Shown here piece by piece: positions 1 through 64,000 of a stretch of 64,000 nucleotides of DNA; position 1 is the stretch's first letter; every line of letters starts with the position of its first letter. The stretch is from NCBI GenBank assembly GCA_025462865.1, contig JAOAPI010000047.1, positions 1 through 64,000 of the forward strand. The letters run 5' to 3'. The position numbers were made by a program, and so were the translations under genes. The notes below the pieces were generated by a model. It ran no database searches. It was not told the origin of the DNA and worked only from the letters and a program-made list of their open reading frames with translations. Source of the DNA: Candidatus Sulfotelmatobacter sp. Its GTDB lineage: Bacteria > Acidobacteriota > Terriglobia > Terriglobales > Acidobacteriaceae.

Positions 1-1240
1 CCGGAATGGTTTGGATCGCATTCTTATCAAGCTTCAAATGCGAATAAACCATTTCGGGGGGAAGGCGTCGGATCCACTGGTTGAGAGAGACGTCCAAGAC
101 TTCGCTCGCTTTGAACAGCTCCAGAAATACCAGGTCAGTATCGCCAGTGTTTTCCACGTAATGACCAGCATTAAATGGAACGAAGCCAACGTCGTTGGTA
201 TTGAAGTCCATGGTACGTGCCGACCCAACCGGCATAAACACGGTCATTCGTCCCTTCCCCGCCATCCAGAACTGCCACTCAGAGGCATTGGGATGCCAAT
301 GAAGCTCGCGCATACCTCCGGGCTTGATGGTGTTCAGGGCAGCCGCAACATTCTTCGAGACAGGAAAGTTATGCGAGTCGACGATGCGTATTTCGCCCCC
401 GGTAGTTCGCTTGGTCGGCGCCATCGCTTCCATTTTGAAGGTGTACTGGATGGGAGACTGCACTTTCTGTCCGCCAACTGCGGCCTTGTCTTCCGCTAAT
501 GACTTCGGCAAGTCTGCGGGAAAAATGTAAAGAGAACCAGTCGGCAGATTGGTGAGAGCGCTCTCCGGCAGTCCAAAGTTCTTCGACAACACTTCAGGAG
601 GTGTATGCGCTACCCATTCCGAGATAAGCATTGTACCGTCTTCCGAAAACATACCTTGATCGAAGACCAGGAGGAACTCGCATCCATCTGGCCCCAGGCC
701 CTGGATGGAGTGAGGAAAGCCAGCGGGGAAATACCATAGATCGCCCTTGCTCACGTCGTCGATAAAGATCGTGCCATCAGGATTCAATAGCGTAACGCGG
801 GCATTTCCATAAAGCATGATGGCCCACTCATCGGCTGTATGCCAATGGAGTTCGCGAAAGCTGCCGGCCGTTAAGCGCATGTTGACGCCGGCCAGGTCTG
901 TTGAGGACGGCAATTCGCGCTGCGTCACCTGATGGGTCCAGCCGCCCTCTTGAACTCGCCTTTTCGTCAGATCGTAGGAGTACCAAATAGGACCGACATC
1001 CCCGAAATCCGTCGGCGGAGGCGTATTTGAGTTGGGATTTTGCGCCAGAAGTGGTTTATTCTCCTGTCCGGGGTTACTCGATGAATGGTCGCCTTCAGCC
1101 TTTTGCGCACCTTCCCGCGTTTGTGCGTGCGCACTTAATCCTGCAAATGCGGCCGCAGCCAAAGCAGCGGAGCCGATTCCAAGGACACTCCTTCTCGAAA
1201 CTCCATCCTGCATCATCTTGTCTTTCTTTTGATCACTCAT
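1..1240 (-). CDS. oxdC: Oxalate decarboxylase, bicupin, Tat-exported (3' end beyond window)
   Basis: I read this frame directly: it is open from an ATG at 1240 to the left edge (413 codons), so the C-terminus is missing. The N-terminus carries a twin-arginine signal (SRRSVLG followed by an Ala-rich stretch ending AHA), implying export. Two cupin domains follow. The first has the metal set HWH...E (RELHWHTADEW) and a later His in FPHSIQG; the second has RELHWHPNASEW and GHYVENTGD. This duplicated H-x-H-x(3-5)-E...H pattern with FPAGFPHSIQG is typical of Mn-dependent oxalate decarboxylases, which convert oxalate to formate and CO2. A GGGGAAAA purine tract lies before the ATG. It may be the last gene of a transcript starting near 1826. 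A bicupin of another specificity cannot be fully excluded because the end is cut. Confidence 0.88.
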   Translation of the reverse strand, partial: MSDQKKDKMMQDGVSRRSVLGIGSAALAAAAFAGLSAHAQTREGAQKAEGDHSSSNPGQENKPLLAQNPNSNTPPPTDFGDVGPIWYSYDLTKRRVQEGGWTHQVTQRELPSSTDLAGVNMRLTAGSFRELHWHTADEWAIMLYGNARVTLLNPDGTIFIDDVSKGDLWYFPAGFPHSIQGLGPDGCEFLLVFDQGMFSEDGTMLISEWVAHTPPEVLSKNFGLPESALTNLPTGSLYIFPADLPKSLAEDKAAVGGQKVQSPIQYTFKMEAMAPTKRTTGGEIRIVDSHNFPVSKNVAAALNTIKPGGMRELHWHPNASEWQFWMAGKGRMTVFMPVGSARTMDFNTNDVGFVPFNAGHYVENTGDTDLVFLELFKASEVLDVSLNQWIRRLPPEMVYSHLKLDKNAIQTIP

Positions 1241-1309
1241 CGCTTTTTTCCCCATCTACGGTGAATTCGATTCGATCCTGGTGCCTAAAGGCGACCGATT
1301 GCTCGGACG

Positions 1310-1429
1310 CTAGGCCGTTTTCTTCGGCTGCAAACAAAATTCGACAATTTTTCCAATTTGCACTGGAGGAACCAGTTTCAACGGTCTCCGGAAACCCATC
1401 GGTATGTAAAACTCGATCACTTTTGCCAC
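1310..1429 (-). CDS. Very small conserved-looking protein (39 aa)
   Basis: A GTG codon at 1429 has a good ribosome site (AGGAG, six bases upstream) and opens a 39-codon frame. The product contains two similar halves, KVIEFYIP near the start and GKIVEFC near the end, joined by a basic RRPLK segment, and ends in KKTA. I recall short acidobacterial hypothetical proteins with this VIEFY...GKVIEF pattern, but only from memory. It sits between the 71-aa gene and oxdC on the same strand, so it is probably co-transcribed. No function can be assigned. The frame is also open further upstream, so a longer form is possible. Confidence 0.5.
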   Translation of the reverse strand: MAKVIEFYIPMGFRRPLKLVPPVQIGKIVEFCLQPKKTA

Positions 1430-1545
1430 GACGATCTCCTTGATCTCTCGAACTCCAATTGCCCTGGCAATCCATCTGGATCGATAACACATGGATTCGC
1501 GCAATCGGAGCTTGTTCAACAGCGTCTTACAAACCGCGCATGATC

Positions 1546-1761
1546 TCATCCACATAGTTCTCCCCTGAGCGTTGAGGGGGAAGAGGAATGCGCGCGTTCC
1601 AAATCTCTCAAGCGACGCTGCCCGTTCGCAAACATCGCTGAGGCCAATGCTTTCATGTCTCGATCCCCGGAATCGGCAGCCCTGATCAGTTCCTTGCCTG
1701 CGTCTTGCTGTCCGAACCTGCACCACATCACTCCGCAAAGAAACACATAGTTGCTGTCCAT
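1546..1761 (-). CDS. Small hypothetical protein (71 aa)
   Basis: ATG at 1761 is preceded by AAAAGGAGAACAGA, a strong ribosome site. The product starts MDSNYVFLCGVMWCRFG and continues as a probable alpha-helical stretch (GKELIRAADSGDRDMKALASAMF), resembling one HEAT-like helical pair. No family is recognised with certainty. The last residues (GELCG) look unnatural: the +1 frame reads GENYVDEIMRGL followed by a stop, which looks like a more natural C-terminus, so a one-base deletion near the C-rich run at about 1565-1575 is possible. A sigma-54-like promoter lies 75-90 bases upstream. Confidence 0.6.
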   Translation of the reverse strand: MDSNYVFLCGVMWCRFGQQDAGKELIRAADSGDRDMKALASAMFANGQRRLRDLERAHSSSPSTLRGELCG

Positions 1762-1835
1762 TCTGTTCTCCTTTTAATCAGCGGTTGTAAGTGTCCGTCG
1801 CGTTCTAGCTTTGCTGGAACAACTTCTTTCGTCAG

Positions 1836-1851
1836 TGCAATCCAACTGCCA
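1836..1851 (-). promoter_or_regulatory. Sigma-54 type promoter (-24/-12)
   Basis: On the minus strand this reads TGGCAGTTGGATTGCA: GG at 1850-1849 and GC at 1838-1837, exactly 12 bases apart, matching TGGCAYR-N4-TTGCW at the core bases. Expected transcription start is near 1826, about 65 bases before the 71-aa gene and in front of the small genes and oxdC. The rest of 1762-2114 shows no convincing gene. Confidence 0.6.
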
Positions 1852-2114
1852 ACCCCAGCCGCTCTAAACCCCGCTCCCCTCGAACTTGTCTGCTGCCAGC
1901 GTCCACATATCGACACCCTCTCTGCCATCGCGCTCTCGTGTCGTCACAGCAAAGGGCAGGCACCCTGTGTGCGAGCGGGTTGCAGCCGACAGCTGAAAGA
2001 AAAATACGGTGATAAAGAATCGTGGGGATGGTGGGATTCGTTAAACCGGCATGGCGATCAGGTCGTACCTTGTAATCGCACCCATGTTTGCCTCGCCGTT
2101 TTCTAGATTAAGGT

Positions 2115-3038
2115 TCAGCCTTCCGCTGCCTCGTAATATTTCCCATTCACTTCCTCGCCCATCACTGCGAAATCGCACCTTGAGGTGTCGAGCGGATCAG
2201 TTTTGAAGGTGAAATCAATTGATGGCACACGAATTGTGGCTTCTAGTTGTGCGGTAGCTTTGAAGCCCTCGAAGCGATACTGCCGCGTTGGGTCTTCGTA
2301 CTTCACCGGCTCATGGGTGGACTTGAATACCAGATTGAAATCCATGAATGCCGGAGTGGTTTCTGCGTCCATCGCGGGCCAGCGGGGTTGGTCAATGATG
2401 GGCACGTTCGTCATCTTCAATGTTGCGGTGTTGCCGTCTGCAGTGACCGCGAGCCCGTTGGCAGAAACCGGTGTCACCCAATACAGACCTTCAGGCGAGA
2501 TGGGTGGATGGAAGTCGTGAATCTGGTTCGTCGGGACCGCCGGTCCCTTGAATAGGGTAAGTCAGGTGTGGGCGAAGATAGCTTGGTGCGCTTGTCGTGC
2601 CGCCCAGTACTCTCCCGCCATATAACTGTAGTCGGTGGTGGGAGTCCCCCAGGCGAGACGGTTACCTTTATTGTCCCTACCCATGCCGTGGAAGCCATTG
2701 CAGCGGGCCAGCTTTCCCTTGAAGTGATAGATGCTGGATAGTTCGACACTCGGCATTGCGCCCTGGTTGTGATTGCCATTCTTGTCGAGCCATGGAATGG
2801 GATACGGGCAGGGACCACCATTGGACGGTGCGTGATCCCGCGGTACTGGAAGAGAGCATGACGTCGGCGCGGATTGTGCGTGAAGCAGCGGCTCCGGCAG
2901 AGATCCTGCAACGATGGACAAGGCACCTACCTTCAGCAAACGGCGCCGGTCTAGCTCTAGATTCGAACTGTGATGGTCACTGTGCTGCCGGCCGAGCAGC
3001 GTGAGTGCCGTCGGTTTAGGGTTGAGAGCGAATTTCAT
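2115..3038 (-). pseudogene. Tat-exported protein of unknown function, interrupted by an in-frame TGA
   Basis: ATG at 3038 has a strong AGGAGGAATC site. The protein has a twin-arginine signal (LDRRRLLKVGALS, then a segment ending LLHAQS). The frame reads for 158 codons to a TGA at 2564-2562, directly after AIFAHT, then continues in the same frame for 149 more codons without a stop to a terminal codon at 2115. Downstream text such as NQIHDFHPPISPEGLYWV and CDFAVMGEEVNGKYYEA looks like normal protein. The break is therefore one nonsense codon (for example CGA to TGA) or a sequencing error. I do not recognise the family. Total length would be about 307 residues. Readthrough as selenocysteine is unlikely. 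Confidence 0.7.
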
Positions 3039-3094
3039 GATTCCTCCTGTTTTCACTAAAGTTCTTGAACATCCCCTGGGGATCGAAGATCCGG

Positions 3095-3796
3095 TCAAGG
3101 ACTCAACCCTCCGCCAGACCGCGCCTGCAATGACATTCCCACTAGGGTTGCGATTAGGATCGAGGGATAGAGTTGTCCGATCAGTGCTTCTGCCATCGTG
3201 AGCGATCGCGCGATGCGATGTACGGGATAAGCGTCGCCATAAGTCACGCTGGTAAGGGTACTGAAGCTGAAGTAGACCAAAGGACGCGGTTCCCCGGCCA
3301 AAGTTTCGGCAAGAGGGGATTGGAAATGAATTGCAAGGGGTCGCTCTTCCAGGAGCAGCTGATATCCGAACGCAAACGTCAGCCCGACAAGCAAGTAGGC
3401 GGCGACTCCGCCCATGACGCGATGTACGCTGATTGGGCCCGGACGAAACGTGTGTTTCAGCGTCATTACTACGAGGATGGCCATACCAGATATCTTCAAG
3501 GCGGTATCCAGTCCCCAGTGGCGGAGCGTGGGATTGAATTCCATGATCAAATCCGCCGTGAACTCCAGAGCAGTCACGACGACGATTAGATACAAAAGAG
3601 TTCTATGGCGAATGGTTGCGATCGCACCCGACACGAGCATCAGCGCGAAAATGGTGTCAAGTCCGATGCGGCCGGGTCGGGAGAGGTGAACCATCGGAAC
3701 GAAGACAGCGATGAGCACCAGGAATGCGAGGAAGAAACTCAGCCCCTCGTCTTCAATCCAAATAGGGAAGCCTGTCCGTCTCTTCTGTTTTCGCAT
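3095..3796 (-). CDS. Six-TM potassium-channel-like protein
   Basis: The 233-residue product has about six hydrophobic segments. Between the last two is a pore-loop sequence TLTSVTYGDAYP, which matches the K+ channel selectivity filter T-x-x-T-x-x-YGD, with VTYGD in place of the common VGYGD. The layout is that of an ion-channel (Ion_trans_2 type) protein with four extra N-terminal helices but no clear voltage-sensor arginine ladder and no C-terminal RCK domain. Start chosen at ATG 3796 (AAAGGTGACG upstream); the frame is open further upstream but that part is Cys/Arg-rich and does not look coding. It is probably a K+ or general cation channel in the inner membrane. Confidence 0.78.
   Translation of the reverse strand: MRKQKRRTGFPIWIEDEGLSFFLAFLVLIAVFVPMVHLSRPGRIGLDTIFALMLVSGAIATIRHRTLLYLIVVVTALEFTADLIMEFNPTLRHWGLDTALKISGMAILVVMTLKHTFRPGPISVHRVMGGVAAYLLVGLTFAFGYQLLLEERPLAIHFQSPLAETLAGEPRPLVYFSFSTLTSVTYGDAYPVHRIARSLTMAEALIGQLYPSILIATLVGMSLQARSGGGLSP
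3126..3141 (-). promoter_or_regulatory. Possible sigma-54 promoter for the interrupted Tat gene
   Basis: Minus-strand text TGGGAATGTCATTGCA keeps GG and GC 12 bases apart with a consensus TTGCA at -12 but a weak -24 box. It lies inside the 3' end of the channel gene, about 90 bases before ATG 3038. Support is only moderate. Confidence 0.3.
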
Positions 3797-3908
3797 CGTC
3801 ACCTTTGTTCCGTCGGGTGCCACCCCGAACCTCGCGCGCCTACACCCGGCACGATTATTGTTGTGTCGAGCCCGGACGTCTTTTCTTAAACAACATCGCC
3901 TCGCATGA

Positions 3909-4112
3909 CTACGAAAGTTTCGAGACGGTATAGTTTGCAGGCTTCGCCGGAAACCCCAACTTATTTGGTTCTGACTCCCGAGCGAGGCTCGATTCAGCGA
4001 AGCCCACGGCAATGAGCAGCACCAGCAGAAGAAAGACGACGGATGCGAATCCGCAGGCAAGCCTTACGACAAACGTTTCAAACTTTGCCAGCGTCATATT
4101 GTTTGTGCGCAT
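3909..4112 (-). CDS. Small single-TM membrane protein (67 aa)
   Basis: ATG at 4112 follows GAGAAGGAATTC, a reasonable ribosome site; an upstream in-frame ATG (4127) lacks one. The product has one strong hydrophobic helix (about residues 19-40, ending LLLVLLIAVGFAE) flanked by a basic N-terminal segment and a polar tail rich in Pro and Asn. No family is recognised. It lies between the channel and the metallothionein-like gene on the same strand. Confidence 0.5.
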   Translation of the reverse strand: MRTNNMTLAKFETFVVRLACGFASVVFLLLVLLIAVGFAESSLARESEPNKLGFPAKPANYTVSKLS

Positions 4113-4186
4113 GAATTCCTTCTCAATCATTCGCGTCTGCAATTAGTGAATGGTTGGCCCGGTGCGAAACCCCGGAAGTAGCGTTA

Positions 4187-4384
4187 TCAGCCGGCTAAGC
4201 CAGCGGCACGTCGAGGTGCGAAGCCTCGAAATGTAAGCGGACACGCCGGATGGTCGCATTGACACGCGATTTCCACATCGTTGCTGCCCGCGTCACGGCA
4301 GGTTTCTCCGCAGTATTCTTCTCCATCTGATACGTCGCACAGGCACGGTATGTGCGCGCACTTTTTCATTTTGCTATTCGCCAT
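4187..4384 (-). CDS. Bacterial metallothionein-like Cys-rich protein (65 aa)
   Basis: The product contains eight Cys in a compact region: KKCAHIPCLC, EYCGETC, ACQCDHPAC. The arrangement C-x4-C-x-C ... YC-x2-TC ... C-x-C-x4-C plus His residues near Cys fits the bacterial metallothionein family (SmtA/BmtA type), which binds Zn, Cd or Cu in the cytoplasm. SmtA proteins have about nine Cys, so this is close. Start at ATG 4384 with AAAGGTGGG upstream; a GTG four codons earlier is less likely. Its C-terminal 15 residues after the last Cys are basic and Ala/Gly-rich. Confidence 0.72.
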   Translation of the reverse strand: MANSKMKKCAHIPCLCDVSDGEEYCGETCRDAGSNDVEIACQCDHPACPLTFRGFAPRRAAGLAG

Positions 4385-4414
4385 TACGATTCCCACCTTT
4401 CCACCCCGACTGAT

Positions 4415-4430
4415 TGCATGCAGACCTCCA
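4415..4430 (-). promoter_or_regulatory. Weak sigma-54-like element before the metallothionein gene
   Basis: Minus-strand TGGAGGTCTGCATGCA keeps GG/GC spacing of 12 but departs from consensus in both boxes. It lies about 30 bases before ATG 4384. Listed only because neighbouring genes carry better examples; the rest of 4385-4652 shows no gene. Confidence 0.18.
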
Positions 4431-4652
4431 AACCTTTTTTCGCGGCTAACGATACTTTCCAGCAGTTTTGCGGTTCAGCAATACAACCATTTGAAGTCGC
4501 AGGCGTCGGCAGGCTGATACTGCGTCAGTATTTGGACGGTCTCGGGGCCGCCCATCTGCGGACGGAGGTGGATGTTCCAATAAACAAAAGATCCTTAGTC
4601 GTTAAGTGAAGTGAATTATTGTCCTTTGGGCTCTCTCACTCTTTTTCTTGAC

Positions 4653-4668
4653 TGGAACACAACGTGCA
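4653..4668 (+). promoter_or_regulatory. Possible sigma-54 promoter before the YaaH-like permease
   Basis: TGGAACACAACGTGCA has GG at 4654-4655 and GC at 4666-4667, 12 bases apart. The -24 box lacks the usual C after GG. It is 27 bases upstream of ATG 4695, so the leader would be very short. Confidence 0.3.
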
Positions 4669-4694
4669 CTCTCTTTGGCGGAAAGTGGGTCCAA

Positions 4695-5294
4695 ATGGAA
4701 GCGCAAGTACTTACATTTGCAAGTTCTCCCTTTGTGCCGGTCGCCATTGGATTTTTTGGCTTGGGCACCGGCTACTTCATCTGGGGTGGTCAGGCTTTGT
4801 TTGGTTTTCCCCAAAGCAGTCCCGATGTTAACCGGACGCTTGGCATATGGGGTTTCTGGATGCCGGGGTTCATGCAATTCCTGACAGGGCTTTATCTGCT
4901 GACGGGACTGACCTGGTTCAACGTCTTCGGCAAAGCGGCTCCGCTATACATGGCGGGCCTGGCGTTCACAGCTTACGGCATTCATTGGTTCGCGATGTCG
5001 TATCGGCGATATATCGAATCGAGCGCCCAGCCGGATGGCTGGATGGCAATAGCATTTCTATTTCTCAGCATTCTGGGAGTTGATGTTTTCTGGCGTGCCG
5101 GAGACATTCCTGTAATGCTTGTGTTTGTCGGCCTGACCTTGATCTACGCGATCGAAATTCCTACCCGCTTACTGTCGTGGACTGCAGGTGGCCGCCTTGT
5201 AGGACTGTTCCAATTCATCACTGGTATATGGCTGATGTATTGCACCTACGCAATGACGGTAGATTTGGCGTTGGGTGCCAAAGCCTGGATCTAG
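4695..5294 (+). CDS. Six-TM permease resembling the GPR1/FUN34/YaaH acetate uptake family
   Basis: The 199-residue product is almost entirely hydrophobic with about six membrane helices. Segments such as GFMQFLTGLYLL, AGLAFTAYGIHWFAM and the last helix VGLFQFITGIWLMYCTYA parallel, by eye, the Q-x3-G, AFxxYGxFW and last-helix features of YaaH (SatP), which imports acetate or succinate with protons. The NPAPLGL motif of that family is not obvious. Start at ATG 4695; the frame is open upstream but the earlier residues are not membrane-like. If the assignment holds, it could move small carboxylates such as formate or acetate; that substrate is inference from the nearby oxdC and formate dehydrogenase. 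Confidence 0.5.
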   Translation: MEAQVLTFASSPFVPVAIGFFGLGTGYFIWGGQALFGFPQSSPDVNRTLGIWGFWMPGFMQFLTGLYLLTGLTWFNVFGKAAPLYMAGLAFTAYGIHWFAMSYRRYIESSAQPDGWMAIAFLFLSILGVDVFWRAGDIPVMLVFVGLTLIYAIEIPTRLLSWTAGGRLVGLFQFITGIWLMYCTYAMTVDLALGAKAWI

Positions 5295-5731
5295 AGAGCA
5301 TTTCACACCCTGACGGTTGCAGTGGACCAGACGCGGTATTGCTGCTTGCTCGTAGCCCCTGCGTTGCGGCATTTCTGGAACAGGCTCCAACAGCGGCTAC
5401 ACCAGGCGTTGAAGAAGCAAGTCGAAGTCTACGAAGCGCAGGCACGTCCGAGTATCCTTGCCGAAGTTGATCGCAATCAAATCGTCCAAGCCCCTGCGAT
5501 TGGCCGAGTTGGAGGACCAAATGGCGGCGCGGGCCGCTTTGGACTCAAAACCGACTACTCTAATCACACGGATGAAGAAGCTTGGTGTCGACCTTAAACA
5601 AGTCTCGCGACCCAAGGTGGACACCACACGACAGTTTCGACATCTGCTATTTCGACTGTACAGCACTCGCCACTCGACTTAAGTTCCTCTGAATAAACTC
5701 TTTGCGCAAAAGCGCGCATCCGCTCGGGGTT
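5295..5731 (+). other. Stretch without a confident gene
   Basis: Several overlapping open frames exist here on both strands, none with a good ribosome site and a recognisable product. One plus-strand frame ending at 5682 (text LAELEDQMAARAALDSKP) looks faintly protein-like and could be a gene remnant. Confidence 0.3.
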
Positions 5732-5747
5732 TGGCATCCCCCTTGCT
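5732..5747 (+). promoter_or_regulatory. Sigma-54 promoter (-24/-12), near-consensus
   Basis: TGGCATCCCCCTTGCT matches TGGCAYR-N4-TTGCW at nearly every conserved base, with GG at 5733-5734 and GC at 5745-5746. The transcription start would be near 5757, giving a leader of about 40 bases before ATG 5799. Confidence 0.75.
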
Positions 5748-5798
5748 TTAAACAATGTGTCCGGAAATAGAGAACATTTATTCAAGGGGATAATCGAA

Positions 5799-6275
5799 AT
5801 GAAAATCAATAAACGTTATATCGCAGTAGGTTTGATCATTGCTTTTTCGCTCTTCCTCGGGCTCGCCGCTCATGCAGACGAGTCTGACGAAGCAACCAAA
5901 ATCACTTTCAGCCAGCCGATCGAGATCCCGGGACAGGTTTTACCTGCCGGGACCTACCTGTTTAAGTTGGCCAGCGGGGATGATCTGAATGTCGTGCAGA
6001 TCTTCAATGTCGACAGGACCCACCTCTATGCAACCCTCGATACGGTTTCAACTGACCGTCCCGAGCCAACCGATCACACTGTGGTCGCATTAGCAGAACA
6101 GGGAACTGGTCAACCGGATGTCCTCGTGAAGTGGTTCTATCCTGGCCGCGAAACAGGGAATGAATTCGTATATTCCAAGCAGGAAGAAAAGGAACTATCT
6201 AGAGACAAGCAACAGATCGTCATGGCTGACCGCCCCACAGTGTCAAATTCGGATGCTGCCGCAGGTGGCAACTGA
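5799..6275 (+). CDS. Secreted hypothetical protein, relative of the 26.7-kb gene
   Basis: ATG 5799 follows AAGGGGATAATCGAA. The 158-residue product has a Sec signal peptide (basic start, hydrophobic core GLIIAFSLFLGLAA, cleavage after AHA). The mature part begins with a beta-type segment KITFSQPIEIPGQVLPAGTY followed by text on a polar ligand-like pattern and ends in a low-complexity NSDAAAGGN tail. The F-x-x-P...(M/L)PAG(S/T)Y pattern recurs in the gene at 26682-27110. I recall such proteins as common in acidobacteria but no function is known to me. A sigma-54 promoter upstream and a hairpin downstream suggest a single-gene unit. Confidence 0.75.
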   Translation: MKINKRYIAVGLIIAFSLFLGLAAHADESDEATKITFSQPIEIPGQVLPAGTYLFKLASGDDLNVVQIFNVDRTHLYATLDTVSTDRPEPTDHTVVALAEQGTGQPDVLVKWFYPGRETGNEFVYSKQEEKELSRDKQQIVMADRPTVSNSDAAAGGN

Positions 6276-6298
6276 GCATGACTTACATTCGCTCATTA

Positions 6299-6324
6299 GG
6301 GCCTGGGTTGAACGACCCGGGCCC
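6299..6324 (+). terminator. Probable terminator hairpin
   Basis: GGGCCTGGGT, loop TGAACG, ACCCGGGCCC form a 10-bp stem (one G-T pair) starting 24 bases after the stop at 6275. A run ATATTTT lies 12 bases further on. The rest of 6325-6709 has open frames on both strands but none that I can support as a gene. Confidence 0.6.
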
Positions 6325-6709
6325 TCGGGCGAAATATTTTGGATCGACGGAAGCCAAAAATCACTTGCCTGCACTTACATCATTTGGTGAATCGGCTGAT
6401 GCGTTTCGGATATTAAGACCGGTCTTGGACTTCCCCATCAGCACGCCGAGCAGATCCTTAATGCGTTCTTTGCCACTAAGCCGCAACCATTGGCTTCTTC
6501 GGTTCATCCAGTTCATTGTGGACTCGAAACGGCGACCACTTCTGGGTAGCGTGACTCTCCGCGTGGCGCGCGCTTTCGCGACAAACCGTCCGGCAAGGTC
6601 GAGGTCCATGAATTCCAGGTATTGATGCCTCCACCGTGTTGAGGCAAGATTAGAGGAGTTATACCAAGGTATGATTGCACCGCTGTTAACGGAAGGATAC
6701 TTTCCCATC

Positions 6710-7087
6710 ATGGGTACTCAGGCGAAGGCAAAACTGATCGCGATTGTCGACGACGATGAGTTGATGCGCAGCGCATTGCAGGGCATGCTGAAATCCGTCG
6801 GGTTGCCATCACTAGCATTTGCGTCAGCGGAAGAATTCCTGAAGTCCGGCCAGTACCAGCAGACTGCATGCCTGATTGCGGATATTCGCATGCCCGGAAT
6901 GTCTGGTCTGGAATTGCAGGCCAAACTGAACGCTGAGCGCTGCAGAATCCCGACTATCTTCATCACGGCCCACGGTGACACAAAAATGCGTATGCAGGCG
7001 CTAAGGGCAGGCGCTGTGGAATTCCTGGCCAAACCGTTTGATGATGAGGTCCTGCTCGAAAGCGTTCGAGCGGCTCTCGAGAGTTAA
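6710..7087 (+). CDS. Stand-alone response-regulator receiver (FixJ-like)
   Basis: The 125-residue product is one receiver domain: acidic pocket D14-D16, phospho-acceptor D58 (LIADIRMPGMSG), T86 (FITAHGD) and K108 (LAKPF). It stops straight after the receiver, so it has no output domain. Sequence style (FASAEEFL, MPGMSGLELQ, RAGAVEFLAKPF) is that of FixJ-family receivers. Start at ATG 6710; an upstream in-frame ATG at 6671 has a GAGGAG 13 bases before it and would add 13 residues. It is followed after 36 bases, in the same reading frame, by a sigma-54 activator without its own receiver, so it may act on that protein. No histidine kinase lies nearby. Confidence 0.85.
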   Translation: MGTQAKAKLIAIVDDDELMRSALQGMLKSVGLPSLAFASAEEFLKSGQYQQTACLIADIRMPGMSGLELQAKLNAERCRIPTIFITAHGDTKMRMQALRAGAVEFLAKPFDDEVLLESVRAALES

Positions 7088-7123
7088 GCCCGACAAAAGC
7101 GTGTGCGCGCCAGGAGGTTCTCT

Positions 7124-8176
7124 GTGGGAGCGTTCCAAAAACTCGGGACCGGCGATCAAGCATCGTATGAACGCAGATTCGAGCAAGTAATCGGCAATAG
7201 TCCCGCTCTTGAATCAGTACTGGAACAAGTCGAACGGGTTGCGCCTACCGATTCCACCGTTCTTATACAAGGTGAAACCGGCACCGGCAAGGAGCTGATT
7301 GCACACGCCATCCACAACCTCAGCTCACGGTGCGGGCATGGCTTCATAAGGTTAAATTGCGCTGCGATTCCCCTTGATCTTTTAGAGAGTGAACTATTTG
7401 GCCACGAAAAGGGTGCGTTCACCGGAGCCATCGCGCAAAAGGTTGGCCGTTTCGAACTAGCCGACAAAGGCACGCTTTTCCTGGACGAAGTAGGAGATAT
7501 TCCGCCAGCCTTACAACCGAAGTTGCTGCGCGTTCTACAAGAACAGGAGTTCGAGCGCCTGGGTGGCACACGCACTCATCAGGTAGACGTTCGGCTGGTG
7601 GCTGCCACAAATCGTAATCTGATGGAGATGGCGAACCGAAGTGAGTTTCGCACCGATCTTTACTACCGCCTCAATGTATTTCCGGTCCTGCTGCCGCCTT
7701 TGCGCGAACGTCGCGAGGACATTCCGGCCCTCGTAGCTCATTTTGTTGAGATTTATGGCCGCCGGATGAATCGCCAGATTCAACACATTCCGCCGGCAAC
7801 GATGTCCGCGCTAACTTCGTACCCGTGGCCAGGCAACATCCGTGAGCTTCAGAACCTGATTGAACGTGGCGTGATTCTCTCAAGAGATGGTGTGTTTCCC
7901 AATCCTCTGCAGACTGCGAGTGTTCCGGACGTCAGTGGTTCTCCCGCCCCAACTACTCTGCGGGACTTCGAACGCGTTCTGATTTTGCGCACGCTGGAAG
8001 CAGTCAACTGGGTGATCGGCGGTCCGAAAGGCGCAGCGGCCAAACTTGGATTGAAGCGCACTACACTTATCCACAAGATGCAGAAGCTGGGAATTTCTCG
8101 GCCTGATCCGCAACGCGTCGCGGATGTAATAGGACCGATACGGCAGGAGACTGATTCGCCGTCTCGATTTCAGTAA
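7124..8176 (+). CDS. Sigma-54-dependent activator, FhlA/NtrC-type AAA+ plus Fis HTH
   Basis: GTG at 7124 has AGGAGG six bases upstream, giving 350 residues. The AAA+ core starts at about residue 20: Walker A GETGTGKE (50-57), sigma-54 contact loop GAFTGA (97-102), Walker B LFLDEVGD (118-125), then DLYYRLNVF and WPGNIRELQNL. A C-terminal Fis-type helix-turn-helix (GAAAKLGLKRTTLIHKMQKLGI) binds DNA. There is no N-terminal receiver or GAF domain, so control must come from a partner, perhaps the lone receiver just upstream. The HTH text with GPKGAAAKLGLK resembles FhlA, the formate-responsive activator, and a formate dehydrogenase lies downstream. It probably drives the -24/-12 promoters seen around it; that link is inference. 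Confidence 0.9.
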   Translation: MGAFQKLGTGDQASYERRFEQVIGNSPALESVLEQVERVAPTDSTVLIQGETGTGKELIAHAIHNLSSRCGHGFIRLNCAAIPLDLLESELFGHEKGAFTGAIAQKVGRFELADKGTLFLDEVGDIPPALQPKLLRVLQEQEFERLGGTRTHQVDVRLVAATNRNLMEMANRSEFRTDLYYRLNVFPVLLPPLRERREDIPALVAHFVEIYGRRMNRQIQHIPPATMSALTSYPWPGNIRELQNLIERGVILSRDGVFPNPLQTASVPDVSGSPAPTTLRDFERVLILRTLEAVNWVIGGPKGAAAKLGLKRTTLIHKMQKLGISRPDPQRVADVIGPIRQETDSPSRFQ

Positions 8177-8190
8177 CGTTGATTCACGTC

Positions 8191-8224
8191 ACTTAACCCT
8201 CCTCCGGACTTAACCCTCCTCCGG
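8191..8224 (+). repeat. Perfect tandem repeat, two 17-bp units
   Basis: The unit ACTTAACCCTCCTCCGG occurs twice head to tail directly after the activator gene. It could be a recent duplication or a binding site; it contains the complement of two strong ribosome-like tracts. The stretch 8225-8482 holds no gene that I can see; it contains CTGTCA and TGACAG as inverted half-sites 17 bases apart near 8364-8392. Confidence 0.8.
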
Positions 8225-8482
8225 CCACACCTCGCCGGTTTCTGCCGCAGCGAACGTGCACAGCCAGTACGAATTTCTAAACGCTCAACTTCATTCCAAT
8301 GCTTAAGTTCATCCGACGCTCAAATTCCTCCTGTTAGGCATTTGTGGCAGGACGTAGTTTTCGCTGTCATGAATTTGGCCGCAGAGTGACAGGCCGACGG
8401 TATTGGGACAGCTGCCGTCCAGTTCGAGCCTTGATTCCTAAGCGAATAAGAGACTTGGCTTACTCGGTGCCAGTAATAAGTT

Positions 8483-8498
8483 TGGCATGCAGCTTGCT
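8483..8498 (+). promoter_or_regulatory. Sigma-54 promoter (-24/-12), near-consensus
   Basis: TGGCATGCAGCTTGCT fits TGGCAYR-N4-TTGCW at all conserved positions (GG 8484-8485, GC 8496-8497). Start of transcription would be near 8508, about 40 bases before ATG 8549. Confidence 0.78.
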
Positions 8499-8548
8499 TT
8501 CTTAGAAGTGTTCAACAACTTTTCCGAATTGGATTTGAGACTACGAAA

Positions 8549-8731
8549 ATGCTGATTGAAGAATCCAGCACGCTCTACGCAGCAATCCAGGCCCGGTTCC
8601 CTGACGGACCCGCGGAGCGCTTTGTGATTTCGTATACCTCCGAACAGGCATTGCGGGACCTGTTAGCCGCAGCGTCCATCGTGGCCAGCGGGTGCATTAC
8701 TCGTGAGCACGCCGAGGAGTTATGTCGGTGA
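8549..8731 (+). CDS. Small hypothetical protein (60 aa) under a sigma-54 promoter
   Basis: The product begins MLIEESSTLYAAIQARFP, contains ERFVISYTSEQALRDLLAAASIVASGCI and ends HAEELCR. It is soluble, mixed alpha/beta in character and acidic. The ribosome site is weak (GAG 12 bases upstream). No family is recognised. Its position 50 bases after a near-perfect -24/-12 element and beside the activator gene makes it a likely target of that activator. Confidence 0.55.
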   Translation: MLIEESSTLYAAIQARFPDGPAERFVISYTSEQALRDLLAAASIVASGCITREHAEELCR

Positions 8732-8951
8732 GAAACGCCTGCGGGTGTTGGGAAAGAACGAGAAACTTACGCGGAGGAATCGCTGTGCCGGCGCGTCCAT
8801 GTATGAAAAGAGAAGATCACGGGCTTTGACGCTGTTGGGTGCAATGCCGTTGCGTTGATGCAGTCGACAACCAGTAAATGAAACAGCCGCCGCTCCACTT
8901 TTGGAAGCGAAAATGCGTTCGGTATTTGTGACTTTTTTTCGCGAGGTGCAT

Positions 8952-9173
8952 ATGCAGTTCATGAGCAGGACTATAGTTGTTGGAAGTTCGGATGTGATAT
9001 CCGGCATTCTGAATTGGGTGTGCCCTGGGTGCGGCGGCAGAATGGGTGGACGCGGCAAAGAGTTCAAGTGCCAAGGCGAATGTCTGACGGATTGGCGTCT
9101 CCCTTGGCAGCGAATACTTTCGGCCGACCTCGATGCGCCATCAAAAAGGCCAATCAAACAACTTAGTTGGTGA
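8952..9173 (+). CDS. Small zinc-ribbon-like protein (73 aa)
   Basis: ATG 8952 follows GAGGTGCAT. The product contains CPGCGGRM and, after 12 residues, CQGEC, a C-x2-C...C-x3-C set that could hold one zinc ion. An N-terminal stretch RTIVVGSSDVISGILNW precedes it, and the tail is polar. No family is recognised. An ATG nine bases downstream and one 51 bases upstream are alternative starts. It lies between the 60-aa gene and the formate dehydrogenase and may be part of that transcript. Confidence 0.45.
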   Translation: MQFMSRTIVVGSSDVISGILNWVCPGCGGRMGGRGKEFKCQGECLTDWRLPWQRILSADLDAPSKRPIKQLSW

Positions 9174-9252
9174 ACAAATTGACTTCCGTCGCTTGTAGCA
9201 GCCCTTGTCGTCTGTCCTGCAGCTTGCCCATATGAAGAACAGCGAACACAGC

Positions 9253-9278
9253 CCTATCGACACGGCAGTGTCGATGGG
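9253..9278. repeat. Palindromic hairpin / possible enhancer-binding site
   Basis: ATCGACAC, loop GGCA, GTGTCGAT form a perfect 8-bp inverted repeat at 9256-9275, extended by a G-T pair and two C-G pairs. There is no T-run. It lies about 115-135 bases before the -24 box at 9389, a usual distance for the upstream site of a sigma-54 activator; it could also be the end of the previous transcript. Confidence 0.4.
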
Positions 9279-9388
9279 CCGTCACGACTGGTCTCCGGTT
9301 GCCGCGGAGGAATAGGGCCCAACTGCCTTTAAACGCGTCAGACCTTGATATGCCGCGTCATGTAGCCTCATCTTGTCAGTACCGCGAC

Positions 9389-9404
9389 TGGAGCTGAACT
9401 TGCT
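9389..9404 (+). promoter_or_regulatory. Possible sigma-54 promoter before formate dehydrogenase
   Basis: TGGAGCTGAACTTGCT has a consensus -12 (TTGCT) and GG 12 bases before GC, but a weaker -24. The start would be near 9414, putting the GAGGAG ribosome site at the very 5' end of the message. Confidence 0.35.
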
Positions 9405-9427
9405 ATCAAAGCTGAGGAGAAAAAACC

Positions 9428-12391
9428 GTGGCCAAAGTTTCGATTGACGGCATCGTTCGAGAAGCTCGACCCGACGAGGTCCTGATTGACCTGCTCAACC
9501 GTGCTGGCAGCGCTGTCCCCCAGGTTTGCTACCATCCTCAACTCGGGCCTGTCCAGACGTGTGACACATGCATGGTGGAAGCGAACGGTCGCCTAGTGCG
9601 AGCCTGCGCGACTACCGTCGTCGAGGGAATGCATATCGCTACCAAGTCAGCGAAGGCTGCCGCTGCCCAGACGGAAGCCTTTGATCGCATTCTCAGCAAC
9701 CACCTTCTTTACTGCACCGTCTGCGACAACAACAATGGCAATTGCACGGTCCATAACACTACGAAGTTGCTGGCCATCGAGCATCAGAGGATTCCTTTTC
9801 GGTCGAAGCCCTACGATGTTGATAATACGAATCCGTTCTACCGCTACGATCCCGATCAATGCATTCTCTGCGGTCGTTGTGTAGAGGCGTGCCAGAACGT
9901 CGAGGTCAATGAAACGCTCTCCATCAACTGGGAAGATCCAAATCCCCGGGTGCTCTGGGACGGCGGCTCGACCATCGGCGAATCGAGCTGCGTCTCTTGC
10001 GGTCATTGCGTGACCGTTTGTCCCTGCAACGCGCTGATGGAAAAAACCATGCTGGGTCATGCTGGTTTTCTGACGTCTCTAAAGAAGTCCGCTTTAAGCG
10101 GCATGATCGATATCGTAAAAGGTGTGGAACCCGAGATTGGATACGGAAGCATTCTTCAGATCTCCGAGGCGGAATCGGCGATGCGGTCTCACCGCGTCCG
10201 CAAGACGAAAACCGTTTGCACGTATTGCGGTGTGGGGTGCACCTTCGATGTCTGGACCAAAGACCGCCATATTCTCAAAGTAGCGCCGGAGCATGGGCCC
10301 GCCAACGGCATTTCCACTTGTGTGAAAGGGAAATTCGGCTGGGGTCACATCAATAGCGAAGATCGCCTTACCACTCCGCTGATTCGGGAGGAGGGCAAGT
10401 TTCGCAAGGCCAGCTGGGACGAAGCTCTCGCCCTGATTGCGGGCAAACTGTCGGAACTCAAGACGAGGAGCGGTCCGGATTCAATGGCCTTCATCTCTTC
10501 ATCCAAATGCACCAACGAAGAGAGCTACCTGATGCAAAAGTTGGCGAGAGCGCTCATTGGCACGAACAATGTCGACAATTGTTCCCGCTACTGCCAGTCC
10601 CCGGCGACCCAGGGTTTGTTCCGCACCGTGGGTTATGGTGGCGATTCGGGTTCTATCACCGACATTGAGGCGGCGGATCTAATTCTGATCGTCGGTAGCA
10701 ACACTGCTGAAAGTCATCCCGTCATCGCGACACGTGTCAAAAGTTCGCACAAGCTCAACGGACAAAAGCTCATTGTCTCCGACCTTCGTCAGAACGAGAT
10801 GGCCAGGCGTGCCGACCTCTTCTTCCACCCGAAACCAGGAACAGATTTGTTTTGGCTGAGCGCGATCAGCCGCTACCTGCTCGACAACGGCCTTGCGCAC
10901 TCCAAATTTTTGGACCAGTGGGTGAATGGCCTGGCCGAATATCGAAAGAGCCTTGAGCCTTTCACGATGGAGGCTGCCGCCAGCATTACCGGAGTGCCAG
11001 AGGAAACTCTTAAGACCGTAGCGCGGATGATCTCGGAAGCCAAAGCCATGTGCATCCTGTGGGCGATGGGAATAACTCAGCACACGCAAGGTTCGGACGG
11101 TTCCACCGCCATTTCGAATCTGCTTCTTATCACCGGAAACTATATGCGACCGGGAACGGGCGCGTATCCGCTGCGCGGTCACAACAACGTGCAGGGCGCC
11201 AGCGACCACGGGGCCATGCCGAACATGCTGCCGGGTTACCAATCGGTGGATGATCCCGAAGTGCGCCAGCGATTTGAGAGTGCGTGGAGGGTTAAGCTGC
11301 CCGTGGCCAAAGGATTAGACAACCACCAGATGGTAGAAGCGATTCATGCGGGCAAGCTCAAGGCGATGTATCTCATCGGCGAGGAAATGAGCATTGTGGA
11401 TTCCAATGCCAACTATGTAGGAGACGCATTTGCCAAGCTCGACTTCTTTGTCGTGCAGGATATTTTTTTCAGCAACACCTGCCGCTATGCCGATGTTGTG
11501 CTGCCCGGAGCACCGAGCCTTGAAAAGGAAGGCACCTTCACCAGTACCGAGAGGCGCATTCAGCGACTCTACCAGGTGCTCGAACCGCTGGAGGGTTGTG
11601 AGCCGGATTGGAAGATTACGCAGCGGATTGCCAACCGGATGGGCGCGGATTGGAGCTACCAGCATCCTTCCGAGATCATGGATGAAATTGCTTCTCTTAC
11701 CCCTATGTTTGCCGGCGTCAATTACAAAAGACTGGAGGGGTACAAATCTCTGCAGTGGCCAGTCGCGGCCGATGGCACCGATGAGCCGCTGCTTTATACC
11801 AAGCGCTTTGCCTTCCCCGACGGAAAGGCGAGGCTGTTCCCTCTCTCCTGGATTGGCCCCACTGACAAACCGGACTCAAAGTTTGACTTGCACTTAAACA
11901 ATGGCCGGCTTCTCGAACACTTCCACGAGGGCAACTTGACCTACCGCACCGAAGGGATTCGTGAGAAAACTCCCGATACCTTTGTCGAGGTTTCCCCTGA
12001 ACTGGCTGAAGAACGTGGAATCCAAAGCGGTACATGGGTGCAACTGGTCTCGAGATATGGCCAGGTGAGGGTTCGTGCGCTAGTGACCGACCGGGTTCAG
12101 GGGCAAGAACTCTACATGCCGATGAACTCGGTTGAAAGTCCCGTGAACCGGTTGACTAGCAGCCATACCGATCCTGTTACCAACACGCCCGCTTATAAGG
12201 AGACCAGCGTTCATCTAAACGTGTTGCCCGAAGTTGGAGACAGTCCGTTGCCCCGCATCAATTCTCGCTTCGGTCATCCCACACCGCAGAATGGGGTGGA
12301 GGTCGAACGTAAATGGAAGCGACCGGACTACACCCCTCCGGGAAATGGTCTAGTGCAATTGCAGACACTGCCATTGCAAACAAAAAAGTGA
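9428..12391 (+). CDS. Formate dehydrogenase alpha subunit, Mo/W-bisPGD, with NuoG-like N-terminus
   Basis: GTG start with GAGGAG upstream; 987 residues. In order: a 2Fe-2S domain (C34, C45, C48, C60), a NuoG-type H92-C96-C99-C106 cluster, two 4Fe-4S motifs (C145/148/151/155 and C188/191/194/198), the molybdopterin Fe4S4 motif (C264, C267, C271, C298), then the catalytic domain. The metal ligand is Cys389 in NCSRYCQSP, not selenocysteine, and SNTAESHPV follows. This layout and text match Bacillus YjgC/YrhE-type cytoplasmic formate dehydrogenases that oxidise formate to CO2. There is no Tat signal. The next gene is the DUF1641 partner, as in Bacillus; no NAD-binding FdhB lies nearby, so the electron acceptor is unknown. 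Confidence 0.92.
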   Translation: MAKVSIDGIVREARPDEVLIDLLNRAGSAVPQVCYHPQLGPVQTCDTCMVEANGRLVRACATTVVEGMHIATKSAKAAAAQTEAFDRILSNHLLYCTVCDNNNGNCTVHNTTKLLAIEHQRIPFRSKPYDVDNTNPFYRYDPDQCILCGRCVEACQNVEVNETLSINWEDPNPRVLWDGGSTIGESSCVSCGHCVTVCPCNALMEKTMLGHAGFLTSLKKSALSGMIDIVKGVEPEIGYGSILQISEAESAMRSHRVRKTKTVCTYCGVGCTFDVWTKDRHILKVAPEHGPANGISTCVKGKFGWGHINSEDRLTTPLIREEGKFRKASWDEALALIAGKLSELKTRSGPDSMAFISSSKCTNEESYLMQKLARALIGTNNVDNCSRYCQSPATQGLFRTVGYGGDSGSITDIEAADLILIVGSNTAESHPVIATRVKSSHKLNGQKLIVSDLRQNEMARRADLFFHPKPGTDLFWLSAISRYLLDNGLAHSKFLDQWVNGLAEYRKSLEPFTMEAAASITGVPEETLKTVARMISEAKAMCILWAMGITQHTQGSDGSTAISNLLLITGNYMRPGTGAYPLRGHNNVQGASDHGAMPNMLPGYQSVDDPEVRQRFESAWRVKLPVAKGLDNHQMVEAIHAGKLKAMYLIGEEMSIVDSNANYVGDAFAKLDFFVVQDIFFSNTCRYADVVLPGAPSLEKEGTFTSTERRIQRLYQVLEPLEGCEPDWKITQRIANRMGADWSYQHPSEIMDEIASLTPMFAGVNYKRLEGYKSLQWPVAADGTDEPLLYTKRFAFPDGKARLFPLSWIGPTDKPDSKFDLHLNNGRLLEHFHEGNLTYRTEGIREKTPDTFVEVSPELAEERGIQSGTWVQLVSRYGQVRVRALVTDRVQGQELYMPMNSVESPVNRLTSSHTDPVTNTPAYKETSVHLNVLPEVGDSPLPRINSRFGHPTPQNGVEVERKWKRPDYTPPGNGLVQLQTLPLQTKK

Positions 12392-12406
12392 CGCGAGGAG
12401 AACCCA

Positions 12407-12892
12407 ATGGCTCAACCGATTCCCCTGGAAATTCCGCCGCGCAATCCGCGCGCAGCGTTGCAGTCTCGCCTGGAGCATGCTCCCGAAGAACACGCTGAAG
12501 CTCTGTTGGCCGCCTACGAAGTGCTGCAGGAGTTGCACAATCGCGGTGTGCTGGAAATCATGCGCGGTGCTTTGGTGGCGAGCGACGACCTTCTGGAGAA
12601 AGTAGTAGACAATGCCAAAACGCCCGAAGCCATTCGTGCCATCAGGAATCTCTTCCTCCTGCAGCGTATTCTCGGAAGCATCGACCCGGAATGGTTAGAG
12701 GGTGTCGTCCAGGCAATTCCCGAAGGCATCGCGGAGGCGACAACGGAGCGGGACCAACCCGTTGGCCTCTTCCGCCTACTCCGGCGGCTCGCCAGCAAAG
12801 ACAGTCTCCGCGGTCTGGCCACAGCCCTTGACTTCTTGCAAGCCTTTGGACGCCGCCTGAATTCGGCGCACAATTCGCTTCCGCGCGATTAG
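12407..12892 (+). CDS. DUF1641 protein, partner of formate dehydrogenase (YjgD/YrhD-like)
   Basis: The 161-residue protein begins 15 bases after the FdhA stop with GAGGAG before ATG. It is largely helical; the segment HNRGVLEIMRGALVASDDLLEKVV...TPEAIRAIRNL is typical of DUF1641 proteins, which in Bacillus are encoded next to the YjgC/YrhE dehydrogenases. The exact role is unknown; they are thought to be a small subunit or an assembly partner. A C-terminal segment repeats a short helical pattern around LLRRLASKDSLRGLA. Confidence 0.82.
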   Translation: MAQPIPLEIPPRNPRAALQSRLEHAPEEHAEALLAAYEVLQELHNRGVLEIMRGALVASDDLLEKVVDNAKTPEAIRAIRNLFLLQRILGSIDPEWLEGVVQAIPEGIAEATTERDQPVGLFRLLRRLASKDSLRGLATALDFLQAFGRRLNSAHNSLPRD

Positions 12893-12956
12893 GTTACTTG
12901 AATTTGAACCTATATCGAGACAACGACTAATTTCCAAGTGTGAACTGCAAGGACAA

Positions 12957-12991
12957 GGGGTACTAGTTCGATGAACTGACCTTCGTACCCC
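12957..12991. terminator. Terminator between convergent genes
   Basis: GGGGTAC pairs with GTACCCC over a nested AGTTC-GAT-GAACT hairpin, followed on the plus strand by GGTTTATTTAT. It lies 65 bases after the formate dehydrogenase operon and just before the end of the YceI gene on the other strand, so it could serve both. Confidence 0.6.
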
Positions 12992-12998
12992 GGTTTAT

Positions 12999-13940
12999 TT
13001 ATCGAGTTATGTCTTGGCCCGGCCGCATCTCTGCTACCGCGCCGGAACTTGCGGGAAGCATTTTCAGGTTCAGTACGATTGTCGTCTCGTTTCCGGAAGC
13101 CGGTGTGCATACGGCTCCGCTGTAGTCGTCCCCGGCTGTAGCTGGCATATGACAGTTGTCATGGCGGGTGGTGGCGACCACAGTTCCGGTGCACGTGGCC
13201 CCATGGTAATCCTCGCCAACTGTGGACGGCATCTGACAGCGTTCATTCTGCACGACAGCCGGCCAATTCGTGTCTTGTATCGCATTTAACAGTTCAGGAA
13301 AATCCTCATGCCCCACGCGAGCGGATCCCGAAAGGTCGAGGGCTCTGTTTTGCCGTAGGGCAACCGAAGTCAACGGTCCCGACGAGAGTGCACTGCCCAA
13401 ATTTGGGAACAGAAACATGATCTCGCGAGTTGTAGTGTGAAGGACAGGGTCACCGTAAACCGGCCCTGCATAAGCGTCGTTCGACGTGAGGGTCACCGTG
13501 CGTTCCACGCGTGTCAATGTCAGATCCCCGATCACTTCCAACTGGCCGTCCCCTCGGTTCAAAATGCGTTTTGACCGGAAGGTCAGCAGGGTGTGATCGG
13601 TTCCGTCAGGATGGTAGCCGACTGGCAGGGCGCTGTCGGCACTAAGCGCGTGTGCCCACTGCTCATCCGCCGGGTGAATACTGAGTTCGAAGACGGAGTT
13701 TCGCAGATCATTTGTGTCCAGCTTCACTTTGCCGGTGATACGCGCCACACCCGTGTTTACTGAGTCTGGATTCGCGGTGGAGCCCTGAAAAAATCGCGCG
13801 GTGGAGGTAGTGGAGTCGAGAGACCATGAACCGCCATCGGCAAAGGCTCGCGGGGCGATGACCCCAAACATGACCAGGCTCAAGATCGCTAAAGTTCTCC
13901 TCCGTGCCAGTCGAACCATATGAATAGTGATCGATTTCAT
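12999..13940 (-). CDS. YceI-family exported protein with duplicated Cys tail
   Basis: ATG 13940 has AAGGAG 10 bases upstream. A signal peptide (RRRTLAILSLVMFG...AFA) is followed by a YceI lipocalin-like beta-barrel (SWSLDSTTSTARFF, NTGVARITGKVKLD, HTLLTFRSKRI, GDLTLTRVERTVTL), which in the family binds isoprenoid or amphiphilic ligands in the periplasm. After the barrel there are two near-identical 16-residue units, CQMPSTVGEDYHGATC and CHMPATAGDDYSGAVC, both fitting C-x-MP-x-T-x-G-x-DY-x-G-x2-C. This tail is not part of ordinary YceI proteins and could form two disulphide loops or a metal site. A sigma-54-type promoter lies upstream. Confidence 0.82.
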   Translation of the reverse strand: MKSITIHMVRLARRRTLAILSLVMFGVIAPRAFADGGSWSLDSTTSTARFFQGSTANPDSVNTGVARITGKVKLDTNDLRNSVFELSIHPADEQWAHALSADSALPVGYHPDGTDHTLLTFRSKRILNRGDGQLEVIGDLTLTRVERTVTLTSNDAYAGPVYGDPVLHTTTREIMFLFPNLGSALSSGPLTSVALRQNRALDLSGSARVGHEDFPELLNAIQDTNWPAVVQNERCQMPSTVGEDYHGATCTGTVVATTRHDNCHMPATAGDDYSGAVCTPASGNETTIVLNLKMLPASSGAVAEMRPGQDITR

Positions 13941-13985
13941 TGCGTGTTTACTCCTTAAACAGATGTTCCAAGATCGCCTTGTCTA

Positions 13986-14001
13986 TGCACGACATGTGCC
14001 A
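13986..14001 (-). promoter_or_regulatory. Sigma-54 promoter (-24/-12) before the YceI gene
   Basis: Minus-strand TGGCACATGTCGTGCA has the full TGGCAC -24 box and GTGCA at -12, GG and GC 12 bases apart (14000-13999 and 13988-13987). The start would be near 13976, 36 bases before ATG 13940. Confidence 0.7.
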
Positions 14002-14244
14002 AACGGAATCAAGTGAAACCGCTCTGCATTCCAAGGGGATACGGCGTCCGGCGTGTGGCTAATGGGCTCGGGAGGACGAGATGGCGCTTCGATCCACTCA
14101 CATGTTAAAGACGCCGTGACCACAGGACGACAAGTGTCGGACCGCGGACAGTGTTTCCGCAAAATTGTTGAAATAACGGTCTCCCCGGTCTCATTTTCTC
14201 TGCAATCAACAGCTCATGCCTTCTTTTCCGCCCCGCCGGCACTT

Positions 14245-14260
14245 TGGCCAGTCCTTTGCT
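14245..14260 (+). promoter_or_regulatory. Possible sigma-54 promoter for the caa3-bc operon
   Basis: TGGCCAGTCCTTTGCT has GG 14246-14247 and GC 14258-14259 with a consensus TTTGCT. It is 144 bases before the coxB start, so the leader would be long. The rest of 13941-14403 shows no gene; a frame at 14053-14319 has no ribosome site and no recognisable product. Confidence 0.4.
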
Positions 14261-14403
14261 TAGGGATCAAGAGGGATCTCCGTAGCTTGAATAGCTCAGT
14301 GGCGGCTGTGTTGGAATGAGCTGTGAGGATGTGGGCGTTGACGAACAATCTGAGATTCTGAAATTCGGTCCTATATCACTCAAGCCGAACTAAGGAGAAC
14401 CAA

Positions 14404-15453
14404 TTGCGATCACGTGGCTCAAACAACTGGCGCTTCGTTAGTAGGCAGATTTTCGTTTGGCTCTGCTGTGCAGCGGCAGCTTTTGCAGACCAGGCCCCTG
14501 CCTGGAGCCCGACGAATATCTTTGCTCCTGCTTCGACCCCAGCCAAATCGATCTTCGGACTGTCTCTATTTGTGCTCGCAGTGACGGGAGTCGTTTTCTT
14601 AGTTGTTTTCACTTTGTTGCTTTACTCAGTCGTGAAGTTCAGGAAACGAAGGAATGACGACGGCCGTGAGCCTCCCCAGGTGTACGGCAGCAACCAGGTG
14701 GAACTGGCGTGGACCATTATTCCCATACTCATCGTCGTTGCCTTGTTCATGGCGACGGCGAGAGTGATCGCAAGTGTGCAGAAGGATCCACGACTCGATA
14801 ACGCGATCGAGGTCGTGGCCATTGGCCATCAGTTCTGGTGGGAATACCGCTATCCGGGTTTGGGTGTCGTGACTGCGAATGAACTGCACGTGCCGGTGAG
14901 CGATGACAATCAGCCATCGCCCACGTTCATTAAGCTGCTCTCGGCGGATACGGACCACAGCTTCTGGGTCCCTCGCCTGGCTGGCAAGACTGACCTGATT
15001 CCCAATCATCCGAACAGCATGTGGATCGATCCCCATGAAGCGGGAGTTTATCTGGGCCAGTGCGCGCAGTATTGCGGGACACAGCACGCCAAGATGCTGC
15101 TGCGCGTCTACGTTCAGCAGCGTGGTGATTTCGATCGCTGGATTCAGGAGCAACGCCAGCCGGCAACCGTGAGTAGTGCAGCTTCCCAAGGCCAACGAAT
15201 ATTCGAAACCACTGCTTGCATCAACTGTCACACGGTGGAGGGGACCGTGGCCAGCGGCCGGTTCGGTCCAGACCTCACGCACCTGATGAGCCGCGACACC
15301 ATCGCAGCCGGTGCGGCGACGAACACGCCAGAAAATCTTCGGCAATGGATTTTAAACCCTGACGCCATCAAACCTGGCTCCCTGATGCCAGCAATGCAGT
15401 TGAGCGATCAGGATCTGAACGCGCTGACCGCTTACTTAGAGACGCTTCGTTAA
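14404..15453 (+). CDS. coxB: Cytochrome c oxidase subunit II with fused cytochrome c (caa3 type)
   Basis: TTG start with AAGGAG six bases upstream; 349 residues. A signal peptide/TM start, then two membrane helices (about 50-75 and 102-122), then a cupredoxin domain with the CuA set H185, C220, C224, H228 and M231 (GQCAQYCGTQHAKM). A C-terminal cytochrome c domain has CINCH (C272, C275, H276) and a likely Met ligand in GSLMPAM. It accepts electrons from periplasmic cytochrome c and passes them to subunit I. First gene of an eight-gene respiratory operon. Confidence 0.95.
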   Translation: MRSRGSNNWRFVSRQIFVWLCCAAAAFADQAPAWSPTNIFAPASTPAKSIFGLSLFVLAVTGVVFLVVFTLLLYSVVKFRKRRNDDGREPPQVYGSNQVELAWTIIPILIVVALFMATARVIASVQKDPRLDNAIEVVAIGHQFWWEYRYPGLGVVTANELHVPVSDDNQPSPTFIKLLSADTDHSFWVPRLAGKTDLIPNHPNSMWIDPHEAGVYLGQCAQYCGTQHAKMLLRVYVQQRGDFDRWIQEQRQPATVSSAASQGQRIFETTACINCHTVEGTVASGRFGPDLTHLMSRDTIAAGAATNTPENLRQWILNPDAIKPGSLMPAMQLSDQDLNALTAYLETLR

Positions 15454-15473
15454 TGCTATGAGGAGAACTTGCA

Positions 15474-17147
15474 ATGTCGACTGAGTCCATCGCATGGCCG
15501 AGTGCGAGCGCGGAATCTCGTTCGTTCGTCGACACGCTCCACGAGTGGGTTACGACGGTCGATCACAAGCGACTTGGCATTCTGTACATCATTTACGCTT
15601 TGGTGTTTCTCTTGATCGGCGGGATCGAAGCAGCCATTATCCGCATCCAGTTGATCCGTCCACACAACAATTTTGTTTCGCCCCAGGTCTTCAACCGGCT
15701 GTTCACCATGCATGGAACCACCATGATTTTCTTCGTGGTCATGCCTGTCTTGTTCGGATTTGCAAACTATCTGATTCCACTCATGATTGGTGCGCGGGAC
15801 ATGGCATTTCCGCGCCTGAATGCGTTCAGTTTCTGGATGACGGCTTTTGGCGGCCTGCTTCTCTATTTCAGCTTAGTGGGAGCCAACGGGCTTTATGGAG
15901 CGGGAAACGCTCCGGACGTTGGATGGTTCGCCTACGCGCCGTTGACATCGCGGACGTTTTCGGTCGGGCACAGCACTGACTTCTGGACTCTGGCGCTGCT
16001 GGTCTCTGGCTTTGGCAGTATCGGCACCGCGATCAACATCGTGGCAACAATTCTCTGCATGCGTTGCCAGGGCATGACGCTGGCCAAAATGCCATTGTTC
16101 GCGTGGCTCAATCTCGTGATGGCGGGCCTGGTGATTCTCGCAGTGAGTCCGCTGACAGCGGCGCAGATCATGCTGCTGGTCGATCGCTATCTAGGCGGAC
16201 ACTTCTTCGACACCCAGGCAGGAGGCTCCGCGGTGTTTTGGATGCACTTCTTCTGGATTTTCGGACATCCCGAAGTCTATGTACTTGTCCTGCCAGCCTT
16301 CGCCTTCGCTTCAGAAATCATCCCGGTATTCTCCCGCAAGCCGATCTTCGGTTACCCGGTAATGGTAGGAGCGACCGTCGCGATCGGATTCATCAGCATG
16401 AGCGTGTGGGCTCATCACATGTTTACAGTCGGGATGGGCGCAAACGTAAATACTTTTTTTGTGATCTCGACTATGGCGATTGCGGTTCCCACGGGCATCA
16501 AGATCTTCAACTGGCTCGCAACTATCTGGGGAGGAAAGATCGAGTTCAAGACACCGATGCTGTTCTGCATCGCTTTCCTCTTCCAATTCCTGATCGCAGG
16601 TCTCACCGGGGTGATGATGAGTGCCGCCCCATTTGACTGGCAGCTGGGAAGCTCGTATTTCGTGGTTGCTCATTTTCACTATGTAATCGTCGGCGGCATT
16701 CTCTTCACGCTTTTCGGAGCCTTTTACTACTGGTTCCCGAAAATGTCGGGGAGGATGTACAGCGAGACCCTCGGCAAACTCCATTTCTGGCTTTTCCTGA
16801 TTGGCTTCCACCTGACTTTCGACTTTATGCACATCCCGGGACTGCTGGGCATGCCGCGAAGAATCTACACTTACGAACCGGGACGCGGTTGGGACACATG
16901 GAACTTCATTGTGACCATCGGAGTTTTCTTCCAAGCTGCTGCGATTGTGGTCTTCTTGGGAAACTTGATCTGGTCTTACTTCCGCGGCAAAGCCGCCGGA
17001 AACGATCCGTGGGATGCGTGGACTCTTGAGTGGTCCACCAATTCGCCGCCGCCCGCATACAACTTCTACACCATCCCAAGCGTCCAGAGCCGCCGTCCGC
17101 TCTGGGACCTAAAGCATCCGGACGATCCGGATTGGAAGTACGAGTGA
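15474..17147 (+). CDS. coxA: Cytochrome c oxidase subunit I (A-type heme-copper oxidase)
   Basis: 557 residues with 12 or more membrane helices; AGGAG before ATG. Heme and copper ligands are visible: H80 (TMHGTTM), H265 in FGHPEVY with E267 and the cross-link Tyr269, H314-H315 (WAHHMFTVGM), and H400/H402 (VVAHFHYV). The Glu in GHPEVY is the A1-type D-channel mark. It reduces O2 to water and pumps protons in the inner membrane. Follows coxB after 20 bases. Confidence 0.96.
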   Translation: MSTESIAWPSASAESRSFVDTLHEWVTTVDHKRLGILYIIYALVFLLIGGIEAAIIRIQLIRPHNNFVSPQVFNRLFTMHGTTMIFFVVMPVLFGFANYLIPLMIGARDMAFPRLNAFSFWMTAFGGLLLYFSLVGANGLYGAGNAPDVGWFAYAPLTSRTFSVGHSTDFWTLALLVSGFGSIGTAINIVATILCMRCQGMTLAKMPLFAWLNLVMAGLVILAVSPLTAAQIMLLVDRYLGGHFFDTQAGGSAVFWMHFFWIFGHPEVYVLVLPAFAFASEIIPVFSRKPIFGYPVMVGATVAIGFISMSVWAHHMFTVGMGANVNTFFVISTMAIAVPTGIKIFNWLATIWGGKIEFKTPMLFCIAFLFQFLIAGLTGVMMSAAPFDWQLGSSYFVVAHFHYVIVGGILFTLFGAFYYWFPKMSGRMYSETLGKLHFWLFLIGFHLTFDFMHIPGLLGMPRRIYTYEPGRGWDTWNFIVTIGVFFQAAAIVVFLGNLIWSYFRGKAAGNDPWDAWTLEWSTNSPPPAYNFYTIPSVQSRRPLWDLKHPDDPDWKYE

Positions 17148-17160
17148 AGGAGCAAGCCTG

Positions 17161-17757
17161 ATGAGCACGACATCTTTCCCGCTAGCACCGACAGAACTCG
17201 AGTGGAAGCTTCCCCCACGCGGACGCATAGCAATGTTCGCTCTTATCGCGGCCGAGGCTGCGATCTTCACTATCTTTGTCGTAGCTTATCTCTTTTATAT
17301 CGGCAAGAGCTTGTCCGGGCCCATGCCCTCGGAAGTTCTCTCGCCACCTTTCCTTTACACCGTTTGCTTACTCTCCAGCAGCCTGACGATTCACTTTGCC
17401 GCGAGAAGCCTTCGAGTCGGTAACGTGCGCAGCTTTGGTGCATGGTGGCTTTCGACGATCAGCCTCGGCGCGATCTTCCTTTATGGAACGGCGTCGGAAT
17501 GGCACCGCCTCATTTATAAGGACGGCCTGACGATCACGACCAATTTGTTTGGAACCACCTACTACTCACTGGTCGGGTTGCACGGCTTCCACGTCGTCGT
17601 GGGTCTCTTAGCGATGACCACTGTGATGGTTTTCACAATCGTCGGTGCTATGAAGCAAGAGCATGCCGAACGCATCGATGTGTTGTCTCTCTATTGGCAC
17701 TTCGTGGATGGAGTTTGGATTGTGGTCTTCACCATTGTTTATGTCATTGGGCGCTGA
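17161..17757 (+). CDS. coxC: Cytochrome c oxidase subunit III
   Basis: 198 residues, five membrane helices, with AAGGAG upstream. Family marks include ...RGRIAMFALIAAEAAIFT, GTASEWHRLI, GLHGFHVVVGL and YWHFVDGVWIVVF. This short five-helix form is usual for bacterial caa3/aa3 oxidases. The next gene starts directly after its stop codon. Confidence 0.93.
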   Translation: MSTTSFPLAPTELEWKLPPRGRIAMFALIAAEAAIFTIFVVAYLFYIGKSLSGPMPSEVLSPPFLYTVCLLSSSLTIHFAARSLRVGNVRSFGAWWLSTISLGAIFLYGTASEWHRLIYKDGLTITTNLFGTTYYSLVGLHGFHVVVGLLAMTTVMVFTIVGAMKQEHAERIDVLSLYWHFVDGVWIVVFTIVYVIGR

Positions 17758-18624
17758 ATGGAAAACAACATGAGCATCGACGCACTCGCGCAACCTGACG
17801 AGCGGACAGAAACGATCGAAATGCCGGCGTCTAGCGCCTGGCCGATTATTCTCGCTTTCGGCCTGACTTTGGTTTTTGCGGGTCTCGTTACCAGTTCATC
17901 GGTGAGTCTTCTGGGAGCGATCCTGGCAGCAAGTGGGTGCATCGGGTGGTTCCGCGATGTGCTGCCGCGCGAGAAGCATGAATCGGTGTCCGCGATCGAG
18001 ATGACTCCGCCCGTCAGTACCAGTCGTCCACGAGTGGCGGTAGTCGAGTGGATGACTGAAGAACTGCACCGAGCGCGCTTGCCGCTGGAGGTCTACCCAA
18101 TCAGAGCCGGCGTCAAGGGTGGCATGGCAGGAAGCGTCGCGATGGCGGTTCTGGCGGTGATGTATGGAATCATCAGCAGGCGCGGTATGTGGTACGCAAT
18201 CAACGTGCTCGCCGCGGGGTTTTTCCCCGGCAGGCATCCGCTGGCGCAGATCGGGGCCTTTCAATGGGACTCTCTGCTGATCGCGAGTGTCCTCCACTTG
18301 CTCGTTTCCTTAAGCGTTGGACTTCTCTACGGAGCGACGCTACCGATGCTTCCGCGGCACCCGATAGTTCTTGGTGGCTTGGTCGCACCCATTTTGTGGT
18401 CGGGCTTAGTTCACAGCTTTATTGAACTCATCGATCCAACCCTTAACCAGCAGATCGACTGGTTGTGGTTCGTTTTTTCTCAGATCGGATTTGGGATTGT
18501 CGCTGGCATCGTGGTCTCTCGACAACAACGTGTACCGACCCGGCAGCATCTTCCGTTTGCGATCCGCGCGGGGTTTGAAGTGCTGGGAGGCATCCATGAG
18601 AAGGATGGGGGAAAATCCCGGTGA
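17758..18624 (+). CDS. Membrane protein of the oxidase operon, function unknown
   Basis: The ATG abuts the coxC stop. The 288-residue product starts with a subunit IV-like pair of helices (AWPIILAFGLTLVFAGLV and SVSLLGAILAASGCIGWF), then a cytosolic linker, then four more membrane helices (including LLIASVLHLLVSLSVGLLYGA and IGFGIVAGIVVS). It probably belongs to the oxidase complex or its assembly; I do not recognise the second half. An ATG 12 bases in (MSIDALAQ) is an alternative start. Confidence 0.8.
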   Translation: MENNMSIDALAQPDERTETIEMPASSAWPIILAFGLTLVFAGLVTSSSVSLLGAILAASGCIGWFRDVLPREKHESVSAIEMTPPVSTSRPRVAVVEWMTEELHRARLPLEVYPIRAGVKGGMAGSVAMAVLAVMYGIISRRGMWYAINVLAAGFFPGRHPLAQIGAFQWDSLLIASVLHLLVSLSVGLLYGATLPMLPRHPIVLGGLVAPILWSGLVHSFIELIDPTLNQQIDWLWFVFSQIGFGIVAGIVVSRQQRVPTRQHLPFAIRAGFEVLGGIHEKDGGKSR

Positions 18625-19364
18625 TCAACTGGCAAATCGTCGGTTCTGCGCTCGCAATGTTTGCCGTTACAGTGTGCGTCGCGTGCAGTAACTCGGCCGG
18701 CCGTCCTGCACAGGATTCCGCCGTTATTCCGCCTGATCACATTATGGATTTCAGTGTGCTGTACGCCCAGAACTGTGCAGGCTGCCATGGCGTGGAAGGC
18801 AGTGGCGGAGCAGCCATGTCGTTGGCAAATCCGACTTATCTCGCAATCGCTAACGATGCCGTGATTCGCCACACCGCCGCGAATGGAGTGCCAGGCACGC
18901 CCATGCCCGCCTTTGCGCAGAGTGCGGGCGGAATGCTCACCGACAAGCAGATCGATGCTCTTGTGCGAGGAATTCGATCCTGGGCGAAGCCCGACGCTTT
19001 ACGCGATGCCACCCCGCCGCCCTATGCGGCGCAGTCTGCCGGTGATTCACAACGTGGCGCCGATGCGTATCGAACATACTGTTCTTCGTGTCATGGAGCC
19101 GACGGCCGCGGAGGCATCAAGGCCAGTTCGATTGTGGATGGCTCATACCTTGCTCTGGTCAGCAACCAACAACTTCGAACCATCGTGATTGCAGGCCGGC
19201 CCGAGCTGGATGCACCGGACTGGCGTAACGACGTTGAGGGTCGACCCATCTCGCCGCAAGATATTTCCGATGTGGTGGCGTGGCTCTCGAGCCAACGTCC
19301 AAAGTTCCCTGGCCAGCCATATTCAACTGCCTCGACAAACGCGGCCACTGGAGGATCTCGATGA
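18621..19364 (+). CDS. Diheme cytochrome c, probable lipoprotein
   Basis: GTG start overlaps the previous stop. The 247-residue product has a hydrophobic start and a candidate lipobox ending at Cys22 (VCVAC). Two cytochrome c domains follow with CAGCH (C52, C55, H56) and CSSCH (C154, C157, H158), each with a GxGG-type loop and a Met region (TPMPAF in the first). Placed between oxidase and Rieske genes, it probably carries electrons from the bc part to the CuA subunit. Confidence 0.88.
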   Translation: MINWQIVGSALAMFAVTVCVACSNSAGRPAQDSAVIPPDHIMDFSVLYAQNCAGCHGVEGSGGAAMSLANPTYLAIANDAVIRHTAANGVPGTPMPAFAQSAGGMLTDKQIDALVRGIRSWAKPDALRDATPPPYAAQSAGDSQRGADAYRTYCSSCHGADGRGGIKASSIVDGSYLALVSNQQLRTIVIAGRPELDAPDWRNDVEGRPISPQDISDVVAWLSSQRPKFPGQPYSTASTNAATGGSR

Positions 19365-19906
19365 CTGCAGAGAATGGAATTTCCAGACGTGCAGCTCTTG
19401 TGAAACTGGGTATTTTTCTCAACGGCATCGTCGGAGCTGCTTTGGCCGTGCCGATCCTGCGTTATCTCCTTTCGCCCGTGACTCGCGAACGGAGGACAGG
19501 TTATGACTCGTGGCTCTTACTCGGCGGCCTGGACCAGTTTCCCGCTGGCCAGACTCGACTCGCTACCTACAAGAACCCCGTGGTCAATGCCTGGGACGGA
19601 GAGACCGGCGATATCGCTTGCTGGGTGCGAAATGTCGACGATCAAAAATTTCAGGTCTTTGCCATCAACTGCGCGCACCTTGGATGCCCCGTCCGCTGGT
19701 TCGCCCAGTCGAACCTCTTCATGTGCCCCTGCCATGGCGGCGCTTACTACCAGGACGGTTCGCGTGCCTCTGGCCCCCCTGAGCGGGGCTTGTTCCAATA
19801 CCGCTATAAGGTTGAAGGCGGAAAACTTCTCATCAAGGCTGGCGAGATGCCAACTCCTGGTCAGCCCGTTGCAAATAAGGCGGGAGGGAAGACAACTTGC
19901 GCCTGA
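19361..19906 (+). CDS. Rieske 2Fe-2S protein of a bc-type complex
   Basis: ATG 19361 (GGAGGATCTCG upstream) overlaps the previous stop by four bases. 181 residues: an N-terminal Tat-like segment (SRRAALVKLG) with one membrane anchor, then the Rieske fold with C104-A-H106-L-G-C109 and C122-P-C124-H125-G-G. It takes electrons from quinol within the cytochrome b/Rieske complex. The cytochrome b gene overlaps its end. Confidence 0.93.
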   Translation: MTAENGISRRAALVKLGIFLNGIVGAALAVPILRYLLSPVTRERRTGYDSWLLLGGLDQFPAGQTRLATYKNPVVNAWDGETGDIACWVRNVDDQKFQVFAINCAHLGCPVRWFAQSNLFMCPCHGGAYYQDGSRASGPPERGLFQYRYKVEGGKLLIKAGEMPTPGQPVANKAGGKTTCA

Positions 19907-21372
19907 TCCAAAAAGTCGGAGAGTGGTTGGATCTGCGTCTGCAGTTGGGCGCGCCGATTCGCGAAACTGCCGGGCATCCGGTTCCGCGCGAGACCGCGAG
20001 CTGGTTCTATGTTTTCGGCAGCGCCGCGCTGACATGTTTCATGTTCCAAATTGTTACCGGCATACTGCTTGCGCTGATCTATGTGCCTTCCGCGGGAGAA
20101 GCCTGGAACAGTCTCCAAACGCTCAATCACGGCGTTTCTTTGGGCTGGTTCATCCGCGCGCTGCATGGGTGGGGCTCGAACTTCATGGTCGCGATTGTTT
20201 TGATCCACATGGTGCAGGTCTTTCTCTTTGGAGCCTATAAGTTTCCCAGAGAACTGACGTGGATCGTTGGCGTGTTTCTTTTACTTGTGACGCTTGGAAT
20301 GGCATTTACCGGCCAAGTGTTGCGATTCGATCAGGATGCCTACTGGGGATTAGGCATCGGAGCATCGATCGCGAGCCGGGTTCCGATTATCGGACCGTGG
20401 GCTGTCAACTTGATGCTCGGCGGACCCATCATTGCTGGCGCTACCCTCTCACGATTCTTCGCGCTACATGTTTTTGTCATCCCGGGACTACTGATCGCTT
20501 TTGTCGGCGTGCATCTGCTGTTGGTGCTAAAACTGGGAATCAACGAGTGGCCGATGCCGGGACGCATCGTCCGGCGCGCCACGTACATGCAGGAATATCG
20601 CGAGCTAACCCACAAGCAGGGCATACCATTCGTGCCCGAGGCGGTGTGGAAGGACATCTTGTTCTCCGGTTTCATTCTTTTTGCAATTGCTGTTTGCGCG
20701 GTTCACTTTGGTCCCTTCGGTCCAAGCGGCCAACCGGACCCCACGATTATTCAGACCGCGCCGCGTCCCGACTTTTTCTTCTTGTGGCTGTATGCTCTGC
20801 TCTCTTTCCTGCCCCCGTCAGCCGAGACGCCCATCCTGCTGATTGGTCCGGCAGTCGGACTCATTGTCCTGTTGGTGCTTCCGTTTGTAGCAGGCGAAGG
20901 TGAGAAGAGCTGGAGGCGCAGGCCGATCGCAGTTCTCACGATTCTGCTGGTCGCCGTAGGCCTGGGCTCGCTGACTCATCTGGCTGAGCACACACCCTGG
21001 AGCCCGGTGATGGATGCCTGGAGCAGTCAGCCGATTCCGTCTGAGTTCCTGCATGGCAGAACGGCATTGGAGCGTCACGGCGCGCTCGTTTTCCAGGCCA
21101 AGCAATGTCATAACTGTCACTCGCTGGATGACAAAGGCGGTCAGCGTGGGCCGGCGCTCGACCGTGTTGCTCTGCGCCTGACCGAAGATCAGCTTATTCG
21201 CCAGGTGATTCAAGGCGGTGGAAATATGCCGGCCTATGGGAAAAATCTTAGTCCGGCGGAAACAACTGCACTGGTAGCATTCCTGGAAACCCTGCATCCG
21301 GCAAATCAGAAACCAGCTCGCAATGCTTCTCAAGCGGTGACGCTCGGCGCAAGCGAGGTCTCGCCGCGGTAA
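19897..21372 (+). CDS. Cytochrome b (b6 plus subunit IV type) fused to C-terminal cytochrome c
   Basis: TTG start with GGGAGGG upstream, overlapping the Rieske gene by 10 bases; 491 residues. Heme b ligands are H90/H104 and H191/H206. The second pair has 14 residues between, as in cytochrome b6 rather than mitochondrial b. A subunit IV-like part follows (PDPTIIQTAPRPDFFFLWLYALL; the quinone-site PEWY is replaced by PDFF). After the last helix a cytochrome c domain has CHNCH (C404, C407, H408) and Met444 (GGNMPAYG), replacing a separate cytochrome c1. This is the quinol-oxidising core that feeds the diheme cytochrome and oxidase. Confidence 0.92.
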   Translation: MRLIQKVGEWLDLRLQLGAPIRETAGHPVPRETASWFYVFGSAALTCFMFQIVTGILLALIYVPSAGEAWNSLQTLNHGVSLGWFIRALHGWGSNFMVAIVLIHMVQVFLFGAYKFPRELTWIVGVFLLLVTLGMAFTGQVLRFDQDAYWGLGIGASIASRVPIIGPWAVNLMLGGPIIAGATLSRFFALHVFVIPGLLIAFVGVHLLLVLKLGINEWPMPGRIVRRATYMQEYRELTHKQGIPFVPEAVWKDILFSGFILFAIAVCAVHFGPFGPSGQPDPTIIQTAPRPDFFFLWLYALLSFLPPSAETPILLIGPAVGLIVLLVLPFVAGEGEKSWRRRPIAVLTILLVAVGLGSLTHLAEHTPWSPVMDAWSSQPIPSEFLHGRTALERHGALVFQAKQCHNCHSLDDKGGQRGPALDRVALRLTEDQLIRQVIQGGGNMPAYGKNLSPAETTALVAFLETLHPANQKPARNASQAVTLGASEVSPR

Positions 21373-21380
21373 ACCCGGCC

Positions 21381-22256
21381 ATGTTCGAGTCTCATGCACA
21401 CACGCATTCGTGGTCGCTCGCCATCATCTGCGCGCTGGTGGTCACGGCATTGGTTTATTTACGCGGCTGGCTTTCTCTTCGCGACGCTTTCCCAAACCTG
21501 ATTCGCGGTTGGCGGCTTGCCACATTCATGAGCGGCCTCTTTCTAGTCTGGACTGCCGTCGCTTCTCCACTCGCCACCCTCGATCATCAGTCGCTCACAA
21601 TTCACATGATGAAGCACCTTCTGTTGATGACGGTCGCCGCTCCGCTACTCCTGGCGGGAGCGCCGGTGTTTCCGCTGGTGTGCGGGTTGCCGAAGGTATT
21701 CATTACGAGCCATCTTCCACTTGCCAGTCTGCTGGCACGGCGGTTCAAACGCAGTCCCACGCATCCTGTGTTGTGTTGGATTGCGGGCACGGTTACCGTA
21801 ATCGGATGGCATCTTCCCGTTGCGTTTCAGCTGGGCATGCGCTCTCACTGGATGCACAGCTTGGAGGATATATCTTTTCTGATGGCTGGCCTATTGTTCT
21901 GGTGGCCTATCGTGTGGTCTTCGCCGAACGCGAAGAGGTCGCCGCAGTGGTCCATGGCTTTTTATCTCTTTCTCGCCACGCTGCCTTGTGACATTCTTTC
22001 TGCGTTCTTCGTATTTTCGAACCGGCTAATCTACCCCTTCTATCTATCTACACCTCGGCTATTCAGCATGCGGCCCCTTGCAGAGCAGGAATGTGCAGGC
22101 GCGCTGATGTGGGTTTGGGTGACGTTCGCATACGTGATTCCTGCCGTTGCGATCACCCTGCAGATTCTCTCCCCTCGCGACATACGATCGCAGGAATCAA
22201 TCCAAGCAGTGCCGACAAGAGTAGCAGGTGGCTCTCTGAACGAGGCGGAGTGTTAG
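21381..22256 (+). CDS. ctaG: CtaG-type cytochrome c oxidase assembly protein (caa3_CtaG)
   Basis: 291 residues, about seven membrane helices. Family marks include TIHMMKHLLLMTVAAPLLLAGAP, a helix with GWHLP, and MHSLEDISFLMAGLLFWWPIV, with conserved His residues thought to help copper insertion. Last gene of the respiratory operon. This is the Bacillus-type CtaG, not the Cox11 family. Confidence 0.9.
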   Translation: MFESHAHTHSWSLAIICALVVTALVYLRGWLSLRDAFPNLIRGWRLATFMSGLFLVWTAVASPLATLDHQSLTIHMMKHLLLMTVAAPLLLAGAPVFPLVCGLPKVFITSHLPLASLLARRFKRSPTHPVLCWIAGTVTVIGWHLPVAFQLGMRSHWMHSLEDISFLMAGLLFWWPIVWSSPNAKRSPQWSMAFYLFLATLPCDILSAFFVFSNRLIYPFYLSTPRLFSMRPLAEQECAGALMWVWVTFAYVIPAVAITLQILSPRDIRSQESIQAVPTRVAGGSLNEAEC

Positions 22257-22285
22257 TAATAAGGAGAGGTCCACTCGGTGTTAGT

Positions 22286-23287
22286 TCAGAAGGGAAAGCG
22301 CACCGAGAGAATCCAGCGATGGTTGTATTGGTGGAATTGCGTTACGGCGATCTGCACACCGCCACCGATGGTGAGATGGAGTCGCTCCGCGAGGGGAAGG
22401 CTGCCTAACACAATTCCCGGTGTGAGAAAAACTTCCTTCTTTCCGTCGAGCGTCCCGCCCGACCAGAAAATTGAATTTTGCTCGAGCATAGGCCAGATTT
22501 TTCCTTTGATCCTGTAATCAACGGCGGTGTTGAAGACGATAGCGCGGCCGAGAATATCCGCTCCGCTGGTTGGAAGATTCGCGCCAATTGTGCTTTGGAT
22601 ATCCCATGGCCCAATGCCTTTCGCTGCAGCGAGAGTGGGAGATAAGACGCTGTGGCCCTGTCCGTTCGGGACGGTGCCTGTAGCAACGGAACCACCAAGA
22701 AAAAATCCCACAAAGTAGTCGCCCTTGCTCTCGGGTGCGGAAAACGCGCGGTACTTAACTTGCCATGAGAGATCTCCAAATCCATCCGGTGTCTTCGATT
22801 GATGCACCAGGTACCCGGGCGGAAATATTCCTACTTCCAAGCGTGTAGTAGGGATGATTTCCAAACCCCGTGAGGCGCCATAGTTCGAGGTCACCGTACC
22901 ACCCGTTGGATCTTGCTGCCAAGACATGTCGTAACGGTATTGCTCGACCAGCATGACGTGAGTTGTGACGATGGGCGAAACAAAATGTGGCTGGCTGGCG
23001 CGCGTCTTGTCCACTTTGCGCATCCAGGCGTGAACCCAATCGCCCTGTTGGTGGCTGCTGCTGTTGGTATCGTTCAGATTGGAACCGCCTTGATCAAGAG
23101 CGGTGGAGTCTAATGAGCATTCGTCCGCAGGCTGGCCGCAAAACGAAAGAGACGGACCAGAACCAGAGAATGAGGATGCACCGTTTCCGGCTGAAGTCTG
23201 AGCCGGCAGTGTGACAGCGAAAGCACCGATCAGCACAATAAGGCAGAAAGAACGTTCCGCGCATGTGGTCCTTAGTTTGAAAGCCAT
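22286..23287 (-). CDS. Outer-membrane beta-barrel protein
   Basis: ATG 23287 follows CAGGGACACAA. The 333-residue product has a Sec signal (LIVLIGAFAVTLPAQTSA), a low-complexity Ser/Gly-rich start, then alternating beta-strand text (YRYDMSW, LEVGIFPPGY, LSWQVKYRAF, YFVGFFLGGS, WILSVRFPF) and ends in a terminal Phe, as in outer-membrane proteins. It resembles the phenol-degradation MetA-like or transporter barrel families; the cargo is unknown. It converges on ctaG. Confidence 0.75.
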   Translation of the reverse strand: MAFKLRTTCAERSFCLIVLIGAFAVTLPAQTSAGNGASSFSGSGPSLSFCGQPADECSLDSTALDQGGSNLNDTNSSSHQQGDWVHAWMRKVDKTRASQPHFVSPIVTTHVMLVEQYRYDMSWQQDPTGGTVTSNYGASRGLEIIPTTRLEVGIFPPGYLVHQSKTPDGFGDLSWQVKYRAFSAPESKGDYFVGFFLGGSVATGTVPNGQGHSVLSPTLAAAKGIGPWDIQSTIGANLPTSGADILGRAIVFNTAVDYRIKGKIWPMLEQNSIFWSGGTLDGKKEVFLTPGIVLGSLPLAERLHLTIGGGVQIAVTQFHQYNHRWILSVRFPF

Positions 23288-23712
23288 TTGTGTCCCTGCT
23301 CATCGGCGCTTCGTTCGGCAACTTCGCTATGGTGCAAGCGCGCCATTTCGTTATCTCCAAGGCCGTCGGATTTCTCTTTGGTATGCATCCAGGTTTCCAA
23401 ACGTCCGCGCGGCAACCGGCATAAGGTTTTGCAAGCCGAAGATCAGTGCGGAACAGCAGAAGGAGCAATCGCGGTGTCCATATGCGGACGGTGAGTCAGC
23501 GTGTCGACGATGCGAGGTCTTGCTTACCTGCCGAATCTCCACAGGACGAACTCACAAAGCTGTGAGTGAGAGCGTCAAATGGGTTCGCTCTTGGTTCCAA
23601 TGGGGATGTCGGACTTCCACTCTGCAAGTAGGCCCATCGCCGTCGGGCTGCAAGAATAGTTGCCGACCCGGTTGGAGAGTGATCCGTTGCCTTGCCGATT
23701 TTCAGCAGCTTC
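23288..23712. other. Stretch without a confident gene
   Basis: Open frames on both strands cover this gap but none has a good ribosome site, and their products are Arg/Cys/Ser-rich without domain features. No hairpin terminator or repeat was seen. Confidence 0.3.
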
Positions 23713-24888
23713 TTAAACTACTTTCTGCGTCGCGAGTCCCGGTTGGTAACCAGCAGGCGGCGGGGTCGGAAGCTTGGGCTTCGCAGCGCGATTTCCGCCT
23801 GAGTTCGCACGTCGGTTGGCGGCGATTCTCGCGGTGAGTAGGAGAGCCGTCAAACTTGTCAGGATTACAACGATTGCTTTCCAGTCTCGTATGATCGGGT
23901 CGTTTCCCATGATCGTGAGTGCGAAGAAAACACACAATAGGTGGACACAGAAAACAGGGAGCGACGCCTGCCCCAGCATCACCAGAGGCCGGATCGCAAA
24001 AAAACTTAGGGCAGATCGAGACCTAATTGCCAACACTCCTACGGCGGTGAAATCGATCATGCGGCCGACTCCAAAATCCCACTTATCGAGCAGCAAGCCG
24101 GACTTCCCGAATGTGAGAACCCCAGTCATTTGGGCGTAGCGCAGAATCAGGAAAAAAATCGCTGCTATCGCCGCGGGTATCGTCATCCGTTTCACCCAGT
24201 CGAGACGGAAGTCGTCTTTAGCCCAGCGGACGCCCAGCCAAAGACCGACTAACCACCATAACTGCCACGCCCAGAGATCGAACGCGCCCATCTCGTTTAA
24301 AGGGATCCGCAGGCCGAACGCTCGACTCTGTACGTGATATACGAAACTCCGGAATCCGAATTGTGCGAGCAGCCAGAGGGTGAAGCCTCCAGCAATGGCA
24401 TATTTCCACCCAAACCGCTCCCCTAGCATGAGTGCGAGAGGAGTCAACGCGAGGAGGATGATGTAGATCGGCAGGATATCGAGCAGGGGCGGCCTGTAGA
24501 GCATCAATGCCGCATCGATGAAAGCACGCGTATGACTTGCGGTGAAATAGAAATCGAGAAGATTATGCACCGCAGGAGTGTTGCCGTGCGCCGCGATCGG
24601 AGCTTCTATGACGAAGGCAAACGCCAGCAGCAACAGTTGGTAGCAGTACAGCTTTCCTGCTCGCGTCCATAACTTCCGCCACATCGCGCCAGAGCCGTCC
24701 CGCTCGGCAATCCGGAAATAAATGCGACCCGTAAACAGAGCGGAAAGAAAGATGAAGCCTTCTGTTGCGGCGAAAAATCCAAACGGCTGATTGACGTACG
24801 TGCTCAGGACTGTGGGCAAATGAGTACAGGTGATCCATACCAGCATCAGGCCACGAAGGGCGTCGAGTTCTTCTATTCGCTGTGGCAT
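23713..24888 (-). CDS. OpgC-like membrane acyltransferase
   Basis: 391 residues with about ten membrane helices. The start (RIEELDALRGLMLVWITCTHLP) has the E-x-D-x-x-RG motif with a following His typical of the OpgC and acyltransferase-3 group; TEGFIFLSALFTGR and the C-terminal LGQASLPVFCVHLLCVF also fit OpgC proteins, which succinylate osmoregulated periplasmic glucans. The tail after the last helix is Pro/Lys-rich. It follows the hydrolase gene after 13 bases, so the two are likely co-transcribed. The real substrate is uncertain. Confidence 0.8.
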   Translation of the reverse strand: MPQRIEELDALRGLMLVWITCTHLPTVLSTYVNQPFGFFAATEGFIFLSALFTGRIYFRIAERDGSGAMWRKLWTRAGKLYCYQLLLLAFAFVIEAPIAAHGNTPAVHNLLDFYFTASHTRAFIDAALMLYRPPLLDILPIYIILLALTPLALMLGERFGWKYAIAGGFTLWLLAQFGFRSFVYHVQSRAFGLRIPLNEMGAFDLWAWQLWWLVGLWLGVRWAKDDFRLDWVKRMTIPAAIAAIFFLILRYAQMTGVLTFGKSGLLLDKWDFGVGRMIDFTAVGVLAIRSRSALSFFAIRPLVMLGQASLPVFCVHLLCVFFALTIMGNDPIIRDWKAIVVILTSLTALLLTARIAANRRANSGGNRAAKPKLPTPPPAGYQPGLATQKVV

Positions 24889-24901
24889 GGGTTAGCCAAG
24901 A

Positions 24902-25876
24902 TCACCTGTTTGCAAACCGCGCGATGTCTCCGCTGAACTTCTGCAAACCATGGGATTCTACGTACTCCCTGGCCTTCGGATCTTGCTTCAAGTATGCATC
25001 CCAGAACGCAAGCGTTTCGAGCTTCGCGCATTGGAATACCTGAACACGATGGCCTTCATCCCGAAACAAGCCCGCGAATCCCATGTGCGTTCCGCCCTCG
25101 AGTTCCACCTCGTATTTGTTGCCGGCGGGCCCCTTTTCGAATGCCTCACTTCGCCAAACCGGTTCCTCGCCAAAAGGACCGTAGTCTCGCGAACCGTACA
25201 TTAGCAGCATTGGCACATGAACGGCGTCCCACGAGTGCGCGCTTAGCCCCATGACGCCTTCTCCTTGGGGCGATAACAGCACAACCGCGGCAACCCGCTT
25301 GTCTGCGAAACTCTCGGGTACAGGTTTTCCCGGCAGCAGAATGGTAGTGCCACCGATTAGGCCAGCTGTGTAAGCGCCAAACGAATGTCCACCCACGCCG
25401 ATATGCCGCAGATCTAGTTTTCCGGTGAGTTGCGGAGCAAAGTTTTCCACATGCGCAAGCGAATCGATGATGAAGGAAATGTCCTCCGGCCGGTTCTCCC
25501 ATGCGCGGGGATCGGTAAGCGCCTGGCGAAAGGTGCCGCGGAAACTCGAATCGGCAATGGAATCGCCGTGAGAGGGATGAATGCTAACGTATCCGTAGCT
25601 GGCCCAGTATTGGCCAAGGCCGGAGTAAGAATCTTTAGATGCCAATGCACCGTGGGAGAAGATGATTACGGGAAACGGACCTGCCCCATCTGGATAATAA
25701 ATCTTGATTGGGATGTTCTTATTGCGGACCGCATCGTGCAAAACAATATTGTCGATCGTAAGTACTTTATACGGTCCTGCAATTGGGCCGTATTGGCACA
25801 AGGCTCTGGACGACCACAGGCAAACCAGAATTCCCGCGATGACTGCGATCCAAACCCGTTGCTTACGACTCACCAC
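24902..25876 (-). CDS. Exported alpha/beta hydrolase
   Basis: Start chosen at GTG 25876, eight bases after GGAGG; the frame is open five codons further up. A signal-anchor (VWIAVIAGILVCLWSSRALC) is followed by an alpha/beta-hydrolase core: oxyanion strand VIIFSHG, nucleophile GHSFG, acid in GSRDYG and His in EGGTHMGF. The pattern is close to the dienelactone hydrolase/PAF-acetylhydrolase-like esterases. It is probably periplasmic or membrane-anchored; substrate unknown. Pairs with the OpgC-like gene. Confidence 0.82.
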   Translation of the reverse strand: MVSRKQRVWIAVIAGILVCLWSSRALCQYGPIAGPYKVLTIDNIVLHDAVRNKNIPIKIYYPDGAGPFPVIIFSHGALASKDSYSGLGQYWASYGYVSIHPSHGDSIADSSFRGTFRQALTDPRAWENRPEDISFIIDSLAHVENFAPQLTGKLDLRHIGVGGHSFGAYTAGLIGGTTILLPGKPVPESFADKRVAAVVLLSPQGEGVMGLSAHSWDAVHVPMLLMYGSRDYGPFGEEPVWRSEAFEKGPAGNKYEVELEGGTHMGFAGLFRDEGHRVQVFQCAKLETLAFWDAYLKQDPKAREYVESHGLQKFSGDIARFANR

Positions 25877-26090
25877 TAAAAATCCCTCCACTTCCCACGA
25901 CTGTTTCGCTACCAGTTTTAGAGTTGGTCTCTATAAAATTGGTTTCACGGAAAGTATCCCAAGTCGGTGTACGTGCGAGGTGAGTGATGCCTGAGGAAGA
26001 ACGCAGCGGTTCGGGCCGGAAATAACGTTGAAATCACATTCATCTCGATTTCAAAATGAATGCCCGATCCGCTGCCACCCGCATTCGGCG

Positions 26091-26627
26091 TTACTTTTTC
26101 TCCTTTGGGGGGAAATGTGCGAACATCTTCTGCACTCCCTTGTCGAGGTTCTTCGTGTTCTTATCTGCGTTGTCGGAAAGTGTATCGCTGGACGAGCCTC
26201 GCCAGATTAAGTTCCTGGTCTTGGCGTCGAGCAAATCTACAACGAGAGAACCGACCTTGTAGGTTTCAGTTGTCGTTGTTGCATCTCCGAGTCCTCCAAA
26301 TCCTCCCCAACGCCGACCTCCACCAAAGCCGTCGTAAAACGTGTTAAGAGTCTGTTGCTGCTGCGTGATCTCCACTGCTGCGACAGAGACATCGCCGCCC
26401 GAGTCGACCTGGGTCCAGCCCTTGGCGGTTAATGCGGCATTCACCGCGTCCTTAATTCGGTCGACCAACAGCGGATCTTTCGTTTGGACCTTCTCCCAAG
26501 AGTAGGTTTTGTATTGTCCGAAATTTGCGCTGTGATCGTAGTCGGTCTTCACCTGCTGGGCGAATGACGCAGCTGTTAATGCAAAGAATATTGCGATCGA
26601 TAAAAATATTGCGTTTTGTGTCTTCAT
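26091..26627 (-). CDS. DUF4136 secreted protein
   Basis: 178 residues; ATG after AAAGGAGAAAC. A signal peptide (IAIFFALTAASFAQ) precedes a DUF4136-type start (VKTDYDHSANFGQYKTYSWEK) and the pattern ALTAKGWTQVD; a Gly-rich loop (GFGGGRRWGGFGGLG) interrupts the middle, and GSLVVDLLDAKTRNLIWRG is typical near the end. The family is found as lipoproteins or periplasmic proteins of unknown role. It starts 55 bases after the end of the secreted-protein gene upstream and is probably in its transcript. Confidence 0.85.
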   Translation of the reverse strand: MKTQNAIFLSIAIFFALTAASFAQQVKTDYDHSANFGQYKTYSWEKVQTKDPLLVDRIKDAVNAALTAKGWTQVDSGGDVSVAAVEITQQQQTLNTFYDGFGGGRRWGGFGGLGDATTTTETYKVGSLVVDLLDAKTRNLIWRGSSSDTLSDNADKNTKNLDKGVQKMFAHFPPKEKK

Positions 26628-26681
26628 GTTTCTCCTTTAGTTCGTTAGAACGTCCCGGCGGAGCCGGCTTTGTTACTACCG

Positions 26682-27110
26682 CTAACCAGTGCTCTTGGCT
26701 GACAGCATATGTTTTTCAGGGGCCGCAGCTTTGGCCGCATTTTGTTCGACCTTCGACGGCGTGATGCGCATCTCGGAATCTTGTCCCTGGACCGAGATGG
26801 TGCCTAGAAAATCGAGGTTGCCGTACTTGTTGAAAGTGACATCAGTCTGACTATGCGGAGTATTTGAGGAAACGAATTCGAACTCCACGAACACCGCGTG
26901 TGATCCGTTCACGCTTTCGACCAACAAAAGGTTGGCATCTGCGTCCGGCTGAGTAACGGTATAACTACCGGCAGGCATCTTCGCGTTCGCGGCATAAAAC
27001 GCGGACGGCGCTTCGAACTTAACTCTATTGGCGATCTGGGCCATGCTAGGGATGGCGCACAAGACCGATAGCAATCCCAAGGGCGCAATCAGCTTTTTTA
27101 AAATATTCAT
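26682..27110 (-). CDS. Secreted hypothetical protein, relative of the 5.8-kb gene
   Basis: ATG 27110 follows AGGAGAAACAGA. The 142-residue product has a signal peptide (LIAPLGLLSVLCAIPSMAQ) and a mature part with VKFEAPSAFYAANAKMPAGSYTVTQ, matching the pattern of the 5799-6275 protein (F-x-x-P ... (M/L)PAG(S/T)Y). The remainder is beta-rich with a polar Lys/Ala tail. Function unknown. Both relatives have a -24/-12 promoter. Confidence 0.72.
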   Translation of the reverse strand: MNILKKLIAPLGLLSVLCAIPSMAQIANRVKFEAPSAFYAANAKMPAGSYTVTQPDADANLLLVESVNGSHAVFVEFEFVSSNTPHSQTDVTFNKYGNLDFLGTISVQGQDSEMRITPSKVEQNAAKAAAPEKHMLSAKSTG

Positions 27111-27190
27111 TCTGTTTCTCCTAGTTTTTCGTTTATGTCTGGGATTAGCTTTCGATTCTGATAAGAATGCTGAACCCACAAGCAGGCATA

Positions 27191-27206
27191 TGCATTGGGA
27201 ATGCCA
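27191..27206 (-). promoter_or_regulatory. Sigma-54 type promoter (-24/-12)
   Basis: Minus-strand TGGCATTCCCAATGCA keeps TGGCAT and GC 12 bases after GG, with ATGCA instead of TTGCA at -12. The start would be near 27181, about 70 bases before ATG 27110. The rest of 27111-27527 has no supported gene. Confidence 0.6.
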
Positions 27207-27527
27207 AACTGGAGCGGAGCAAGGGATCACGGCAAGTGATTGAATCTAGGAGAGGTAGGACGGCTGCAATCGCAATTGGGCGCTGATCACCCTGCGTCCA
27301 CCCTAAAGCTTGAGTCCCGCTTTCGACACCCGTCGGCCCGCAGTCACTCCCGGGTTAGGGACAAGCGCATCAACGAAGAGAAACCAACCGCCGATGAGAA
27401 GTCCGCTGAATGCATTCCGTATGGCAAGGGGGCGGTTCTTAAGGGATTCAGCGTTGCGCAGGGCGATTCTCGACTCCGCCAGAGAGGCGACTCAATTTCC
27501 AGGTTCCATTGATAGCAACCTCAAGAA

Positions 27528-28922
27528 CTAATAGGCATTCTTGCTGCTGAAAAAGCGGAGTAACGTCAGGCTGATGATTTGCAGATCGAAGGTGAGACTC
27601 CAGTTGCGCAGGTAATAGAGATCGTATTCGACACGTTTGGCAATTGAAGTGTCTCCGCGCCACCCGTTTACCTGGGCCCACCCCGTAATCCCGGCTTTAA
27701 ACATGTGGCGCGAGTTGTAGCGATCGAACTCTTCGAGGAACCGCTCCACAAAGTAGGGACGCTCCGGGCGAGGTCCAACGATACTCATGTCGCCCCGTAA
27801 GACGTTAAAGAATTGGGGAAGTTCGTCGAGGTTCGTCTTGCGTAAAAAGGTGCCGATGCTGGTTCGGCGCGGATCTTGATCGCACGTCCACCGCGTGTCG
27901 CCTTCCTCGCGACTGCCGACCTTCATGGTACGGAATTTAAACATCCGGAAAACTCGCCCATTCAACCCCACCCGGTCCTGAACAAAAAAGACGGCACCGG
28001 GACTCCCTAACTTTACCGCCGCGGCAATCAGCAGCGTGATCGGAAGAGTAAGCAACAAAATAAGAACCGAGAGTCCAACATCGAATATTCGTTTATAAAA
28101 TAAGTACGAACCGGTCTCGGCGAGACTTGGCCGGAGATCCAGCATATGAATTCCACCCAAATCGATGAGGCGATCGCGAATGACAATGCCTTCGCCGAGA
28201 TCGATTACTACCCGGGTAGGGACACAAAGCTTTTCCAGAACTGGCGAGATTTTCTGAACATCGTTCAACCGCGCGGCAGGCAATGCAATGATGACGTCGT
28301 TGATGGAGTTGCCGTTGGAAAACGCGGGGATTTGATCCAGTTCGTATACCGGACCATCAACAGCAATTTCCTGATCGGGAAGCCGCACATATCCCATTAC
28401 CCTGCAAGGTAGTACCTCACCATGTAATAAAGAAGTTGCTACCCGCCGGGCGAACCGATCCGTTCCGACCACCAAAATCTTGACTTCGTTTCTACAATCT
28501 TTTCGCAATAACTCCAGAGTGACCCGGAAGACCACTCGGACAGTGGTGGCCAAGAAGAAAAGGGCGACCGCACTGATGCCGATAACCAGCCGCGAATAAC
28601 TGGCTTGCCGATACAGAAACCCCGCAGCCATTACCACAGCATAGGTAAACGCTAAAGCTTCGAGCAGTCGTCGGCTTTTTCCACCGGGAGCGTACAACTG
28701 CTCGACATTCCAAAGACCTGATTCTTCTGCGGCGATTGCCCACACGATTGTTGTGAGCAAGAGAATACTCCAGTAAGAAGGAAGACCAGCGGGAGGAGTT
28801 CGCGAGAATAAAAAATTGAAGCCGAAGCGCACCTTTACGGCAATAAAGTAGGCGCACGCCGGCAACAACAGCGTCACAATTTTCAAATATAAACGTGCGA
28901 AGCTAAGCCGACTGCGAATCAT
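27528..28922 (-). CDS. Undecaprenyl-phosphate sugar phosphotransferase (WcaJ/polyprenyl GPT type)
   Basis: 464 residues. Four N-terminal membrane helices, a Rossmann-like middle part (VKILVVGTDRFARRVATSL), one more helix (DVGLSVLILLLTLPITLLI), then the bacterial sugar transferase domain with FVQDRVGLNGRVFRMFKFRTM, KTNLDELPQFFNVLRGDMSIVGPRPERP and a conserved C-terminal W-x-V region. It transfers a sugar-1-phosphate to undecaprenyl phosphate to start polysaccharide assembly in the inner membrane. First enzyme of the polysaccharide locus. Confidence 0.92.
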   Translation of the reverse strand: MIRSRLSFARLYLKIVTLLLPACAYFIAVKVRFGFNFLFSRTPPAGLPSYWSILLLTTIVWAIAAEESGLWNVEQLYAPGGKSRRLLEALAFTYAVVMAAGFLYRQASYSRLVIGISAVALFFLATTVRVVFRVTLELLRKDCRNEVKILVVGTDRFARRVATSLLHGEVLPCRVMGYVRLPDQEIAVDGPVYELDQIPAFSNGNSINDVIIALPAARLNDVQKISPVLEKLCVPTRVVIDLGEGIVIRDRLIDLGGIHMLDLRPSLAETGSYLFYKRIFDVGLSVLILLLTLPITLLIAAAVKLGSPGAVFFVQDRVGLNGRVFRMFKFRTMKVGSREEGDTRWTCDQDPRRTSIGTFLRKTNLDELPQFFNVLRGDMSIVGPRPERPYFVERFLEEFDRYNSRHMFKAGITGWAQVNGWRGDTSIAKRVEYDLYYLRNWSLTFDLQIISLTLLRFFSSKNAY

Positions 28923-29158
28923 ACTAACGGCTCTCTATTCCGGTAATGCCATTCAACACTTCTCAAACCTGTATGTCTAGCCCCAGTGAGGATGTGAACG
29001 GTTACCGCTGAGATGCTTCTCGATGGGCATCGGTTGGCATGAACACCGGACCGAGCCGAATGTTTCGTTGGGCATAATTTTAATGTGGTTCCCTCCCGGG
29101 CGCCCATGAAATTTCCGATTGAAGATGACTGATACGTGATTTACCTGAGACATTCATC

Positions 29159-31714
29159 TCAGGGTTGGCTGGCGGGAGTATTAGTGACCGAACGGGAACG
29201 CTGGAACAACTTGTGCGGCTCAAACATAATCTGGACCTGTGCCGTCACGTTGCTCGAGGCGGTGGGCTGGATCGCAGGAAAAAGCCAGCGCTCGTGCTGA
29301 ACCCAAGCAGAAATGCCCACGTTCGAACGGAACCAATAATCGGTGGAAATGCCGAAATCAGTCAGGCTTCCACCCTCGGGAATGAACTCTCGACTAACTT
29401 TTTGATGTCTGAAGTTAAATTGCAATTTGCTCCTCGGGTTAAACCAGTAGGTCGTCCAAGCCTGTCCGCCCTGTCCCTGCCGTCCAATCCAACTTCCGAT
29501 CAGATTTCCGTCATTCGTATAGCCGCTCTTGAAGCGGCTGTTGCTGTAAAAAAAACCATGTTCCGCCGTCGCCCCTCCTCCTGGCGCGTCTGTGTAAATC
29601 CCTTCCACTCGAAAGTCGAGTTTGGGGATTCCAGGAATTCGAGACAGGTAGAGGCCGGAGGTGAGTGCTGTCTTGTTCCACGAAAGCCAAGGATTGGGTT
29701 CGTCGTCCGTAAATGCGTCCGCATAGAAGGTGACTAGGTCTCGCATGCCAGGGATTCGATAAGCAAGATCGAAGCCGCCACGTCGATCACCGGCGTCCCC
29801 CGAGCTTCCCGGCGGTCCATTTCCACTCGAGAACATCGCCTGGCCGAGCTTATGGGCCGTCGCCGGAACCCCCGGACCCCCAAAAAGAGCGGTGGCACTG
29901 ATGCCCAATTCCAGGTTGGGCGTGGGTTTAAAGCTGACTTTCTGCCCCACGATAAACGGCTGGTCACTTAGCGACTCCGTCCAAGACCCAACAAAGCCGG
30001 TGTTCGTGCCAAACACCCAGTGATAGCCGCTGAGCCGTCCGATGAGGTAATCAACTCGAATGCCTCCAAGCAGCGGCAGATGGAAGGGCTTTACGCGGTT
30101 GATTTGAAGCATGAGGATCGGTGCAGCATTCGTACTAAACAACATTGGGCCGCTCGCATCTGCTCCCCACCACAGAGACTGCTTGCCGAACGTGAACTGC
30201 CAGTTTTCAAGCTGCATACCTACGTAGCCTTCCAACAAATTAAGCCTATTCACCGCTGGCACGGGTATGCCCGGTGGCGCTGACGGAAGCCCATCCACCG
30301 CTTGAATCACTTGATTAGCCTGAGCGCTAAACGCTGCAACTGAGGGCGAGTGCTGGTACTCGCCGCGGACATAAAACGAGAGCGGGCCCAGTACCGCATG
30401 ACTCGTAAATCCGGTTACGTCATTAAAACCCTCGCCATATGGACGACCGTAGTCATTGACGATGGTCTGTCCGAAATGAAGGCCATCCCGCAACGCTGTG
30501 CCCGAAATGCCGGTAAAGCGAGAGTAAACGGAATCCAGGTTTATGCCGAGATTGGCGGCGCCGCCTAAACGCGCAGTTTCGTCGCTGAATTCTTTTGACA
30601 AGGCTGCATAAATCTTTTCGGGTTCGCTGCCTCCTTCCATATCCTGCATTTCCGTACCGGCCTCCTCAAGGAGAAGACGCGCGCACTCCATTCGAGTCCA
30701 GGGGCGCATCGCCAGATCGGCCGACTGAATGTAGCCCGAAGCTATCAGGCGTTCCATCGCGGGATAGATCCAACTGTCCAAAGGCACATAGGAGGAGCCC
30801 ATGTTCCCCGGTTCGCGTACGACATCACCTTTCTCATTCTTACTGAACGTGCCCCATTTAGCGATCTCTGCATCACTATAGTGAGAGTGCGACCGGAAAA
30901 CCTGCCGCCCGGTATACCAGCCCACCGCACTTCCTACCAATACGTCCGTCGCGAAATGCTGCCGTCCCGCGAGCCGCGCGGCACTGACTCCTCCCGCCAC
31001 GCCATACACCAGAAACTGGGTCAGCGGACCGGGATACTCGTGAGCTATGACACTGGCAATCGCCCAACTGACCGAAGCGTGCACGGAAGGAAAGGAACTC
31101 CCGCCCTGAAAAAACCGTCCACGGCCGTCGCCGGTAAAGGGACGCTCCCGTCCAAACGCATATTTGAACGCCTCCGTCTCCAGGAAAGCGTCGATACCCG
31201 CTTCTCCGGCGAGGAGTCCCGTTTCGCGTTCCTGATCATTGTTCGCCATGTGTCCCAAAAGAAACATACCGGCTCCTACACCGGCGAGAGCACCGACCCC
31301 GGCGTTGGAAGCCGTAACCGCACGCGAAACCGTACTTTTACTTGAAGGAACGTGCTTTTCTATAGCAGTATCGCTGGCCAACAATCCCGCGCCGATGAAA
31401 GCGATTGGAACTGTCCACTGCCATTGCGCTGGAGTCATGTGGAACGGCGTCGTCCAGAAATTCTTTTGATCCACGAAAAGATTGCGAGGAAGCGATCGCA
31501 GACTGACCGGAGGAAGCGAAAAATCGAGAGATCCTTCCCCTGGTTTCGGATAAACAGAAGAATTCTTTTTTCCCTCCGCCGCTGTTTGCGCCTCCCCGCC
31601 AATACCCAGCGCCGCGATGCAGCACAAGATCATTACGCTCTCGCGTCGCCAACATCGGGCGACTGACGTGGCAATCCTTCTTCCAGGAAGGTTCGTTTCA
31701 CCAGTGATCTTCAT
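29159..31714 (-). CDS. PAP2 phosphatase fused to Wzi-type capsule assembly barrel
   Basis: 851 residues. After a signal segment, residues about 90-270 form a PAP2 domain with its three motifs: K184...R191-P192, S210-V-H212 (SSFPSVHAS) and R247...H253...D257 (ARLAGRQHFATD). The rest (about 310-840) is a Wzi-like outer-membrane beta-barrel (ESGLHFGQTIVNDYGRP-like text, WWGADASGPML, FRHQKVSREF). PAP2 enzymes dephosphorylate undecaprenyl pyrophosphate or similar lipids; Wzi anchors capsule at the surface. Having both in one chain suggests coupling of lipid-carrier recycling and surface attachment, which is inference. Confidence 0.85.
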   Translation of the reverse strand: MKITGETNLPGRRIATSVARCWRRESVMILCCIAALGIGGEAQTAAEGKKNSSVYPKPGEGSLDFSLPPVSLRSLPRNLFVDQKNFWTTPFHMTPAQWQWTVPIAFIGAGLLASDTAIEKHVPSSKSTVSRAVTASNAGVGALAGVGAGMFLLGHMANNDQERETGLLAGEAGIDAFLETEAFKYAFGRERPFTGDGRGRFFQGGSSFPSVHASVSWAIASVIAHEYPGPLTQFLVYGVAGGVSAARLAGRQHFATDVLVGSAVGWYTGRQVFRSHSHYSDAEIAKWGTFSKNEKGDVVREPGNMGSSYVPLDSWIYPAMERLIASGYIQSADLAMRPWTRMECARLLLEEAGTEMQDMEGGSEPEKIYAALSKEFSDETARLGGAANLGINLDSVYSRFTGISGTALRDGLHFGQTIVNDYGRPYGEGFNDVTGFTSHAVLGPLSFYVRGEYQHSPSVAAFSAQANQVIQAVDGLPSAPPGIPVPAVNRLNLLEGYVGMQLENWQFTFGKQSLWWGADASGPMLFSTNAAPILMLQINRVKPFHLPLLGGIRVDYLIGRLSGYHWVFGTNTGFVGSWTESLSDQPFIVGQKVSFKPTPNLELGISATALFGGPGVPATAHKLGQAMFSSGNGPPGSSGDAGDRRGGFDLAYRIPGMRDLVTFYADAFTDDEPNPWLSWNKTALTSGLYLSRIPGIPKLDFRVEGIYTDAPGGGATAEHGFFYSNSRFKSGYTNDGNLIGSWIGRQGQGGQAWTTYWFNPRSKLQFNFRHQKVSREFIPEGGSLTDFGISTDYWFRSNVGISAWVQHERWLFPAIQPTASSNVTAQVQIMFEPHKLFQRSRSVTNTPASQP

Positions 31715-31932
31715 TCACAATTTTCTCGTCGTTAAATCTCGGCACGCTACAAATTTCGATGGGTTTTGGGGTTGACGTAGTTGCCTTACAGCAAAGCTAG
31801 CACGAACCCGCCCCAAAATATGGGACAACTGAAGACTGTCCCATGGCGCCATACGCGCCGGAATGCAAGACTAACGTTTTGGCTCTGCTGGAATAGCCCT
31901 CAGCGAGATGTCATAATAGCCGAGTTGCGAAC

Positions 31933-33195
31933 ATGCGTGTAACAGATATCCAATCCGAACCGATCGCAAATGAAATGGTCGCGGATCCGTCACCGGCCGA
32001 AACTGAGGTGTCGGTCCTTGATATTCTTATCGTTCTTGCCGAGCGCAAGCGCTTCATAATTCGCTTCGTGCTTGCTGCCGCGGTGCTGGCGATAATAATT
32101 TCTTTGCTACTTCCGATCCGGTATGAAGCGAAGATCGTTCTACTTCCTCCTGCGCAGAATTCCTCCATCGGTTCGGCGCTATTGGGGCAGATTGGAAATA
32201 TGGGATCTTTGGGATCTCTAGCCGCACTCGCTGGTGGCAGCCTTGGCATCAAAAATCCTGCTGACATGTACGTAGCCTTGCTTACCAGCAGAACTGTGGA
32301 AGATGCCATGATCAAACGTTTTGACCTTATGAAGGAGTATCGCAAAAAGCGCCTGTCGGACGCGCGCAAGGAGTTCGAAAGTCGAACGACCGCCATTGCC
32401 GGAACCAAGGACGGGCTTATCCGTCTGACGGTGGAAGACGGTGATCCGAAGCATGCTGCCGAGTTGGCCAATGGCTACGTTGAAGAGTTCCGCAGACTAT
32501 CTGCTTCGCTGGCGATAACGGAAGCCGCTCGGCGGCGGCTGTTTTTTGAACAGCAACTGCAGCAAGCGAAGGATGACCTCACCGTGGCCGAAGAGGCAAT
32601 GGCTCAGACCCAACAATCTACCGGGGTTCTGCAAATTGACAGTCAAGCTCGTTCACTGATCGAAGCTGCGGCGGTATTGCGCGCCCAGGTCGTCGCCAAG
32701 CAAGTGCAGATTGAAGGCATGCGATCCTTCGCTACGGACGACAATCCGCGACTTATCCTTGCCAAGCAGGAACTCGCTGCACTCCAATCTCAGCTTGACC
32801 GCGTTGCGGGATCGCAGCAAGACGCCGGATCGGATATAAACCTTTCCAAAGGAAGAGTGACCCAATCGGGCATGAAATATCTTCGCCGGTATCGCGACCT
32901 GAAATATCATGAAACTGTTTTCGAGTTATTGGCGAAGGAATTCGAAATCGCCAAGCTCGACGAGGCGCGCGAGGGCTCGATTGTTCAGGTGGTGGATGCC
33001 GCTGTGCCTCCCGATACAAAATCTTCTCCTCATCGCACCCTAATTGTTTTAGGGGCGACGATTCTTGCGTTCTTTATGGCCGTCTTCTGGGTTTGGCTGC
33101 GAAACCGGTTAGGCCATTCCCTCAACCTTCCGGAGAACCGGCAGCGAGTGCGAACCATTAAGAGTTTTTGGAAGGCGAAACAAACCCCTATATAA
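31933..33195 (+). CDS. Wzz/chain-length determinant family protein
   Basis: 420 residues. A transmembrane helix near residues 42-62 (FIIRFVLAAAVLAIIISLLLPI), a large periplasmic part with coiled-coil text (FFEQQLQQAKDDLTVAEEAMAQTQQ), a PPDTKSSPHR segment and a second helix (LIVLGATILAFFMAVFWVW). This is the Wzz/PCP co-polymerase layout. There is no fused tyrosine kinase. It is divergent from the PAP2-Wzi gene; the 218-base gap between them should hold promoters for both, though I see no clear consensus. Confidence 0.88.
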   Translation: MRVTDIQSEPIANEMVADPSPAETEVSVLDILIVLAERKRFIIRFVLAAAVLAIIISLLLPIRYEAKIVLLPPAQNSSIGSALLGQIGNMGSLGSLAALAGGSLGIKNPADMYVALLTSRTVEDAMIKRFDLMKEYRKKRLSDARKEFESRTTAIAGTKDGLIRLTVEDGDPKHAAELANGYVEEFRRLSASLAITEAARRRLFFEQQLQQAKDDLTVAEEAMAQTQQSTGVLQIDSQARSLIEAAAVLRAQVVAKQVQIEGMRSFATDDNPRLILAKQELAALQSQLDRVAGSQQDAGSDINLSKGRVTQSGMKYLRRYRDLKYHETVFELLAKEFEIAKLDEAREGSIVQVVDAAVPPDTKSSPHRTLIVLGATILAFFMAVFWVWLRNRLGHSLNLPENRQRVRTIKSFWKAKQTPI

Positions 33196-33224
33196 GTCCC
33201 ATTCGCTTGGCATCGCACTGCACG

Positions 33225-33240
33225 GGCCCAGCCGTGGGCC
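33225..33240 (+). repeat. Small perfect hairpin after the wzz gene
   Basis: GGCCCA, loop GCCG, TGGGCC lies 30 bases after the stop at 33195. There is no T-run, so a role as terminator is uncertain. Confidence 0.35.
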
Positions 33241-33350
33241 TCTAGTTAGGTATGCACTGTAGCGGTGTCAGGTTTTTACAGTAGATATGAGATACCTCCC
33301 CGTAACGATGTTTGGCTGGCATTTGTGTTGTCCCTGATATACTTGCTGCC

Positions 33351-34913
33351 ATGCGTGTCTTGTTTTTAAATCCACCTTTTCACCCGCGCTTTTCACGAGA
33401 GCAGCGCAGCCCTGCAGTTACGAAAAGTGGGACGCTCTATTACCCGAAGTGGCTGGCGCACGCAGCCGGCGTCGCAATCAAGAACGGTCATGATGTCGAC
33501 CTCATCGATGCCCCAGCTGCCGGCTACTCCGTGCAGGCTGTTATTGATCGCATAGCAACGAAGAATATCGAGGCGGTAGTCTGCGATACTTCTACTCCTA
33601 GTATTCTCAACGACGTCAGTGTCATCGAGGCTCTGGTCGGCGCCAATCCGTCGTTGCATGTGCTGATGGTTGGACGGCACGTCTCCTCTCTGCCCAAAGA
33701 GACGCTCGCCATGTCGGACTCTTTGGAAGCGATTGCCATTCGCGAATACGAATACACGGTGCGCGACTGGCTAGAAGCCAAGGCCTGTGGCGCTGACCTT
33801 TCTGCGGTTGACGGCCTGGTGTGGCGCCGAGCTGGAACCGGCGAGATTGTCACCAACAATCCGCGCGAGGCCATCAAGAATCTCGATGAGCTGCCCTTCG
33901 TCTCGGAAGTTTACAAACAGTTTCTGCATACCCCAGACTATTTCTACGGTCACTCGCTCTGGCCTCTCGTAGTTTTCGATACCAGTCGCGGGTGCCCCTA
34001 TCACTGCTCATTCTGTGTCTATCCGCAAGCTTTCAGCGGACACACCATGCGCTACCGCTCAGTGGCGAATGTGGCGGACGAATTCGATTTCGTCACCCGC
34101 GAGATGCCTGAAATCAAGACCGTCATGCTGGAGGACGATACTTTTATCATCAGCAAGCCGCGCACGCTCGAGTTGGCGAACGAATTAATCCGTCGGGGAA
34201 ACAAACTGCCGTTCGATGCCAACTGCCGCGCCGACATTGGCTCCGAAGGCGAACTGCTGTCCACGCTGCACAAGGCTGGTGCCCGCTTATTCTGCGTCGG
34301 GTTCGAAAGCGGTGACGTCGAAGTAATCAATGGCATGAAGAAGAACAATGACGACCGTCGCGACGCGAAGTATCACGACGAAGCTCATCGATTCGTCCGA
34401 CGTTGTCAGGAGTCGGGAATCATGGTGCATGGCTGCTTCATGGTTGGCAATCTGAATGAAACGCCTGCCAGTATGGAAAAGACGCTTAACTTTGCCAAAA
34501 AGCTTCAGCCGGATACGGCGCAGTTCTTCCCCATCATGGTCTATCCTGGCACAACTGCCTATGAGGAAGCCAAGAAACGCAATTATATTCAGATCGATGA
34601 CTGGGGCGCGTGGCTGACCAAAGACGGCCTTCACAATAGCGTTGTCACTTTGCCCAATATCACGCATGAGCAGTTGGTGAGTTTCTGCGATCGAGCGCGG
34701 CGCAGTTTTTATCTGAGCCCTTCGTATCTTTTGTACAAACTTAAGCAGTCGCTCAAGGATCGCCGCGAGCTGCAGCGCAATCTGAAAGGCTTCGTCACGC
34801 TCTCGAAGTACCTGTTGCGCGGTAGTCAGCATGAGAAAACCGAGACGCCGCCCCGGCAAACTCCACGCCACGATACCGTGACGCCCGTTACCAGTAGCCC
34901 GGGAAGCGACTAG
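33351..34913 (+). CDS. B12-binding radical SAM protein
   Basis: 520 residues from ATG 33351 (MRVLFLNPPFHP is the usual family start). An N-terminal cobalamin-binding Rossmann fold (about 1-150) is followed by the radical SAM motif C215-x3-C219-x2-C222 (CPYHCSFC) and the domain text MLEDDTFIISKPR, FCVGFESGD and MVGNLNETPASMEKT. Such proteins do methylations or rearrangements on lipids or sugars (HpnJ-like hopanoid proteins are relatives). The role here is unknown; position suggests polysaccharide or lipid modification. Confidence 0.85.
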   Translation: MRVLFLNPPFHPRFSREQRSPAVTKSGTLYYPKWLAHAAGVAIKNGHDVDLIDAPAAGYSVQAVIDRIATKNIEAVVCDTSTPSILNDVSVIEALVGANPSLHVLMVGRHVSSLPKETLAMSDSLEAIAIREYEYTVRDWLEAKACGADLSAVDGLVWRRAGTGEIVTNNPREAIKNLDELPFVSEVYKQFLHTPDYFYGHSLWPLVVFDTSRGCPYHCSFCVYPQAFSGHTMRYRSVANVADEFDFVTREMPEIKTVMLEDDTFIISKPRTLELANELIRRGNKLPFDANCRADIGSEGELLSTLHKAGARLFCVGFESGDVEVINGMKKNNDDRRDAKYHDEAHRFVRRCQESGIMVHGCFMVGNLNETPASMEKTLNFAKKLQPDTAQFFPIMVYPGTTAYEEAKKRNYIQIDDWGAWLTKDGLHNSVVTLPNITHEQLVSFCDRARRSFYLSPSYLLYKLKQSLKDRRELQRNLKGFVTLSKYLLRGSQHEKTETPPRQTPRHDTVTPVTSSPGSD

Positions 34914-34937
34914 AACCCTCTGACTTCTGAACGGCAA

Positions 34938-35954
34938 GTGGGGGATTCCATCGAAGCTACGTCCGTATCGATCATCGTTCCGACGTTTAACGGCGCTCCC
35001 CGCATCGGCAGTTGTCTCGATGCCCTTCTACATCAGACCCCCCGTCGAGAAGTAGAAATTCTAGTAGTCAACGACGGTTCCGCCGACAGCACTGTGGCTG
35101 AGGTTGCGCGTTATTCTGGAGTTCGCTGCATTACGCAGGTGAATGCGGGACCTGCCGCGGCTCGCAATCGCGGAGCGGCGGAAGCACGAGGGACAATTAT
35201 CCTGTTTACCGACGACGACTGCGTGCCTATGCCTGACTGGCTCGACGCCATGCTCACGCCCTTCCAGGACCCGGAGGTCGTCGCGGCGAAAGGGATTTAC
35301 CGCACCCGCCAGAAAAGTCTGATCGCCCGTTTCGTGCAGATCGAATATGAAGACCGGTACCGCCTAATGTCAAATCTCGACTTCATCGACTTCGTTGACA
35401 CCTACTCCGCCGCATTTCGACGTGACCGCTTTCTCGAGATGACTGGCTATGACACTTCCTTTCCAGTGGCGTGTGCGGAAGACATCGAACTTTCCTACCG
35501 CATGTCAGCGCGCGGCTGGAAGATGAAGTTTGCTCCAGCAGCTGTCGTCTTCCATACGCACCCCGACACGCTGTCCGCTTATCTCAGAAAAAAGTACAAA
35601 TTTGCTTTCTGGCGTGTCCTCGCCGTTCGCAAGAATCCCAGCAAGGCGGTGAAGGATAGTCACACTCCACAACTGATGAAACTACAGCTGCTTTTCGGGC
35701 CGGCATTGCTGCTTGCGATTGCGTTTGACGTGGCCATGCGACCGGCAGTGCTCGTGTCTGGGATAGTGTTGGCCGCCTTCGTGATCACCACCCTGCCGTT
35801 TGCCCTGCGCGCTATCGCGAAAGACCCGCTCGTCGGACTGATTTCTCCAGCACTCCTGGCGGCACGGGCGTGCGCGCAAGTGCTGGGTGTAACCGGCGGT
35901 CTCACCCGTAGGGGGCGCAAGCGGTCAGAGTCTCCAACCAAATCGCCCGCTTGA
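34938..35954 (+). CDS. Family 2 glycosyltransferase with C-terminal membrane helices
   Basis: GTG start, 338 residues. GT-A fold: SIIVPTFNGAPRIGSCLDAL, ILVVNDGSADST, nucleotide/metal motif FTDDDCVP, and a product-site AEDIELSYRMSARGWK. Two or three hydrophobic segments near the end (LLFGPALLLAIAFDVAM, VLAAFVITTLPFALRA) suggest it is membrane-bound. It adds a sugar to a growing lipid-linked chain; donor unknown. Starts 24 bases after the radical SAM stop. Confidence 0.86.
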   Translation: MGDSIEATSVSIIVPTFNGAPRIGSCLDALLHQTPRREVEILVVNDGSADSTVAEVARYSGVRCITQVNAGPAAARNRGAAEARGTIILFTDDDCVPMPDWLDAMLTPFQDPEVVAAKGIYRTRQKSLIARFVQIEYEDRYRLMSNLDFIDFVDTYSAAFRRDRFLEMTGYDTSFPVACAEDIELSYRMSARGWKMKFAPAAVVFHTHPDTLSAYLRKKYKFAFWRVLAVRKNPSKAVKDSHTPQLMKLQLLFGPALLLAIAFDVAMRPAVLVSGIVLAAFVITTLPFALRAIAKDPLVGLISPALLAARACAQVLGVTGGLTRRGRKRSESPTKSPA

Positions 35955-35984
35955 GAGGAGGCTCGCATGCCGACTCTCATACCT

Positions 35985-36668
35985 TCACTTTGTCCGCGAA
36001 CCAGCAATTCTGTTCTTGAGTCGATGCCGATACAACTCCCAACGACCGATTACCTTCGCTGCTTTGTCCCCATACCAACTCTCGGCATTCGAGATTCCAA
36101 AACTACTCTTTGGCTGGATCACCAGGGGCGGACAATCCAAAGCTTGATAGCGATACTTCTGAAGTAAGCCTTCGACAAACAGCCCGTCGGCCTCATACGC
36201 ATTCGAGTCTGGCCATTTTCCGATTTCTCGTTTGTGAATAAACATGCCAGTGCCCGTCCTGGCCGTGCCGGGAGGGAGGTTAAAGAATAATTGGCCATGT
36301 CTAAGGACAGGGAACACAGCCCAAGCCTCCACAACCGAATCCAAAACGCTCAATGCCTCATGGTGTGCGAGATAATCATCGTCGTCAAGATAGAGTATGT
36401 AGTCGCCCTTGGCGCGTTCCCAAGCCTGGTGCCTGCAAGTGTGTCCGTAATTATTGTGTTTCCTTTCGCAATAGGAAAATGATCTGTTCGCCCGTGGAGG
36501 AATCAATGTTGACTCTATAATCTTGCGTTGATCCCTTGTAAGGCTGTGGTGCGGAGTATCAATCACAACCAGGTGCTCCCAATCCGATTGCGTCTGGCCG
36601 TCGATGCTTAAGAATAGACGCAGGAGAGACTCCCTGCAGATGGTCGGAGTTATGATGGAATACCTCAT
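35985..36668 (-). CDS. Family 2 glycosyltransferase-like protein
   Basis: Start chosen at ATG 36668 (GAGGTGAAG upstream, product MRYSIITPTICRESL); 227 residues. It has the GT-A start SIITPT, the DxD region LYLDDDDYL and a late WGDK-like part. The open frame extends 39 codons upstream but that part is not GT-like. Converges on the previous gene with 30 bases between. Sugar specificity unknown. Confidence 0.8.
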   Translation of the reverse strand: MRYSIITPTICRESLLRLFLSIDGQTQSDWEHLVVIDTPHHSLTRDQRKIIESTLIPPRANRSFSYCERKHNNYGHTCRHQAWERAKGDYILYLDDDDYLAHHEALSVLDSVVEAWAVFPVLRHGQLFFNLPPGTARTGTGMFIHKREIGKWPDSNAYEADGLFVEGLLQKYRYQALDCPPLVIQPKSSFGISNAESWYGDKAAKVIGRWELYRHRLKNRIAGSRTK

Positions 36669-36729
36669 CTTCACCTCAGTTGTGTCGTACCCAGCCCGGC
36701 GTTGAAGGCAACTCCGCCCGTATCGATAC

Positions 36730-37404
36730 TTACCGGGTTCGCTGGGCCACGACGATCTTTCGATAATAAGGTTCGCGATCCACACGGCGCAGCAGCGATT
36801 CCATCTGCTGAGGTAAAAAGGTGAGTAGAACTCTGAAAATGCGGCGGCCGAGACGATACATTTCCTGCTTCATCACCCAATTGTGGAACCCAACGTTTTC
36901 GTTATCAAAACTGCTGACCGTCCATTCCGGCGGCAGCTCGTCAAAAAGTGCCGCCGTGGGAAATGGCTGATATCGCAAGTGCTCATCTAGCCATTCAGGT
37001 CTACCTTGCGGGCTGCGGTCATAAATTTCAGCAAGCTTCAGATCGTATTCGAGAGCTTTGTTACCGGACGGGAAACCGAATATTGCGATCTTGCTTGCGA
37101 CTCTCAAAGTCTCTTTTATTACGACTTCCCTCAGCCCCGGCGGAACATGTTCCAGTACATCCGAAACGACCACCCCTTCGAACGATCTGTCCTCGAATGG
37201 TAAGTTCATGGCTGACGCCACGACTGGCAACATAGGAGCTTTAGGAGGATCGGCAAACTTGATCTCGCAACCCACAAAACGAGCACGGTAAAACATTCCA
37301 ATGCCAACCGATCCCGAGCCAATCTCCAAAAGGGAATCGCCTTTCGACAATTGTGGCTTGAGAGCTCTTAGAATAGGGTAATAGCGAGCTGCCCAATTCA
37401 GCAT
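36730..37404 (-). CDS. SAM-dependent methyltransferase (class I)
   Basis: 224 residues; AAAGGA before ATG. Motif I SLLEIGSGSVGIG, then NLPFEDRSFEGVVVSDVLEHVPP, the usual motif II/III text of a small-molecule methyltransferase. A basic C-terminal helix (RRIFRVLLTFLPQQMESLLRR) could bind membrane or lipid. Substrate unknown. Confidence 0.82.
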   Translation of the reverse strand: MLNWAARYYPILRALKPQLSKGDSLLEIGSGSVGIGMFYRARFVGCEIKFADPPKAPMLPVVASAMNLPFEDRSFEGVVVSDVLEHVPPGLREVVIKETLRVASKIAIFGFPSGNKALEYDLKLAEIYDRSPQGRPEWLDEHLRYQPFPTAALFDELPPEWTVSSFDNENVGFHNWVMKQEMYRLGRRIFRVLLTFLPQQMESLLRRVDREPYYRKIVVAQRTR

Positions 37405-37509
37405 GTCTAATTCCTTTGGTCCCAGCCATGGGAACGTGCCAGCAGAGATGCGTCAGTCGCGGGTTGGCGGCGCGACCCTCGCGGGTGTTTATGAATGGGA
37501 ACGACGTGA

Positions 37510-39105
37510 TTATGCAATACGGACCAGTCTCCTGGCGAACCGTGCCACAGGGATGAAACTCTCAACCTTGCTCCAGTCATAGAAGTCGAAGAATCCGCTC
37601 TGCAGAATTACAGCGGAGTAAATTACCCCAAAGAGAATGCCCATCCCTGCCAGCCCCCACCACGAAAGAGTTTTCGCGGGGTGAACCAGGACGATTAAGG
37701 TCAGGAGCGATACTGAGCAGAGCAAAGGTTTCAGGTAGCTTTCTAGCACCACTCTCCGGAACGAGTACCTCGTTTCGCGATGAAACAGCATCATGAAGTA
37801 AGCTGAAGCAAGAATCAAAGCCCCTGCCGTTCCCATTACCGCACCAGCGAAACCGAACTTGTAAATGAGCCCGAGACTCAGAAGCACGTTGAGCGCAATT
37901 GCCAAAACGGCTGACTGCATGCCGGGTCTGAGGTTCCCCATCCCCGCAAAAATCAGGAATCCTGGCCCGGTGGCAAGGTTGAAGAAGTTGACAGCAAGAA
38001 GAACGCTCAGCGGAAGCGCGATCATCGTTAGGTTTGGTCCAAGCCACAATTCTACAAAACGATGCGAAACAGCGGCGACGAAGCACACGACTGGTACCCC
38101 CACCAAAGCGAGGTATTTATGGCTGCGATAGTAGAGCTCCTTCGTTCGCGATTCGTCGCCCAGAGCGCTCAGTTCCGAAGCGGCAGGCAAGACCGGACTC
38201 AGAATGAGTCCAACCGTACCGCGCATCTTCAGAGCAATATCACTTGCAATGTCATACCAACCAACTGCAGCCACCCCTACTAGAAGAGCAAGGAGCACTT
38301 TTTCTACCTGGTTGTGTACCGCCACGGCGGCCTGTGTAAGGTACAGGCGAAGACTGTAGCCGAACATTTTCCTGGCTTCACGCTTGTTGAATCGGAACGG
38401 GTTCAGCGCTACTTGTGGCAATAGTTTTCTTATGAGAACGAGATAGATAACTATGGTCAGGATTGCGGAACCGACATATCCGTAGACCAATCCGCGCAGG
38501 CCGTTCCCCCGAAGCAAGAGCATACCCCCGAAAAGCGCACTCATGATGGCATTGGCTGCGCTTATCATGTGAGTCAAATCTAGGCGTTGCAAACCCGAAG
38601 TCACGGAAGCAAATAGCTGGCTTAGAATGTTGGCCGCGATCACAATCAGGAAACAACGCAGCAACGTTACCAATTCGACCCCTGGTACGGTGCTACCCCG
38701 AAAGAAGCGTTCCGCGATCAGCGGGCTTGTTAACCATACCGACATGCTGAGCACCAAATCCAGCAGCAAGAACAACGTCAGCCCCGAACCCAACAGCCGC
38801 GTTAAGGCCGGGAAATCCTTGCGCGCGTAGTACTCCGCGACAAATTTACTCAGCGTACCTACCAAACCCAGATCTGTCAGAGATGTCAGCCCGTTGATCG
38901 CAAGGAATATGGCCCAAGTGCCGTATCCCGCCACCCCGATCTTATGAAGAATCAACGGAGTCATCACAAATGGAATCGGCGCTATAAAAACATAGCGCAG
39001 ACCGCCAAACATAACGTTCCGCATGATCTTGGTGCCCAAGGAACGCTGGTCTTGGTCGGCAGCTTGCGGAACCGCCGTACCGGCTTTAACTTCCAGAGTC
39101 AGCAT
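37510..39105 (-). CDS. Wzx-type polysaccharide flippase
   Basis: 531 residues with 12 to 14 membrane helices (for example FIAPIPFVMTPLILHKIGVAGYGTWAIFLAINGL at the start). Its layout and text fit the MOP/MATE-like polysaccharide biosynthesis family, which flips lipid-linked repeat units across the inner membrane. Minus strand, 105 bases upstream of the methyltransferase gene. Confidence 0.88.
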   Translation of the reverse strand: MLTLEVKAGTAVPQAADQDQRSLGTKIMRNVMFGGLRYVFIAPIPFVMTPLILHKIGVAGYGTWAIFLAINGLTSLTDLGLVGTLSKFVAEYYARKDFPALTRLLGSGLTLFLLLDLVLSMSVWLTSPLIAERFFRGSTVPGVELVTLLRCFLIVIAANILSQLFASVTSGLQRLDLTHMISAANAIMSALFGGMLLLRGNGLRGLVYGYVGSAILTIVIYLVLIRKLLPQVALNPFRFNKREARKMFGYSLRLYLTQAAVAVHNQVEKVLLALLVGVAAVGWYDIASDIALKMRGTVGLILSPVLPAASELSALGDESRTKELYYRSHKYLALVGVPVVCFVAAVSHRFVELWLGPNLTMIALPLSVLLAVNFFNLATGPGFLIFAGMGNLRPGMQSAVLAIALNVLLSLGLIYKFGFAGAVMGTAGALILASAYFMMLFHRETRYSFRRVVLESYLKPLLCSVSLLTLIVLVHPAKTLSWWGLAGMGILFGVIYSAVILQSGFFDFYDWSKVESFIPVARFARRLVRIA

Positions 39106-39319
39106 GTCCGAAAACCACTTCCCGTCTGCCTAAAATTTCGACTATGGAAATCGCGATCTTGCATTAACTGCACTTTATAAATTACACGGATCTATTCTTT
39201 AGGGAAACCCCGCCAAGCTTATTCACGCAGGCTTTTGACAGGTCTGGATGCCGTATACTTAGCAGTATGGTGGCCGCAATTCTAGGCGCGCAGAATCAAG
39301 TTGAACCAGGGCGTTAGCG

Positions 39320-40204
39320 ATGCAGATTTTCAAAACGGCCAAGGCCGCCGCCCGGCGCCTCCTGGGGCCGCAGCTAACGAACTTGGTACGTCGCCCCTTC
39401 CGCCCAAGCTTGCGCTACATCGCTGAGTATCGTTCTGCTTTCCAATCGAAGCGCGGTCTCGAAATCGGTGGTCCCAGCCCTATACTGGCCCACACCGGGG
39501 AAATTCCTATTTACGATGTCCTTGCGTCGTTGGACAACTGCCTGTACTCCGGGAACACAATTTGGGCCGGGGAGGTGCGCAAGGGGAAAACATTCTTTTA
39601 TCAACCTGGGATGCAGCCCGGCACCCAAATCCTCTGTGAGGCTACAAATCTGCAAGCGATCGATGATTCTAGATACGAATGTGTTCTCGCCTGTCATTGC
39701 CTTGAGCATGTCGCGAATCCGTTGCGCGCGCTCGCCGAGTGGAAGCGGATTTTGCAAAACGAAGGACCGCTACTGTTAATTCTGCCGCACAAGGACGGTA
39801 CCTTCGACTGGCGCCGCCGTACCACCCCCCTGGCTCACATGATCGAGGACTACGAAAATGCGGTGGATGAACAAGACCTGACTCACCTCCCTGAGATACT
39901 GGCCTTGCACGACCTGTCGAAGGATGTGCCAGCAGGCACAAAAGAGCAATTCGAGCAGCGTTGTCTAGCGAATCATATCAATCGAGCAATGCATCACCAC
40001 GTTTTCGATACCATGTCTGCAATTGCGCTTGTGAATTATGCCGGCTTCAAGATCCTTCGCGTCGATACCCTCGCGCCGTACCACATCATCATTCTTGCCA
40101 CCCGTACGGTCCAGGCGGCGGATAACCGCCGATTCTTGGAATCTGGACGAGAGCACCGGAGTCGTAGCCCTTTTCCTTCAGACCATAAGCTCCGAAACAG
40201 CTGA
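39320..40204 (+). CDS. SAM-dependent methyltransferase-like protein
   Basis: 294 residues. KRGLEIGGPSPI is motif I, and YECVLACHCLEHVANPLRALAEWKRIL is the acidic/aromatic later motif. It has a middle insertion around an HHHVF segment. The fold is a class I methyltransferase; the usual C-terminal part is longer here. Substrate unknown, presumably a sugar of the locus. Confidence 0.78.
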   Translation: MQIFKTAKAAARRLLGPQLTNLVRRPFRPSLRYIAEYRSAFQSKRGLEIGGPSPILAHTGEIPIYDVLASLDNCLYSGNTIWAGEVRKGKTFFYQPGMQPGTQILCEATNLQAIDDSRYECVLACHCLEHVANPLRALAEWKRILQNEGPLLLILPHKDGTFDWRRRTTPLAHMIEDYENAVDEQDLTHLPEILALHDLSKDVPAGTKEQFEQRCLANHINRAMHHHVFDTMSAIALVNYAGFKILRVDTLAPYHIIILATRTVQAADNRRFLESGREHRSRSPFPSDHKLRNS

Positions 40205-40229
40205 CGTGTACTGAGAGGAAATGCGCGAA

Positions 40230-41105
40230 ATGACTGCCCAATCCGTTTGCGCCGTAATCGTTACTTTTCATCCGAGCGCAAACATGTTTGAAAACTTGCG
40301 CCATGTGTTCGCACAAGTACAGGGGCTCGTCGTCGTGGATAATGGCTCCAGTTCGGCTGAACTCGACCCGCTACGTCGAGAAAGTCTAAGCCTCGGTTTT
40401 CATCTGATCGAGAATCGAGAGAACCTCGGGATCGCCGAGGCTTTGAATCAGGGCGTTCGCTGGGCCAAGAGCAACGGCTATCCTTGGGTGATTCTCTTCG
40501 ATCAGGACAGCGAAATCACTGACGGCTTCATTCGCCAGATGCTGGGGGCTTGGGAACTACATCCTCATCGTGACGGCGTCGCTTCAATTCACCCTCGATA
40601 TTATTATCCGGAGACGGGCATTGAGATGATGGTTCCTCGAGACAGCGAGGGCGGTCCAATCTTGCCGATGACCTCCGGGACCCTTATGCCCGTTTGGATA
40701 TTCGATAAGATTGGATGGTTCGCATCCGAATACTTCATCGACTTTGTAGATTGGGAATATTGTTTTCGCATCCGCGCCGCCAGTTATCTCGTTGCCGACT
40801 CGCCCCACGCAAAGCTGTTGCATGCTCCCGGCGATCCCGCAACAAGAACCATCTTCGGACACACTTTCCACCTCAGTCAACACAATGCAATCCGGCGCTA
40901 TTACATTTCGCGGAATTGCATTCCTTTCTACAGTAAGTATTTTCGTTCATTTCCTCGCTGGGTCTTGAGCGGCCTCTACGGCCAGTTCAAAGACACCATA
41001 GTCTGTTTGATCGCTGAGGAGAATCGCACGCTCAAATTCCGCAGCATTTTGCTTGGAACTTGGGACGGGCTCACGGGCAGGATGGGAAAACGACAGGGCA
41101 TATGA
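40230..41105 (+). CDS. Family 2 glycosyltransferase, rhamnosyltransferase-like
   Basis: Start at ATG 40230 chosen over 40221, which would lie too close to the GAGAGG site. About 291 residues: AVIVTFHP, LVVVDNGSS, NLGIAEALNQGVRWA, LFDQDSEITDGFI and DFVDWEYCFRIRA are the text of RfbF/WbbL-type rhamnosyltransferases. It is likely to add rhamnose from dTDP-rhamnose; that donor is inferred from family only. Confidence 0.85.
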   Translation: MTAQSVCAVIVTFHPSANMFENLRHVFAQVQGLVVVDNGSSSAELDPLRRESLSLGFHLIENRENLGIAEALNQGVRWAKSNGYPWVILFDQDSEITDGFIRQMLGAWELHPHRDGVASIHPRYYYPETGIEMMVPRDSEGGPILPMTSGTLMPVWIFDKIGWFASEYFIDFVDWEYCFRIRAASYLVADSPHAKLLHAPGDPATRTIFGHTFHLSQHNAIRRYYISRNCIPFYSKYFRSFPRWVLSGLYGQFKDTIVCLIAEENRTLKFRSILLGTWDGLTGRMGKRQGI

Positions 41106-41159
41106 GGTGGTTGCCCGCAATGTTGTCGGACGCTTCCGCCTGCCAAAAGAGCTGCACCG

Positions 41160-42200
41160 TTACCACAGCTTTCCGAATCGCGGGCTGCGCCCTAAGAATT
41201 TTCGAATAACGGCGGTCAGGGCATCGAATCTCTTTTCTCCCAGTGCATAGCCCAACAAGAAGTACACGTGAAAAAGTGGATATTTTGCGAAGCCCATCCG
41301 TCCATATCCGCGGTACAGCTGGTAAAAGTCCCTCCAAGGGAGCGTCAGCTGGTCTTTGATGTAGGGATAAAAATAATTGGCATAATCGCGGATTACATCA
41401 TCGACTACGTTGATGCCACGAGTTTCCTTCAGATCGCGAATGATCGATAGTGCTCCCCCGACCATATTGAGCCGCGCTTGCGGGGTGTACCTCCCGGGAA
41501 CGAATCTTCCTTCCTCCCTGGCACTATGCCCGAAATCCGGCGGTTCATTCCCACGGCATAGGATCAATACTTTAGGCGTACACACAGCGCTTTTTCTGAT
41601 CAGAACATTTGCGGTCAGGTGCATCTGATAATAGAGAGTCCCATCAAATTTGCTCGTCGCCGCTTCGTTCGCCATGTCGCGATGCACGATATAGCCGGAG
41701 ATGACACCGGATCGGCGAAAGGCAAACCTTATGGCGGGAATACCAGCAGAAATTTCTTTCTCCACATTGAACCATCGAATCTCCTGGTTCACTCTTTCCG
41801 GCGTCTCGTCGAACCATCCATAGCTCTTGAGCACCAGGCCAACATTCGGATGCCGGTGAATCACGCTGGCGGCATTCTCCAAAGCGCCTGCGCACATAAC
41901 ATCGTCGTTGCCCATGAAGAAGCAGAATTCTCCGGCCGCGTAATGCACTAGATTCCGAATATTTCCGTCGTACCCCAGGTTCGCATCGTTCTCGAAGTAA
42001 CGTATCGCGTCTGGATACCGGGCCTGATAATCCCGGACAATGGCTGCAATCTGCCCGCGCTCGGGCGATCGATCTTCGCAAATCACGACTTCGAAATCCC
42101 GAAAGTCCTGCGCGAATATTGAATCCAGTAGCCCGCGCAGATGACGGGCGCGATTGTAGGCGGGAATGCAAATGGAAAAAAGCCTGCGAGTCTGGCTCAC
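41160..42200 (-). CDS. Family 2 glycosyltransferase
   Basis: Start set at GTG 42200 (GGA seven bases upstream); a TTG four codons upstream is an alternative. About 346 residues. GT-A features: SICIPAYNRARHLRGLLDS, FEVVICEDRSP, ANLGYDGNIRNL, FCFFMGNDDVMCAG. This text resembles abequosyltransferase-like enzymes (RfbV). The C-terminal third (DQLTLPWRDFYQLYRGYG) is specific. Sugar unknown. Confidence 0.84.
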   Translation of the reverse strand: MSQTRRLFSICIPAYNRARHLRGLLDSIFAQDFRDFEVVICEDRSPERGQIAAIVRDYQARYPDAIRYFENDANLGYDGNIRNLVHYAAGEFCFFMGNDDVMCAGALENAASVIHRHPNVGLVLKSYGWFDETPERVNQEIRWFNVEKEISAGIPAIRFAFRRSGVISGYIVHRDMANEAATSKFDGTLYYQMHLTANVLIRKSAVCTPKVLILCRGNEPPDFGHSAREEGRFVPGRYTPQARLNMVGGALSIIRDLKETRGINVVDDVIRDYANYFYPYIKDQLTLPWRDFYQLYRGYGRMGFAKYPLFHVYFLLGYALGEKRFDALTAVIRKFLGRSPRFGKLW

Positions 42201-42249
42201 GCTCAGTTCCAAAAGCCTATCGGCGGATTAAGTATGGCAAAGTTCTTTT

Positions 42250-43485
42250 TCATTGCAGCGCGGCCATCCCTGGGGCAAGGACGGCGGGGGATCCGTCTTC
42301 AAGACGGATCTTCCCAAAGGCTACCAGAAACGAGAACACGAAAAAGAAAACGTTGATTGGGAAGATAATTGGATACGGCAGACTGATGGAGCCAAATGCA
42401 AAATAGCATCCAAACAGAAAAAAACCCAAGTACACAGGTTTGGCTTCGCAGACACACCTCGAGAGTCCACGTCTTAGGGAAATTATCAATGCGGCGACGA
42501 GGCTAAACCATGCACAATACCAGAGAACCCCAAAATTAATGAGCGCACCTGCCCACCACGATTCATACGTAGTGTAAATCGTGTTGCCTTCCACAGCCCA
42601 TTCGCTCCAACTACTGGCCACTTTCTGCAAGGGGAATAAGTGTCCTTCAATACTTTCCTGTTTTGCGGTCAGCACTTCTTCAATAATTTCTGCAGGGGAT
42701 CGGGTAATCGTGTGCATTCCGAGCACGACTATTAGAGCAGTGGCGCAAAGCGCTACAATTGCTAGCCCTGGCCGCTTCGAGATACCAACCAATGCCCACA
42801 AGAACAAGATAAGGACAAGGAAGGCAAGTCCAGTCCATGACTGAGTCAAGAGTAGGCAAACTACAATGCTTGCGAGGACGTAAGAACGAGTCTGTCCTTT
42901 AAAACGCCCATACGACCAGCCCATCAGAAGGAACAAGACCGCCGAGAATCCATTCGGATCGTCTAAGAATCCACCAAATCGGATGAAATAAGTTCCCTCA
43001 AAGGCAAGCGCCGGCAGTCGACCGAAAGCAATAAAAAGGACAACCTCAATCAGCGTGCTGCCCAAAGCATAGATCAATAGATACCGGAGATACCGATCGA
43101 TCGCTGGAACGGTTACAGCGTCAACCCCCCAAACCAAGACCAAAGAAAATAGTGTCCAAAAGGACAGGTCAACATACTTTGTCTGACCATCGCCGATGAG
43201 CTTGGATAGAGCGTATATAGAGAGAAAGAGTGTTCCTAGCGCCAGAGTCCAATGCTTCGGGAGGCTAGCCTTGCCAAGGGATCGAACTGCGGCTATTGCG
43301 AATAAAGGGAGAGCTAAAACATACTTCCCCGCATTTAGCAATGGCGGGGTGTCCGAGTACGTCGAACTCGTTCCGGTCGAGTTAATTTGCAGTGGATACC
43401 TGTACGATTGATATAGAGTGCACAGGATGAGCCCCGCCCAAAACAGCCAGCTCTCCTTGCTGCTTTGCAATTCTTTGATTCTCAC
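42250..43485 (-). CDS. Wzy-type O-antigen polymerase (predicted)
   Basis: Start set at GTG 43485, since the divergent gene begins at 43598 and the frame above it is not membrane-like. About 411 residues with ten or more helices, a periplasmic loop after TRSPAEIIEEVLT and the pattern of an O-antigen ligase/polymerase (DDPNGFSAVLFLLMGWSYGR, LTQSWTGLAFLVLILFLWALV). Such proteins are variable in sequence, so the name rests on topology and context. Confidence 0.75.
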   Translation of the reverse strand: MRIKELQSSKESWLFWAGLILCTLYQSYRYPLQINSTGTSSTYSDTPPLLNAGKYVLALPLFAIAAVRSLGKASLPKHWTLALGTLFLSIYALSKLIGDGQTKYVDLSFWTLFSLVLVWGVDAVTVPAIDRYLRYLLIYALGSTLIEVVLFIAFGRLPALAFEGTYFIRFGGFLDDPNGFSAVLFLLMGWSYGRFKGQTRSYVLASIVVCLLLTQSWTGLAFLVLILFLWALVGISKRPGLAIVALCATALIVVLGMHTITRSPAEIIEEVLTAKQESIEGHLFPLQKVASSWSEWAVEGNTIYTTYESWWAGALINFGVLWYCAWFSLVAALIISLRRGLSRCVCEAKPVYLGFFLFGCYFAFGSISLPYPIIFPINVFFFVFSFLVAFGKIRLEDGSPAVLAPGMAALQ

Positions 43486-43597
43486 CGCAGTAATTGTAAA
43501 TGAAATGCCACGAACAAATTGACATGAGTCGGCCGAACGGCCGCAGGTCGTATAATCCGAAGGATCTGCGCCACACAATTCTTTAATAAATTCTCTT

Positions 43598-44449
43598 ATG
43601 AGCACCACCGCGAAAATCAAGCCCCTCTTCGGAAGCGCCGGCGGGTCGCATCCTCTAGGCCGATTCACTGATCAACGTGAAACGTACGGGCCGCACGTCG
43701 TAGAGCAGCTTGTTCGCAGCTTGAGTGGTCTGCAAGTCGTAGTCGATTTGGGAGCGGGGACGGGAAGAGATTTGCAGATCGTGAGACAACTTCACCCGAG
43801 GGCCACACTTATTGCCATAGAAGGCGGACGAGAGTATGCACAGGCCCTAGCGGGGAAGGCCGACAAGATTTATGTGGCAAATATTGAACGCGATCCGTTG
43901 CCGATTGCCGATGGTGAGGCCGACCTGATCATTGCAAACCAGGTACTGGAGCACACTAAGGAAATCTTTTGGATTTTTCATGAAGTCTCACGTTCTCTCA
44001 AAATTGGCGGGCATTTTCTGTTTGGCGTTCCTAACATTTGCTCTCTGCACAATCGTTTGTTGTTGTTACTTGGTAGACAGCCTACCCAACACAAGGTTTG
44101 CTCAGCTCACGTCCGGCCCTTTTCGAAAAGTGACAGCCTCGCCTTCCTGAATGCCTGTTTTCCGACCGGGTATGAACTTGCGGAGTTCCGCGGCGCTCAG
44201 TTCTACCCGTTTCTGGCGGGTTTGTCCCGCTTGCTTGCCGGTGCTTTTCCAACCTTCGCGTTTACGATTTGTTTTCTAATCCGGAAGGTAGCGGAGTATG
44301 AAAGCGGGTTTGCCACCTACCCAGCACGGGCTCAACTAGAAACGAACTTTTGGACGGGCAGTGTCAACGCGGGATCTCAATATTGGTCGCCCAGGAAGAG
44401 CGACGGAGAAGAAAAATCCTCCTCCGTTTCTTTCAAGACAGACTTATAG
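43598..44449 (+). CDS. SAM-dependent methyltransferase (class I)
   Basis: 283 residues. Motif I VVVDLGAGTGRDL, acidic motif LIAIEGGREYAQ, then ANQVLEHTKEIFWIFHEVSRSLKIGGHFLFGVPN. It also has a C-terminal hydrophobic part (FLAGLSRLLAGAFPTFAFTICF). Divergent from the polymerase gene. Substrate unknown. Confidence 0.82.
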   Translation: MSTTAKIKPLFGSAGGSHPLGRFTDQRETYGPHVVEQLVRSLSGLQVVVDLGAGTGRDLQIVRQLHPRATLIAIEGGREYAQALAGKADKIYVANIERDPLPIADGEADLIIANQVLEHTKEIFWIFHEVSRSLKIGGHFLFGVPNICSLHNRLLLLLGRQPTQHKVCSAHVRPFSKSDSLAFLNACFPTGYELAEFRGAQFYPFLAGLSRLLAGAFPTFAFTICFLIRKVAEYESGFATYPARAQLETNFWTGSVNAGSQYWSPRKSDGEEKSSSVSFKTDL

Positions 44450-44462
44450 TTGTTTTAGTCTT

Positions 44463-45452
44463 TTAGAGCGCTCGATTCCCTTCAACGACCTCGCGCACCC
44501 TAAGGGATGTGCCTTCCCACGAAAACTGGGCCGCTCGCGCCATTCCGTTCTCCCGAAGCTGACGCCGTAGCGACGTATCACTCACAACCTCCTTCATCGC
44601 CTCCGCGATCTGCTCGACCGAGGTCGGATCGATGAGTAGTGCTGCTCCTCCTGCCGTTTCCGGCAGAGCCGTAACGTTCGACGTCACAACAGGAATTCCG
44701 CAAGCCATTGCTTCGAGCAGCGGCAGGCCAAAGCCCTCATATAAAGAGGCAAATACGAGCGCCTCAGCGCCGCGGTAGAGCGATGGCAATTTCGTCTCCG
44801 GAACAACTCCCGCGAAGTGCACGTTTGGGGTAATACCGTGGCGCTCGACGCACCCCGCAAGTTCGGCGCTCGATTCGCCTGTAAAGACCAGCCGCATCTC
44901 CGTTGCAAGGCCCGTTCTGGCAAAGGCTTCCACTATCCGGAATTCATTCTTATGCCGCTTGCGGTTGCTTACGCAGAGAAGATACGGAAAGGGAAGTCCG
45001 TAGGACTCACCCGTAGGGCTATATGCGGCGTCGACTCCACATCCCACGTTGCAAACTTTCTCCTCCGCGACTCCCGCCCACTCCACGATCTGAGCACGCG
45101 TAAATTCCGAAACAGTAAGGATCTTCGCGGCATGATGACAAGCTCGCTTGATGATGGTGGCATAGTACAGCCGGATGAGCGGACTACTATTTTCCGGACA
45201 ATAAATGTGACTAAGGTCGTGAATTGTGAAAATGAAAGGAGCTCGACAGAAGAGCGGGGAATTGTATCCCGGCGAAAAAAAAAGGTCACTACGAGTCAAC
45301 TCGCCGAGCCCGCGTGCCAACCGCCAGGCATCCAGAGGCGCGGCAGGATGTCCGCCAATGGGAACTGGAAGATAATCAAATCCCGCAAGCACGTGCCGAG
45401 CAAAACGGCCGATGCCATGGTTTCCGATCCATCGCTGATCGGCATGGATCAC
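44463..45452 (-). CDS. Family 4 glycosyltransferase
   Basis: 329 residues. GT-B layout: N-terminal domain with GNHGIGRFARHVL, TIHDLSHI, and C-terminal domain with YLLCVSNRKRHKNEFRIVEAFA, FAGVVPETKLPSLYRGAEALVFASLYEGFGLPLLEAMACGIPVV, which is the donor-binding E-x7-E region of GT4 enzymes. The ATG overlaps the stop of the Wza gene, so the two are translated together. Confidence 0.87.
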   Translation of the reverse strand: MIHADQRWIGNHGIGRFARHVLAGFDYLPVPIGGHPAAPLDAWRLARGLGELTRSDLFFSPGYNSPLFCRAPFIFTIHDLSHIYCPENSSPLIRLYYATIIKRACHHAAKILTVSEFTRAQIVEWAGVAEEKVCNVGCGVDAAYSPTGESYGLPFPYLLCVSNRKRHKNEFRIVEAFARTGLATEMRLVFTGESSAELAGCVERHGITPNVHFAGVVPETKLPSLYRGAEALVFASLYEGFGLPLLEAMACGIPVVTSNVTALPETAGGAALLIDPTSVEQIAEAMKEVVSDTSLRRQLRENGMARAAQFSWEGTSLRVREVVEGNRAL

Positions 45453-48043
45453 GGCAGGATTACGGCCAAGGCCGCGCCGGTAAAAGCTAGTTGCGAAGTG
45501 ATCTGTGTCCAGTCCCGCAGGCCCCGGACGAAGGCTCCAGTCGGAAGTTTGTAAGGCACGACAATCTGATCGCCAGGATATAACCGGATGCGGTCAAATT
45601 TTGTGCCAGTGAAAAGACCGTTTACGTTATTGGCGGCAACCACAACGCCATTCGCCCGCAATACGAAGGCATGGTGCAGGTCGGACTGAGGTTTCCCCTT
45701 ACCCGCTATCGCGAGATATGCTCCGGCACTATTTCGAGGCTCGAAAATAAACGATCCCGGATTGTATACATCCCCCACCACAGAGACTGTCGAAGGAATA
45801 TGAGGAATAGTCAGCCGGTCGCTGTCTTCCAGCACCATGTTGGGAAAATCTGTAAGGTTTTTATCCTTTGGCCTCACCGGAAGCGCGACGCGTCCGCTGG
45901 CGCGTGTGTTGCGGAGCTGCGCAATGATCGCTTCCTGGGCTGCCAGCATCTGCGGCAAATCTCCTGGGTTGGTGGATGCTGCGACCGCCACCGCCGACTG
46001 CCGGATTTGTACCTCCATGGTATGGGCCAGTTCGTCCAGGCTTTTCTGCTGATCAATCCTCGCTGACTCGCGGGTCAATTGCGAACCGTAAACGTACGCA
46101 TTGGCAGTCAAACCGCCCGCTCGCTGCAACACAGAGCGGAGCGTTTCATTGGTCTCAAGCTTATAAACTCCTGCCCGCACCACTTCGCCCTCGACGATCA
46201 CATACTGCGAGCGCTCGGTTTGCGGCACGCTGATATCCCGTTGAGAAAATATAGTTACGATGTCGCCCGGCTGCAGTTCGAGGTTGCTCTCCTCATCTTG
46301 TTCAAGGATGGCCTTGCGTGGACTCATCCAAAGAAGCTTGGAGGTAAGGTCGACAGGATTGACACGCTGAATAATGGCGTAGTCCCAATTGATTTCGGGA
46401 GCGTAGCTTCGCAAATCTTCAGCAACGTTCTTGACGATATTTGGATTGGGATTGAGGCCTGGGGTCTGAGACTGCGTTGGCGTTCCTGCAGGATTCGCGG
46501 AATTCGACGGCTGACCGGCCGAGGAGCTTTGGGGATTTTGCGCATAGATTCCATTGGGCACGTTTGAAGGCACTGTTCCTTGTGGCACGTTCTGCGCAGA
46601 ATTGGGTATTTCGGTTGCCTCCATGATCTCAGGCGTAGCGTTACCATCGGGTTTCGGTTGTTGATTGAGTCCGGAACGGTTGTTCGGAAAACCCTGTGGG
46701 TTAATCGGATACTCCGTGGCGCGGCCACTAACGATGGCAGCGCGATTGCGCCAGTAACGTCGTGTGAGCAACGCCTGTGCATCCGGAATCAAATCGCGGA
46801 CCCGCATGCCCGGCTTCCACGGATAGCGACCGGGGTTTGCTACATTGCCTCGCAAGGTAACGGTGCTTTCGAAACGTGGAACGATTGAAAATACACGGAC
46901 AATGTCGCCATCCTGCAGCGGAAGCGCGCGCGATTGCTCGTCGTATGGAAATTCGAGGGTCCTACGCGCCTTGTGCTCCACGAAACGATCGATCATGATC
47001 TTGTTGGTGTCAGCAATGGTACTCAGGTCGCCGGCAACTTCAATTAAGTCTTTAAGAGTGGAGTCTTCCTTCATTTCATAGATTGCTGGGGTATTCACCG
47101 AGCCCGAGATGGCCACCAGAGGGCCAACGTGAGGAATGTAGAGGACGTCGCCGGGCTGGAGACGGACGTCTTTCGATTTGTCGCCCTTTACCAGCAGGTC
47201 ATAAAAATCGAAATCTGTGATGGTAGCTCCGTCGCGCCTAACCTGGATGTGGCGCAACGATCCCTGCGGAGCTGGGCCGCCGGATGCGAAAATCGCATTG
47301 ACCAGCGTGCTCAGCGAACTGATGGTGTAGGTCCCAGGGTAGCGGGCATAGCCCACTACCACTACTTGTATGGAACGCAGGCGCCCAATGTTTGCGGTAA
47401 CAGTGAAGTTCTTGAACACCTTGGAAATCTCAGCCTTCAAGTGTTGTTCCAGATTTCCGTAGTGGATGCCGGCTACAGAGATTTGTCCAACCTGCGGAAT
47501 GTAGATTTGACCGGAACGGTCCACGACCACCCGCAAATTCGCTTCAACTTGGCCCCAAACCGCGATCTGCAGTTCGTCCCCAGGTCCGATGATGTAATCA
47601 CTGGGAACCTGCATCCAGTCGACTGGGGAGAACGTGCTCGGGGCCTGAACGAATAACGACTGGCCGAACAACGGTAGTGCGCGGCCCACAGAGTCGGCTA
47701 CCATTTGCTCGAATTCGGTTTCCGGCCGAGTGGGCGTTTGCGAGCGCGGAACCTGGGAAGGGTTAGGCGGCGGCGTGCCCGGAGAATACTGGTCTGGGCT
47801 GAGACCCAAAGGGTTTGTCAACACGGGAGTGCGGACGGGATTGGATGACGTTCCGCGGTTGCTGCTCGATCCTTGCGCTTGCGTCCCGTTGCATGCCGGG
47901 CTTGCTTCCATTGAAGGATCGGAGCAATCCACTCCATTGTTCTGGGGTGTTCCGCTTTGAGACATAGACTGGTCTATGGATTGGGCAAAACAAACGTCCA
48001 TCGAGAGAATGACGAACAACGCGAGCATGAGGCGTTTTTGCAT
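45449..48043 (-). CDS. Outer-membrane polysaccharide export protein (Wza/SLBB family)
   Basis: Start chosen at ATG 48043 (signal peptide MQKRLMLALFVILSMDVCFAQ); 864 residues. A poly-export domain (YIIGPGDELQIAVWGQVE, IYIPQVGQISVAG) is followed by several SLBB repeats (GYARYPGTY, GSVNTPAIYEMKED, GNVANPGRYPWKPG, GEVVRAGVYKLET, GDVYNPGSFIFEP) and a long Asn/Pro/Ser/Gln-rich linker near residues 470-540. It probably forms the outer-membrane channel for the polysaccharide. It is longer than E. coli Wza (about 380 aa) because of the extra repeats. Confidence 0.88.
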   Translation of the reverse strand: MQKRLMLALFVILSMDVCFAQSIDQSMSQSGTPQNNGVDCSDPSMEASPACNGTQAQGSSSNRGTSSNPVRTPVLTNPLGLSPDQYSPGTPPPNPSQVPRSQTPTRPETEFEQMVADSVGRALPLFGQSLFVQAPSTFSPVDWMQVPSDYIIGPGDELQIAVWGQVEANLRVVVDRSGQIYIPQVGQISVAGIHYGNLEQHLKAEISKVFKNFTVTANIGRLRSIQVVVVGYARYPGTYTISSLSTLVNAIFASGGPAPQGSLRHIQVRRDGATITDFDFYDLLVKGDKSKDVRLQPGDVLYIPHVGPLVAISGSVNTPAIYEMKEDSTLKDLIEVAGDLSTIADTNKIMIDRFVEHKARRTLEFPYDEQSRALPLQDGDIVRVFSIVPRFESTVTLRGNVANPGRYPWKPGMRVRDLIPDAQALLTRRYWRNRAAIVSGRATEYPINPQGFPNNRSGLNQQPKPDGNATPEIMEATEIPNSAQNVPQGTVPSNVPNGIYAQNPQSSSAGQPSNSANPAGTPTQSQTPGLNPNPNIVKNVAEDLRSYAPEINWDYAIIQRVNPVDLTSKLLWMSPRKAILEQDEESNLELQPGDIVTIFSQRDISVPQTERSQYVIVEGEVVRAGVYKLETNETLRSVLQRAGGLTANAYVYGSQLTRESARIDQQKSLDELAHTMEVQIRQSAVAVAASTNPGDLPQMLAAQEAIIAQLRNTRASGRVALPVRPKDKNLTDFPNMVLEDSDRLTIPHIPSTVSVVGDVYNPGSFIFEPRNSAGAYLAIAGKGKPQSDLHHAFVLRANGVVVAANNVNGLFTGTKFDRIRLYPGDQIVVPYKLPTGAFVRGLRDWTQITSQLAFTGAALAVILP

Positions 48044-48342
48044 GATGAATTCAGAAGTTCCGGAAAAGTGAAGACGGGCCGTTTTTGTCACAGGTCATTC
48101 TATCAACTGCTCGATATTGGCGGAATTGGCTGCTAAGAATGAGTAGCGTTCGCGGTTGCCGTGCGGGGGCGTACCGCTTACCAGCCGAGAGTTCGAACAG
48201 CCAAACGCGAAAGTCGATATCCATGGCTTGTTCTCTTTCACTTCAACGTCATCGCCTTTAGGACGTCGAAGAAACAGAACGATGGCAATGGAGTATAGGA
48301 CATTTTAGGATTGGCAATTGAAACAGTGAATATCCCACGCGT

Positions 48343-48370
48343 TTGACAGTTGGTGATGGGCCTGTAAAAT
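48343..48370 (+). promoter_or_regulatory. Sigma-70 type promoter for tRNA-Leu
   Basis: TTGACA at 48343-48348, 16-base spacer, TAAAAT at 48365-48370. The start would be near 48377, leaving about 55 bases to the tRNA. The stretch 48044-48342 contains no gene that I can support. Confidence 0.75.
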
Positions 48371-48393
48371 AGAGATGCTAATCTTCCTGACAC

Positions 48394-48411
48394 GGCGGCC
48401 TTGCGGCCGCC
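48394..48411 (+). repeat. Perfect GC hairpin in the tRNA leader
   Basis: GGCGGCC, loop TTGC, GGCCGCC: a 7-bp perfect stem between the promoter and the tRNA. There is no T-run; it may help tRNA 5'-end processing. Confidence 0.45.
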
Positions 48412-48431
48412 GCTGCATTGTAATCAAGATT

Positions 48432-48518
48432 GCCATCGTGGCGGAATTGGCAGACGCGCATGGTTCAGGTCCATGTACCGGCAACGGTGTGGGGGTTCGA
48501 GTCCCTTCGATGGCACCA
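48432..48518 (+). tRNA. tRNA-Leu (CAG)
   Basis: The 87-base sequence folds as a class II tRNA: acceptor GCCATCG with CGATGGC, anticodon stem CATGG/CCATG with loop TTCAGGT (anticodon CAG, reading CUG), a long variable arm ACCG-GCAA-CGGT, a T arm with GGGGG-TTCGAGT-CCCTT, and an encoded CCA end. It lies at the end of the polysaccharide locus. Confidence 0.95.
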
Positions 48519-48608
48519 AAGAAAAACTGTTTCAGGGCCAGCCGGCAGGCCCTTGTTGGCCGCCATAAGGTTAGGAACGCAGACGCCCGCCTGAAGTAGA
48601 CTCTTGTC

Positions 48609-49529
48609 ATGAAAAATCCTTTGCAATCAGGTTGCAGGAATACCGTCGTTTTTGCGGTGTTGTTGCTTCCGGCGATGTGCGCGGCGCAGAAACTGGCCAT
48701 CACGATGGACGATCTGCCTCTAAACGGAATGCTACCGCCCGGAGTGACCCGAGCGGCGACTACGAAAAATGTGGTGGCAATTCTGAAGAAGCGGCATGTG
48801 CCTCCGGTGTACGGATTTATTAATTCGAGAAAGCTGGAAGGAAATCCGGACGCGGCGCAGGCGCTGAAGTTGTGGGCGGCGGCGGAGCCGGTCGGAAATC
48901 ATACTTACGCGCACATGGACCTGGAACAGAATTCTGCCGAGGCGTTCGAGCGAGAGATCGAAGAGAACGAACCGGCTCTGGAGTTGTTGGCGGCGACAGA
49001 CAACTGGCACTGGCTGCGATATCCATTTCTACACGAGGGAGATACGGTGGAAAAGCGGCGTGCGGTGCGGGCTTATCTCAAGACGCGTGGGTACAAAATC
49101 GCGCAGGTGAGCCTCGATTGGGAAGACTACTTGTGGAATACGGCGTATGCACGATGCGTGGCGAAAAATGATCTCAAGTCCATTGAGTGGCTCCGGTCGA
49201 GCTATTTAAGCACTGCTTCTGAGTTCCTTGACCTAGGACGAGAACAGGCGAAGTTGATTTACGGGCATGACATCAATCACATACTCCTTATGCACCTTGG
49301 AGCTTTCAGCAGCACCATTCTCCCCGAGGCTCTGGACCTGCTGAAGAAAAAAGGATTCAAGCTCGTGTCGCTGGACGAGGCCGAAAGCGATCCCGTGTAT
49401 GAGGGCGACCCTGATGTGGGACTACATGATGCAGGCACGTTTCTGGATCAGTGGATGCAGGTGAAGCAGATCAAGTATCCGGAACACGCGGAGAAGCCTT
49501 ATAAGGAGATTGAAGCACTCTGCCAGTGA
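48609..49529 (+). CDS. Exported polysaccharide deacetylase (NodB domain)
   Basis: 306 residues; a signal peptide (NTVVFAVLLLPAMCAAQ) precedes the NodB core: AITMDDLP (metal Asp pair), PVGNHTYAHMDL (His pair), WLRYPFLHEGDT (arginine region) and IYGHDINHILLMHLGAFS (late His). Metal-dependent CE4 deacetylases remove N- or O-acetyl groups from glycans. It probably acts in the periplasm on cell-wall or exported polysaccharide. Confidence 0.85.
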   Translation: MKNPLQSGCRNTVVFAVLLLPAMCAAQKLAITMDDLPLNGMLPPGVTRAATTKNVVAILKKRHVPPVYGFINSRKLEGNPDAAQALKLWAAAEPVGNHTYAHMDLEQNSAEAFEREIEENEPALELLAATDNWHWLRYPFLHEGDTVEKRRAVRAYLKTRGYKIAQVSLDWEDYLWNTAYARCVAKNDLKSIEWLRSSYLSTASEFLDLGREQAKLIYGHDINHILLMHLGAFSSTILPEALDLLKKKGFKLVSLDEAESDPVYEGDPDVGLHDAGTFLDQWMQVKQIKYPEHAEKPYKEIEALCQ

Positions 49530-49541
49530 TCGGCGCCAGGT

Positions 49542-50015
49542 CTATTCTTCGTGGTCCAAGGGCTTGCCATCCGGGCCTACCTGAATTTCAGAACGCTTGC
49601 CATTGGTCGTTACCTTTGCTTCATACGCCACGAGCTTGTCATGCTTCGTGATCGATTCAACCTTGCCGAGTTTTCCGGAGGCAGCTTTAGCTTGTAGTCC
49701 GCTCTGCACTGCCGCAGGCAAAGAGGCGAGATCGACTTGCTCTTCGACTTCGACGATATTGCCCGCCTTGTCCATCAGAATATCTTTGCTATGACCGGCC
49801 AACGATAACTCCGCTTCGTAGTAGGTTTGGCCCTTTTCTTTTTCTTGGTTGAAGCCGCGAACGGTTGCTCCCTGCGAATTGGCGGCGACCGTTTTTTCGA
49901 CAGCGGGTGGTAGATCGGAGCGGTTGATTTTTTTCTCTTGCTCCTGAGCGAACAAGGAAGCGGCAGACAGAGTAGCCGCAATTGCGGCGAGTGCAAAGAG
50001 TGGTGCAGTTCTCAT
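49542..50015 (-). CDS. Exported protein with PepSY/BLIP-like repeats
   Basis: Start chosen at ATG 50015 with AGGAGGCTAGC upstream; 157 residues. A signal peptide (LFALAAIAATLSAASLFAQ) is followed by two similar halves: LPPAVEKTVAANSQGATVRGFNQE and LPAAVQSGLQAKAASGKLGKVESITK, each with a beta-type YEAELSL or YEAKVTT. This is the pattern of PepSY-like beta-lactamase-inhibitor-fold proteins of unknown role. It diverges from trpC. Confidence 0.72.
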   Translation of the reverse strand: MRTAPLFALAAIAATLSAASLFAQEQEKKINRSDLPPAVEKTVAANSQGATVRGFNQEKEKGQTYYEAELSLAGHSKDILMDKAGNIVEVEEQVDLASLPAAVQSGLQAKAASGKLGKVESITKHDKLVAYEAKVTTNGKRSEIQVGPDGKPLDHEE

Positions 50016-50155
50016 GCTAGCCTCCTGTTGAAGCAAGCGATGGGGGAGGGCTGCTTCACGGGTTAACGGTACTCGGGCAAAGTGAAAAGAATCTGAAAGC
50101 ATTTCCGGAGCGTAAGTTGAGGGCTCATCTCCCATTTGCGCACACCTCGTTCCCG

Positions 50156-50161
50156 TATAAT
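50156..50161 (+). promoter_or_regulatory. -10 box before trpC
   Basis: A perfect TATAAT lies 14 bases before the trpC ATG. The best -35 (CATTTG at 50133-50138, 17-base spacer) is weak. The predicted start is about seven bases before the ATG, so the message would be nearly leaderless and lacks a ribosome site. Confidence 0.5.
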
Positions 50162-50174
50162 TCAGGCACTCCTT

Positions 50175-50987
50175 ATGTCAGTTTCACTCGATCAGATTGT
50201 CGCTTCCACCCGCAGGAAGGTGGCTGAGGAGAAGCGCGTAGCCGACTTCCGGGAGCTAGAGAAGCGGTCGCAAGAACATTTACCACGCGGCTTTCGGCGT
50301 GCGCTCGAAGAAAAAAATAAATCTGGCGTGGCGGTTATTGCGGAGCTGAAGAAGGCATCGCCATCGAAGGGATTGATCCGGGTGGAGTTTCGGGCCGAAG
50401 AATTGGCGCGCGAGTTAGAAGGTGCGGGGGCAGCCGCGCTCTCAGTGCTGACAGATGAGGAATTCTTTCAGGGGTCGCTGGAAAATTTGCGGAAGGCGTC
50501 AGCGGCGGTGAACATACCGTGCTTGCGCAAAGATTTTATTGTGGACGAATTTCAGTTGCTGGAGGCGCGAGCGAATTCAGCAGATGCTGTGTTGCTGATT
50601 GTGGCGGCTTTATCGCAGGCAGAGTTGCAGATACTGGCGCTGGGTGCACGTTCTCGAGGGCTGGATGTGTTGTGCGAAGTGCATGATGAGGAGGAGCTGC
50701 GTCGGGCTCTGGATGTTGGGTGCGAGTTGATTGGAGTGAACACGCGTAATCTGCGAACGTTCCAGGCAGATCCGGAGACGGCATTTCGTTTGGCGGAGTT
50801 GCTTCCGCAGAGTGCTATACGAGTAGCAGAAAGCGGGATTCGGTCGGCCGAAGATATTGCGCGGCTGCGGGCGGCAGGATATCAGGCATTCTTGATCGGG
50901 GAATCGTTGATGCGGGCGGAGCGGCCGGGAGAGGCCTTACGTTCCTTAGTTGCGAGTAGCGAATCACGTGTTCCGAGCGGCCAATAA
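50175..50987 (+). CDS. trpC: Indole-3-glycerol phosphate synthase
   Basis: 270 residues from ATG 50175 (MSVSLDQIV). Family motifs: VIAELKKASPSKG, ALSVLTDEEFFQGS, PCLRKDFIVDEFQ, IGVNTRNL and RVAESGI. It makes indole-glycerol phosphate from CdRP in tryptophan synthesis. First of a run of aromatic genes; trpE, trpG and trpD are not in this window. No ribosome site is visible before the chosen ATG. Confidence 0.95.
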   Translation: MSVSLDQIVASTRRKVAEEKRVADFRELEKRSQEHLPRGFRRALEEKNKSGVAVIAELKKASPSKGLIRVEFRAEELARELEGAGAAALSVLTDEEFFQGSLENLRKASAAVNIPCLRKDFIVDEFQLLEARANSADAVLLIVAALSQAELQILALGARSRGLDVLCEVHDEEELRRALDVGCELIGVNTRNLRTFQADPETAFRLAELLPQSAIRVAESGIRSAEDIARLRAAGYQAFLIGESLMRAERPGEALRSLVASSESRVPSGQ

Positions 50988-51031
50988 CCTGGCTTGAGGT
51001 GACTTTTTACCTTTAGCGGACAACTGTAACC

Positions 51032-51694
51032 ATGACTTGGGTGAAGATTTGTGGAATGACGAATTTGGAGGATGCGCTGACCGCGGTAGATGCCGGCGCG
51101 GATGCGGTGGGGTTCGTCTTTTATGACAAGAGTCCGCGGAAGATTTCAGTCGAGACGGCGCGAGAAATTGTGGAGAAGTTGCCTGAGAGTGTGGAGAAGG
51201 TGGGAGTGTTCGTGAATGAAGTGGAGGGGACTCTCTGCGACGTCGCGGATCGTACCGGTCTCACATCGATTCAGATGCACGGCGACAGGGAGGATCCGCA
51301 CGTGGCGGACTTAGTCGTTGCAAAACGACCTAAGTTGAAGGTTCTAGCCGCAGTCTCGATGTCGCAGGACCGCCCTGAGAACTGGGCGATGATGTGGCAT
51401 CCTGACAACGTCCACGCTTTTCTCGTCGACTCCGCGGACGCCTCGAAACACGGTGGGACAGGCGATGTATTCGATTGGCGTGCGTCGGTACCCGTCTTGG
51501 AGAACATCAAGAGACTTGGAAGGATCGTCGCAGCTGGCGGGTTGACTTCGAGTAATGTGGGCGAAGCGATGCGGATTCTGAAGCCTTGGGGAGTAGATGT
51601 GGTCTCAGGAGTCGAGGCGAAGCCTGGGAAGAAAGACCCCGAGAAGGTGCGGGCCTTTGTGAGGGCTGTGCGCGACGCGGAGGCGAAGAGTTAA
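51032..51694 (+). CDS. trpF: Phosphoribosylanthranilate isomerase
   Basis: 220 residues. Catalytic Cys in [20 protein letters not shown], the phosphate loop [14 protein letters not shown] and [17 protein letters not shown] are standard TrpF motifs. It starts 44 bases after trpC and ends 2 bases before trpB. Confidence 0.95.
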
Positions 51695-51696
51695 AA

Positions 51697-52968
51697 ATGG
51701 CGAGCGTTCCAAGAGCCACGATGAAAGTCAAAATCCCCACCCTGCGCACAGAACGCGCAAGGATGGGGCGCCCAGTTCCGAAGAGCTCAAAAAGCGTTGC
51801 TGGTCGGTTCGGCGTTTACGGCGGGCGGTATGTGCCGGAGACCTTGATGGCGGCGCTCGAGGAACTGGATCGCGAGTATGAGAGGGCGAAGCGGGATCAG
51901 AAATTTCGGCGGCGGCTGGAGGAATTGCTGCGGACTTATGCGGGGCGTCCTACGGCGCTGACGTTTGCGCGGAGGCTTACGCAGAAGTTGGGTGGGGCTA
52001 AGATTTATCTGAAGCGCGAAGATCTGCTGCACACCGGCGCGCACAAGATTAATAACTGCCTGGGGCAGGCGCTGCTGGTGGAGCGCATGGGCAAGCGGCG
52101 CGTGATTGCGGAGACTGGCGCGGGGCAGCATGGAGTGGCGACGGCTACAGTTTGCGCGCTGCTGGGATTTGAGTGTGTGGTGTACATGGGGACCGAGGAC
52201 ATGCGGCGGCAGGAGTTGAATGTGTTCCGCATGCGGTTGCTGGGAGCGGAGGTGCGCGGGGTGGAATCGGGGTCGCGGACGCTGAAGGATGCGATCAATG
52301 AGGCGATGCGCGACTGGGTCACGAATGTGCGGACTACTCACTATTTGTTGGGAAGCGTGCTAGGGGCGCATCCGTATCCGACGATGGTTAGGGACTTTCA
52401 TCGCGTGATTGGACGGGAGGCGCGGGCGCAGATCTTGAAGGCCGAGGGGAAGCTTCCGGCGGCAGTGATTGCTTGCGTGGGCGGAGGCTCGAATGCGATC
52501 GGAATTTTCTACGAGTTCATAAAGGATAAGAAAGTTCGGTTGATTGGCGTGGAGGCGGGCGGACGCAGTGACACTCTGGGCGAGCATGCGGCACGATTTC
52601 GGGGAGGATCGCCGGGGGTTTTGCAAGGGACATTTTCTTACGTACTGCAGGATTCGGCGGGGCAGATTGCGAATACGCACTCGGTGTCGGCGGGGTTGGA
52701 CTATCCGTCGATTGGGCCGGAGCATGCGGCATTGAGGGATGTGGGTCGGGCGGAGTATGTCGCAGCGTCGGATGCGGAGGCTCTGGCGGCGACCACTCTG
52801 CTGGCGCGGACGGAGGGAATTATTCCGGCGTTGGAGTCGGCGCATGCGGTGGCGGAGGTTTTAAAGCGGGCGCCCAGGATGAAGAAGTCGGACGTCGTGA
52901 TTGTGAATGTTTCGGGGCGCGGGGATAAGGATATTGGGATCATGCGGGAGTCGCTTTCGCTGGAATGA
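51697..52968 (+). CDS. trpB: Tryptophan synthase beta chain
   Basis: 423 residues from ATG 51697, with GGAGG inside the end of trpF. The N-terminal 25 residues are a basic extension before the family start [18 protein letters not shown] lysine in HTGAHKINN, phosphate loop GGGSNAIG and SGRGDKD at the end are visible. It joins indole and serine into tryptophan. Confidence 0.96.
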
Positions 52969-52978
52969 AATTCAGAAT

Positions 52979-53010
52979 CTTCACCACAGAGGGCACAGAG
53001 GTTTCACAGG
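52979..53010 (+). repeat. Intergenic repeat, CACCACAGAGG family (partial copy)
   Basis: TTCACCACAGAGGGCACAGA and a following GGTTTCACAGG between trpB and trpA match the ends of the larger element at 55412-55560. Confidence 0.6.
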
Positions 53011-53039
53011 GGTAAATCTAAGGCAATTGATTTCATACT

Positions 53040-53816
53040 ATGCCTTTATCTTTTTATAAGCGGCCTGGGCTCGTTGTGTATGTGACGTGCGGGGATCCGG
53101 ATCTGGCGACGACGCGGGCGGTGGCGCTGGCCGCGATTGAGGCGGGGGCGGATGTGATTGAGCTGGGGGTGCCGTTCAGCGATCCGGTGGCGGATGGGCC
53201 GGTGATTCAGCGGGCGAGTGAGCGGGCTTTGAGGAACGGGACATGTCTTGCGCAGGTTTTGACATTGGCGGCGGAAGTCAGGCAGCATGCGCAATCGACG
53301 GGGCTGGTGGTGTTTTCGTATTTGAATCCCATTCTGCGGATGGGGATCGAGAAATTTTGCATGGTGGCGCGGCATGCGGGGGTGGATGGTGTGCTGGTAA
53401 CGGATTTGCCGGTGGAAGAGGCTGGCGAATATTTGCACGCGATGAAGGCGAATGACCTGGCGCCGGTATTCCTGGCGGCGCCGACCAGTCCGGATGAGCG
53501 GCTGAAGCGGATTGCGGAAGCGTCGCGAGGATTTGTATATGCGGTGTCGCGTACGGGTGTGACGGGGGTACGGCAGCAGTTGGCTGATGACGCGAAGAAA
53601 TTGGTGAGGCGGTTGCGGCGGGTGACCAAGTTGCCGGTGGCGGTGGGGTTTGGGATTTCAAATGCGGAGCAGTTTAAAGAAGTTGGGAAGTTTGCGGATG
53701 CGGTGGTGGTGGGGAGCGCGATTGTGGAGACGATTGAACGGAATCGGGGGCGGGAAGCGGCGGCGGTGGGGGAGTTTGTGGGGAAGCTGGTGGATGCGAG
53801 CTTAGCGAGGGTTTGA
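53040..53816 (+). CDS. trpA: Tryptophan synthase alpha chain
   Basis: 258 residues. ELGVPFSDPVADGPVIQ holds the catalytic Glu and Asp region, and GFVYAVSRTGVTG and VAVGFGISNAEQ complete the TIM barrel. It cleaves indole-glycerol phosphate to indole and G3P. Codons here are very G-rich at the third base, unlike the polysaccharide genes. Confidence 0.95.
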   Translation: MPLSFYKRPGLVVYVTCGDPDLATTRAVALAAIEAGADVIELGVPFSDPVADGPVIQRASERALRNGTCLAQVLTLAAEVRQHAQSTGLVVFSYLNPILRMGIEKFCMVARHAGVDGVLVTDLPVEEAGEYLHAMKANDLAPVFLAAPTSPDERLKRIAEASRGFVYAVSRTGVTGVRQQLADDAKKLVRRLRRVTKLPVAVGFGISNAEQFKEVGKFADAVVVGSAIVETIERNRGREAAAVGEFVGKLVDASLARV

Positions 53817-53897
53817 GTAAGCTTCATTTGCCGGAGATAGAAGCCGAGGATGGTGATAGAAACGCGTTGCAGAGGCATTGGTGGCACAGGCGGGCTA

Positions 53898-53961
53898 GGG
53901 ATCCTTCGACTGCGGTTGTGCTTCGCATCCGCGAAACACAATCCTCGCTCAGGATGACAAT
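53898..53961 (+). repeat. Intergenic repeat, CCTTCGACT...CGCTCAGGAT family
   Basis: Begins GGGATCCTTCGACTGCGG, has an inner CTTCGC/GCGAA palindrome, and ends CTCGCTCAGGATGACA. A second copy lies at 56503-56566. It sits between trpA and the chorismate mutase gene. Confidence 0.7.
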
Positions 53962-53984
53962 TTTGTTGGGGATTGAAAAGGTCC

Positions 53985-54305
53985 ATGGATATTGCGGATT
54001 GGCGAAAGAAAATTGATGAGCTTGACCGGCGACTGGTGGAGTTGCTGAGCGAGCGGGCGCGGGCTGCGGTGGAGATAGGGCGGCTGAAGCGGAATACTTC
54101 TTTGCCCATTTACGAGCCGGAGCGAGAGCGGATTGTGTTTGAGAATGTGCAGGAGATGAATCGGGGTCCGCTGCCGGGCAAGGATCTGGTGCGGATTTTC
54201 GAACGGATCATGGACGTGATGCGGAATGTGCAGAAGGAAGGGCTCGGGACAACGGTGGATGCGGTGAAGTCGGAGACGGAGTTGGATTCGGATGTGAATG
54301 ATTGA
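53985..54305 (+). CDS. Chorismate mutase, AroQ type
   Basis: 106 residues from ATG 53985 (AAAAGG upstream). A three-helix AroQ protein: WRKKIDELDRRLVELLSERARAAVEIGRLKR and the late FERIMDVMRNVQ contain the usual Arg, Lys and Glu active-site positions. It converts chorismate to prephenate for Phe/Tyr. It is single-domain and lies before the DAHP synthase gene, so the two may form a complex. Confidence 0.92.
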   Translation: MDIADWRKKIDELDRRLVELLSERARAAVEIGRLKRNTSLPIYEPERERIVFENVQEMNRGPLPGKDLVRIFERIMDVMRNVQKEGLGTTVDAVKSETELDSDVND

Positions 54306-54309
54306 GAAC

Positions 54310-54374
54310 AGCTCTCAGTCATCAGCTCTCAGCTTTCAGCTAAACACTGAAAGCTGATGGCTGACAGCTGAAGG
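54310..54374 (+). repeat. Intergenic repeat, CAGCTTTCAG family with hairpin
   Basis: CAGCTTTCAG (54330-54339) and CTGAAAGCTG (54347-54356) form a perfect 10-bp stem with loop CTAAACA; flanking copies of CAGCTCTCAG and CTGACAGCTG extend it. A related piece lies at 61482-61502. Confidence 0.75.
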
Positions 54375-54387
54375 CCCAGGTTTTCCT

Positions 54388-55407
54388 ATGATTGTCGCGA
54401 TGCAGGACGTGGCGGATGAGGTACAGATTCAGCAGGTGATTGAGCACCTGGTGAAGATGGGGTTTGAGGTGCACCGGTCGACCGGTGCGCGGCAGACCGT
54501 GCTGGGAGCGGTGGGGGCGGGCATCGATTTCGACATCCGGAACCTCGAGTTGCTGCCGGGGGTGCAGGAGGTTCACCGGATCAGTGCGCCGTACAAGCTG
54601 GCGGGGAAAGGCTTTCGTCCGGAAGGGACGATTGTCAAACTGGCGAACGGGATTGCTATTGGCGGAAACGAAGTGGTGGTGATGGCGGGACCGTGCACGG
54701 TAGAAACGCGGGAACAGCTTTTTGCAACGGCGGAGGCGGTGTCGAAGGCCGGAGCGCGCGTGCTGCGGGGCGGCGCGTTCAAGCCGCGGAGCTCTCCTTA
54801 TTCTTTTCAAGGGCACGGAGAGGATGCGCTGAAGATAATGCGCGAGGCGGGGGAGAAGTTCAAGCTGCTGGTGATCAGCGAAGTGATGGAGATCTCGCAG
54901 ATTCCGATGATGCTGCCGTATGTCGATATCCTGCAGGTGGGGGCGCGCAATATGCAGAACTTTAATCTGCTGCGCGAATTGGGGAAGGTGCGCAAGCCGG
55001 TGCTGCTGAAGCGCGGGATCGCGGCGACTTTGGAAGAGCTGCTGCTATCGGCGGAATACATTATGGCGGGCGGGAATTATGAGGTGATTCTGTGTGAGCG
55101 TGGGATACGGACGTTTGAAACCTACACACGCAACACGATGGATATTTCGGCGATACCGATTATTCATAAGCTGTCGCATTTGCCGATGACGGCTGATCCG
55201 TCGCATGGGACGGGGCGGCGGGACAAGGTTTCGCCGATGGCGCGGGCGTCGGTAGCGGCGGGAGCGGATGCGCTGCTGATTGAGGTGCATTGGACGCCGG
55301 ATCAGGCGTGGTCGGATGGGGCGCAGTCCCTGTTTCCGGAGCAGTTCGCGAAGTTGATGGATGAGTTGCGGATGATTGCCCCGGCGGTGGGGAGAAAGAT
55401 CGCTTAA
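54388..55407 (+). CDS. aroF: 3-deoxy-7-phosphoheptulonate (DAHP) synthase, type I-beta with ACT-like domain
   Basis: 339 residues. Residues 1-70 are a regulatory ferredoxin/ACT-like domain (QQVIEHLVKMGFEVHRS), then the barrel: VVVMAGPCTVETREQL, RGGAFKPRSSPYSFQG, VGARNMQNFNLL, PVLLKRG, ILCERGIRTFE, MTADPSHGTGRRDKV. This is the Thermotoga-like form, which is feedback-inhibited by Phe/Tyr. It catalyses the first shikimate step. Confidence 0.94.
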   Translation: MIVAMQDVADEVQIQQVIEHLVKMGFEVHRSTGARQTVLGAVGAGIDFDIRNLELLPGVQEVHRISAPYKLAGKGFRPEGTIVKLANGIAIGGNEVVVMAGPCTVETREQLFATAEAVSKAGARVLRGGAFKPRSSPYSFQGHGEDALKIMREAGEKFKLLVISEVMEISQIPMMLPYVDILQVGARNMQNFNLLRELGKVRKPVLLKRGIAATLEELLLSAEYIMAGGNYEVILCERGIRTFETYTRNTMDISAIPIIHKLSHLPMTADPSHGTGRRDKVSPMARASVAAGADALLIEVHWTPDQAWSDGAQSLFPEQFAKLMDELRMIAPAVGRKIA

Positions 55408-55411
55408 GCCC

Positions 55412-55560
55412 TTTTCACCACAGAGGCACAGAGGCACAGAGACACAGAGAAAACAAAATCTTAGGATGTCCGATTTCGCCTCCAGTGTGAAATATGGAAA
55501 TGTGTCAGGTCCAGCGTTCGCATTTGCCTTCCTCTGTGTCTCTGTGACCCTGTGGTGAAA
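55412..55560. repeat. Intergenic element with terminal inverted repeats, CACCACAGAGG family
   Basis: The left end TTTTCACCACAGAGGCACAG (with further GGCACAGAGACACAGAG) is matched at the right end by its inverse, CCTCTGTGTCTCTGTGACCC followed by TGTGGTGAAA. The 80 bases between hold no gene. It lies between aroF and tyrA. It resembles a MITE or REP-like unit. Confidence 0.75.
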
Positions 55561-55568
55561 TGTTTTTT

Positions 55569-56435
55569 ATGCCGATTCGGCAAATCACGATTATCGGGAC
55601 GGGCCTGATTGGCGGGTCGTTTGCGCTGGCCATGCGGAAGCGGCGGTTCGCCGGGAGGATTGTAGGATGCGACCGCGAATCGGCGCTGAAGAAGGCGAAG
55701 ATGCGCGGAGTGATCGACAATGGATTTGTCGAACCTGCAGATGCTGTGCGGGGCAGCCAGTTGGTGGTGCTGGCGACACCGGTGTTGGGAATCATCGATT
55801 TAATCGGGCGATTGGCGCCTGGACTTCCCGCCACTACTTTGTTGACAGATGTAGGCAGCACGAAGGCGGCGGTGGCGGAGCGCGCGCTGCAGGTGTTTGG
55901 AAAGAATGCGGGGAAACGATTTCTGGCGGGGCATCCCATGGCGGGCAAGGAACACAGCGGAGTGGATTATGCGGACGCCGACTTATTCCACAATGCGGTT
56001 TGGTTCTTGACGCCGCTGCCGGGACAGAATCTGAATGAAGGTTTGTTTGCGGAGTTTGCGGGATGGATCGATCAGATTGGGGCACGCATTGCGATGCTGC
56101 CGCCGGAGGATCATGATCGCTTATGCGCGTGGATCAGCCATCTGCCGCAAATGATTTCGACGGCTTTGGCGGCGGCGCTGGTGGAGGAGTTTGGCGAAGA
56201 GGCGCCGCTGCTGCCCGCGGGCGGGCGGGCGCTGCAGGAGATGACGCGGATTGCGGCGAGTCCGTATTCGATGTGGCGGGATATTGCGATCAGCAACAAG
56301 AGCAATTTGGAGGATGCGCTGTTTAAGGTGGAGCAGCGGCTGGCGCATATCCGGGAAAATCTGTCGACGCGAGGGCTGGCGGCGGAATTTGAGTTGGCGC
56401 ATGGCTTGAAGAAAAGGGTGGAGAAGGAGGAGTGA
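55569..56435 (+). CDS. tyrA: Prephenate dehydrogenase
   Basis: Start taken at ATG 55569 (MPIRQITIIGTG); an ATG 9 bases upstream is possible and neither has a strong ribosome site. About 288 residues: NAD motif IIGTGLIGGS, GSTKAAV, FLAGHPMAGKEHSGVDYA and HDRLCAWISHLPQM are standard TyrA features. It converts prephenate to 4-hydroxyphenylpyruvate for tyrosine. Confidence 0.93.
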   Translation: MPIRQITIIGTGLIGGSFALAMRKRRFAGRIVGCDRESALKKAKMRGVIDNGFVEPADAVRGSQLVVLATPVLGIIDLIGRLAPGLPATTLLTDVGSTKAAVAERALQVFGKNAGKRFLAGHPMAGKEHSGVDYADADLFHNAVWFLTPLPGQNLNEGLFAEFAGWIDQIGARIAMLPPEDHDRLCAWISHLPQMISTALAAALVEEFGEEAPLLPAGGRALQEMTRIAASPYSMWRDIAISNKSNLEDALFKVEQRLAHIRENLSTRGLAAEFELAHGLKKRVEKEE

Positions 56436-56502
56436 AGCCCCAGCGAAGATGGAACGATGATGGAAATTCCCTTCAGGGCTTGTGGTCGTGTCAGCGGATA
56501 TG

Positions 56503-56566
56503 GGGCCCTTCGACTACGCATTGGCTTTCGCTTCGCGAAAACAAATACTTCGCTCAGGATCACAGC
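56503..56566 (+). repeat. Intergenic repeat, second CCTTCGACT...CGCTCAGGAT copy
   Basis: GGGCCCTTCGACTACGCATT, inner CTTTCGCTTCGCGAA, and TTCGCTCAGGATCACAGCG match the element at 53898-53961 in ends and palindrome. It lies between tyrA and scoA. Confidence 0.7.
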
Positions 56567-56616
56567 GGGACGAGTGCGTGTCAGAAGTAAAACATTTCAT
56601 TTAGAATGCGGACGCT

Positions 56617-57324
56617 ATGAATAAGGTAGTAGCCAGTGCGGATGAGGCGATTCGCGATGTGGGCGATGGCTCAGTCATCATGCTGGGCGGTTTTGGGCTG
56701 TGCGGTATCCCGGAAAATCTGATTCGCGCGCTGGTGCGGAAGGGATCGAAGAATCTTACGACCATCAGTAATAACGCGGGCGTGGATGGATTTGGCGTTG
56801 GGCTGTTGCTCTCGGCGGGACAGCTTCGACGACACATTGGAACGTATGTGGGAGAGAACAAGCTTCTGGAATCGATGGTGCTGACGGGGAAAATCCAACT
56901 TGATCTGGTGCCGCAAGGAACTTTCTCCGAGAGGATTCGGGCGGGAGGCGCGGGGATTCCGGCGTTTTTTACGCCGACCGGTGTGGGGACGATTGTTGCG
57001 GAAGGGAAAGAGACCCGCGAGTTCGATGGCCGGATTTATGTGATGGAACGGGCGCTGACGGCGGACTTCGCATTTGTGAAGGCTTGGAAGGGCGACCGCA
57101 TGGGCAATCTGGTTTATAGGAAGACGGCGCGGAATTTTAATCCGATTATGGCGACGGCGGCGAAGGTGACTATCGCAGAAGTGGAGCATTTGGTGGAGGC
57201 GGGAGAGTTGGATGGGGATTTGGTGCATACGCCGTCGGTTTATGTGAAGAGGATTTTTCAGGGGGAGATGTTTGAGAAGCGAATTGAGAAGAGGACGGTG
57301 AGGAAGAGCGTCGTTGGCCCTTAG
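56617..57324 (+). CDS. scoA: 3-oxoacid CoA-transferase subunit A
   Basis: 235 residues. SVIMLGGFGLCGIPENLI, NNAGVDGFGVGLLL, GTFSERIRAGGAGIPAFFTPTGVGT and RTARNFNPIMATAA are SCOT A-subunit text. With subunit B it moves CoA between succinyl-CoA and acetoacetate. Subunit B follows after 135 bases of repeat DNA. Confidence 0.93.
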   Translation: MNKVVASADEAIRDVGDGSVIMLGGFGLCGIPENLIRALVRKGSKNLTTISNNAGVDGFGVGLLLSAGQLRRHIGTYVGENKLLESMVLTGKIQLDLVPQGTFSERIRAGGAGIPAFFTPTGVGTIVAEGKETREFDGRIYVMERALTADFAFVKAWKGDRMGNLVYRKTARNFNPIMATAAKVTIAEVEHLVEAGELDGDLVHTPSVYVKRIFQGEMFEKRIEKRTVRKSVVGP

Positions 57325-57459
57325 TCGTCGGTCGTTGGCGAAGAATTTGGGATGCTATAGAGGAAATCAAGGTTCCTCGCGTTGCTCGGAATGACAATCC
57401 TGAAAGGGAGCACGGCATCGATGCTAACGACGAGAGACTGACGACCAACGACGGAGACT
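57325..57459 (+). repeat. Repeat-like gap between the CoA-transferase genes
   Basis: GTCGTCGGTCGTTGG near 57320 and its near inverse CTGACGACCAACGACGG near 57440 flank a piece reading GGTTCCTCGCGTTGCTCGGA followed by ATGACA, which is akin to the other CGCTCAGGATGACA ends. Probably another short mobile-type repeat. Confidence 0.5.
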
Positions 57460-58134
57460 ATGAATAAGCCGGGTAAAGATATCGAGAAGCGCGAGCGGAT
57501 TGTGAATCGGATTGCGCGCGAGTTGCGGGACGGGTTCTATGTGAACCTGGGGATTGGGATGCCGACGCTGGTGGCGAATCATGTTCCGCCGGGGATGGAA
57601 GTTGTTCTTCAGTCGGAGAACGGGATGCTGGGGATTGGGCCTTATCCGGCGGAGGGTGAGGAGGATTGCGATCTGATCAATGCTGGCAAAGAGACCGTTA
57701 GCGAGATGGCGGGGACGTCGTATTTTTCGAGCGCGGATTCGTTTGCCATGATACGCGGGGCGCACGTGGATTTGAGCGTGCTGGGAGCGATGGAGGTGGA
57801 TGAGTCGGGGAGCCTGGCGAATTGGATGATCCCGGGGAAGATGGTGAAGGGGATGGGCGGGGCGATGGACCTGGTGGCCGGGGCGCGGCGCGTGGTGGTG
57901 GCGATGGAGCATACGACGAGGGAAGGCGCTCCGAAGATTTTGAAGAAGTGCACGCTGCCGCTGACCGGCGTGGGAGTGGTGGACACGATTGTGACGGAGA
58001 TGGCGTATATCCGGGTGACGGAGCGGGGGTTGGTGCTGGAGGAAGTGGCTCCGGGGCTGACGGCGGAGGATGTGCAGCGGGCGACCGAGGCGAGGCTGGT
58101 GGTGAGTGACGGCCTCAGGATGATGGAGTCTTAG
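57460..58134 (+). CDS. scoB: 3-oxoacid CoA-transferase subunit B
   Basis: 224 residues. Catalytic Glu in [14 protein letters not shown], then [19 protein letters not shown] and [17 protein letters not shown] are typical of the SCOT B subunit. Ends 12 bases before the convergent lactone oxidase gene. Confidence 0.94.
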
Positions 58135-58146
58135 CAATTCAAAACT

Positions 58147-59745
58147 TTAAGCATTTCCGTATTTATCGTAGAACTTGCTGCTGAATAGACCATCAGGGTC
58201 ATATTTTTTCTTCGCCGCAAAAAAGGCGTCGATTTCTGGATAGGCGCAATGCAATTGGGCAGGTGAGTAGTAGAGTTGGTAGGGCAAGTAAAACGTGCCC
58301 CGAAGCCCAACTGCTAGATCAACAAGAGCGCTGGTAGTCCTCTGAAGAATCTTGCTCTGCCGATCATTCAGTTCTTGATTGAAATACAACACATAGGCAA
58401 ACATGTCTTGTTTGGCATAGGGCAGCGCGCTGACCGTGTCGGTGTGAACGACGCGGATGGTTACATTTAGCAGGTTCGCGCCATTCGCTTCAACAATCGC
58501 TTTCAGCCCACTGACAAATTCGGACATCTTGCCTTGCGGGATGAAATATTCTTGCAGAATATTCGTGTCGTGGAGCCGGTTTCTCAGATAATTCATTGAA
58601 TCGTACATTTCTTGATTCCTTGACACCAGACACGGTTCCTTCTGATTGATAGCTTCGTTCCGGGAAAGACACCTATGCAATACGGCTTCTCCGCGCTTTT
58701 CTAAGGTCCATCGTAGCCATCTGCCAAACCTTCCCGTCTTGGAGAAATTGATGACAAATCTGTCGAGCTTGTCATGGGCGGGTTCTCGTAACGGAGGAAT
58801 CGGCCCAGAGAAAGGGGCTTTTCGATACACGTGAATTGCTGCTTCGCTCAGATACTTAGTTGGAGAAACTGAGAGACGCCCGTATACAAGACCGACCTCG
58901 GGATTATGGGCTACGTTCTGCTGATAATATTCCGGGAAGTCACGATCGCTCATGTAAACAGTATCCAGAATATATGCTTCATTTTTCACAAGCTCGAGGT
59001 CAGCATTTAATATGACACCGAACAATCCATAACCTCCGATGGCCAAACGAAAGAGTTCCGGATTGTCGGTTCGGCTGGCGGTTTTGATCTCACCATTGCT
59101 TAACATGATGCGAAGCGAAACCACCGTCGACGCGAGCGGTCCGGGAAGGTGAGCGATGCCGTGAGCATTCACACTCAGCGATCCGCCAAGCGTGAATACG
59201 TTGATGGACTGCATTGCTTGTACGGAGAGGCCGTTATCATCGGCTAGACGTTGTATCTGATTCCAGGTTGCTCCGCTCTGTGCATGCATTATCTTGCGTT
59301 CCCGATCGAGGGCAATCTGATTGAGGCTTCGCATGTCGAGAACAAGCCCGCCTGCGGTAAAGGTCTGACCTCCCATGCTATGGCGCTGACCGGCAACCGA
59401 AACTTTCAGGTGGTTGGCGCGGGCGAAGGAAAGAGCCCGGGATACATCCTCGATGGTTTGGACTCTTACGACCCCAAACACTGGTGTTTTATTTAGGCAA
59501 CTTGCGTCGTTGATGAACCCGGCCCTCGCTTCAAACGGCAGTGGCTTAGAAGGCGGAGTAACGATGAGAGCAGCGAGTGTTGACCTGGTGGGATCGCTTG
59601 GAAAGACGAAATCACAATTCTTTTCTCGGTCAGGGGGTGAAGAGTAGTCGATAGCCTTCCTGCCCAAGAACACAGCGAAAAATGTCAGACATAGTGAGGC
59701 TATCCAGGTGTTCCTGCTACGGAATCGCGAAATCCATTGTTTCAT
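58147..59745 (-). CDS. FAD-linked lactone/aldonolactone oxidase-like protein, membrane-anchored
   Basis: Start chosen at ATG 59745; 532 residues. A basic start and one membrane helix (IASLCLTFFAVFLGRKA) anchor it. The PCMH FAD-binding domain has VSVAGQRHSMGGQTFTAGGLVLDMRSLNQI, GGSLSVNAHGIAHLPGPLAS and GGYGLFGVI. The C-terminal ALO-type domain has TIRVVHTDTVSALPYA and ends KYDPDGLFSSKFYDKYG. It fits the arabinono-/gulono-lactone oxidase group that uses oxygen. Substrate unknown. Confidence 0.82.
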   Translation of the reverse strand: MKQWISRFRSRNTWIASLCLTFFAVFLGRKAIDYSSPPDREKNCDFVFPSDPTRSTLAALIVTPPSKPLPFEARAGFINDASCLNKTPVFGVVRVQTIEDVSRALSFARANHLKVSVAGQRHSMGGQTFTAGGLVLDMRSLNQIALDRERKIMHAQSGATWNQIQRLADDNGLSVQAMQSINVFTLGGSLSVNAHGIAHLPGPLASTVVSLRIMLSNGEIKTASRTDNPELFRLAIGGYGLFGVILNADLELVKNEAYILDTVYMSDRDFPEYYQQNVAHNPEVGLVYGRLSVSPTKYLSEAAIHVYRKAPFSGPIPPLREPAHDKLDRFVINFSKTGRFGRWLRWTLEKRGEAVLHRCLSRNEAINQKEPCLVSRNQEMYDSMNYLRNRLHDTNILQEYFIPQGKMSEFVSGLKAIVEANGANLLNVTIRVVHTDTVSALPYAKQDMFAYVLYFNQELNDRQSKILQRTTSALVDLAVGLRGTFYLPYQLYYSPAQLHCAYPEIDAFFAAKKKYDPDGLFSSKFYDKYGNA

Positions 59746-59773
59746 CAAGTTGGGCAGATCGCGCGATTGTACC

Positions 59774-59974
59774 TCAGATTCGAAACGGCGCGGGCAGCAG
59801 GCGGAACGGCAGTGTGATCGCGAGGTAGATGATCTCGAGGACTCCGTGGACCGCAATACCCAGGATACGGAATGGGATCAGCAGGAGCCAGACGAATGGG
59901 TAGGCTATCAGCGCCAGGATCGCCCGCGGCCAGCAGAATACGAAGAGGATGCACCAGAGGAGGAACGTTAGCAT
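59774..59974 (-). CDS. Small membrane protein (66 aa)
   Basis: ATG 59974 has AAGGAGGT, a perfect ribosome site, five bases upstream. The product is almost all hydrophobic with two helices (LTFLLWCILFVFCW and LIAYPFVWLLLIPFRILGIAV) and a short Pro/Arg-rich end. No family is recognised. It lies between the lactone oxidase and the LolE-like gene. Confidence 0.65.
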   Translation of the reverse strand: MLTFLLWCILFVFCWPRAILALIAYPFVWLLLIPFRILGIAVHGVLEIIYLAITLPFRLLPAPFRI

Positions 59975-60140
59975 GGGCGACCTCCTTAATTTGTTCCCTC
60001 TGGTTAATTGTACGGATGTGACGGGACGAAAGTTCCATGAGTTGCGCACTGGAACTGCCCCACAACAATCGGGCACCGCACGCATTTCGAAGGCAGGAGT
60101 GCCCGCGCCACATAATCTCACACAACACAACCACAGAAAC

Positions 60141-61472
60141 CTATTCGTAGCGGAGAGCTTCGGCGGGGAGAGTCCGTCCGGCGGACCATGAGGGGTACAG
60201 TGTGGCGATGAAGGAGACACCGAGGGCCACGAGCACAACCCACATTCCATCCCTGAGGCGTGGCGCGAAGGGGACGTAGTCAATGGAATAGACTTCTGGG
60301 GAAAGTGAGATCAGGTGATAGTGGCCGCCCACATAGGAGATGCTATAACCCAGCAGCAGGCCGATGGCGGTGCCAATGATGCCGATCAGAACTCCTTGAG
60401 CGATAAAGATGTTTCGTATTTGTGAGCGGCGCGTCCCCATCGACATTAGCACCGCGATGTCTTTGGTTTTTTCCATGACCATCATGATCAGAGAAATAAG
60501 AATGTTTAGGGCCGCCACGAAAACGATCAGCCCAACCGTGATGTACGTGACCAGGCGCTCCATATTCAGGGCGTGAAACAGAGCTTTGTTCTGCTCTTTC
60601 CAGTTGGTGGCCATAAATCCCTTGCCTGCGGCGTCTTCGAGTTGACGCGCTACAATGTCTGCTTTATCGATGTCATCGACCTTGAACTCGATAACGGAAA
60701 TCAGATCGCCGAGGCCGAAGAGGCGTTGCGCGTCAGAGAGGCGCGTGAAGGCCCACGACGAATCGTAGTCGAAGAAGCCGGAGTTGAAAATTCCCGCGAC
60801 ACGGAAGCGGCTGTATTTTGGAACCATTCCGAAAGGCGTCAGTTCGCCTTGAGGGCTGGTCACCAGCACTACGGAACCGACGGTCGCCCCGAGATTGTCG
60901 GCCATATCTTTTCCGAGAATAATTGGTGGCATGGCTGCCACGCGTGCGTGAACGCCGGCGAGAGAATCCGGAGACCCAGACGTTGAATTCCGTAGGTCTT
61001 CAGGATTATTCGGAGTATCCGGTTTGGATGAGCCTTGATCGGAGTCTTCATCCAGGGCAGTCGCCGAGCCCTCCTTAATCGTGTTGAGCAGATCGCCAAC
61101 GTTTCTTTCGTCGGCTGGAATCATGCCTTTGAGGACGGCGCCACGCGCGCGAGGTCCGCGCGAGATTAGAACTTGCTCAAAAATTGCGGGAGCAGCCGCT
61201 ACCACGTGGGGCTGTTTGGCAAGTCGTGCCACAAGCGGCGGCCAATCTTTGATCCCGTCATCCGCGACACGTAGCAGGCTGACGTGCGAGGTGGACCCGA
61301 TAAGGCGCTCCTGCAAGTCCTGGCGAAAGCCATTGTTGATGGCGAGGGCGACGATGAGTGAAGCAACCCCGGCGGCGACTCCGAGGATGGAGATGCCGGT
61401 GATGATCCCGATGAAAGCCTGGCGCCTTTTCGCGCGTAAGTAGCGAGTTGCGATGAAAAGTTCAAAGCGCAT
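60141..61472 (-). CDS. Lipoprotein-release ABC permease (LolC/LolE family)
   Basis: 443 residues. The start (FELFIATRYLRAKRRQAFIGIITGISILGVAAGVASLIVALAI in pieces) is the family mark, followed by a large periplasmic MacB-like domain, then an FtsX domain with three helices (YITVGLIVFVAALNILISL, MEKTKDIAVLMSMGTRRSQIRNIFIAQG). An acidic, Ser/Pro-rich insertion near residues 138-170 is unusual. The ATPase LolD is not in the window. Confidence 0.9.
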   Translation of the reverse strand: MRFELFIATRYLRAKRRQAFIGIITGISILGVAAGVASLIVALAINNGFRQDLQERLIGSTSHVSLLRVADDGIKDWPPLVARLAKQPHVVAAAPAIFEQVLISRGPRARGAVLKGMIPADERNVGDLLNTIKEGSATALDEDSDQGSSKPDTPNNPEDLRNSTSGSPDSLAGVHARVAAMPPIILGKDMADNLGATVGSVVLVTSPQGELTPFGMVPKYSRFRVAGIFNSGFFDYDSSWAFTRLSDAQRLFGLGDLISVIEFKVDDIDKADIVARQLEDAAGKGFMATNWKEQNKALFHALNMERLVTYITVGLIVFVAALNILISLIMMVMEKTKDIAVLMSMGTRRSQIRNIFIAQGVLIGIIGTAIGLLLGYSISYVGGHYHLISLSPEVYSIDYVPFAPRLRDGMWVVLVALGVSFIATLYPSWSAGRTLPAEALRYE

Positions 61473-61481
61473 GTGAGCTTT

Positions 61482-61502
61482 AGCCGTCAGCTTTCAGCTG
61501 AG
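61482..61502 (+). repeat. CAGCTTTCAG-family repeat piece
   Basis: AGCCGTCAGCTTTCAGCTGA, similar to the hairpin at 54310-54374, lies just upstream of the LolE-like gene. Confidence 0.6.
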
Positions 61503-61603
61503 TCGGATTATAACTATCAGTTCTGCTGTGCGCGGGATTTGCGGGAATAAAAAGGCGTTTAACGCAGAGAGCGCGGGGAACGGTCGCGGAGAACCGAGAG
61601 TAT

Positions 61604-62185
61604 TTATATCTTTACTCTCGGAACAATGGCAGGTACGGCGAGCCGATAGTTGCGATATTCTTCGCCGAATCTTTTTTCGAGTTCTCGATCTTCCATCTTT
61701 ATCATGAGCGCACCTGTGATGATAGCGGATGCGGTCAGCGCCCAGCAGACTGCAAGGCCGGTCCCAAGGCTCCAGGCTAGCATCTCGCAGAGATGGCCGA
61801 GGTAGACGGGATGCCGGATGCGGGCGCGAATGCCATTTGTTACAAGATGCTGGGTGCTGTGGCCAGCGAGGACTTCAGGCAATCCTCCGAGTTGCTGGAG
61901 GCTGAAGTGGGCATGAGAGAGTTTGTAGAGAATTAGACCGGCGCAGAATAAAAGGGTGGCGGGAATCCATGTCCAGCCATTTTCGTAAAGTAGGATGCGG
62001 CGCCAGGGGGCGGTGATCGCCGCCGTCACCATCCACATTCCGATCCAGACAGGCAGGAGGATTTTGTACGGCGATGTTCGCCGCGAGCGCCAATATCGAA
62101 TGCGCGGGTGGATGAGGAGCCAGAACGCCGGGATCGTCGAATAGATGACGCAAAGGATCCAGGCGAGGGTTCGCAGAAACAGCAT
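61604..62185 (-). CDS. Isoprenylcysteine carboxyl methyltransferase-like membrane protein
   Basis: 193 residues, about five membrane helices. RIRHPVYLGHLCEMLAWSLG and EDRELEKRFGEEYRNY are the ICMT/PEMT C-terminal marks that bind SAM. Bacterial members methylate unknown small or lipid substrates. Divergent from the MFS gene. Confidence 0.85.
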   Translation of the reverse strand: MLFLRTLAWILCVIYSTIPAFWLLIHPRIRYWRSRRTSPYKILLPVWIGMWMVTAAITAPWRRILLYENGWTWIPATLLFCAGLILYKLSHAHFSLQQLGGLPEVLAGHSTQHLVTNGIRARIRHPVYLGHLCEMLAWSLGTGLAVCWALTASAIITGALMIKMEDRELEKRFGEEYRNYRLAVPAIVPRVKI

Positions 62186-62259
62186 GCCTCGATTCTAACT
62201 TTTTATAACGGCTCACTTGTCCTGCACGTCTTCACGTTCTGTGGCACATTAGAAGCTCA

Positions 62260-63543
62260 ATGCCGCCGCCTGCCGACCCCAAAGCTGGACGCATCGCATT
62301 TACCAATCCGGACTTCGTTCTGTTTCAGATTGCACGCTTTCTGATTGTGGCTGCCGTCGAAATGCAGGCGGTCGCGGTGGGATGGCAGGTGTACGACATC
62401 ACCAAGCGGGCGCTGGATTTGGGGTTGGTGGGGCTGGCACAGTTTCTTCCGGGCATTTTATTGTTTCTGGTTTCTGGACACACTTCTGACCGGTTCGAGC
62501 GGCGCAAGGTGTTGATTGCGTGTTACGCAGGATACGCAGTCTGCTCAGGGCTTCTGCTTTTTATCACGGAGAGCGGCTCACACTCGGTCAGACCTATTTA
62601 TGCCGTGCTGATTCTGCTGGGAGTGGTGCGCTCGTTCAATGGCACGGCGAGCCGGGCGATTCTTCCGCAATTAGTTCCCGAAGAACATTTCGCAAACGCG
62701 GTTGCATGGAACGCGACAACGTTTCAGGCAGCGACAATTCTTGGACCATCACTCGGGGGAATCCTATACGCGCTTTTCCGCGGACCCTCAGCAGTTTATG
62801 CGGGCGCGATGTTGACGGCGTTGGGCGCATTGCTCTCGATGTTCCGCATCAAGACGCACCCGCAGGCGCGACGTCGTGAACCCACAAGCCTGAAGACCGT
62901 TTTTGCAGGATTGCACTTCATCTGGCGCGAGAAGCTGATTCTGGGCGCGATTTCGCTGGATCTATTCGCCGTGCTGCTTGGCGGAGCGGTGGCGCTGCTT
63001 CCCGTTTATGCGCGGGAGATTTTGCATACTGGGCCTTGGGGACTGGGGTTGTTGCGGACCGCTCCCGGAATTGGCGCGGCGCTGATGGCGGTAGCGCTGG
63101 CGCATCGTCCACTGCGCTGGCGTGCGGGGCCGACGCTGCTGTGGTCGGTGGCCGGATTTGGAATATGCACGATTCTGTTTGGGATCTCCAGAAGCTTAGT
63201 GCTGTCACTGGTGGCGCTGATTTTTCTGGGCGCAGCCGACATGATTAGCGTGATCATTCGTGCCACGCTCGTGCAATTGCGCACACCCGATGAAATGCGC
63301 GGACGCGTCATGGCGGTCGACATGGTTTTTATCGGGACATCGAACGAACTCGGGCAGTTTGAGTCCGGATTGACGGCGCAGTGGTTTGGGACGGTGCCTG
63401 CAGTTTTGCTGGGAGGAGTGGGGACGCTGATGGTGATCGCCCTATGGGCTTGGATTTTTCCTGAGCTGAGGCGTGCGGGAGAACTCAGTGCGATGAGGAG
63501 CGTGGCGGAAGAGGCTTCGGCAGCGGTAGAGAGAATGCCATAG
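62260..63543 (+). CDS. MFS transporter, MFS_3 type (EntS-like)
   Basis: 427 residues with about 11-12 helices. Begins AFTNPDFVLFQIARFLIVAAVEMQAVAVGWQVYDIT and has DRFERRKVLIACYAGYAV and GTASRAILPQLVPEEHFANAVAWNATTFQAATILGP (in pieces), the known MFS_3/enterobactin-exporter text. It is likely a drug or siderophore-type exporter; substrate unknown. Confidence 0.9.
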   Translation: MPPPADPKAGRIAFTNPDFVLFQIARFLIVAAVEMQAVAVGWQVYDITKRALDLGLVGLAQFLPGILLFLVSGHTSDRFERRKVLIACYAGYAVCSGLLLFITESGSHSVRPIYAVLILLGVVRSFNGTASRAILPQLVPEEHFANAVAWNATTFQAATILGPSLGGILYALFRGPSAVYAGAMLTALGALLSMFRIKTHPQARRREPTSLKTVFAGLHFIWREKLILGAISLDLFAVLLGGAVALLPVYAREILHTGPWGLGLLRTAPGIGAALMAVALAHRPLRWRAGPTLLWSVAGFGICTILFGISRSLVLSLVALIFLGAADMISVIIRATLVQLRTPDEMRGRVMAVDMVFIGTSNELGQFESGLTAQWFGTVPAVLLGGVGTLMVIALWAWIFPELRRAGELSAMRSVAEEASAAVERMP

Positions 63544-63620
63544 CGCTTCAGTCGATGAGAAATGCGCGGCGGGCGTGGGGTGGAATGCCACGCCGGGCCG
63601 ATGAAGCCCAGATGACAAGG

Positions 63621-64000
63621 TTATCGAGTGTTACCGGCGCGGATAAGAGTTTTTGCCGCGCCCATGTTTTCATACCGGTCGTAGACGCGAACGACGACTA
63701 CGTGCTCGGAAGATGCCGCGCCGTCTTTGGCCGGCTCCGGAGCGACCTTGAAATCGTAGTTCTCGGTCTTGGCATCGGAGAGCTGTCCGACCGGCTCAAC
63801 ATATTTCCAATCGCCTGCATCAACTGAATATTCCGCGCGCTTAATGGGAGAGAAGCCATCGCCGGCGCGGAAGGTAACGTGAATTTGTCCGCTCTCAACA
63901 GACGCCGCGAGATTCTCGATTCGCGGGGGCGTTGTGTCCACTTCGAAACGGCGGCTTTCTCTGGACGCCGTCAGAGCTTCGCCTGGCGAGTGTGAGGGAG
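63621..64000 (-). CDS. C-terminal end of a large protein (start beyond window)
   Basis: The frame is open from the right edge to a stop at 63621. Visible text includes SPGEALTASRESRRFEVD, TTPPRIENLAASVESGQ, IHVTFRAGDGFSPIKRAEYS and YDRYENMGAAKTLIRAG. The TTPP-R-I start followed by beta-type segments resembles the last domain of large acidobacterial beta-propeller/Ig-like secreted proteins that I recall only loosely. At least 125 residues are seen; function unknown. Confidence 0.6.
   Translation of the reverse strand, partial: PSHSPGEALTASRESRRFEVDTTPPRIENLAASVESGQIHVTFRAGDGFSPIKRAEYSVDAGDWKYVEPVGQLSDAKTENYDFKVAPEPAKDGAASSEHVVVVRVYDRYENMGAAKTLIRAGNTR

Follow-up and report, generated by a model that had tools for sequence, protein, structure and literature searches.

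Plants and fungi produce oxalate in large quantities, and little is known of its sinks in soil. In type V oxalotrophy, oxalate is converted to formate by the single-step OxdC pathway, and Acidobacteria have been named as possible additional oxalotrophs from gene hits only (both according to the available text of PMC10192776). ForCE-type formate dehydrogenases, whose biochemistry has been published for Bacillus, are defined by a CQ motif (in place of CH) and an RGH motif; Acidobacteria are among the CQ-RGH sequences, most of which adjoin a DUF1641 gene, and menaquinone as the acceptor has been shown in B. subtilis only (all from the available text of PMC8808070). A structure has been solved for Bacillus ForC (YjgC, 8rqz).

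We analyzed a window of 64,000 nucleotides (C19:1-64000) that starts at a contig end in the 189-contig assembly of a 6.08-Mb acidobacterial genome (G000). Using translations of open reading frames and profile searches, we located the named genes as open frames within 22 kb (Table 1), and oxdC, the receiver, the activator, the formate dehydrogenase with its DUF1641 partner and the bc-caa3 genes all lie where an earlier note on this DNA had placed them. We propose, with a probability of roughly 0.6, that the whole is a sigma-54-controlled oxalate-to-oxygen module. Directly supported are the genes, the family membership of OxdC and ForC, the linkage above expectation, and the promoter-like sites with their partial conservation.

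Table 1. Features of the locus, in window coordinates (site scores out of 13)
Feature	Position	Strand	Evidence or conservation
oxdC, oxalate decarboxylase bicupin (predicted), Tat-type signal	2..1255	-	TIGR03404; B. subtilis OxdC alignment
Small ORF, 39 aa, GTG start, between promoter and oxdC	1310..1429	-	Conserved in three-genome DNA alignment
Small ORF, 71 aa, first gene after oxdC-side sigma-54 site	1546..1761	-	Conserved in window, G385, G017
Sigma-54-like site TTGGCAGTTGGATTGCA, 11/13, oxdC unit	1836..1852	-	
Putative activator site, CGACAC + GTGTCG half-sites	1911..1943	.	
Conserved membrane protein ('YaaH-like' permease), 199 aa	4695..5294	+	Without Pfam/NCBIfam family
Putative activator half-site GTGTCG, 5' of regulator unit	5585..5590	.	
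Sigma-54-like site TTGGCATCCCCCTTGCT, 11/13, regulator unit	5731..5747	+	G385 counterpart 10/13
Small protein with signal-like N-terminus and weak, sub-threshold DUF2911 match	5757..6275	+	G385 homolog 82%
Stand-alone receiver	6671..7087	+	Closest model, FixJ receiver part
Sigma-54 activator, AAA+ (GAFTGA) + Fis-type HTH, without N-terminal sensor domain	7103..8176	+	Profiles, translation
Sigma-54-like site TTGGCATGCAGCTTGCT, 12/13, 51 bp before 60-aa ORF upstream of forC	8482..8498	+	
Small ORF, 60 aa, after 8482..8498 site	8549..8731	+	Conserved in window, G385, L021
Small ORF, weak zinc-ribbon match	8901..9173	+	Conserved 5' of forC in close relatives
Putative activator site, inverted repeat CGACAC-GGCA-GTGTCG	9258..9273	.	
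forC-proximal sigma-54-like site CTGGAGCTGAACTTGCT, 10/13	9388..9404	+	
forC, formate dehydrogenase catalytic subunit, NuoG-like Fe-S N-terminus	9428..12391	+	TIGR01591, YjgC match, motifs
forE, DUF1641 partner subunit	12407..12892	+	PF07849, 23.4 bits (cut-off 21)
YceI-like exported protein, divergent from cox2	12999..13940	-	Match just under Pfam cut-off
Sigma-54-like site TTGGCACATGTCGTGCA, 11/13, towards YceI-like gene	13986..14002	-	G385 counterpart 12/13
GTGTCG half-site in CGACAAGTGTCG, between divergent sites	14134..14139	.	Kept in G385
Sigma-54-like site TTGGCCAGTCCTTTGCT, 11/13, 160 bp upstream of cox2	14244..14260	+	G385 12/13
bc-caa3 operon, cox2-cytc to ctaG	14404..22256	+	

Enzymes, regulator and membrane protein

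The oxdC gene reaches the start of its contig, and therefore its 3' end is cut and its stop codon is missing. OxdC scores 493.5 bits against the TIGR03404 bicupin profile (curated cut-off 254.2). Its closest solved structures are those of B. subtilis OxdC (398 bits), to which it is nearer than to the related bicupin MncA (Sll1358; 2vqa, 239 bits), a Tat-exported cyanobacterial Mn cupin. Both metal-site motifs are present (RELHWH at 134 and 316), and the lid glutamate, which we take to be Glu162 in B. subtilis OxdC, is kept in an SED motif at 204 (SEDGT vs SENST in B. subtilis). By family and motifs, the protein is a predicted oxalate decarboxylase. A Tat-type signal, as noticed previously, is present (SRRSVLG...AHA), and Tat-like signals are found in 15 of the 18 OxdC copies examined.

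ForC is an FdhA-type Mo/W enzyme with a NuoG-like Fe-S N-terminus, matching TIGR01591 with 843 bits (cut-off 666) and YjgC with 1472.9 bits across residues 4-975. It carries CQ in DNCSRYCQSP at 383 and RGH in PLRGHNN at 581. The forE gene adjoins forC here and in most of the relatives listed. The closeness to Bacillus ForC and the PF07849 match next door agree with the formate dehydrogenase and DUF1641 partner named earlier, and the enzyme is of the ForCE type, the menaquinone-linked kind in Bacillus. Its electrons should therefore pass straight to menaquinone, and with this predicted acceptor the link to the bc-caa3 chain would be more direct than the earlier note proposed. The bc-caa3 operon is full, as previously described, with COX1, COX2-cytochrome c, COX3, Rieske and cytochrome b all matched; the order is COX2 with a cytochrome c domain, COX1, COX3, a TM protein, cytochrome c (two matched stretches), Rieske, cytochrome b with a C-terminal cytochrome c, and CtaG.

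The activator possesses the PF00158 (242 bits) and PF02954 (30.7 bits) domains and GAFTGA in its translation, and the genome contains one PF04552 match for RpoN (C19:84076-84549). The proposal of an FhlA-like sigma-54 activator with a lone receiver holds for the receiver and for the ATPase/HTH part, of which FhlA is the best NCBIfam match, but the FhlA formate sensor is absent. Assignment as FhlA proper was rejected (425.9 bits vs a cut-off of 830, with only model positions 374-688 matched). E. coli FhlA, whose regulon targets formate dehydrogenase, likewise acts at sigma-54 promoters, whereas the activator described here has a separate receiver and no N-terminal sensor. Since the likeness is confined to the ATPase/HTH part, nothing points to FhlA-style formate sensing, and the input is more likely a phosphorylated receiver; no kinase for it was identified within the 22 kb.

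The conserved start of the membrane protein is at ∼4695 rather than at 4611, as most of the listed homologs have ∼199 residues and match 88% of the frame counted from 4611. It had been called a YaaH-like permease, an identity that the profiles do not sustain: it has no match in Pfam, NCBIfam or PDB, PF01184 (YaaH/SatP) has no match at E 10 to it or anywhere in the genome, and the hhalign comparison with PF01184 is non-significant (E 0.046; reversed controls 0.07 and 0.12). It resembles SatP/YaaH (AceTr) in size, hydrophobicity and colinear short motifs within a non-significant profile alignment, but lacks a family match and scores no better than weak controls. In 8 of the 9 contexts examined, the protein adjoins oxdC or a formate dehydrogenase gene; it occurs in 3 of 45 congeners and 4 of 399 genomes, being absent in the congener G385. 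We consider it a member of an unnamed family tied to oxdC and formate dehydrogenase, and a candidate carboxylate permease.

Linkage and distribution among relatives

OxdC and ForC occur together in 36 of 399 genomes of the class (74 with ForC, 89 with OxdC; odds ratio 4.9, p 1.8e-8) and, by genus, in 11 of 137 (p 2e-4; the 11 counted by hand). The comparison of genomes for conserved linkage suggested in the earlier note places the two genes within 20 kb in 10 of the 36 genomes holding both, vs 0.52 expected, and not within that distance in the other 26; linkage expectations here treat genomes as independent. Only 6 of 80 ForC loci have oxdC in the examined flank, many loci being cut by contig ends. 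Close copies of the activator lie within 20 kb of forC in 7 of 17 cases vs 0.21 expected (6 of 16 without a stretch common to two MAGs) and within 20 kb of cox1 in 4 of 17 vs 0.18 expected. Only 4 of 54 genomes, two of them sisters, have cox1 and forC less than 20 kb apart, which still exceeds expectation. Because all four linkages (OxdC-ForC, activator-ForC, activator-cox1 and cox1-ForC) exceed expectation, the gene set goes beyond a chance neighbourhood.

ForC is present in 5 of 45 congeners. A gene order unique to this strain would, according to the earlier note, have spoken against the module; the outcome favours the module, as the linkage recurs in relatives and one congener, G385, keeps the arrangement oxdC - regulator - forCE - bc-caa3 inside a contig of 695,562 bases. 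This contig, together with linkages and sites above chance, makes it very improbable that unrelated genes were brought together by chance or by an assembly artefact, an explanation suggested by the 189-contig assembly, by the opening of the window at a contig end inside oxdC and by another OxdC copy (95%), also partial, with which contig C68 ends.

An OFA-type MFS gene is found at 27 of 80 ForC loci, none of the 27 having oxdC in the examined flank, and the only copy that was classified exceeds the threshold for NF049980, 'L-lactate MFS transporter'. These loci, and the 10 of 17 close activator copies away from forC, would suit a sigma-54 regulon for respiration or small acids (responding, e.g., to external formate or lactate, or to a redox signal) that targets forCE and bc-caa3 and that oxdC joined in some strains only, oxalate not being the main substrate. 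We judge this rather unlikely, given the co-occurrence and linkage of OxdC and ForC, an oxdC sigma-54-like site identical in G000, G017 and L021, and the presence of a different formate dehydrogenase beside oxdC in G439. In the latter genome, the membrane protein, FDH-N with its beta subunit and oxdC form one row on one strand; this FDH-N is UGA-containing and non-orthologous to ForC, and a 12/13 site lies upstream of its genes.

Sigma-54-like sites and GTGTCG half-sites

The sigma-54 promoter signatures reported earlier exceed chance in intergenic DNA: five sites of at least 11/13 were identified in 3,748 bp vs 0.19 expected (0 of 300 dinucleotide shuffles reach 5), while the 18,481 bp treated as coding contain no such site. 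A looser scan of the whole window (at most one mismatch) gave a weak excess, 6 vs 2.27 expected, with 6 of 100 shuffles reaching 6. Six exact TTGGCAYNNNNNTTGCW sites are listed across the genome, two of them at this locus.

Conservation of the sites is partial. The TTGGCAGTTGGATTGCA site of oxdC is an identical 17 bp in G017 and in L021, though the L021 OxdC is only 70% identical, and has one change in G385. The TTGGCATGCAGCTTGCT site is also present in L021 and, with changes, in G385; no counterpart was found in G017 or G003. The CTGGAGCTGAACTTGCT site falls in an aligned block of five sequences, four of which pass 10/13. Where ForC is at least 75% identical, such forC-proximal sites were found at 10 of 25 loci, vs 0.44 expected from mononucleotide shuffles (9 of 25 excluding L053, where the site falls inside coding sequence), and at 1 of 64 more distant loci. 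The activator lies within 10 kb at 7 of 11 loci with a forC-proximal site vs 2 of 78 without one (6 of 10 vs 3 of 79 with L053 excluded, p 2.7e-5). Upstream of cox2, sites of 10/13 at a similar distance occur in two further operons (G000:C171 and G328), and the upstream regions of G017:C78, G356 and G058 contain none of at least 10/13.

The sites near cox2, in the window and G385 and more weakly in those two operons, and the 4 of 17 activator copies that lie beside cox1 argue against an acid-stress or detoxification module, in which OxdC would use protons and remove oxalate, ForCE would only clear formate, and the respiratory genes would be incidental. The OxdC of B. subtilis has been described as an enzyme of low-pH stress (available text of PMC8254039), B. 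subtilis forCE1 belongs to the SigB stress regulon (available text of PMC8808070), and the caa3 operon is elsewhere in most ForC genomes; even so, we find such a module unlikely.

GTGTCG or CGACAC is found 50-160 bp upstream of 4 of 5 module sites vs 3 of 40 other sites of the genome, a count made in the same regions in which the half-site was discovered; at forC sites independent of that discovery it occurs in 3 of 6 (3 of 5 without L053). The 6-mer is absent at the G385 oxdC. Co-regulation of oxdC, the regulator unit, forC, cox2 and the YceI-like gene gains support from these patterns.

Proposed pathway and comparison with known systems

The earlier suggestion that these genes work as one pathway is strengthened by the linkage, the congener arrangement and the site counterparts, while the identities of activator and permease had to be corrected. 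In the proposed oxalate-to-oxygen module, the two-gene activator (receiver plus AAA+/HTH protein) would act from GTGTCG sites and switch on the sigma-54 promoters of oxdC, the regulator unit, forCE and the bc-caa3 operon. Outside the cytoplasm, OxdC exported by the Tat route would convert oxalate to formate and CO2, and formate would be taken up by the unnamed membrane protein here and by an OFA/SfMCT-type carrier in many relatives. ForCE would oxidize formate inside with menaquinone as acceptor, and menaquinol would be reoxidized by the bc complex and caa3 oxidase, passing electrons to oxygen. In this scheme we infer that the enzymes have these activities, that transport takes place, that the activator binds its sites, that oxalate or formate acts as inducer, and that the caa3 chain serves this pathway. 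More tentatively, it can be speculated that the genes form a dedicated oxalate-respiration regulon, in which a split activator with GTGTCG enhancers, OxdC, a new permease family for formate or oxalate, ForCE and its own bc-caa3 supercomplex act as one energy-conserving chain, some relatives having an unrelated dehydrogenase (FDH-N in G439) or transporter (OFA-type elsewhere) in its place.

The linked set is a concrete candidate for an oxalate-to-oxygen route in a major soil group, the Acidobacteria, and a candidate physiological setting for ForCE; it also supplies an unnamed candidate carboxylate permease family and a sigma-54 regulon for which enhancer sites can be predicted. ForC resembles that of B. 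subtilis ForCE (YjgCD, YrhED) over nearly its full length, with the same CQ and RGH motifs and a DUF1641 neighbour. However, forCE shares its locus here with oxdC, a sigma-54 activator and a bc-caa3 operon, whereas in B. subtilis SigB controls forCE1 and ResED lowers the expression of forCE2 (available text of PMC8808070). The OxdC step is shared with type V oxalotrophy, but here an exported OxdC is linked, and apparently co-regulated, with a predicted quinone-linked formate dehydrogenase, a coupling that the available text of PMC10192776 does not describe. We regard this gene set as a probable variant of oxalotrophy.

Gene linkage across the class

Frames and family matches bore out the genes called earlier in the first 22 kb of the window, including an oxalate decarboxylase (OxdC), a formate dehydrogenase (ForC) with a DUF1641 partner (ForE) and a bc-caa3 operon. 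Taken together, linkage, promoter sites and protein families suggest that these genes would constitute an oxalate-to-formate-to-respiration module; this reading of the earlier note is now better supported, by evidence beyond what its author could know, although the FhlA-type sensing and the YaaH label attached to it are withdrawn.

In a class sample of 399 genomes with two ForC candidates scored per genome, ForC was found in 74 genomes, OxdC in 89 and both in 36 (odds ratio 4.9, p 1.8e-8; all linkage and co-occurrence probabilities assume independent genomes). The co-occurrence persists at the genus level (p 2e-4, with a hand-counted overlap of 11 genera). ForC copy numbers are lower bounds, as the third forC of genome G419 (locus L142) was missed by the two-candidate scoring. 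Among the 36 genomes, OxdC and ForC are located on one contig within 20 kb in 10 (0.52 expected) and within 10 kb in five (0.26 expected). cox1 and forC lie within 20 kb in 4 of 54 genomes against 0.55 expected (p 0.002).

The proposed check for conserved linkage in relatives thus gave a positive result, and the congener G385 possesses oxdC, the regulator, forCE and bc-caa3 in the order of the window. Other arrangements include bc-caa3, membrane protein, forCE, activator and receiver (G314, locus L053), bc-caa3 followed by forCE (G058, locus L151), and oxdC adjoining the bc-caa3 operon in G356, which is not among the ForC-positive genomes under two-candidate scoring. A further cluster in G419 (L142) has the order membrane protein, oxdC ... 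forE, forC. The stretches G017:C101 and G314:C369 (L053) have 6 kb in common at 96% and were counted once where stated. No report of oxdC-forCE coupling or of a sigma-54 link was found in the open-licence literature.

Features of the window (contig C19 of genome G000) and of related loci
Sequence	Coordinates	Strand	Feature
Window	1310-1429	-	small conserved ORF just 3' of a sigma-54-like site
Window	1546-1761	-	small conserved ORF just 3' of a sigma-54-like site
Window	2115-3098	-	Tat-signal protein, apparently frame-broken (overlapping ORFs 2115-2477, 2474-2926, 2562-3098); no Pfam match for the pieces
Window	4695-5294		199-aa membrane protein
Window	6671-7087		receiver
Window	7103-8176		sigma-54 activator
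Window	8549-8731	+	small conserved ORF just 3' of a sigma-54-like site
Window	27500-48100		capsule/exopolysaccharide cluster (Wzi, Wzz, sugar transferase, polysaccharide export, flippase)
Window	50000-58000		GC skew markedly positive (0.24-0.35), ~8 kb
G000:C68 (L171)	34895-35668		partial second copy of OxdC (95% identity) at contig end
L221 (G434:C549)	3387-3830	-	protein resembling the 8549 ORF by eye, directly after an 11/13 site
L219 (G439:C272)	9000-20684		membrane protein and FDH locus

Sigma-54-like sites and the activator

The sigma-54 consensus is YTGGCACG-N4-TTGCW, against which sites were scored out of 13 with GG/GC held fixed; the oxdC leader, including the two small ORFs in it, was treated as intergenic. 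The promoter signatures noticed earlier were recovered: the first 22 kb contain five sites of at least 11/13 in 3,748 bp of intergenic DNA (0.19 in shuffles) and none in 18,481 bp of coding DNA. These precede oxdC (site at 1836), the regulator unit (5731), a small ORF that lies ahead of forC (8482), cox2 (14244) and a YceI-like gene, and their G385 counterparts score 11, 10, 12, 12 and 12, respectively. The oxdC-side site is identical in G017 and L021. The cox2 element can be aligned in the window, G385, G000:C171 and G328, and is absent upstream of cox2 in G017:C78, G356 and G058. In the whole genome, exact TTGGCAYNNNNNTTGCW sites number six among the matches listed, two of them in the module, and TTGGCAYNNNNNTTGCW with one mismatch is in mild excess (112 versus 81 for the reversed control).

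A forC-proximal site at 9388, 40 bp before the gene, scores 10/13 and belongs to a block aligned in five sequences, four of which reach 10/13. We surveyed such sites across ForC loci, omitting L060 (duplicate of L151), L078 (duplicate of L101) and loci in which fewer than 120 bp precede forC. Within 150 bp, a site occurs in 10 of 25 loci with ForC identity of at least 75% (0.44 expected; 9/25 without L053) and in 1 of 64 loci at 60-75% (0.79 expected). The L053 site was discounted because it falls in coding sequence, at the end of the gene for the membrane protein. The activator gene is found within 10 kb in 7/11 loci with a forC site versus 2/78 without (6/10 versus 3/79 with L053 discounted).

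Close activator copies, 17 in 76 genomes, lie within 20 kb of forC in seven cases (0.21 expected; 6/16 once the MAG stretch common at 96% is removed) and of cox1 in four (0.18 expected). The receiver and the AAA+/HTH protein are again neighbors in the close activator loci examined, and the genome has one RpoN gene, located like the window on contig C19. A sigma-54 activator with a lone receiver is present as described, but the protein falls short of the FhlA model and has no sensor domain; with that part missing, FhlA-type formate sensing was rejected.

A candidate enhancer of the module promoters is the 6-mer GTGTCG/CGACAC, which occurs 50-160 bp upstream of four of five module sites (oxdC, regulator unit, forC-proximal and cox2; not the distal forC site) versus 3/40 other sigma-54-like sites of the genome, the first 40 listed outside contig C19; this comparison is partly circular, the motif having been discovered in the regions where it was counted. 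Of six forC sites in other loci that played no part in its discovery, three carry it (p 0.02; 3/5 without L053). The 6-mer is lost at oxdC of G385.

Membrane protein and other transporters

The label of a YaaH-like permease, given earlier to the 199-aa membrane protein, was abandoned, as comparisons with Pfam, NCBIfam, PDB sequences and profile against profile were all non-significant. At E 0.001, 2,187 homologs of the protein were found; none of the best 120 carries a Pfam domain. It is rare (4/399 in the class sample, 3/45 in the genus) and absent from G385. Eight of its nine observed contexts have oxdC or an FDH gene no more than 10 kb away (the window, G017:C121, two places in G419, L025, L053, L021 and G439; the exception is G335); the L053 frame contains a stop codon. 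Genes of OFA-type MFS transporters occur in 27 of 80 ForC loci, and the copy placed after oxdC in L146 scores over the SfMCT cut-off and below those of oxalate:formate antiporters. By these associations, the membrane protein is likely a carboxylate transporter.

In L219, a single strand carries, in order, genes for the membrane protein, FDH-N alpha (with an in-frame UGA), FDH beta, a membrane protein without NCBIfam match and oxdC; a sigma-54-like site of 12/13 precedes the FDH genes. The setting is that of the module, but the FDH is unrelated. In L221, forC is split across two frames; forE comes next, then an OFA-type MFS gene (67%).

Enzyme types and comparison with ForCE of Bacillus subtilis

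OxdC is a bicupin above the curated cut-off that has the lid glutamate as well as both metal-site motifs; a Tat-type signal motif located in its sequence predicts export. The window's oxdC and its partial second copy both stand at contig ends, so the assembly broke in a repeated gene.

The cytoplasmic formate dehydrogenase and its DUF1641 partner described earlier hold as genes, but not as a generic cytoplasmic type. The closest solved relative is B. subtilis YjgC, matched over residues 4-975; CQ and RGH motifs are present and the DUF1641 gene adjoins. As these are marks of ForCE, we assign the enzyme to that type. ForCE of B. subtilis passes formate electrons to menaquinone (PMC8808070); by analogy, the enzyme of the module could feed the bc-caa3 chain without NADH.
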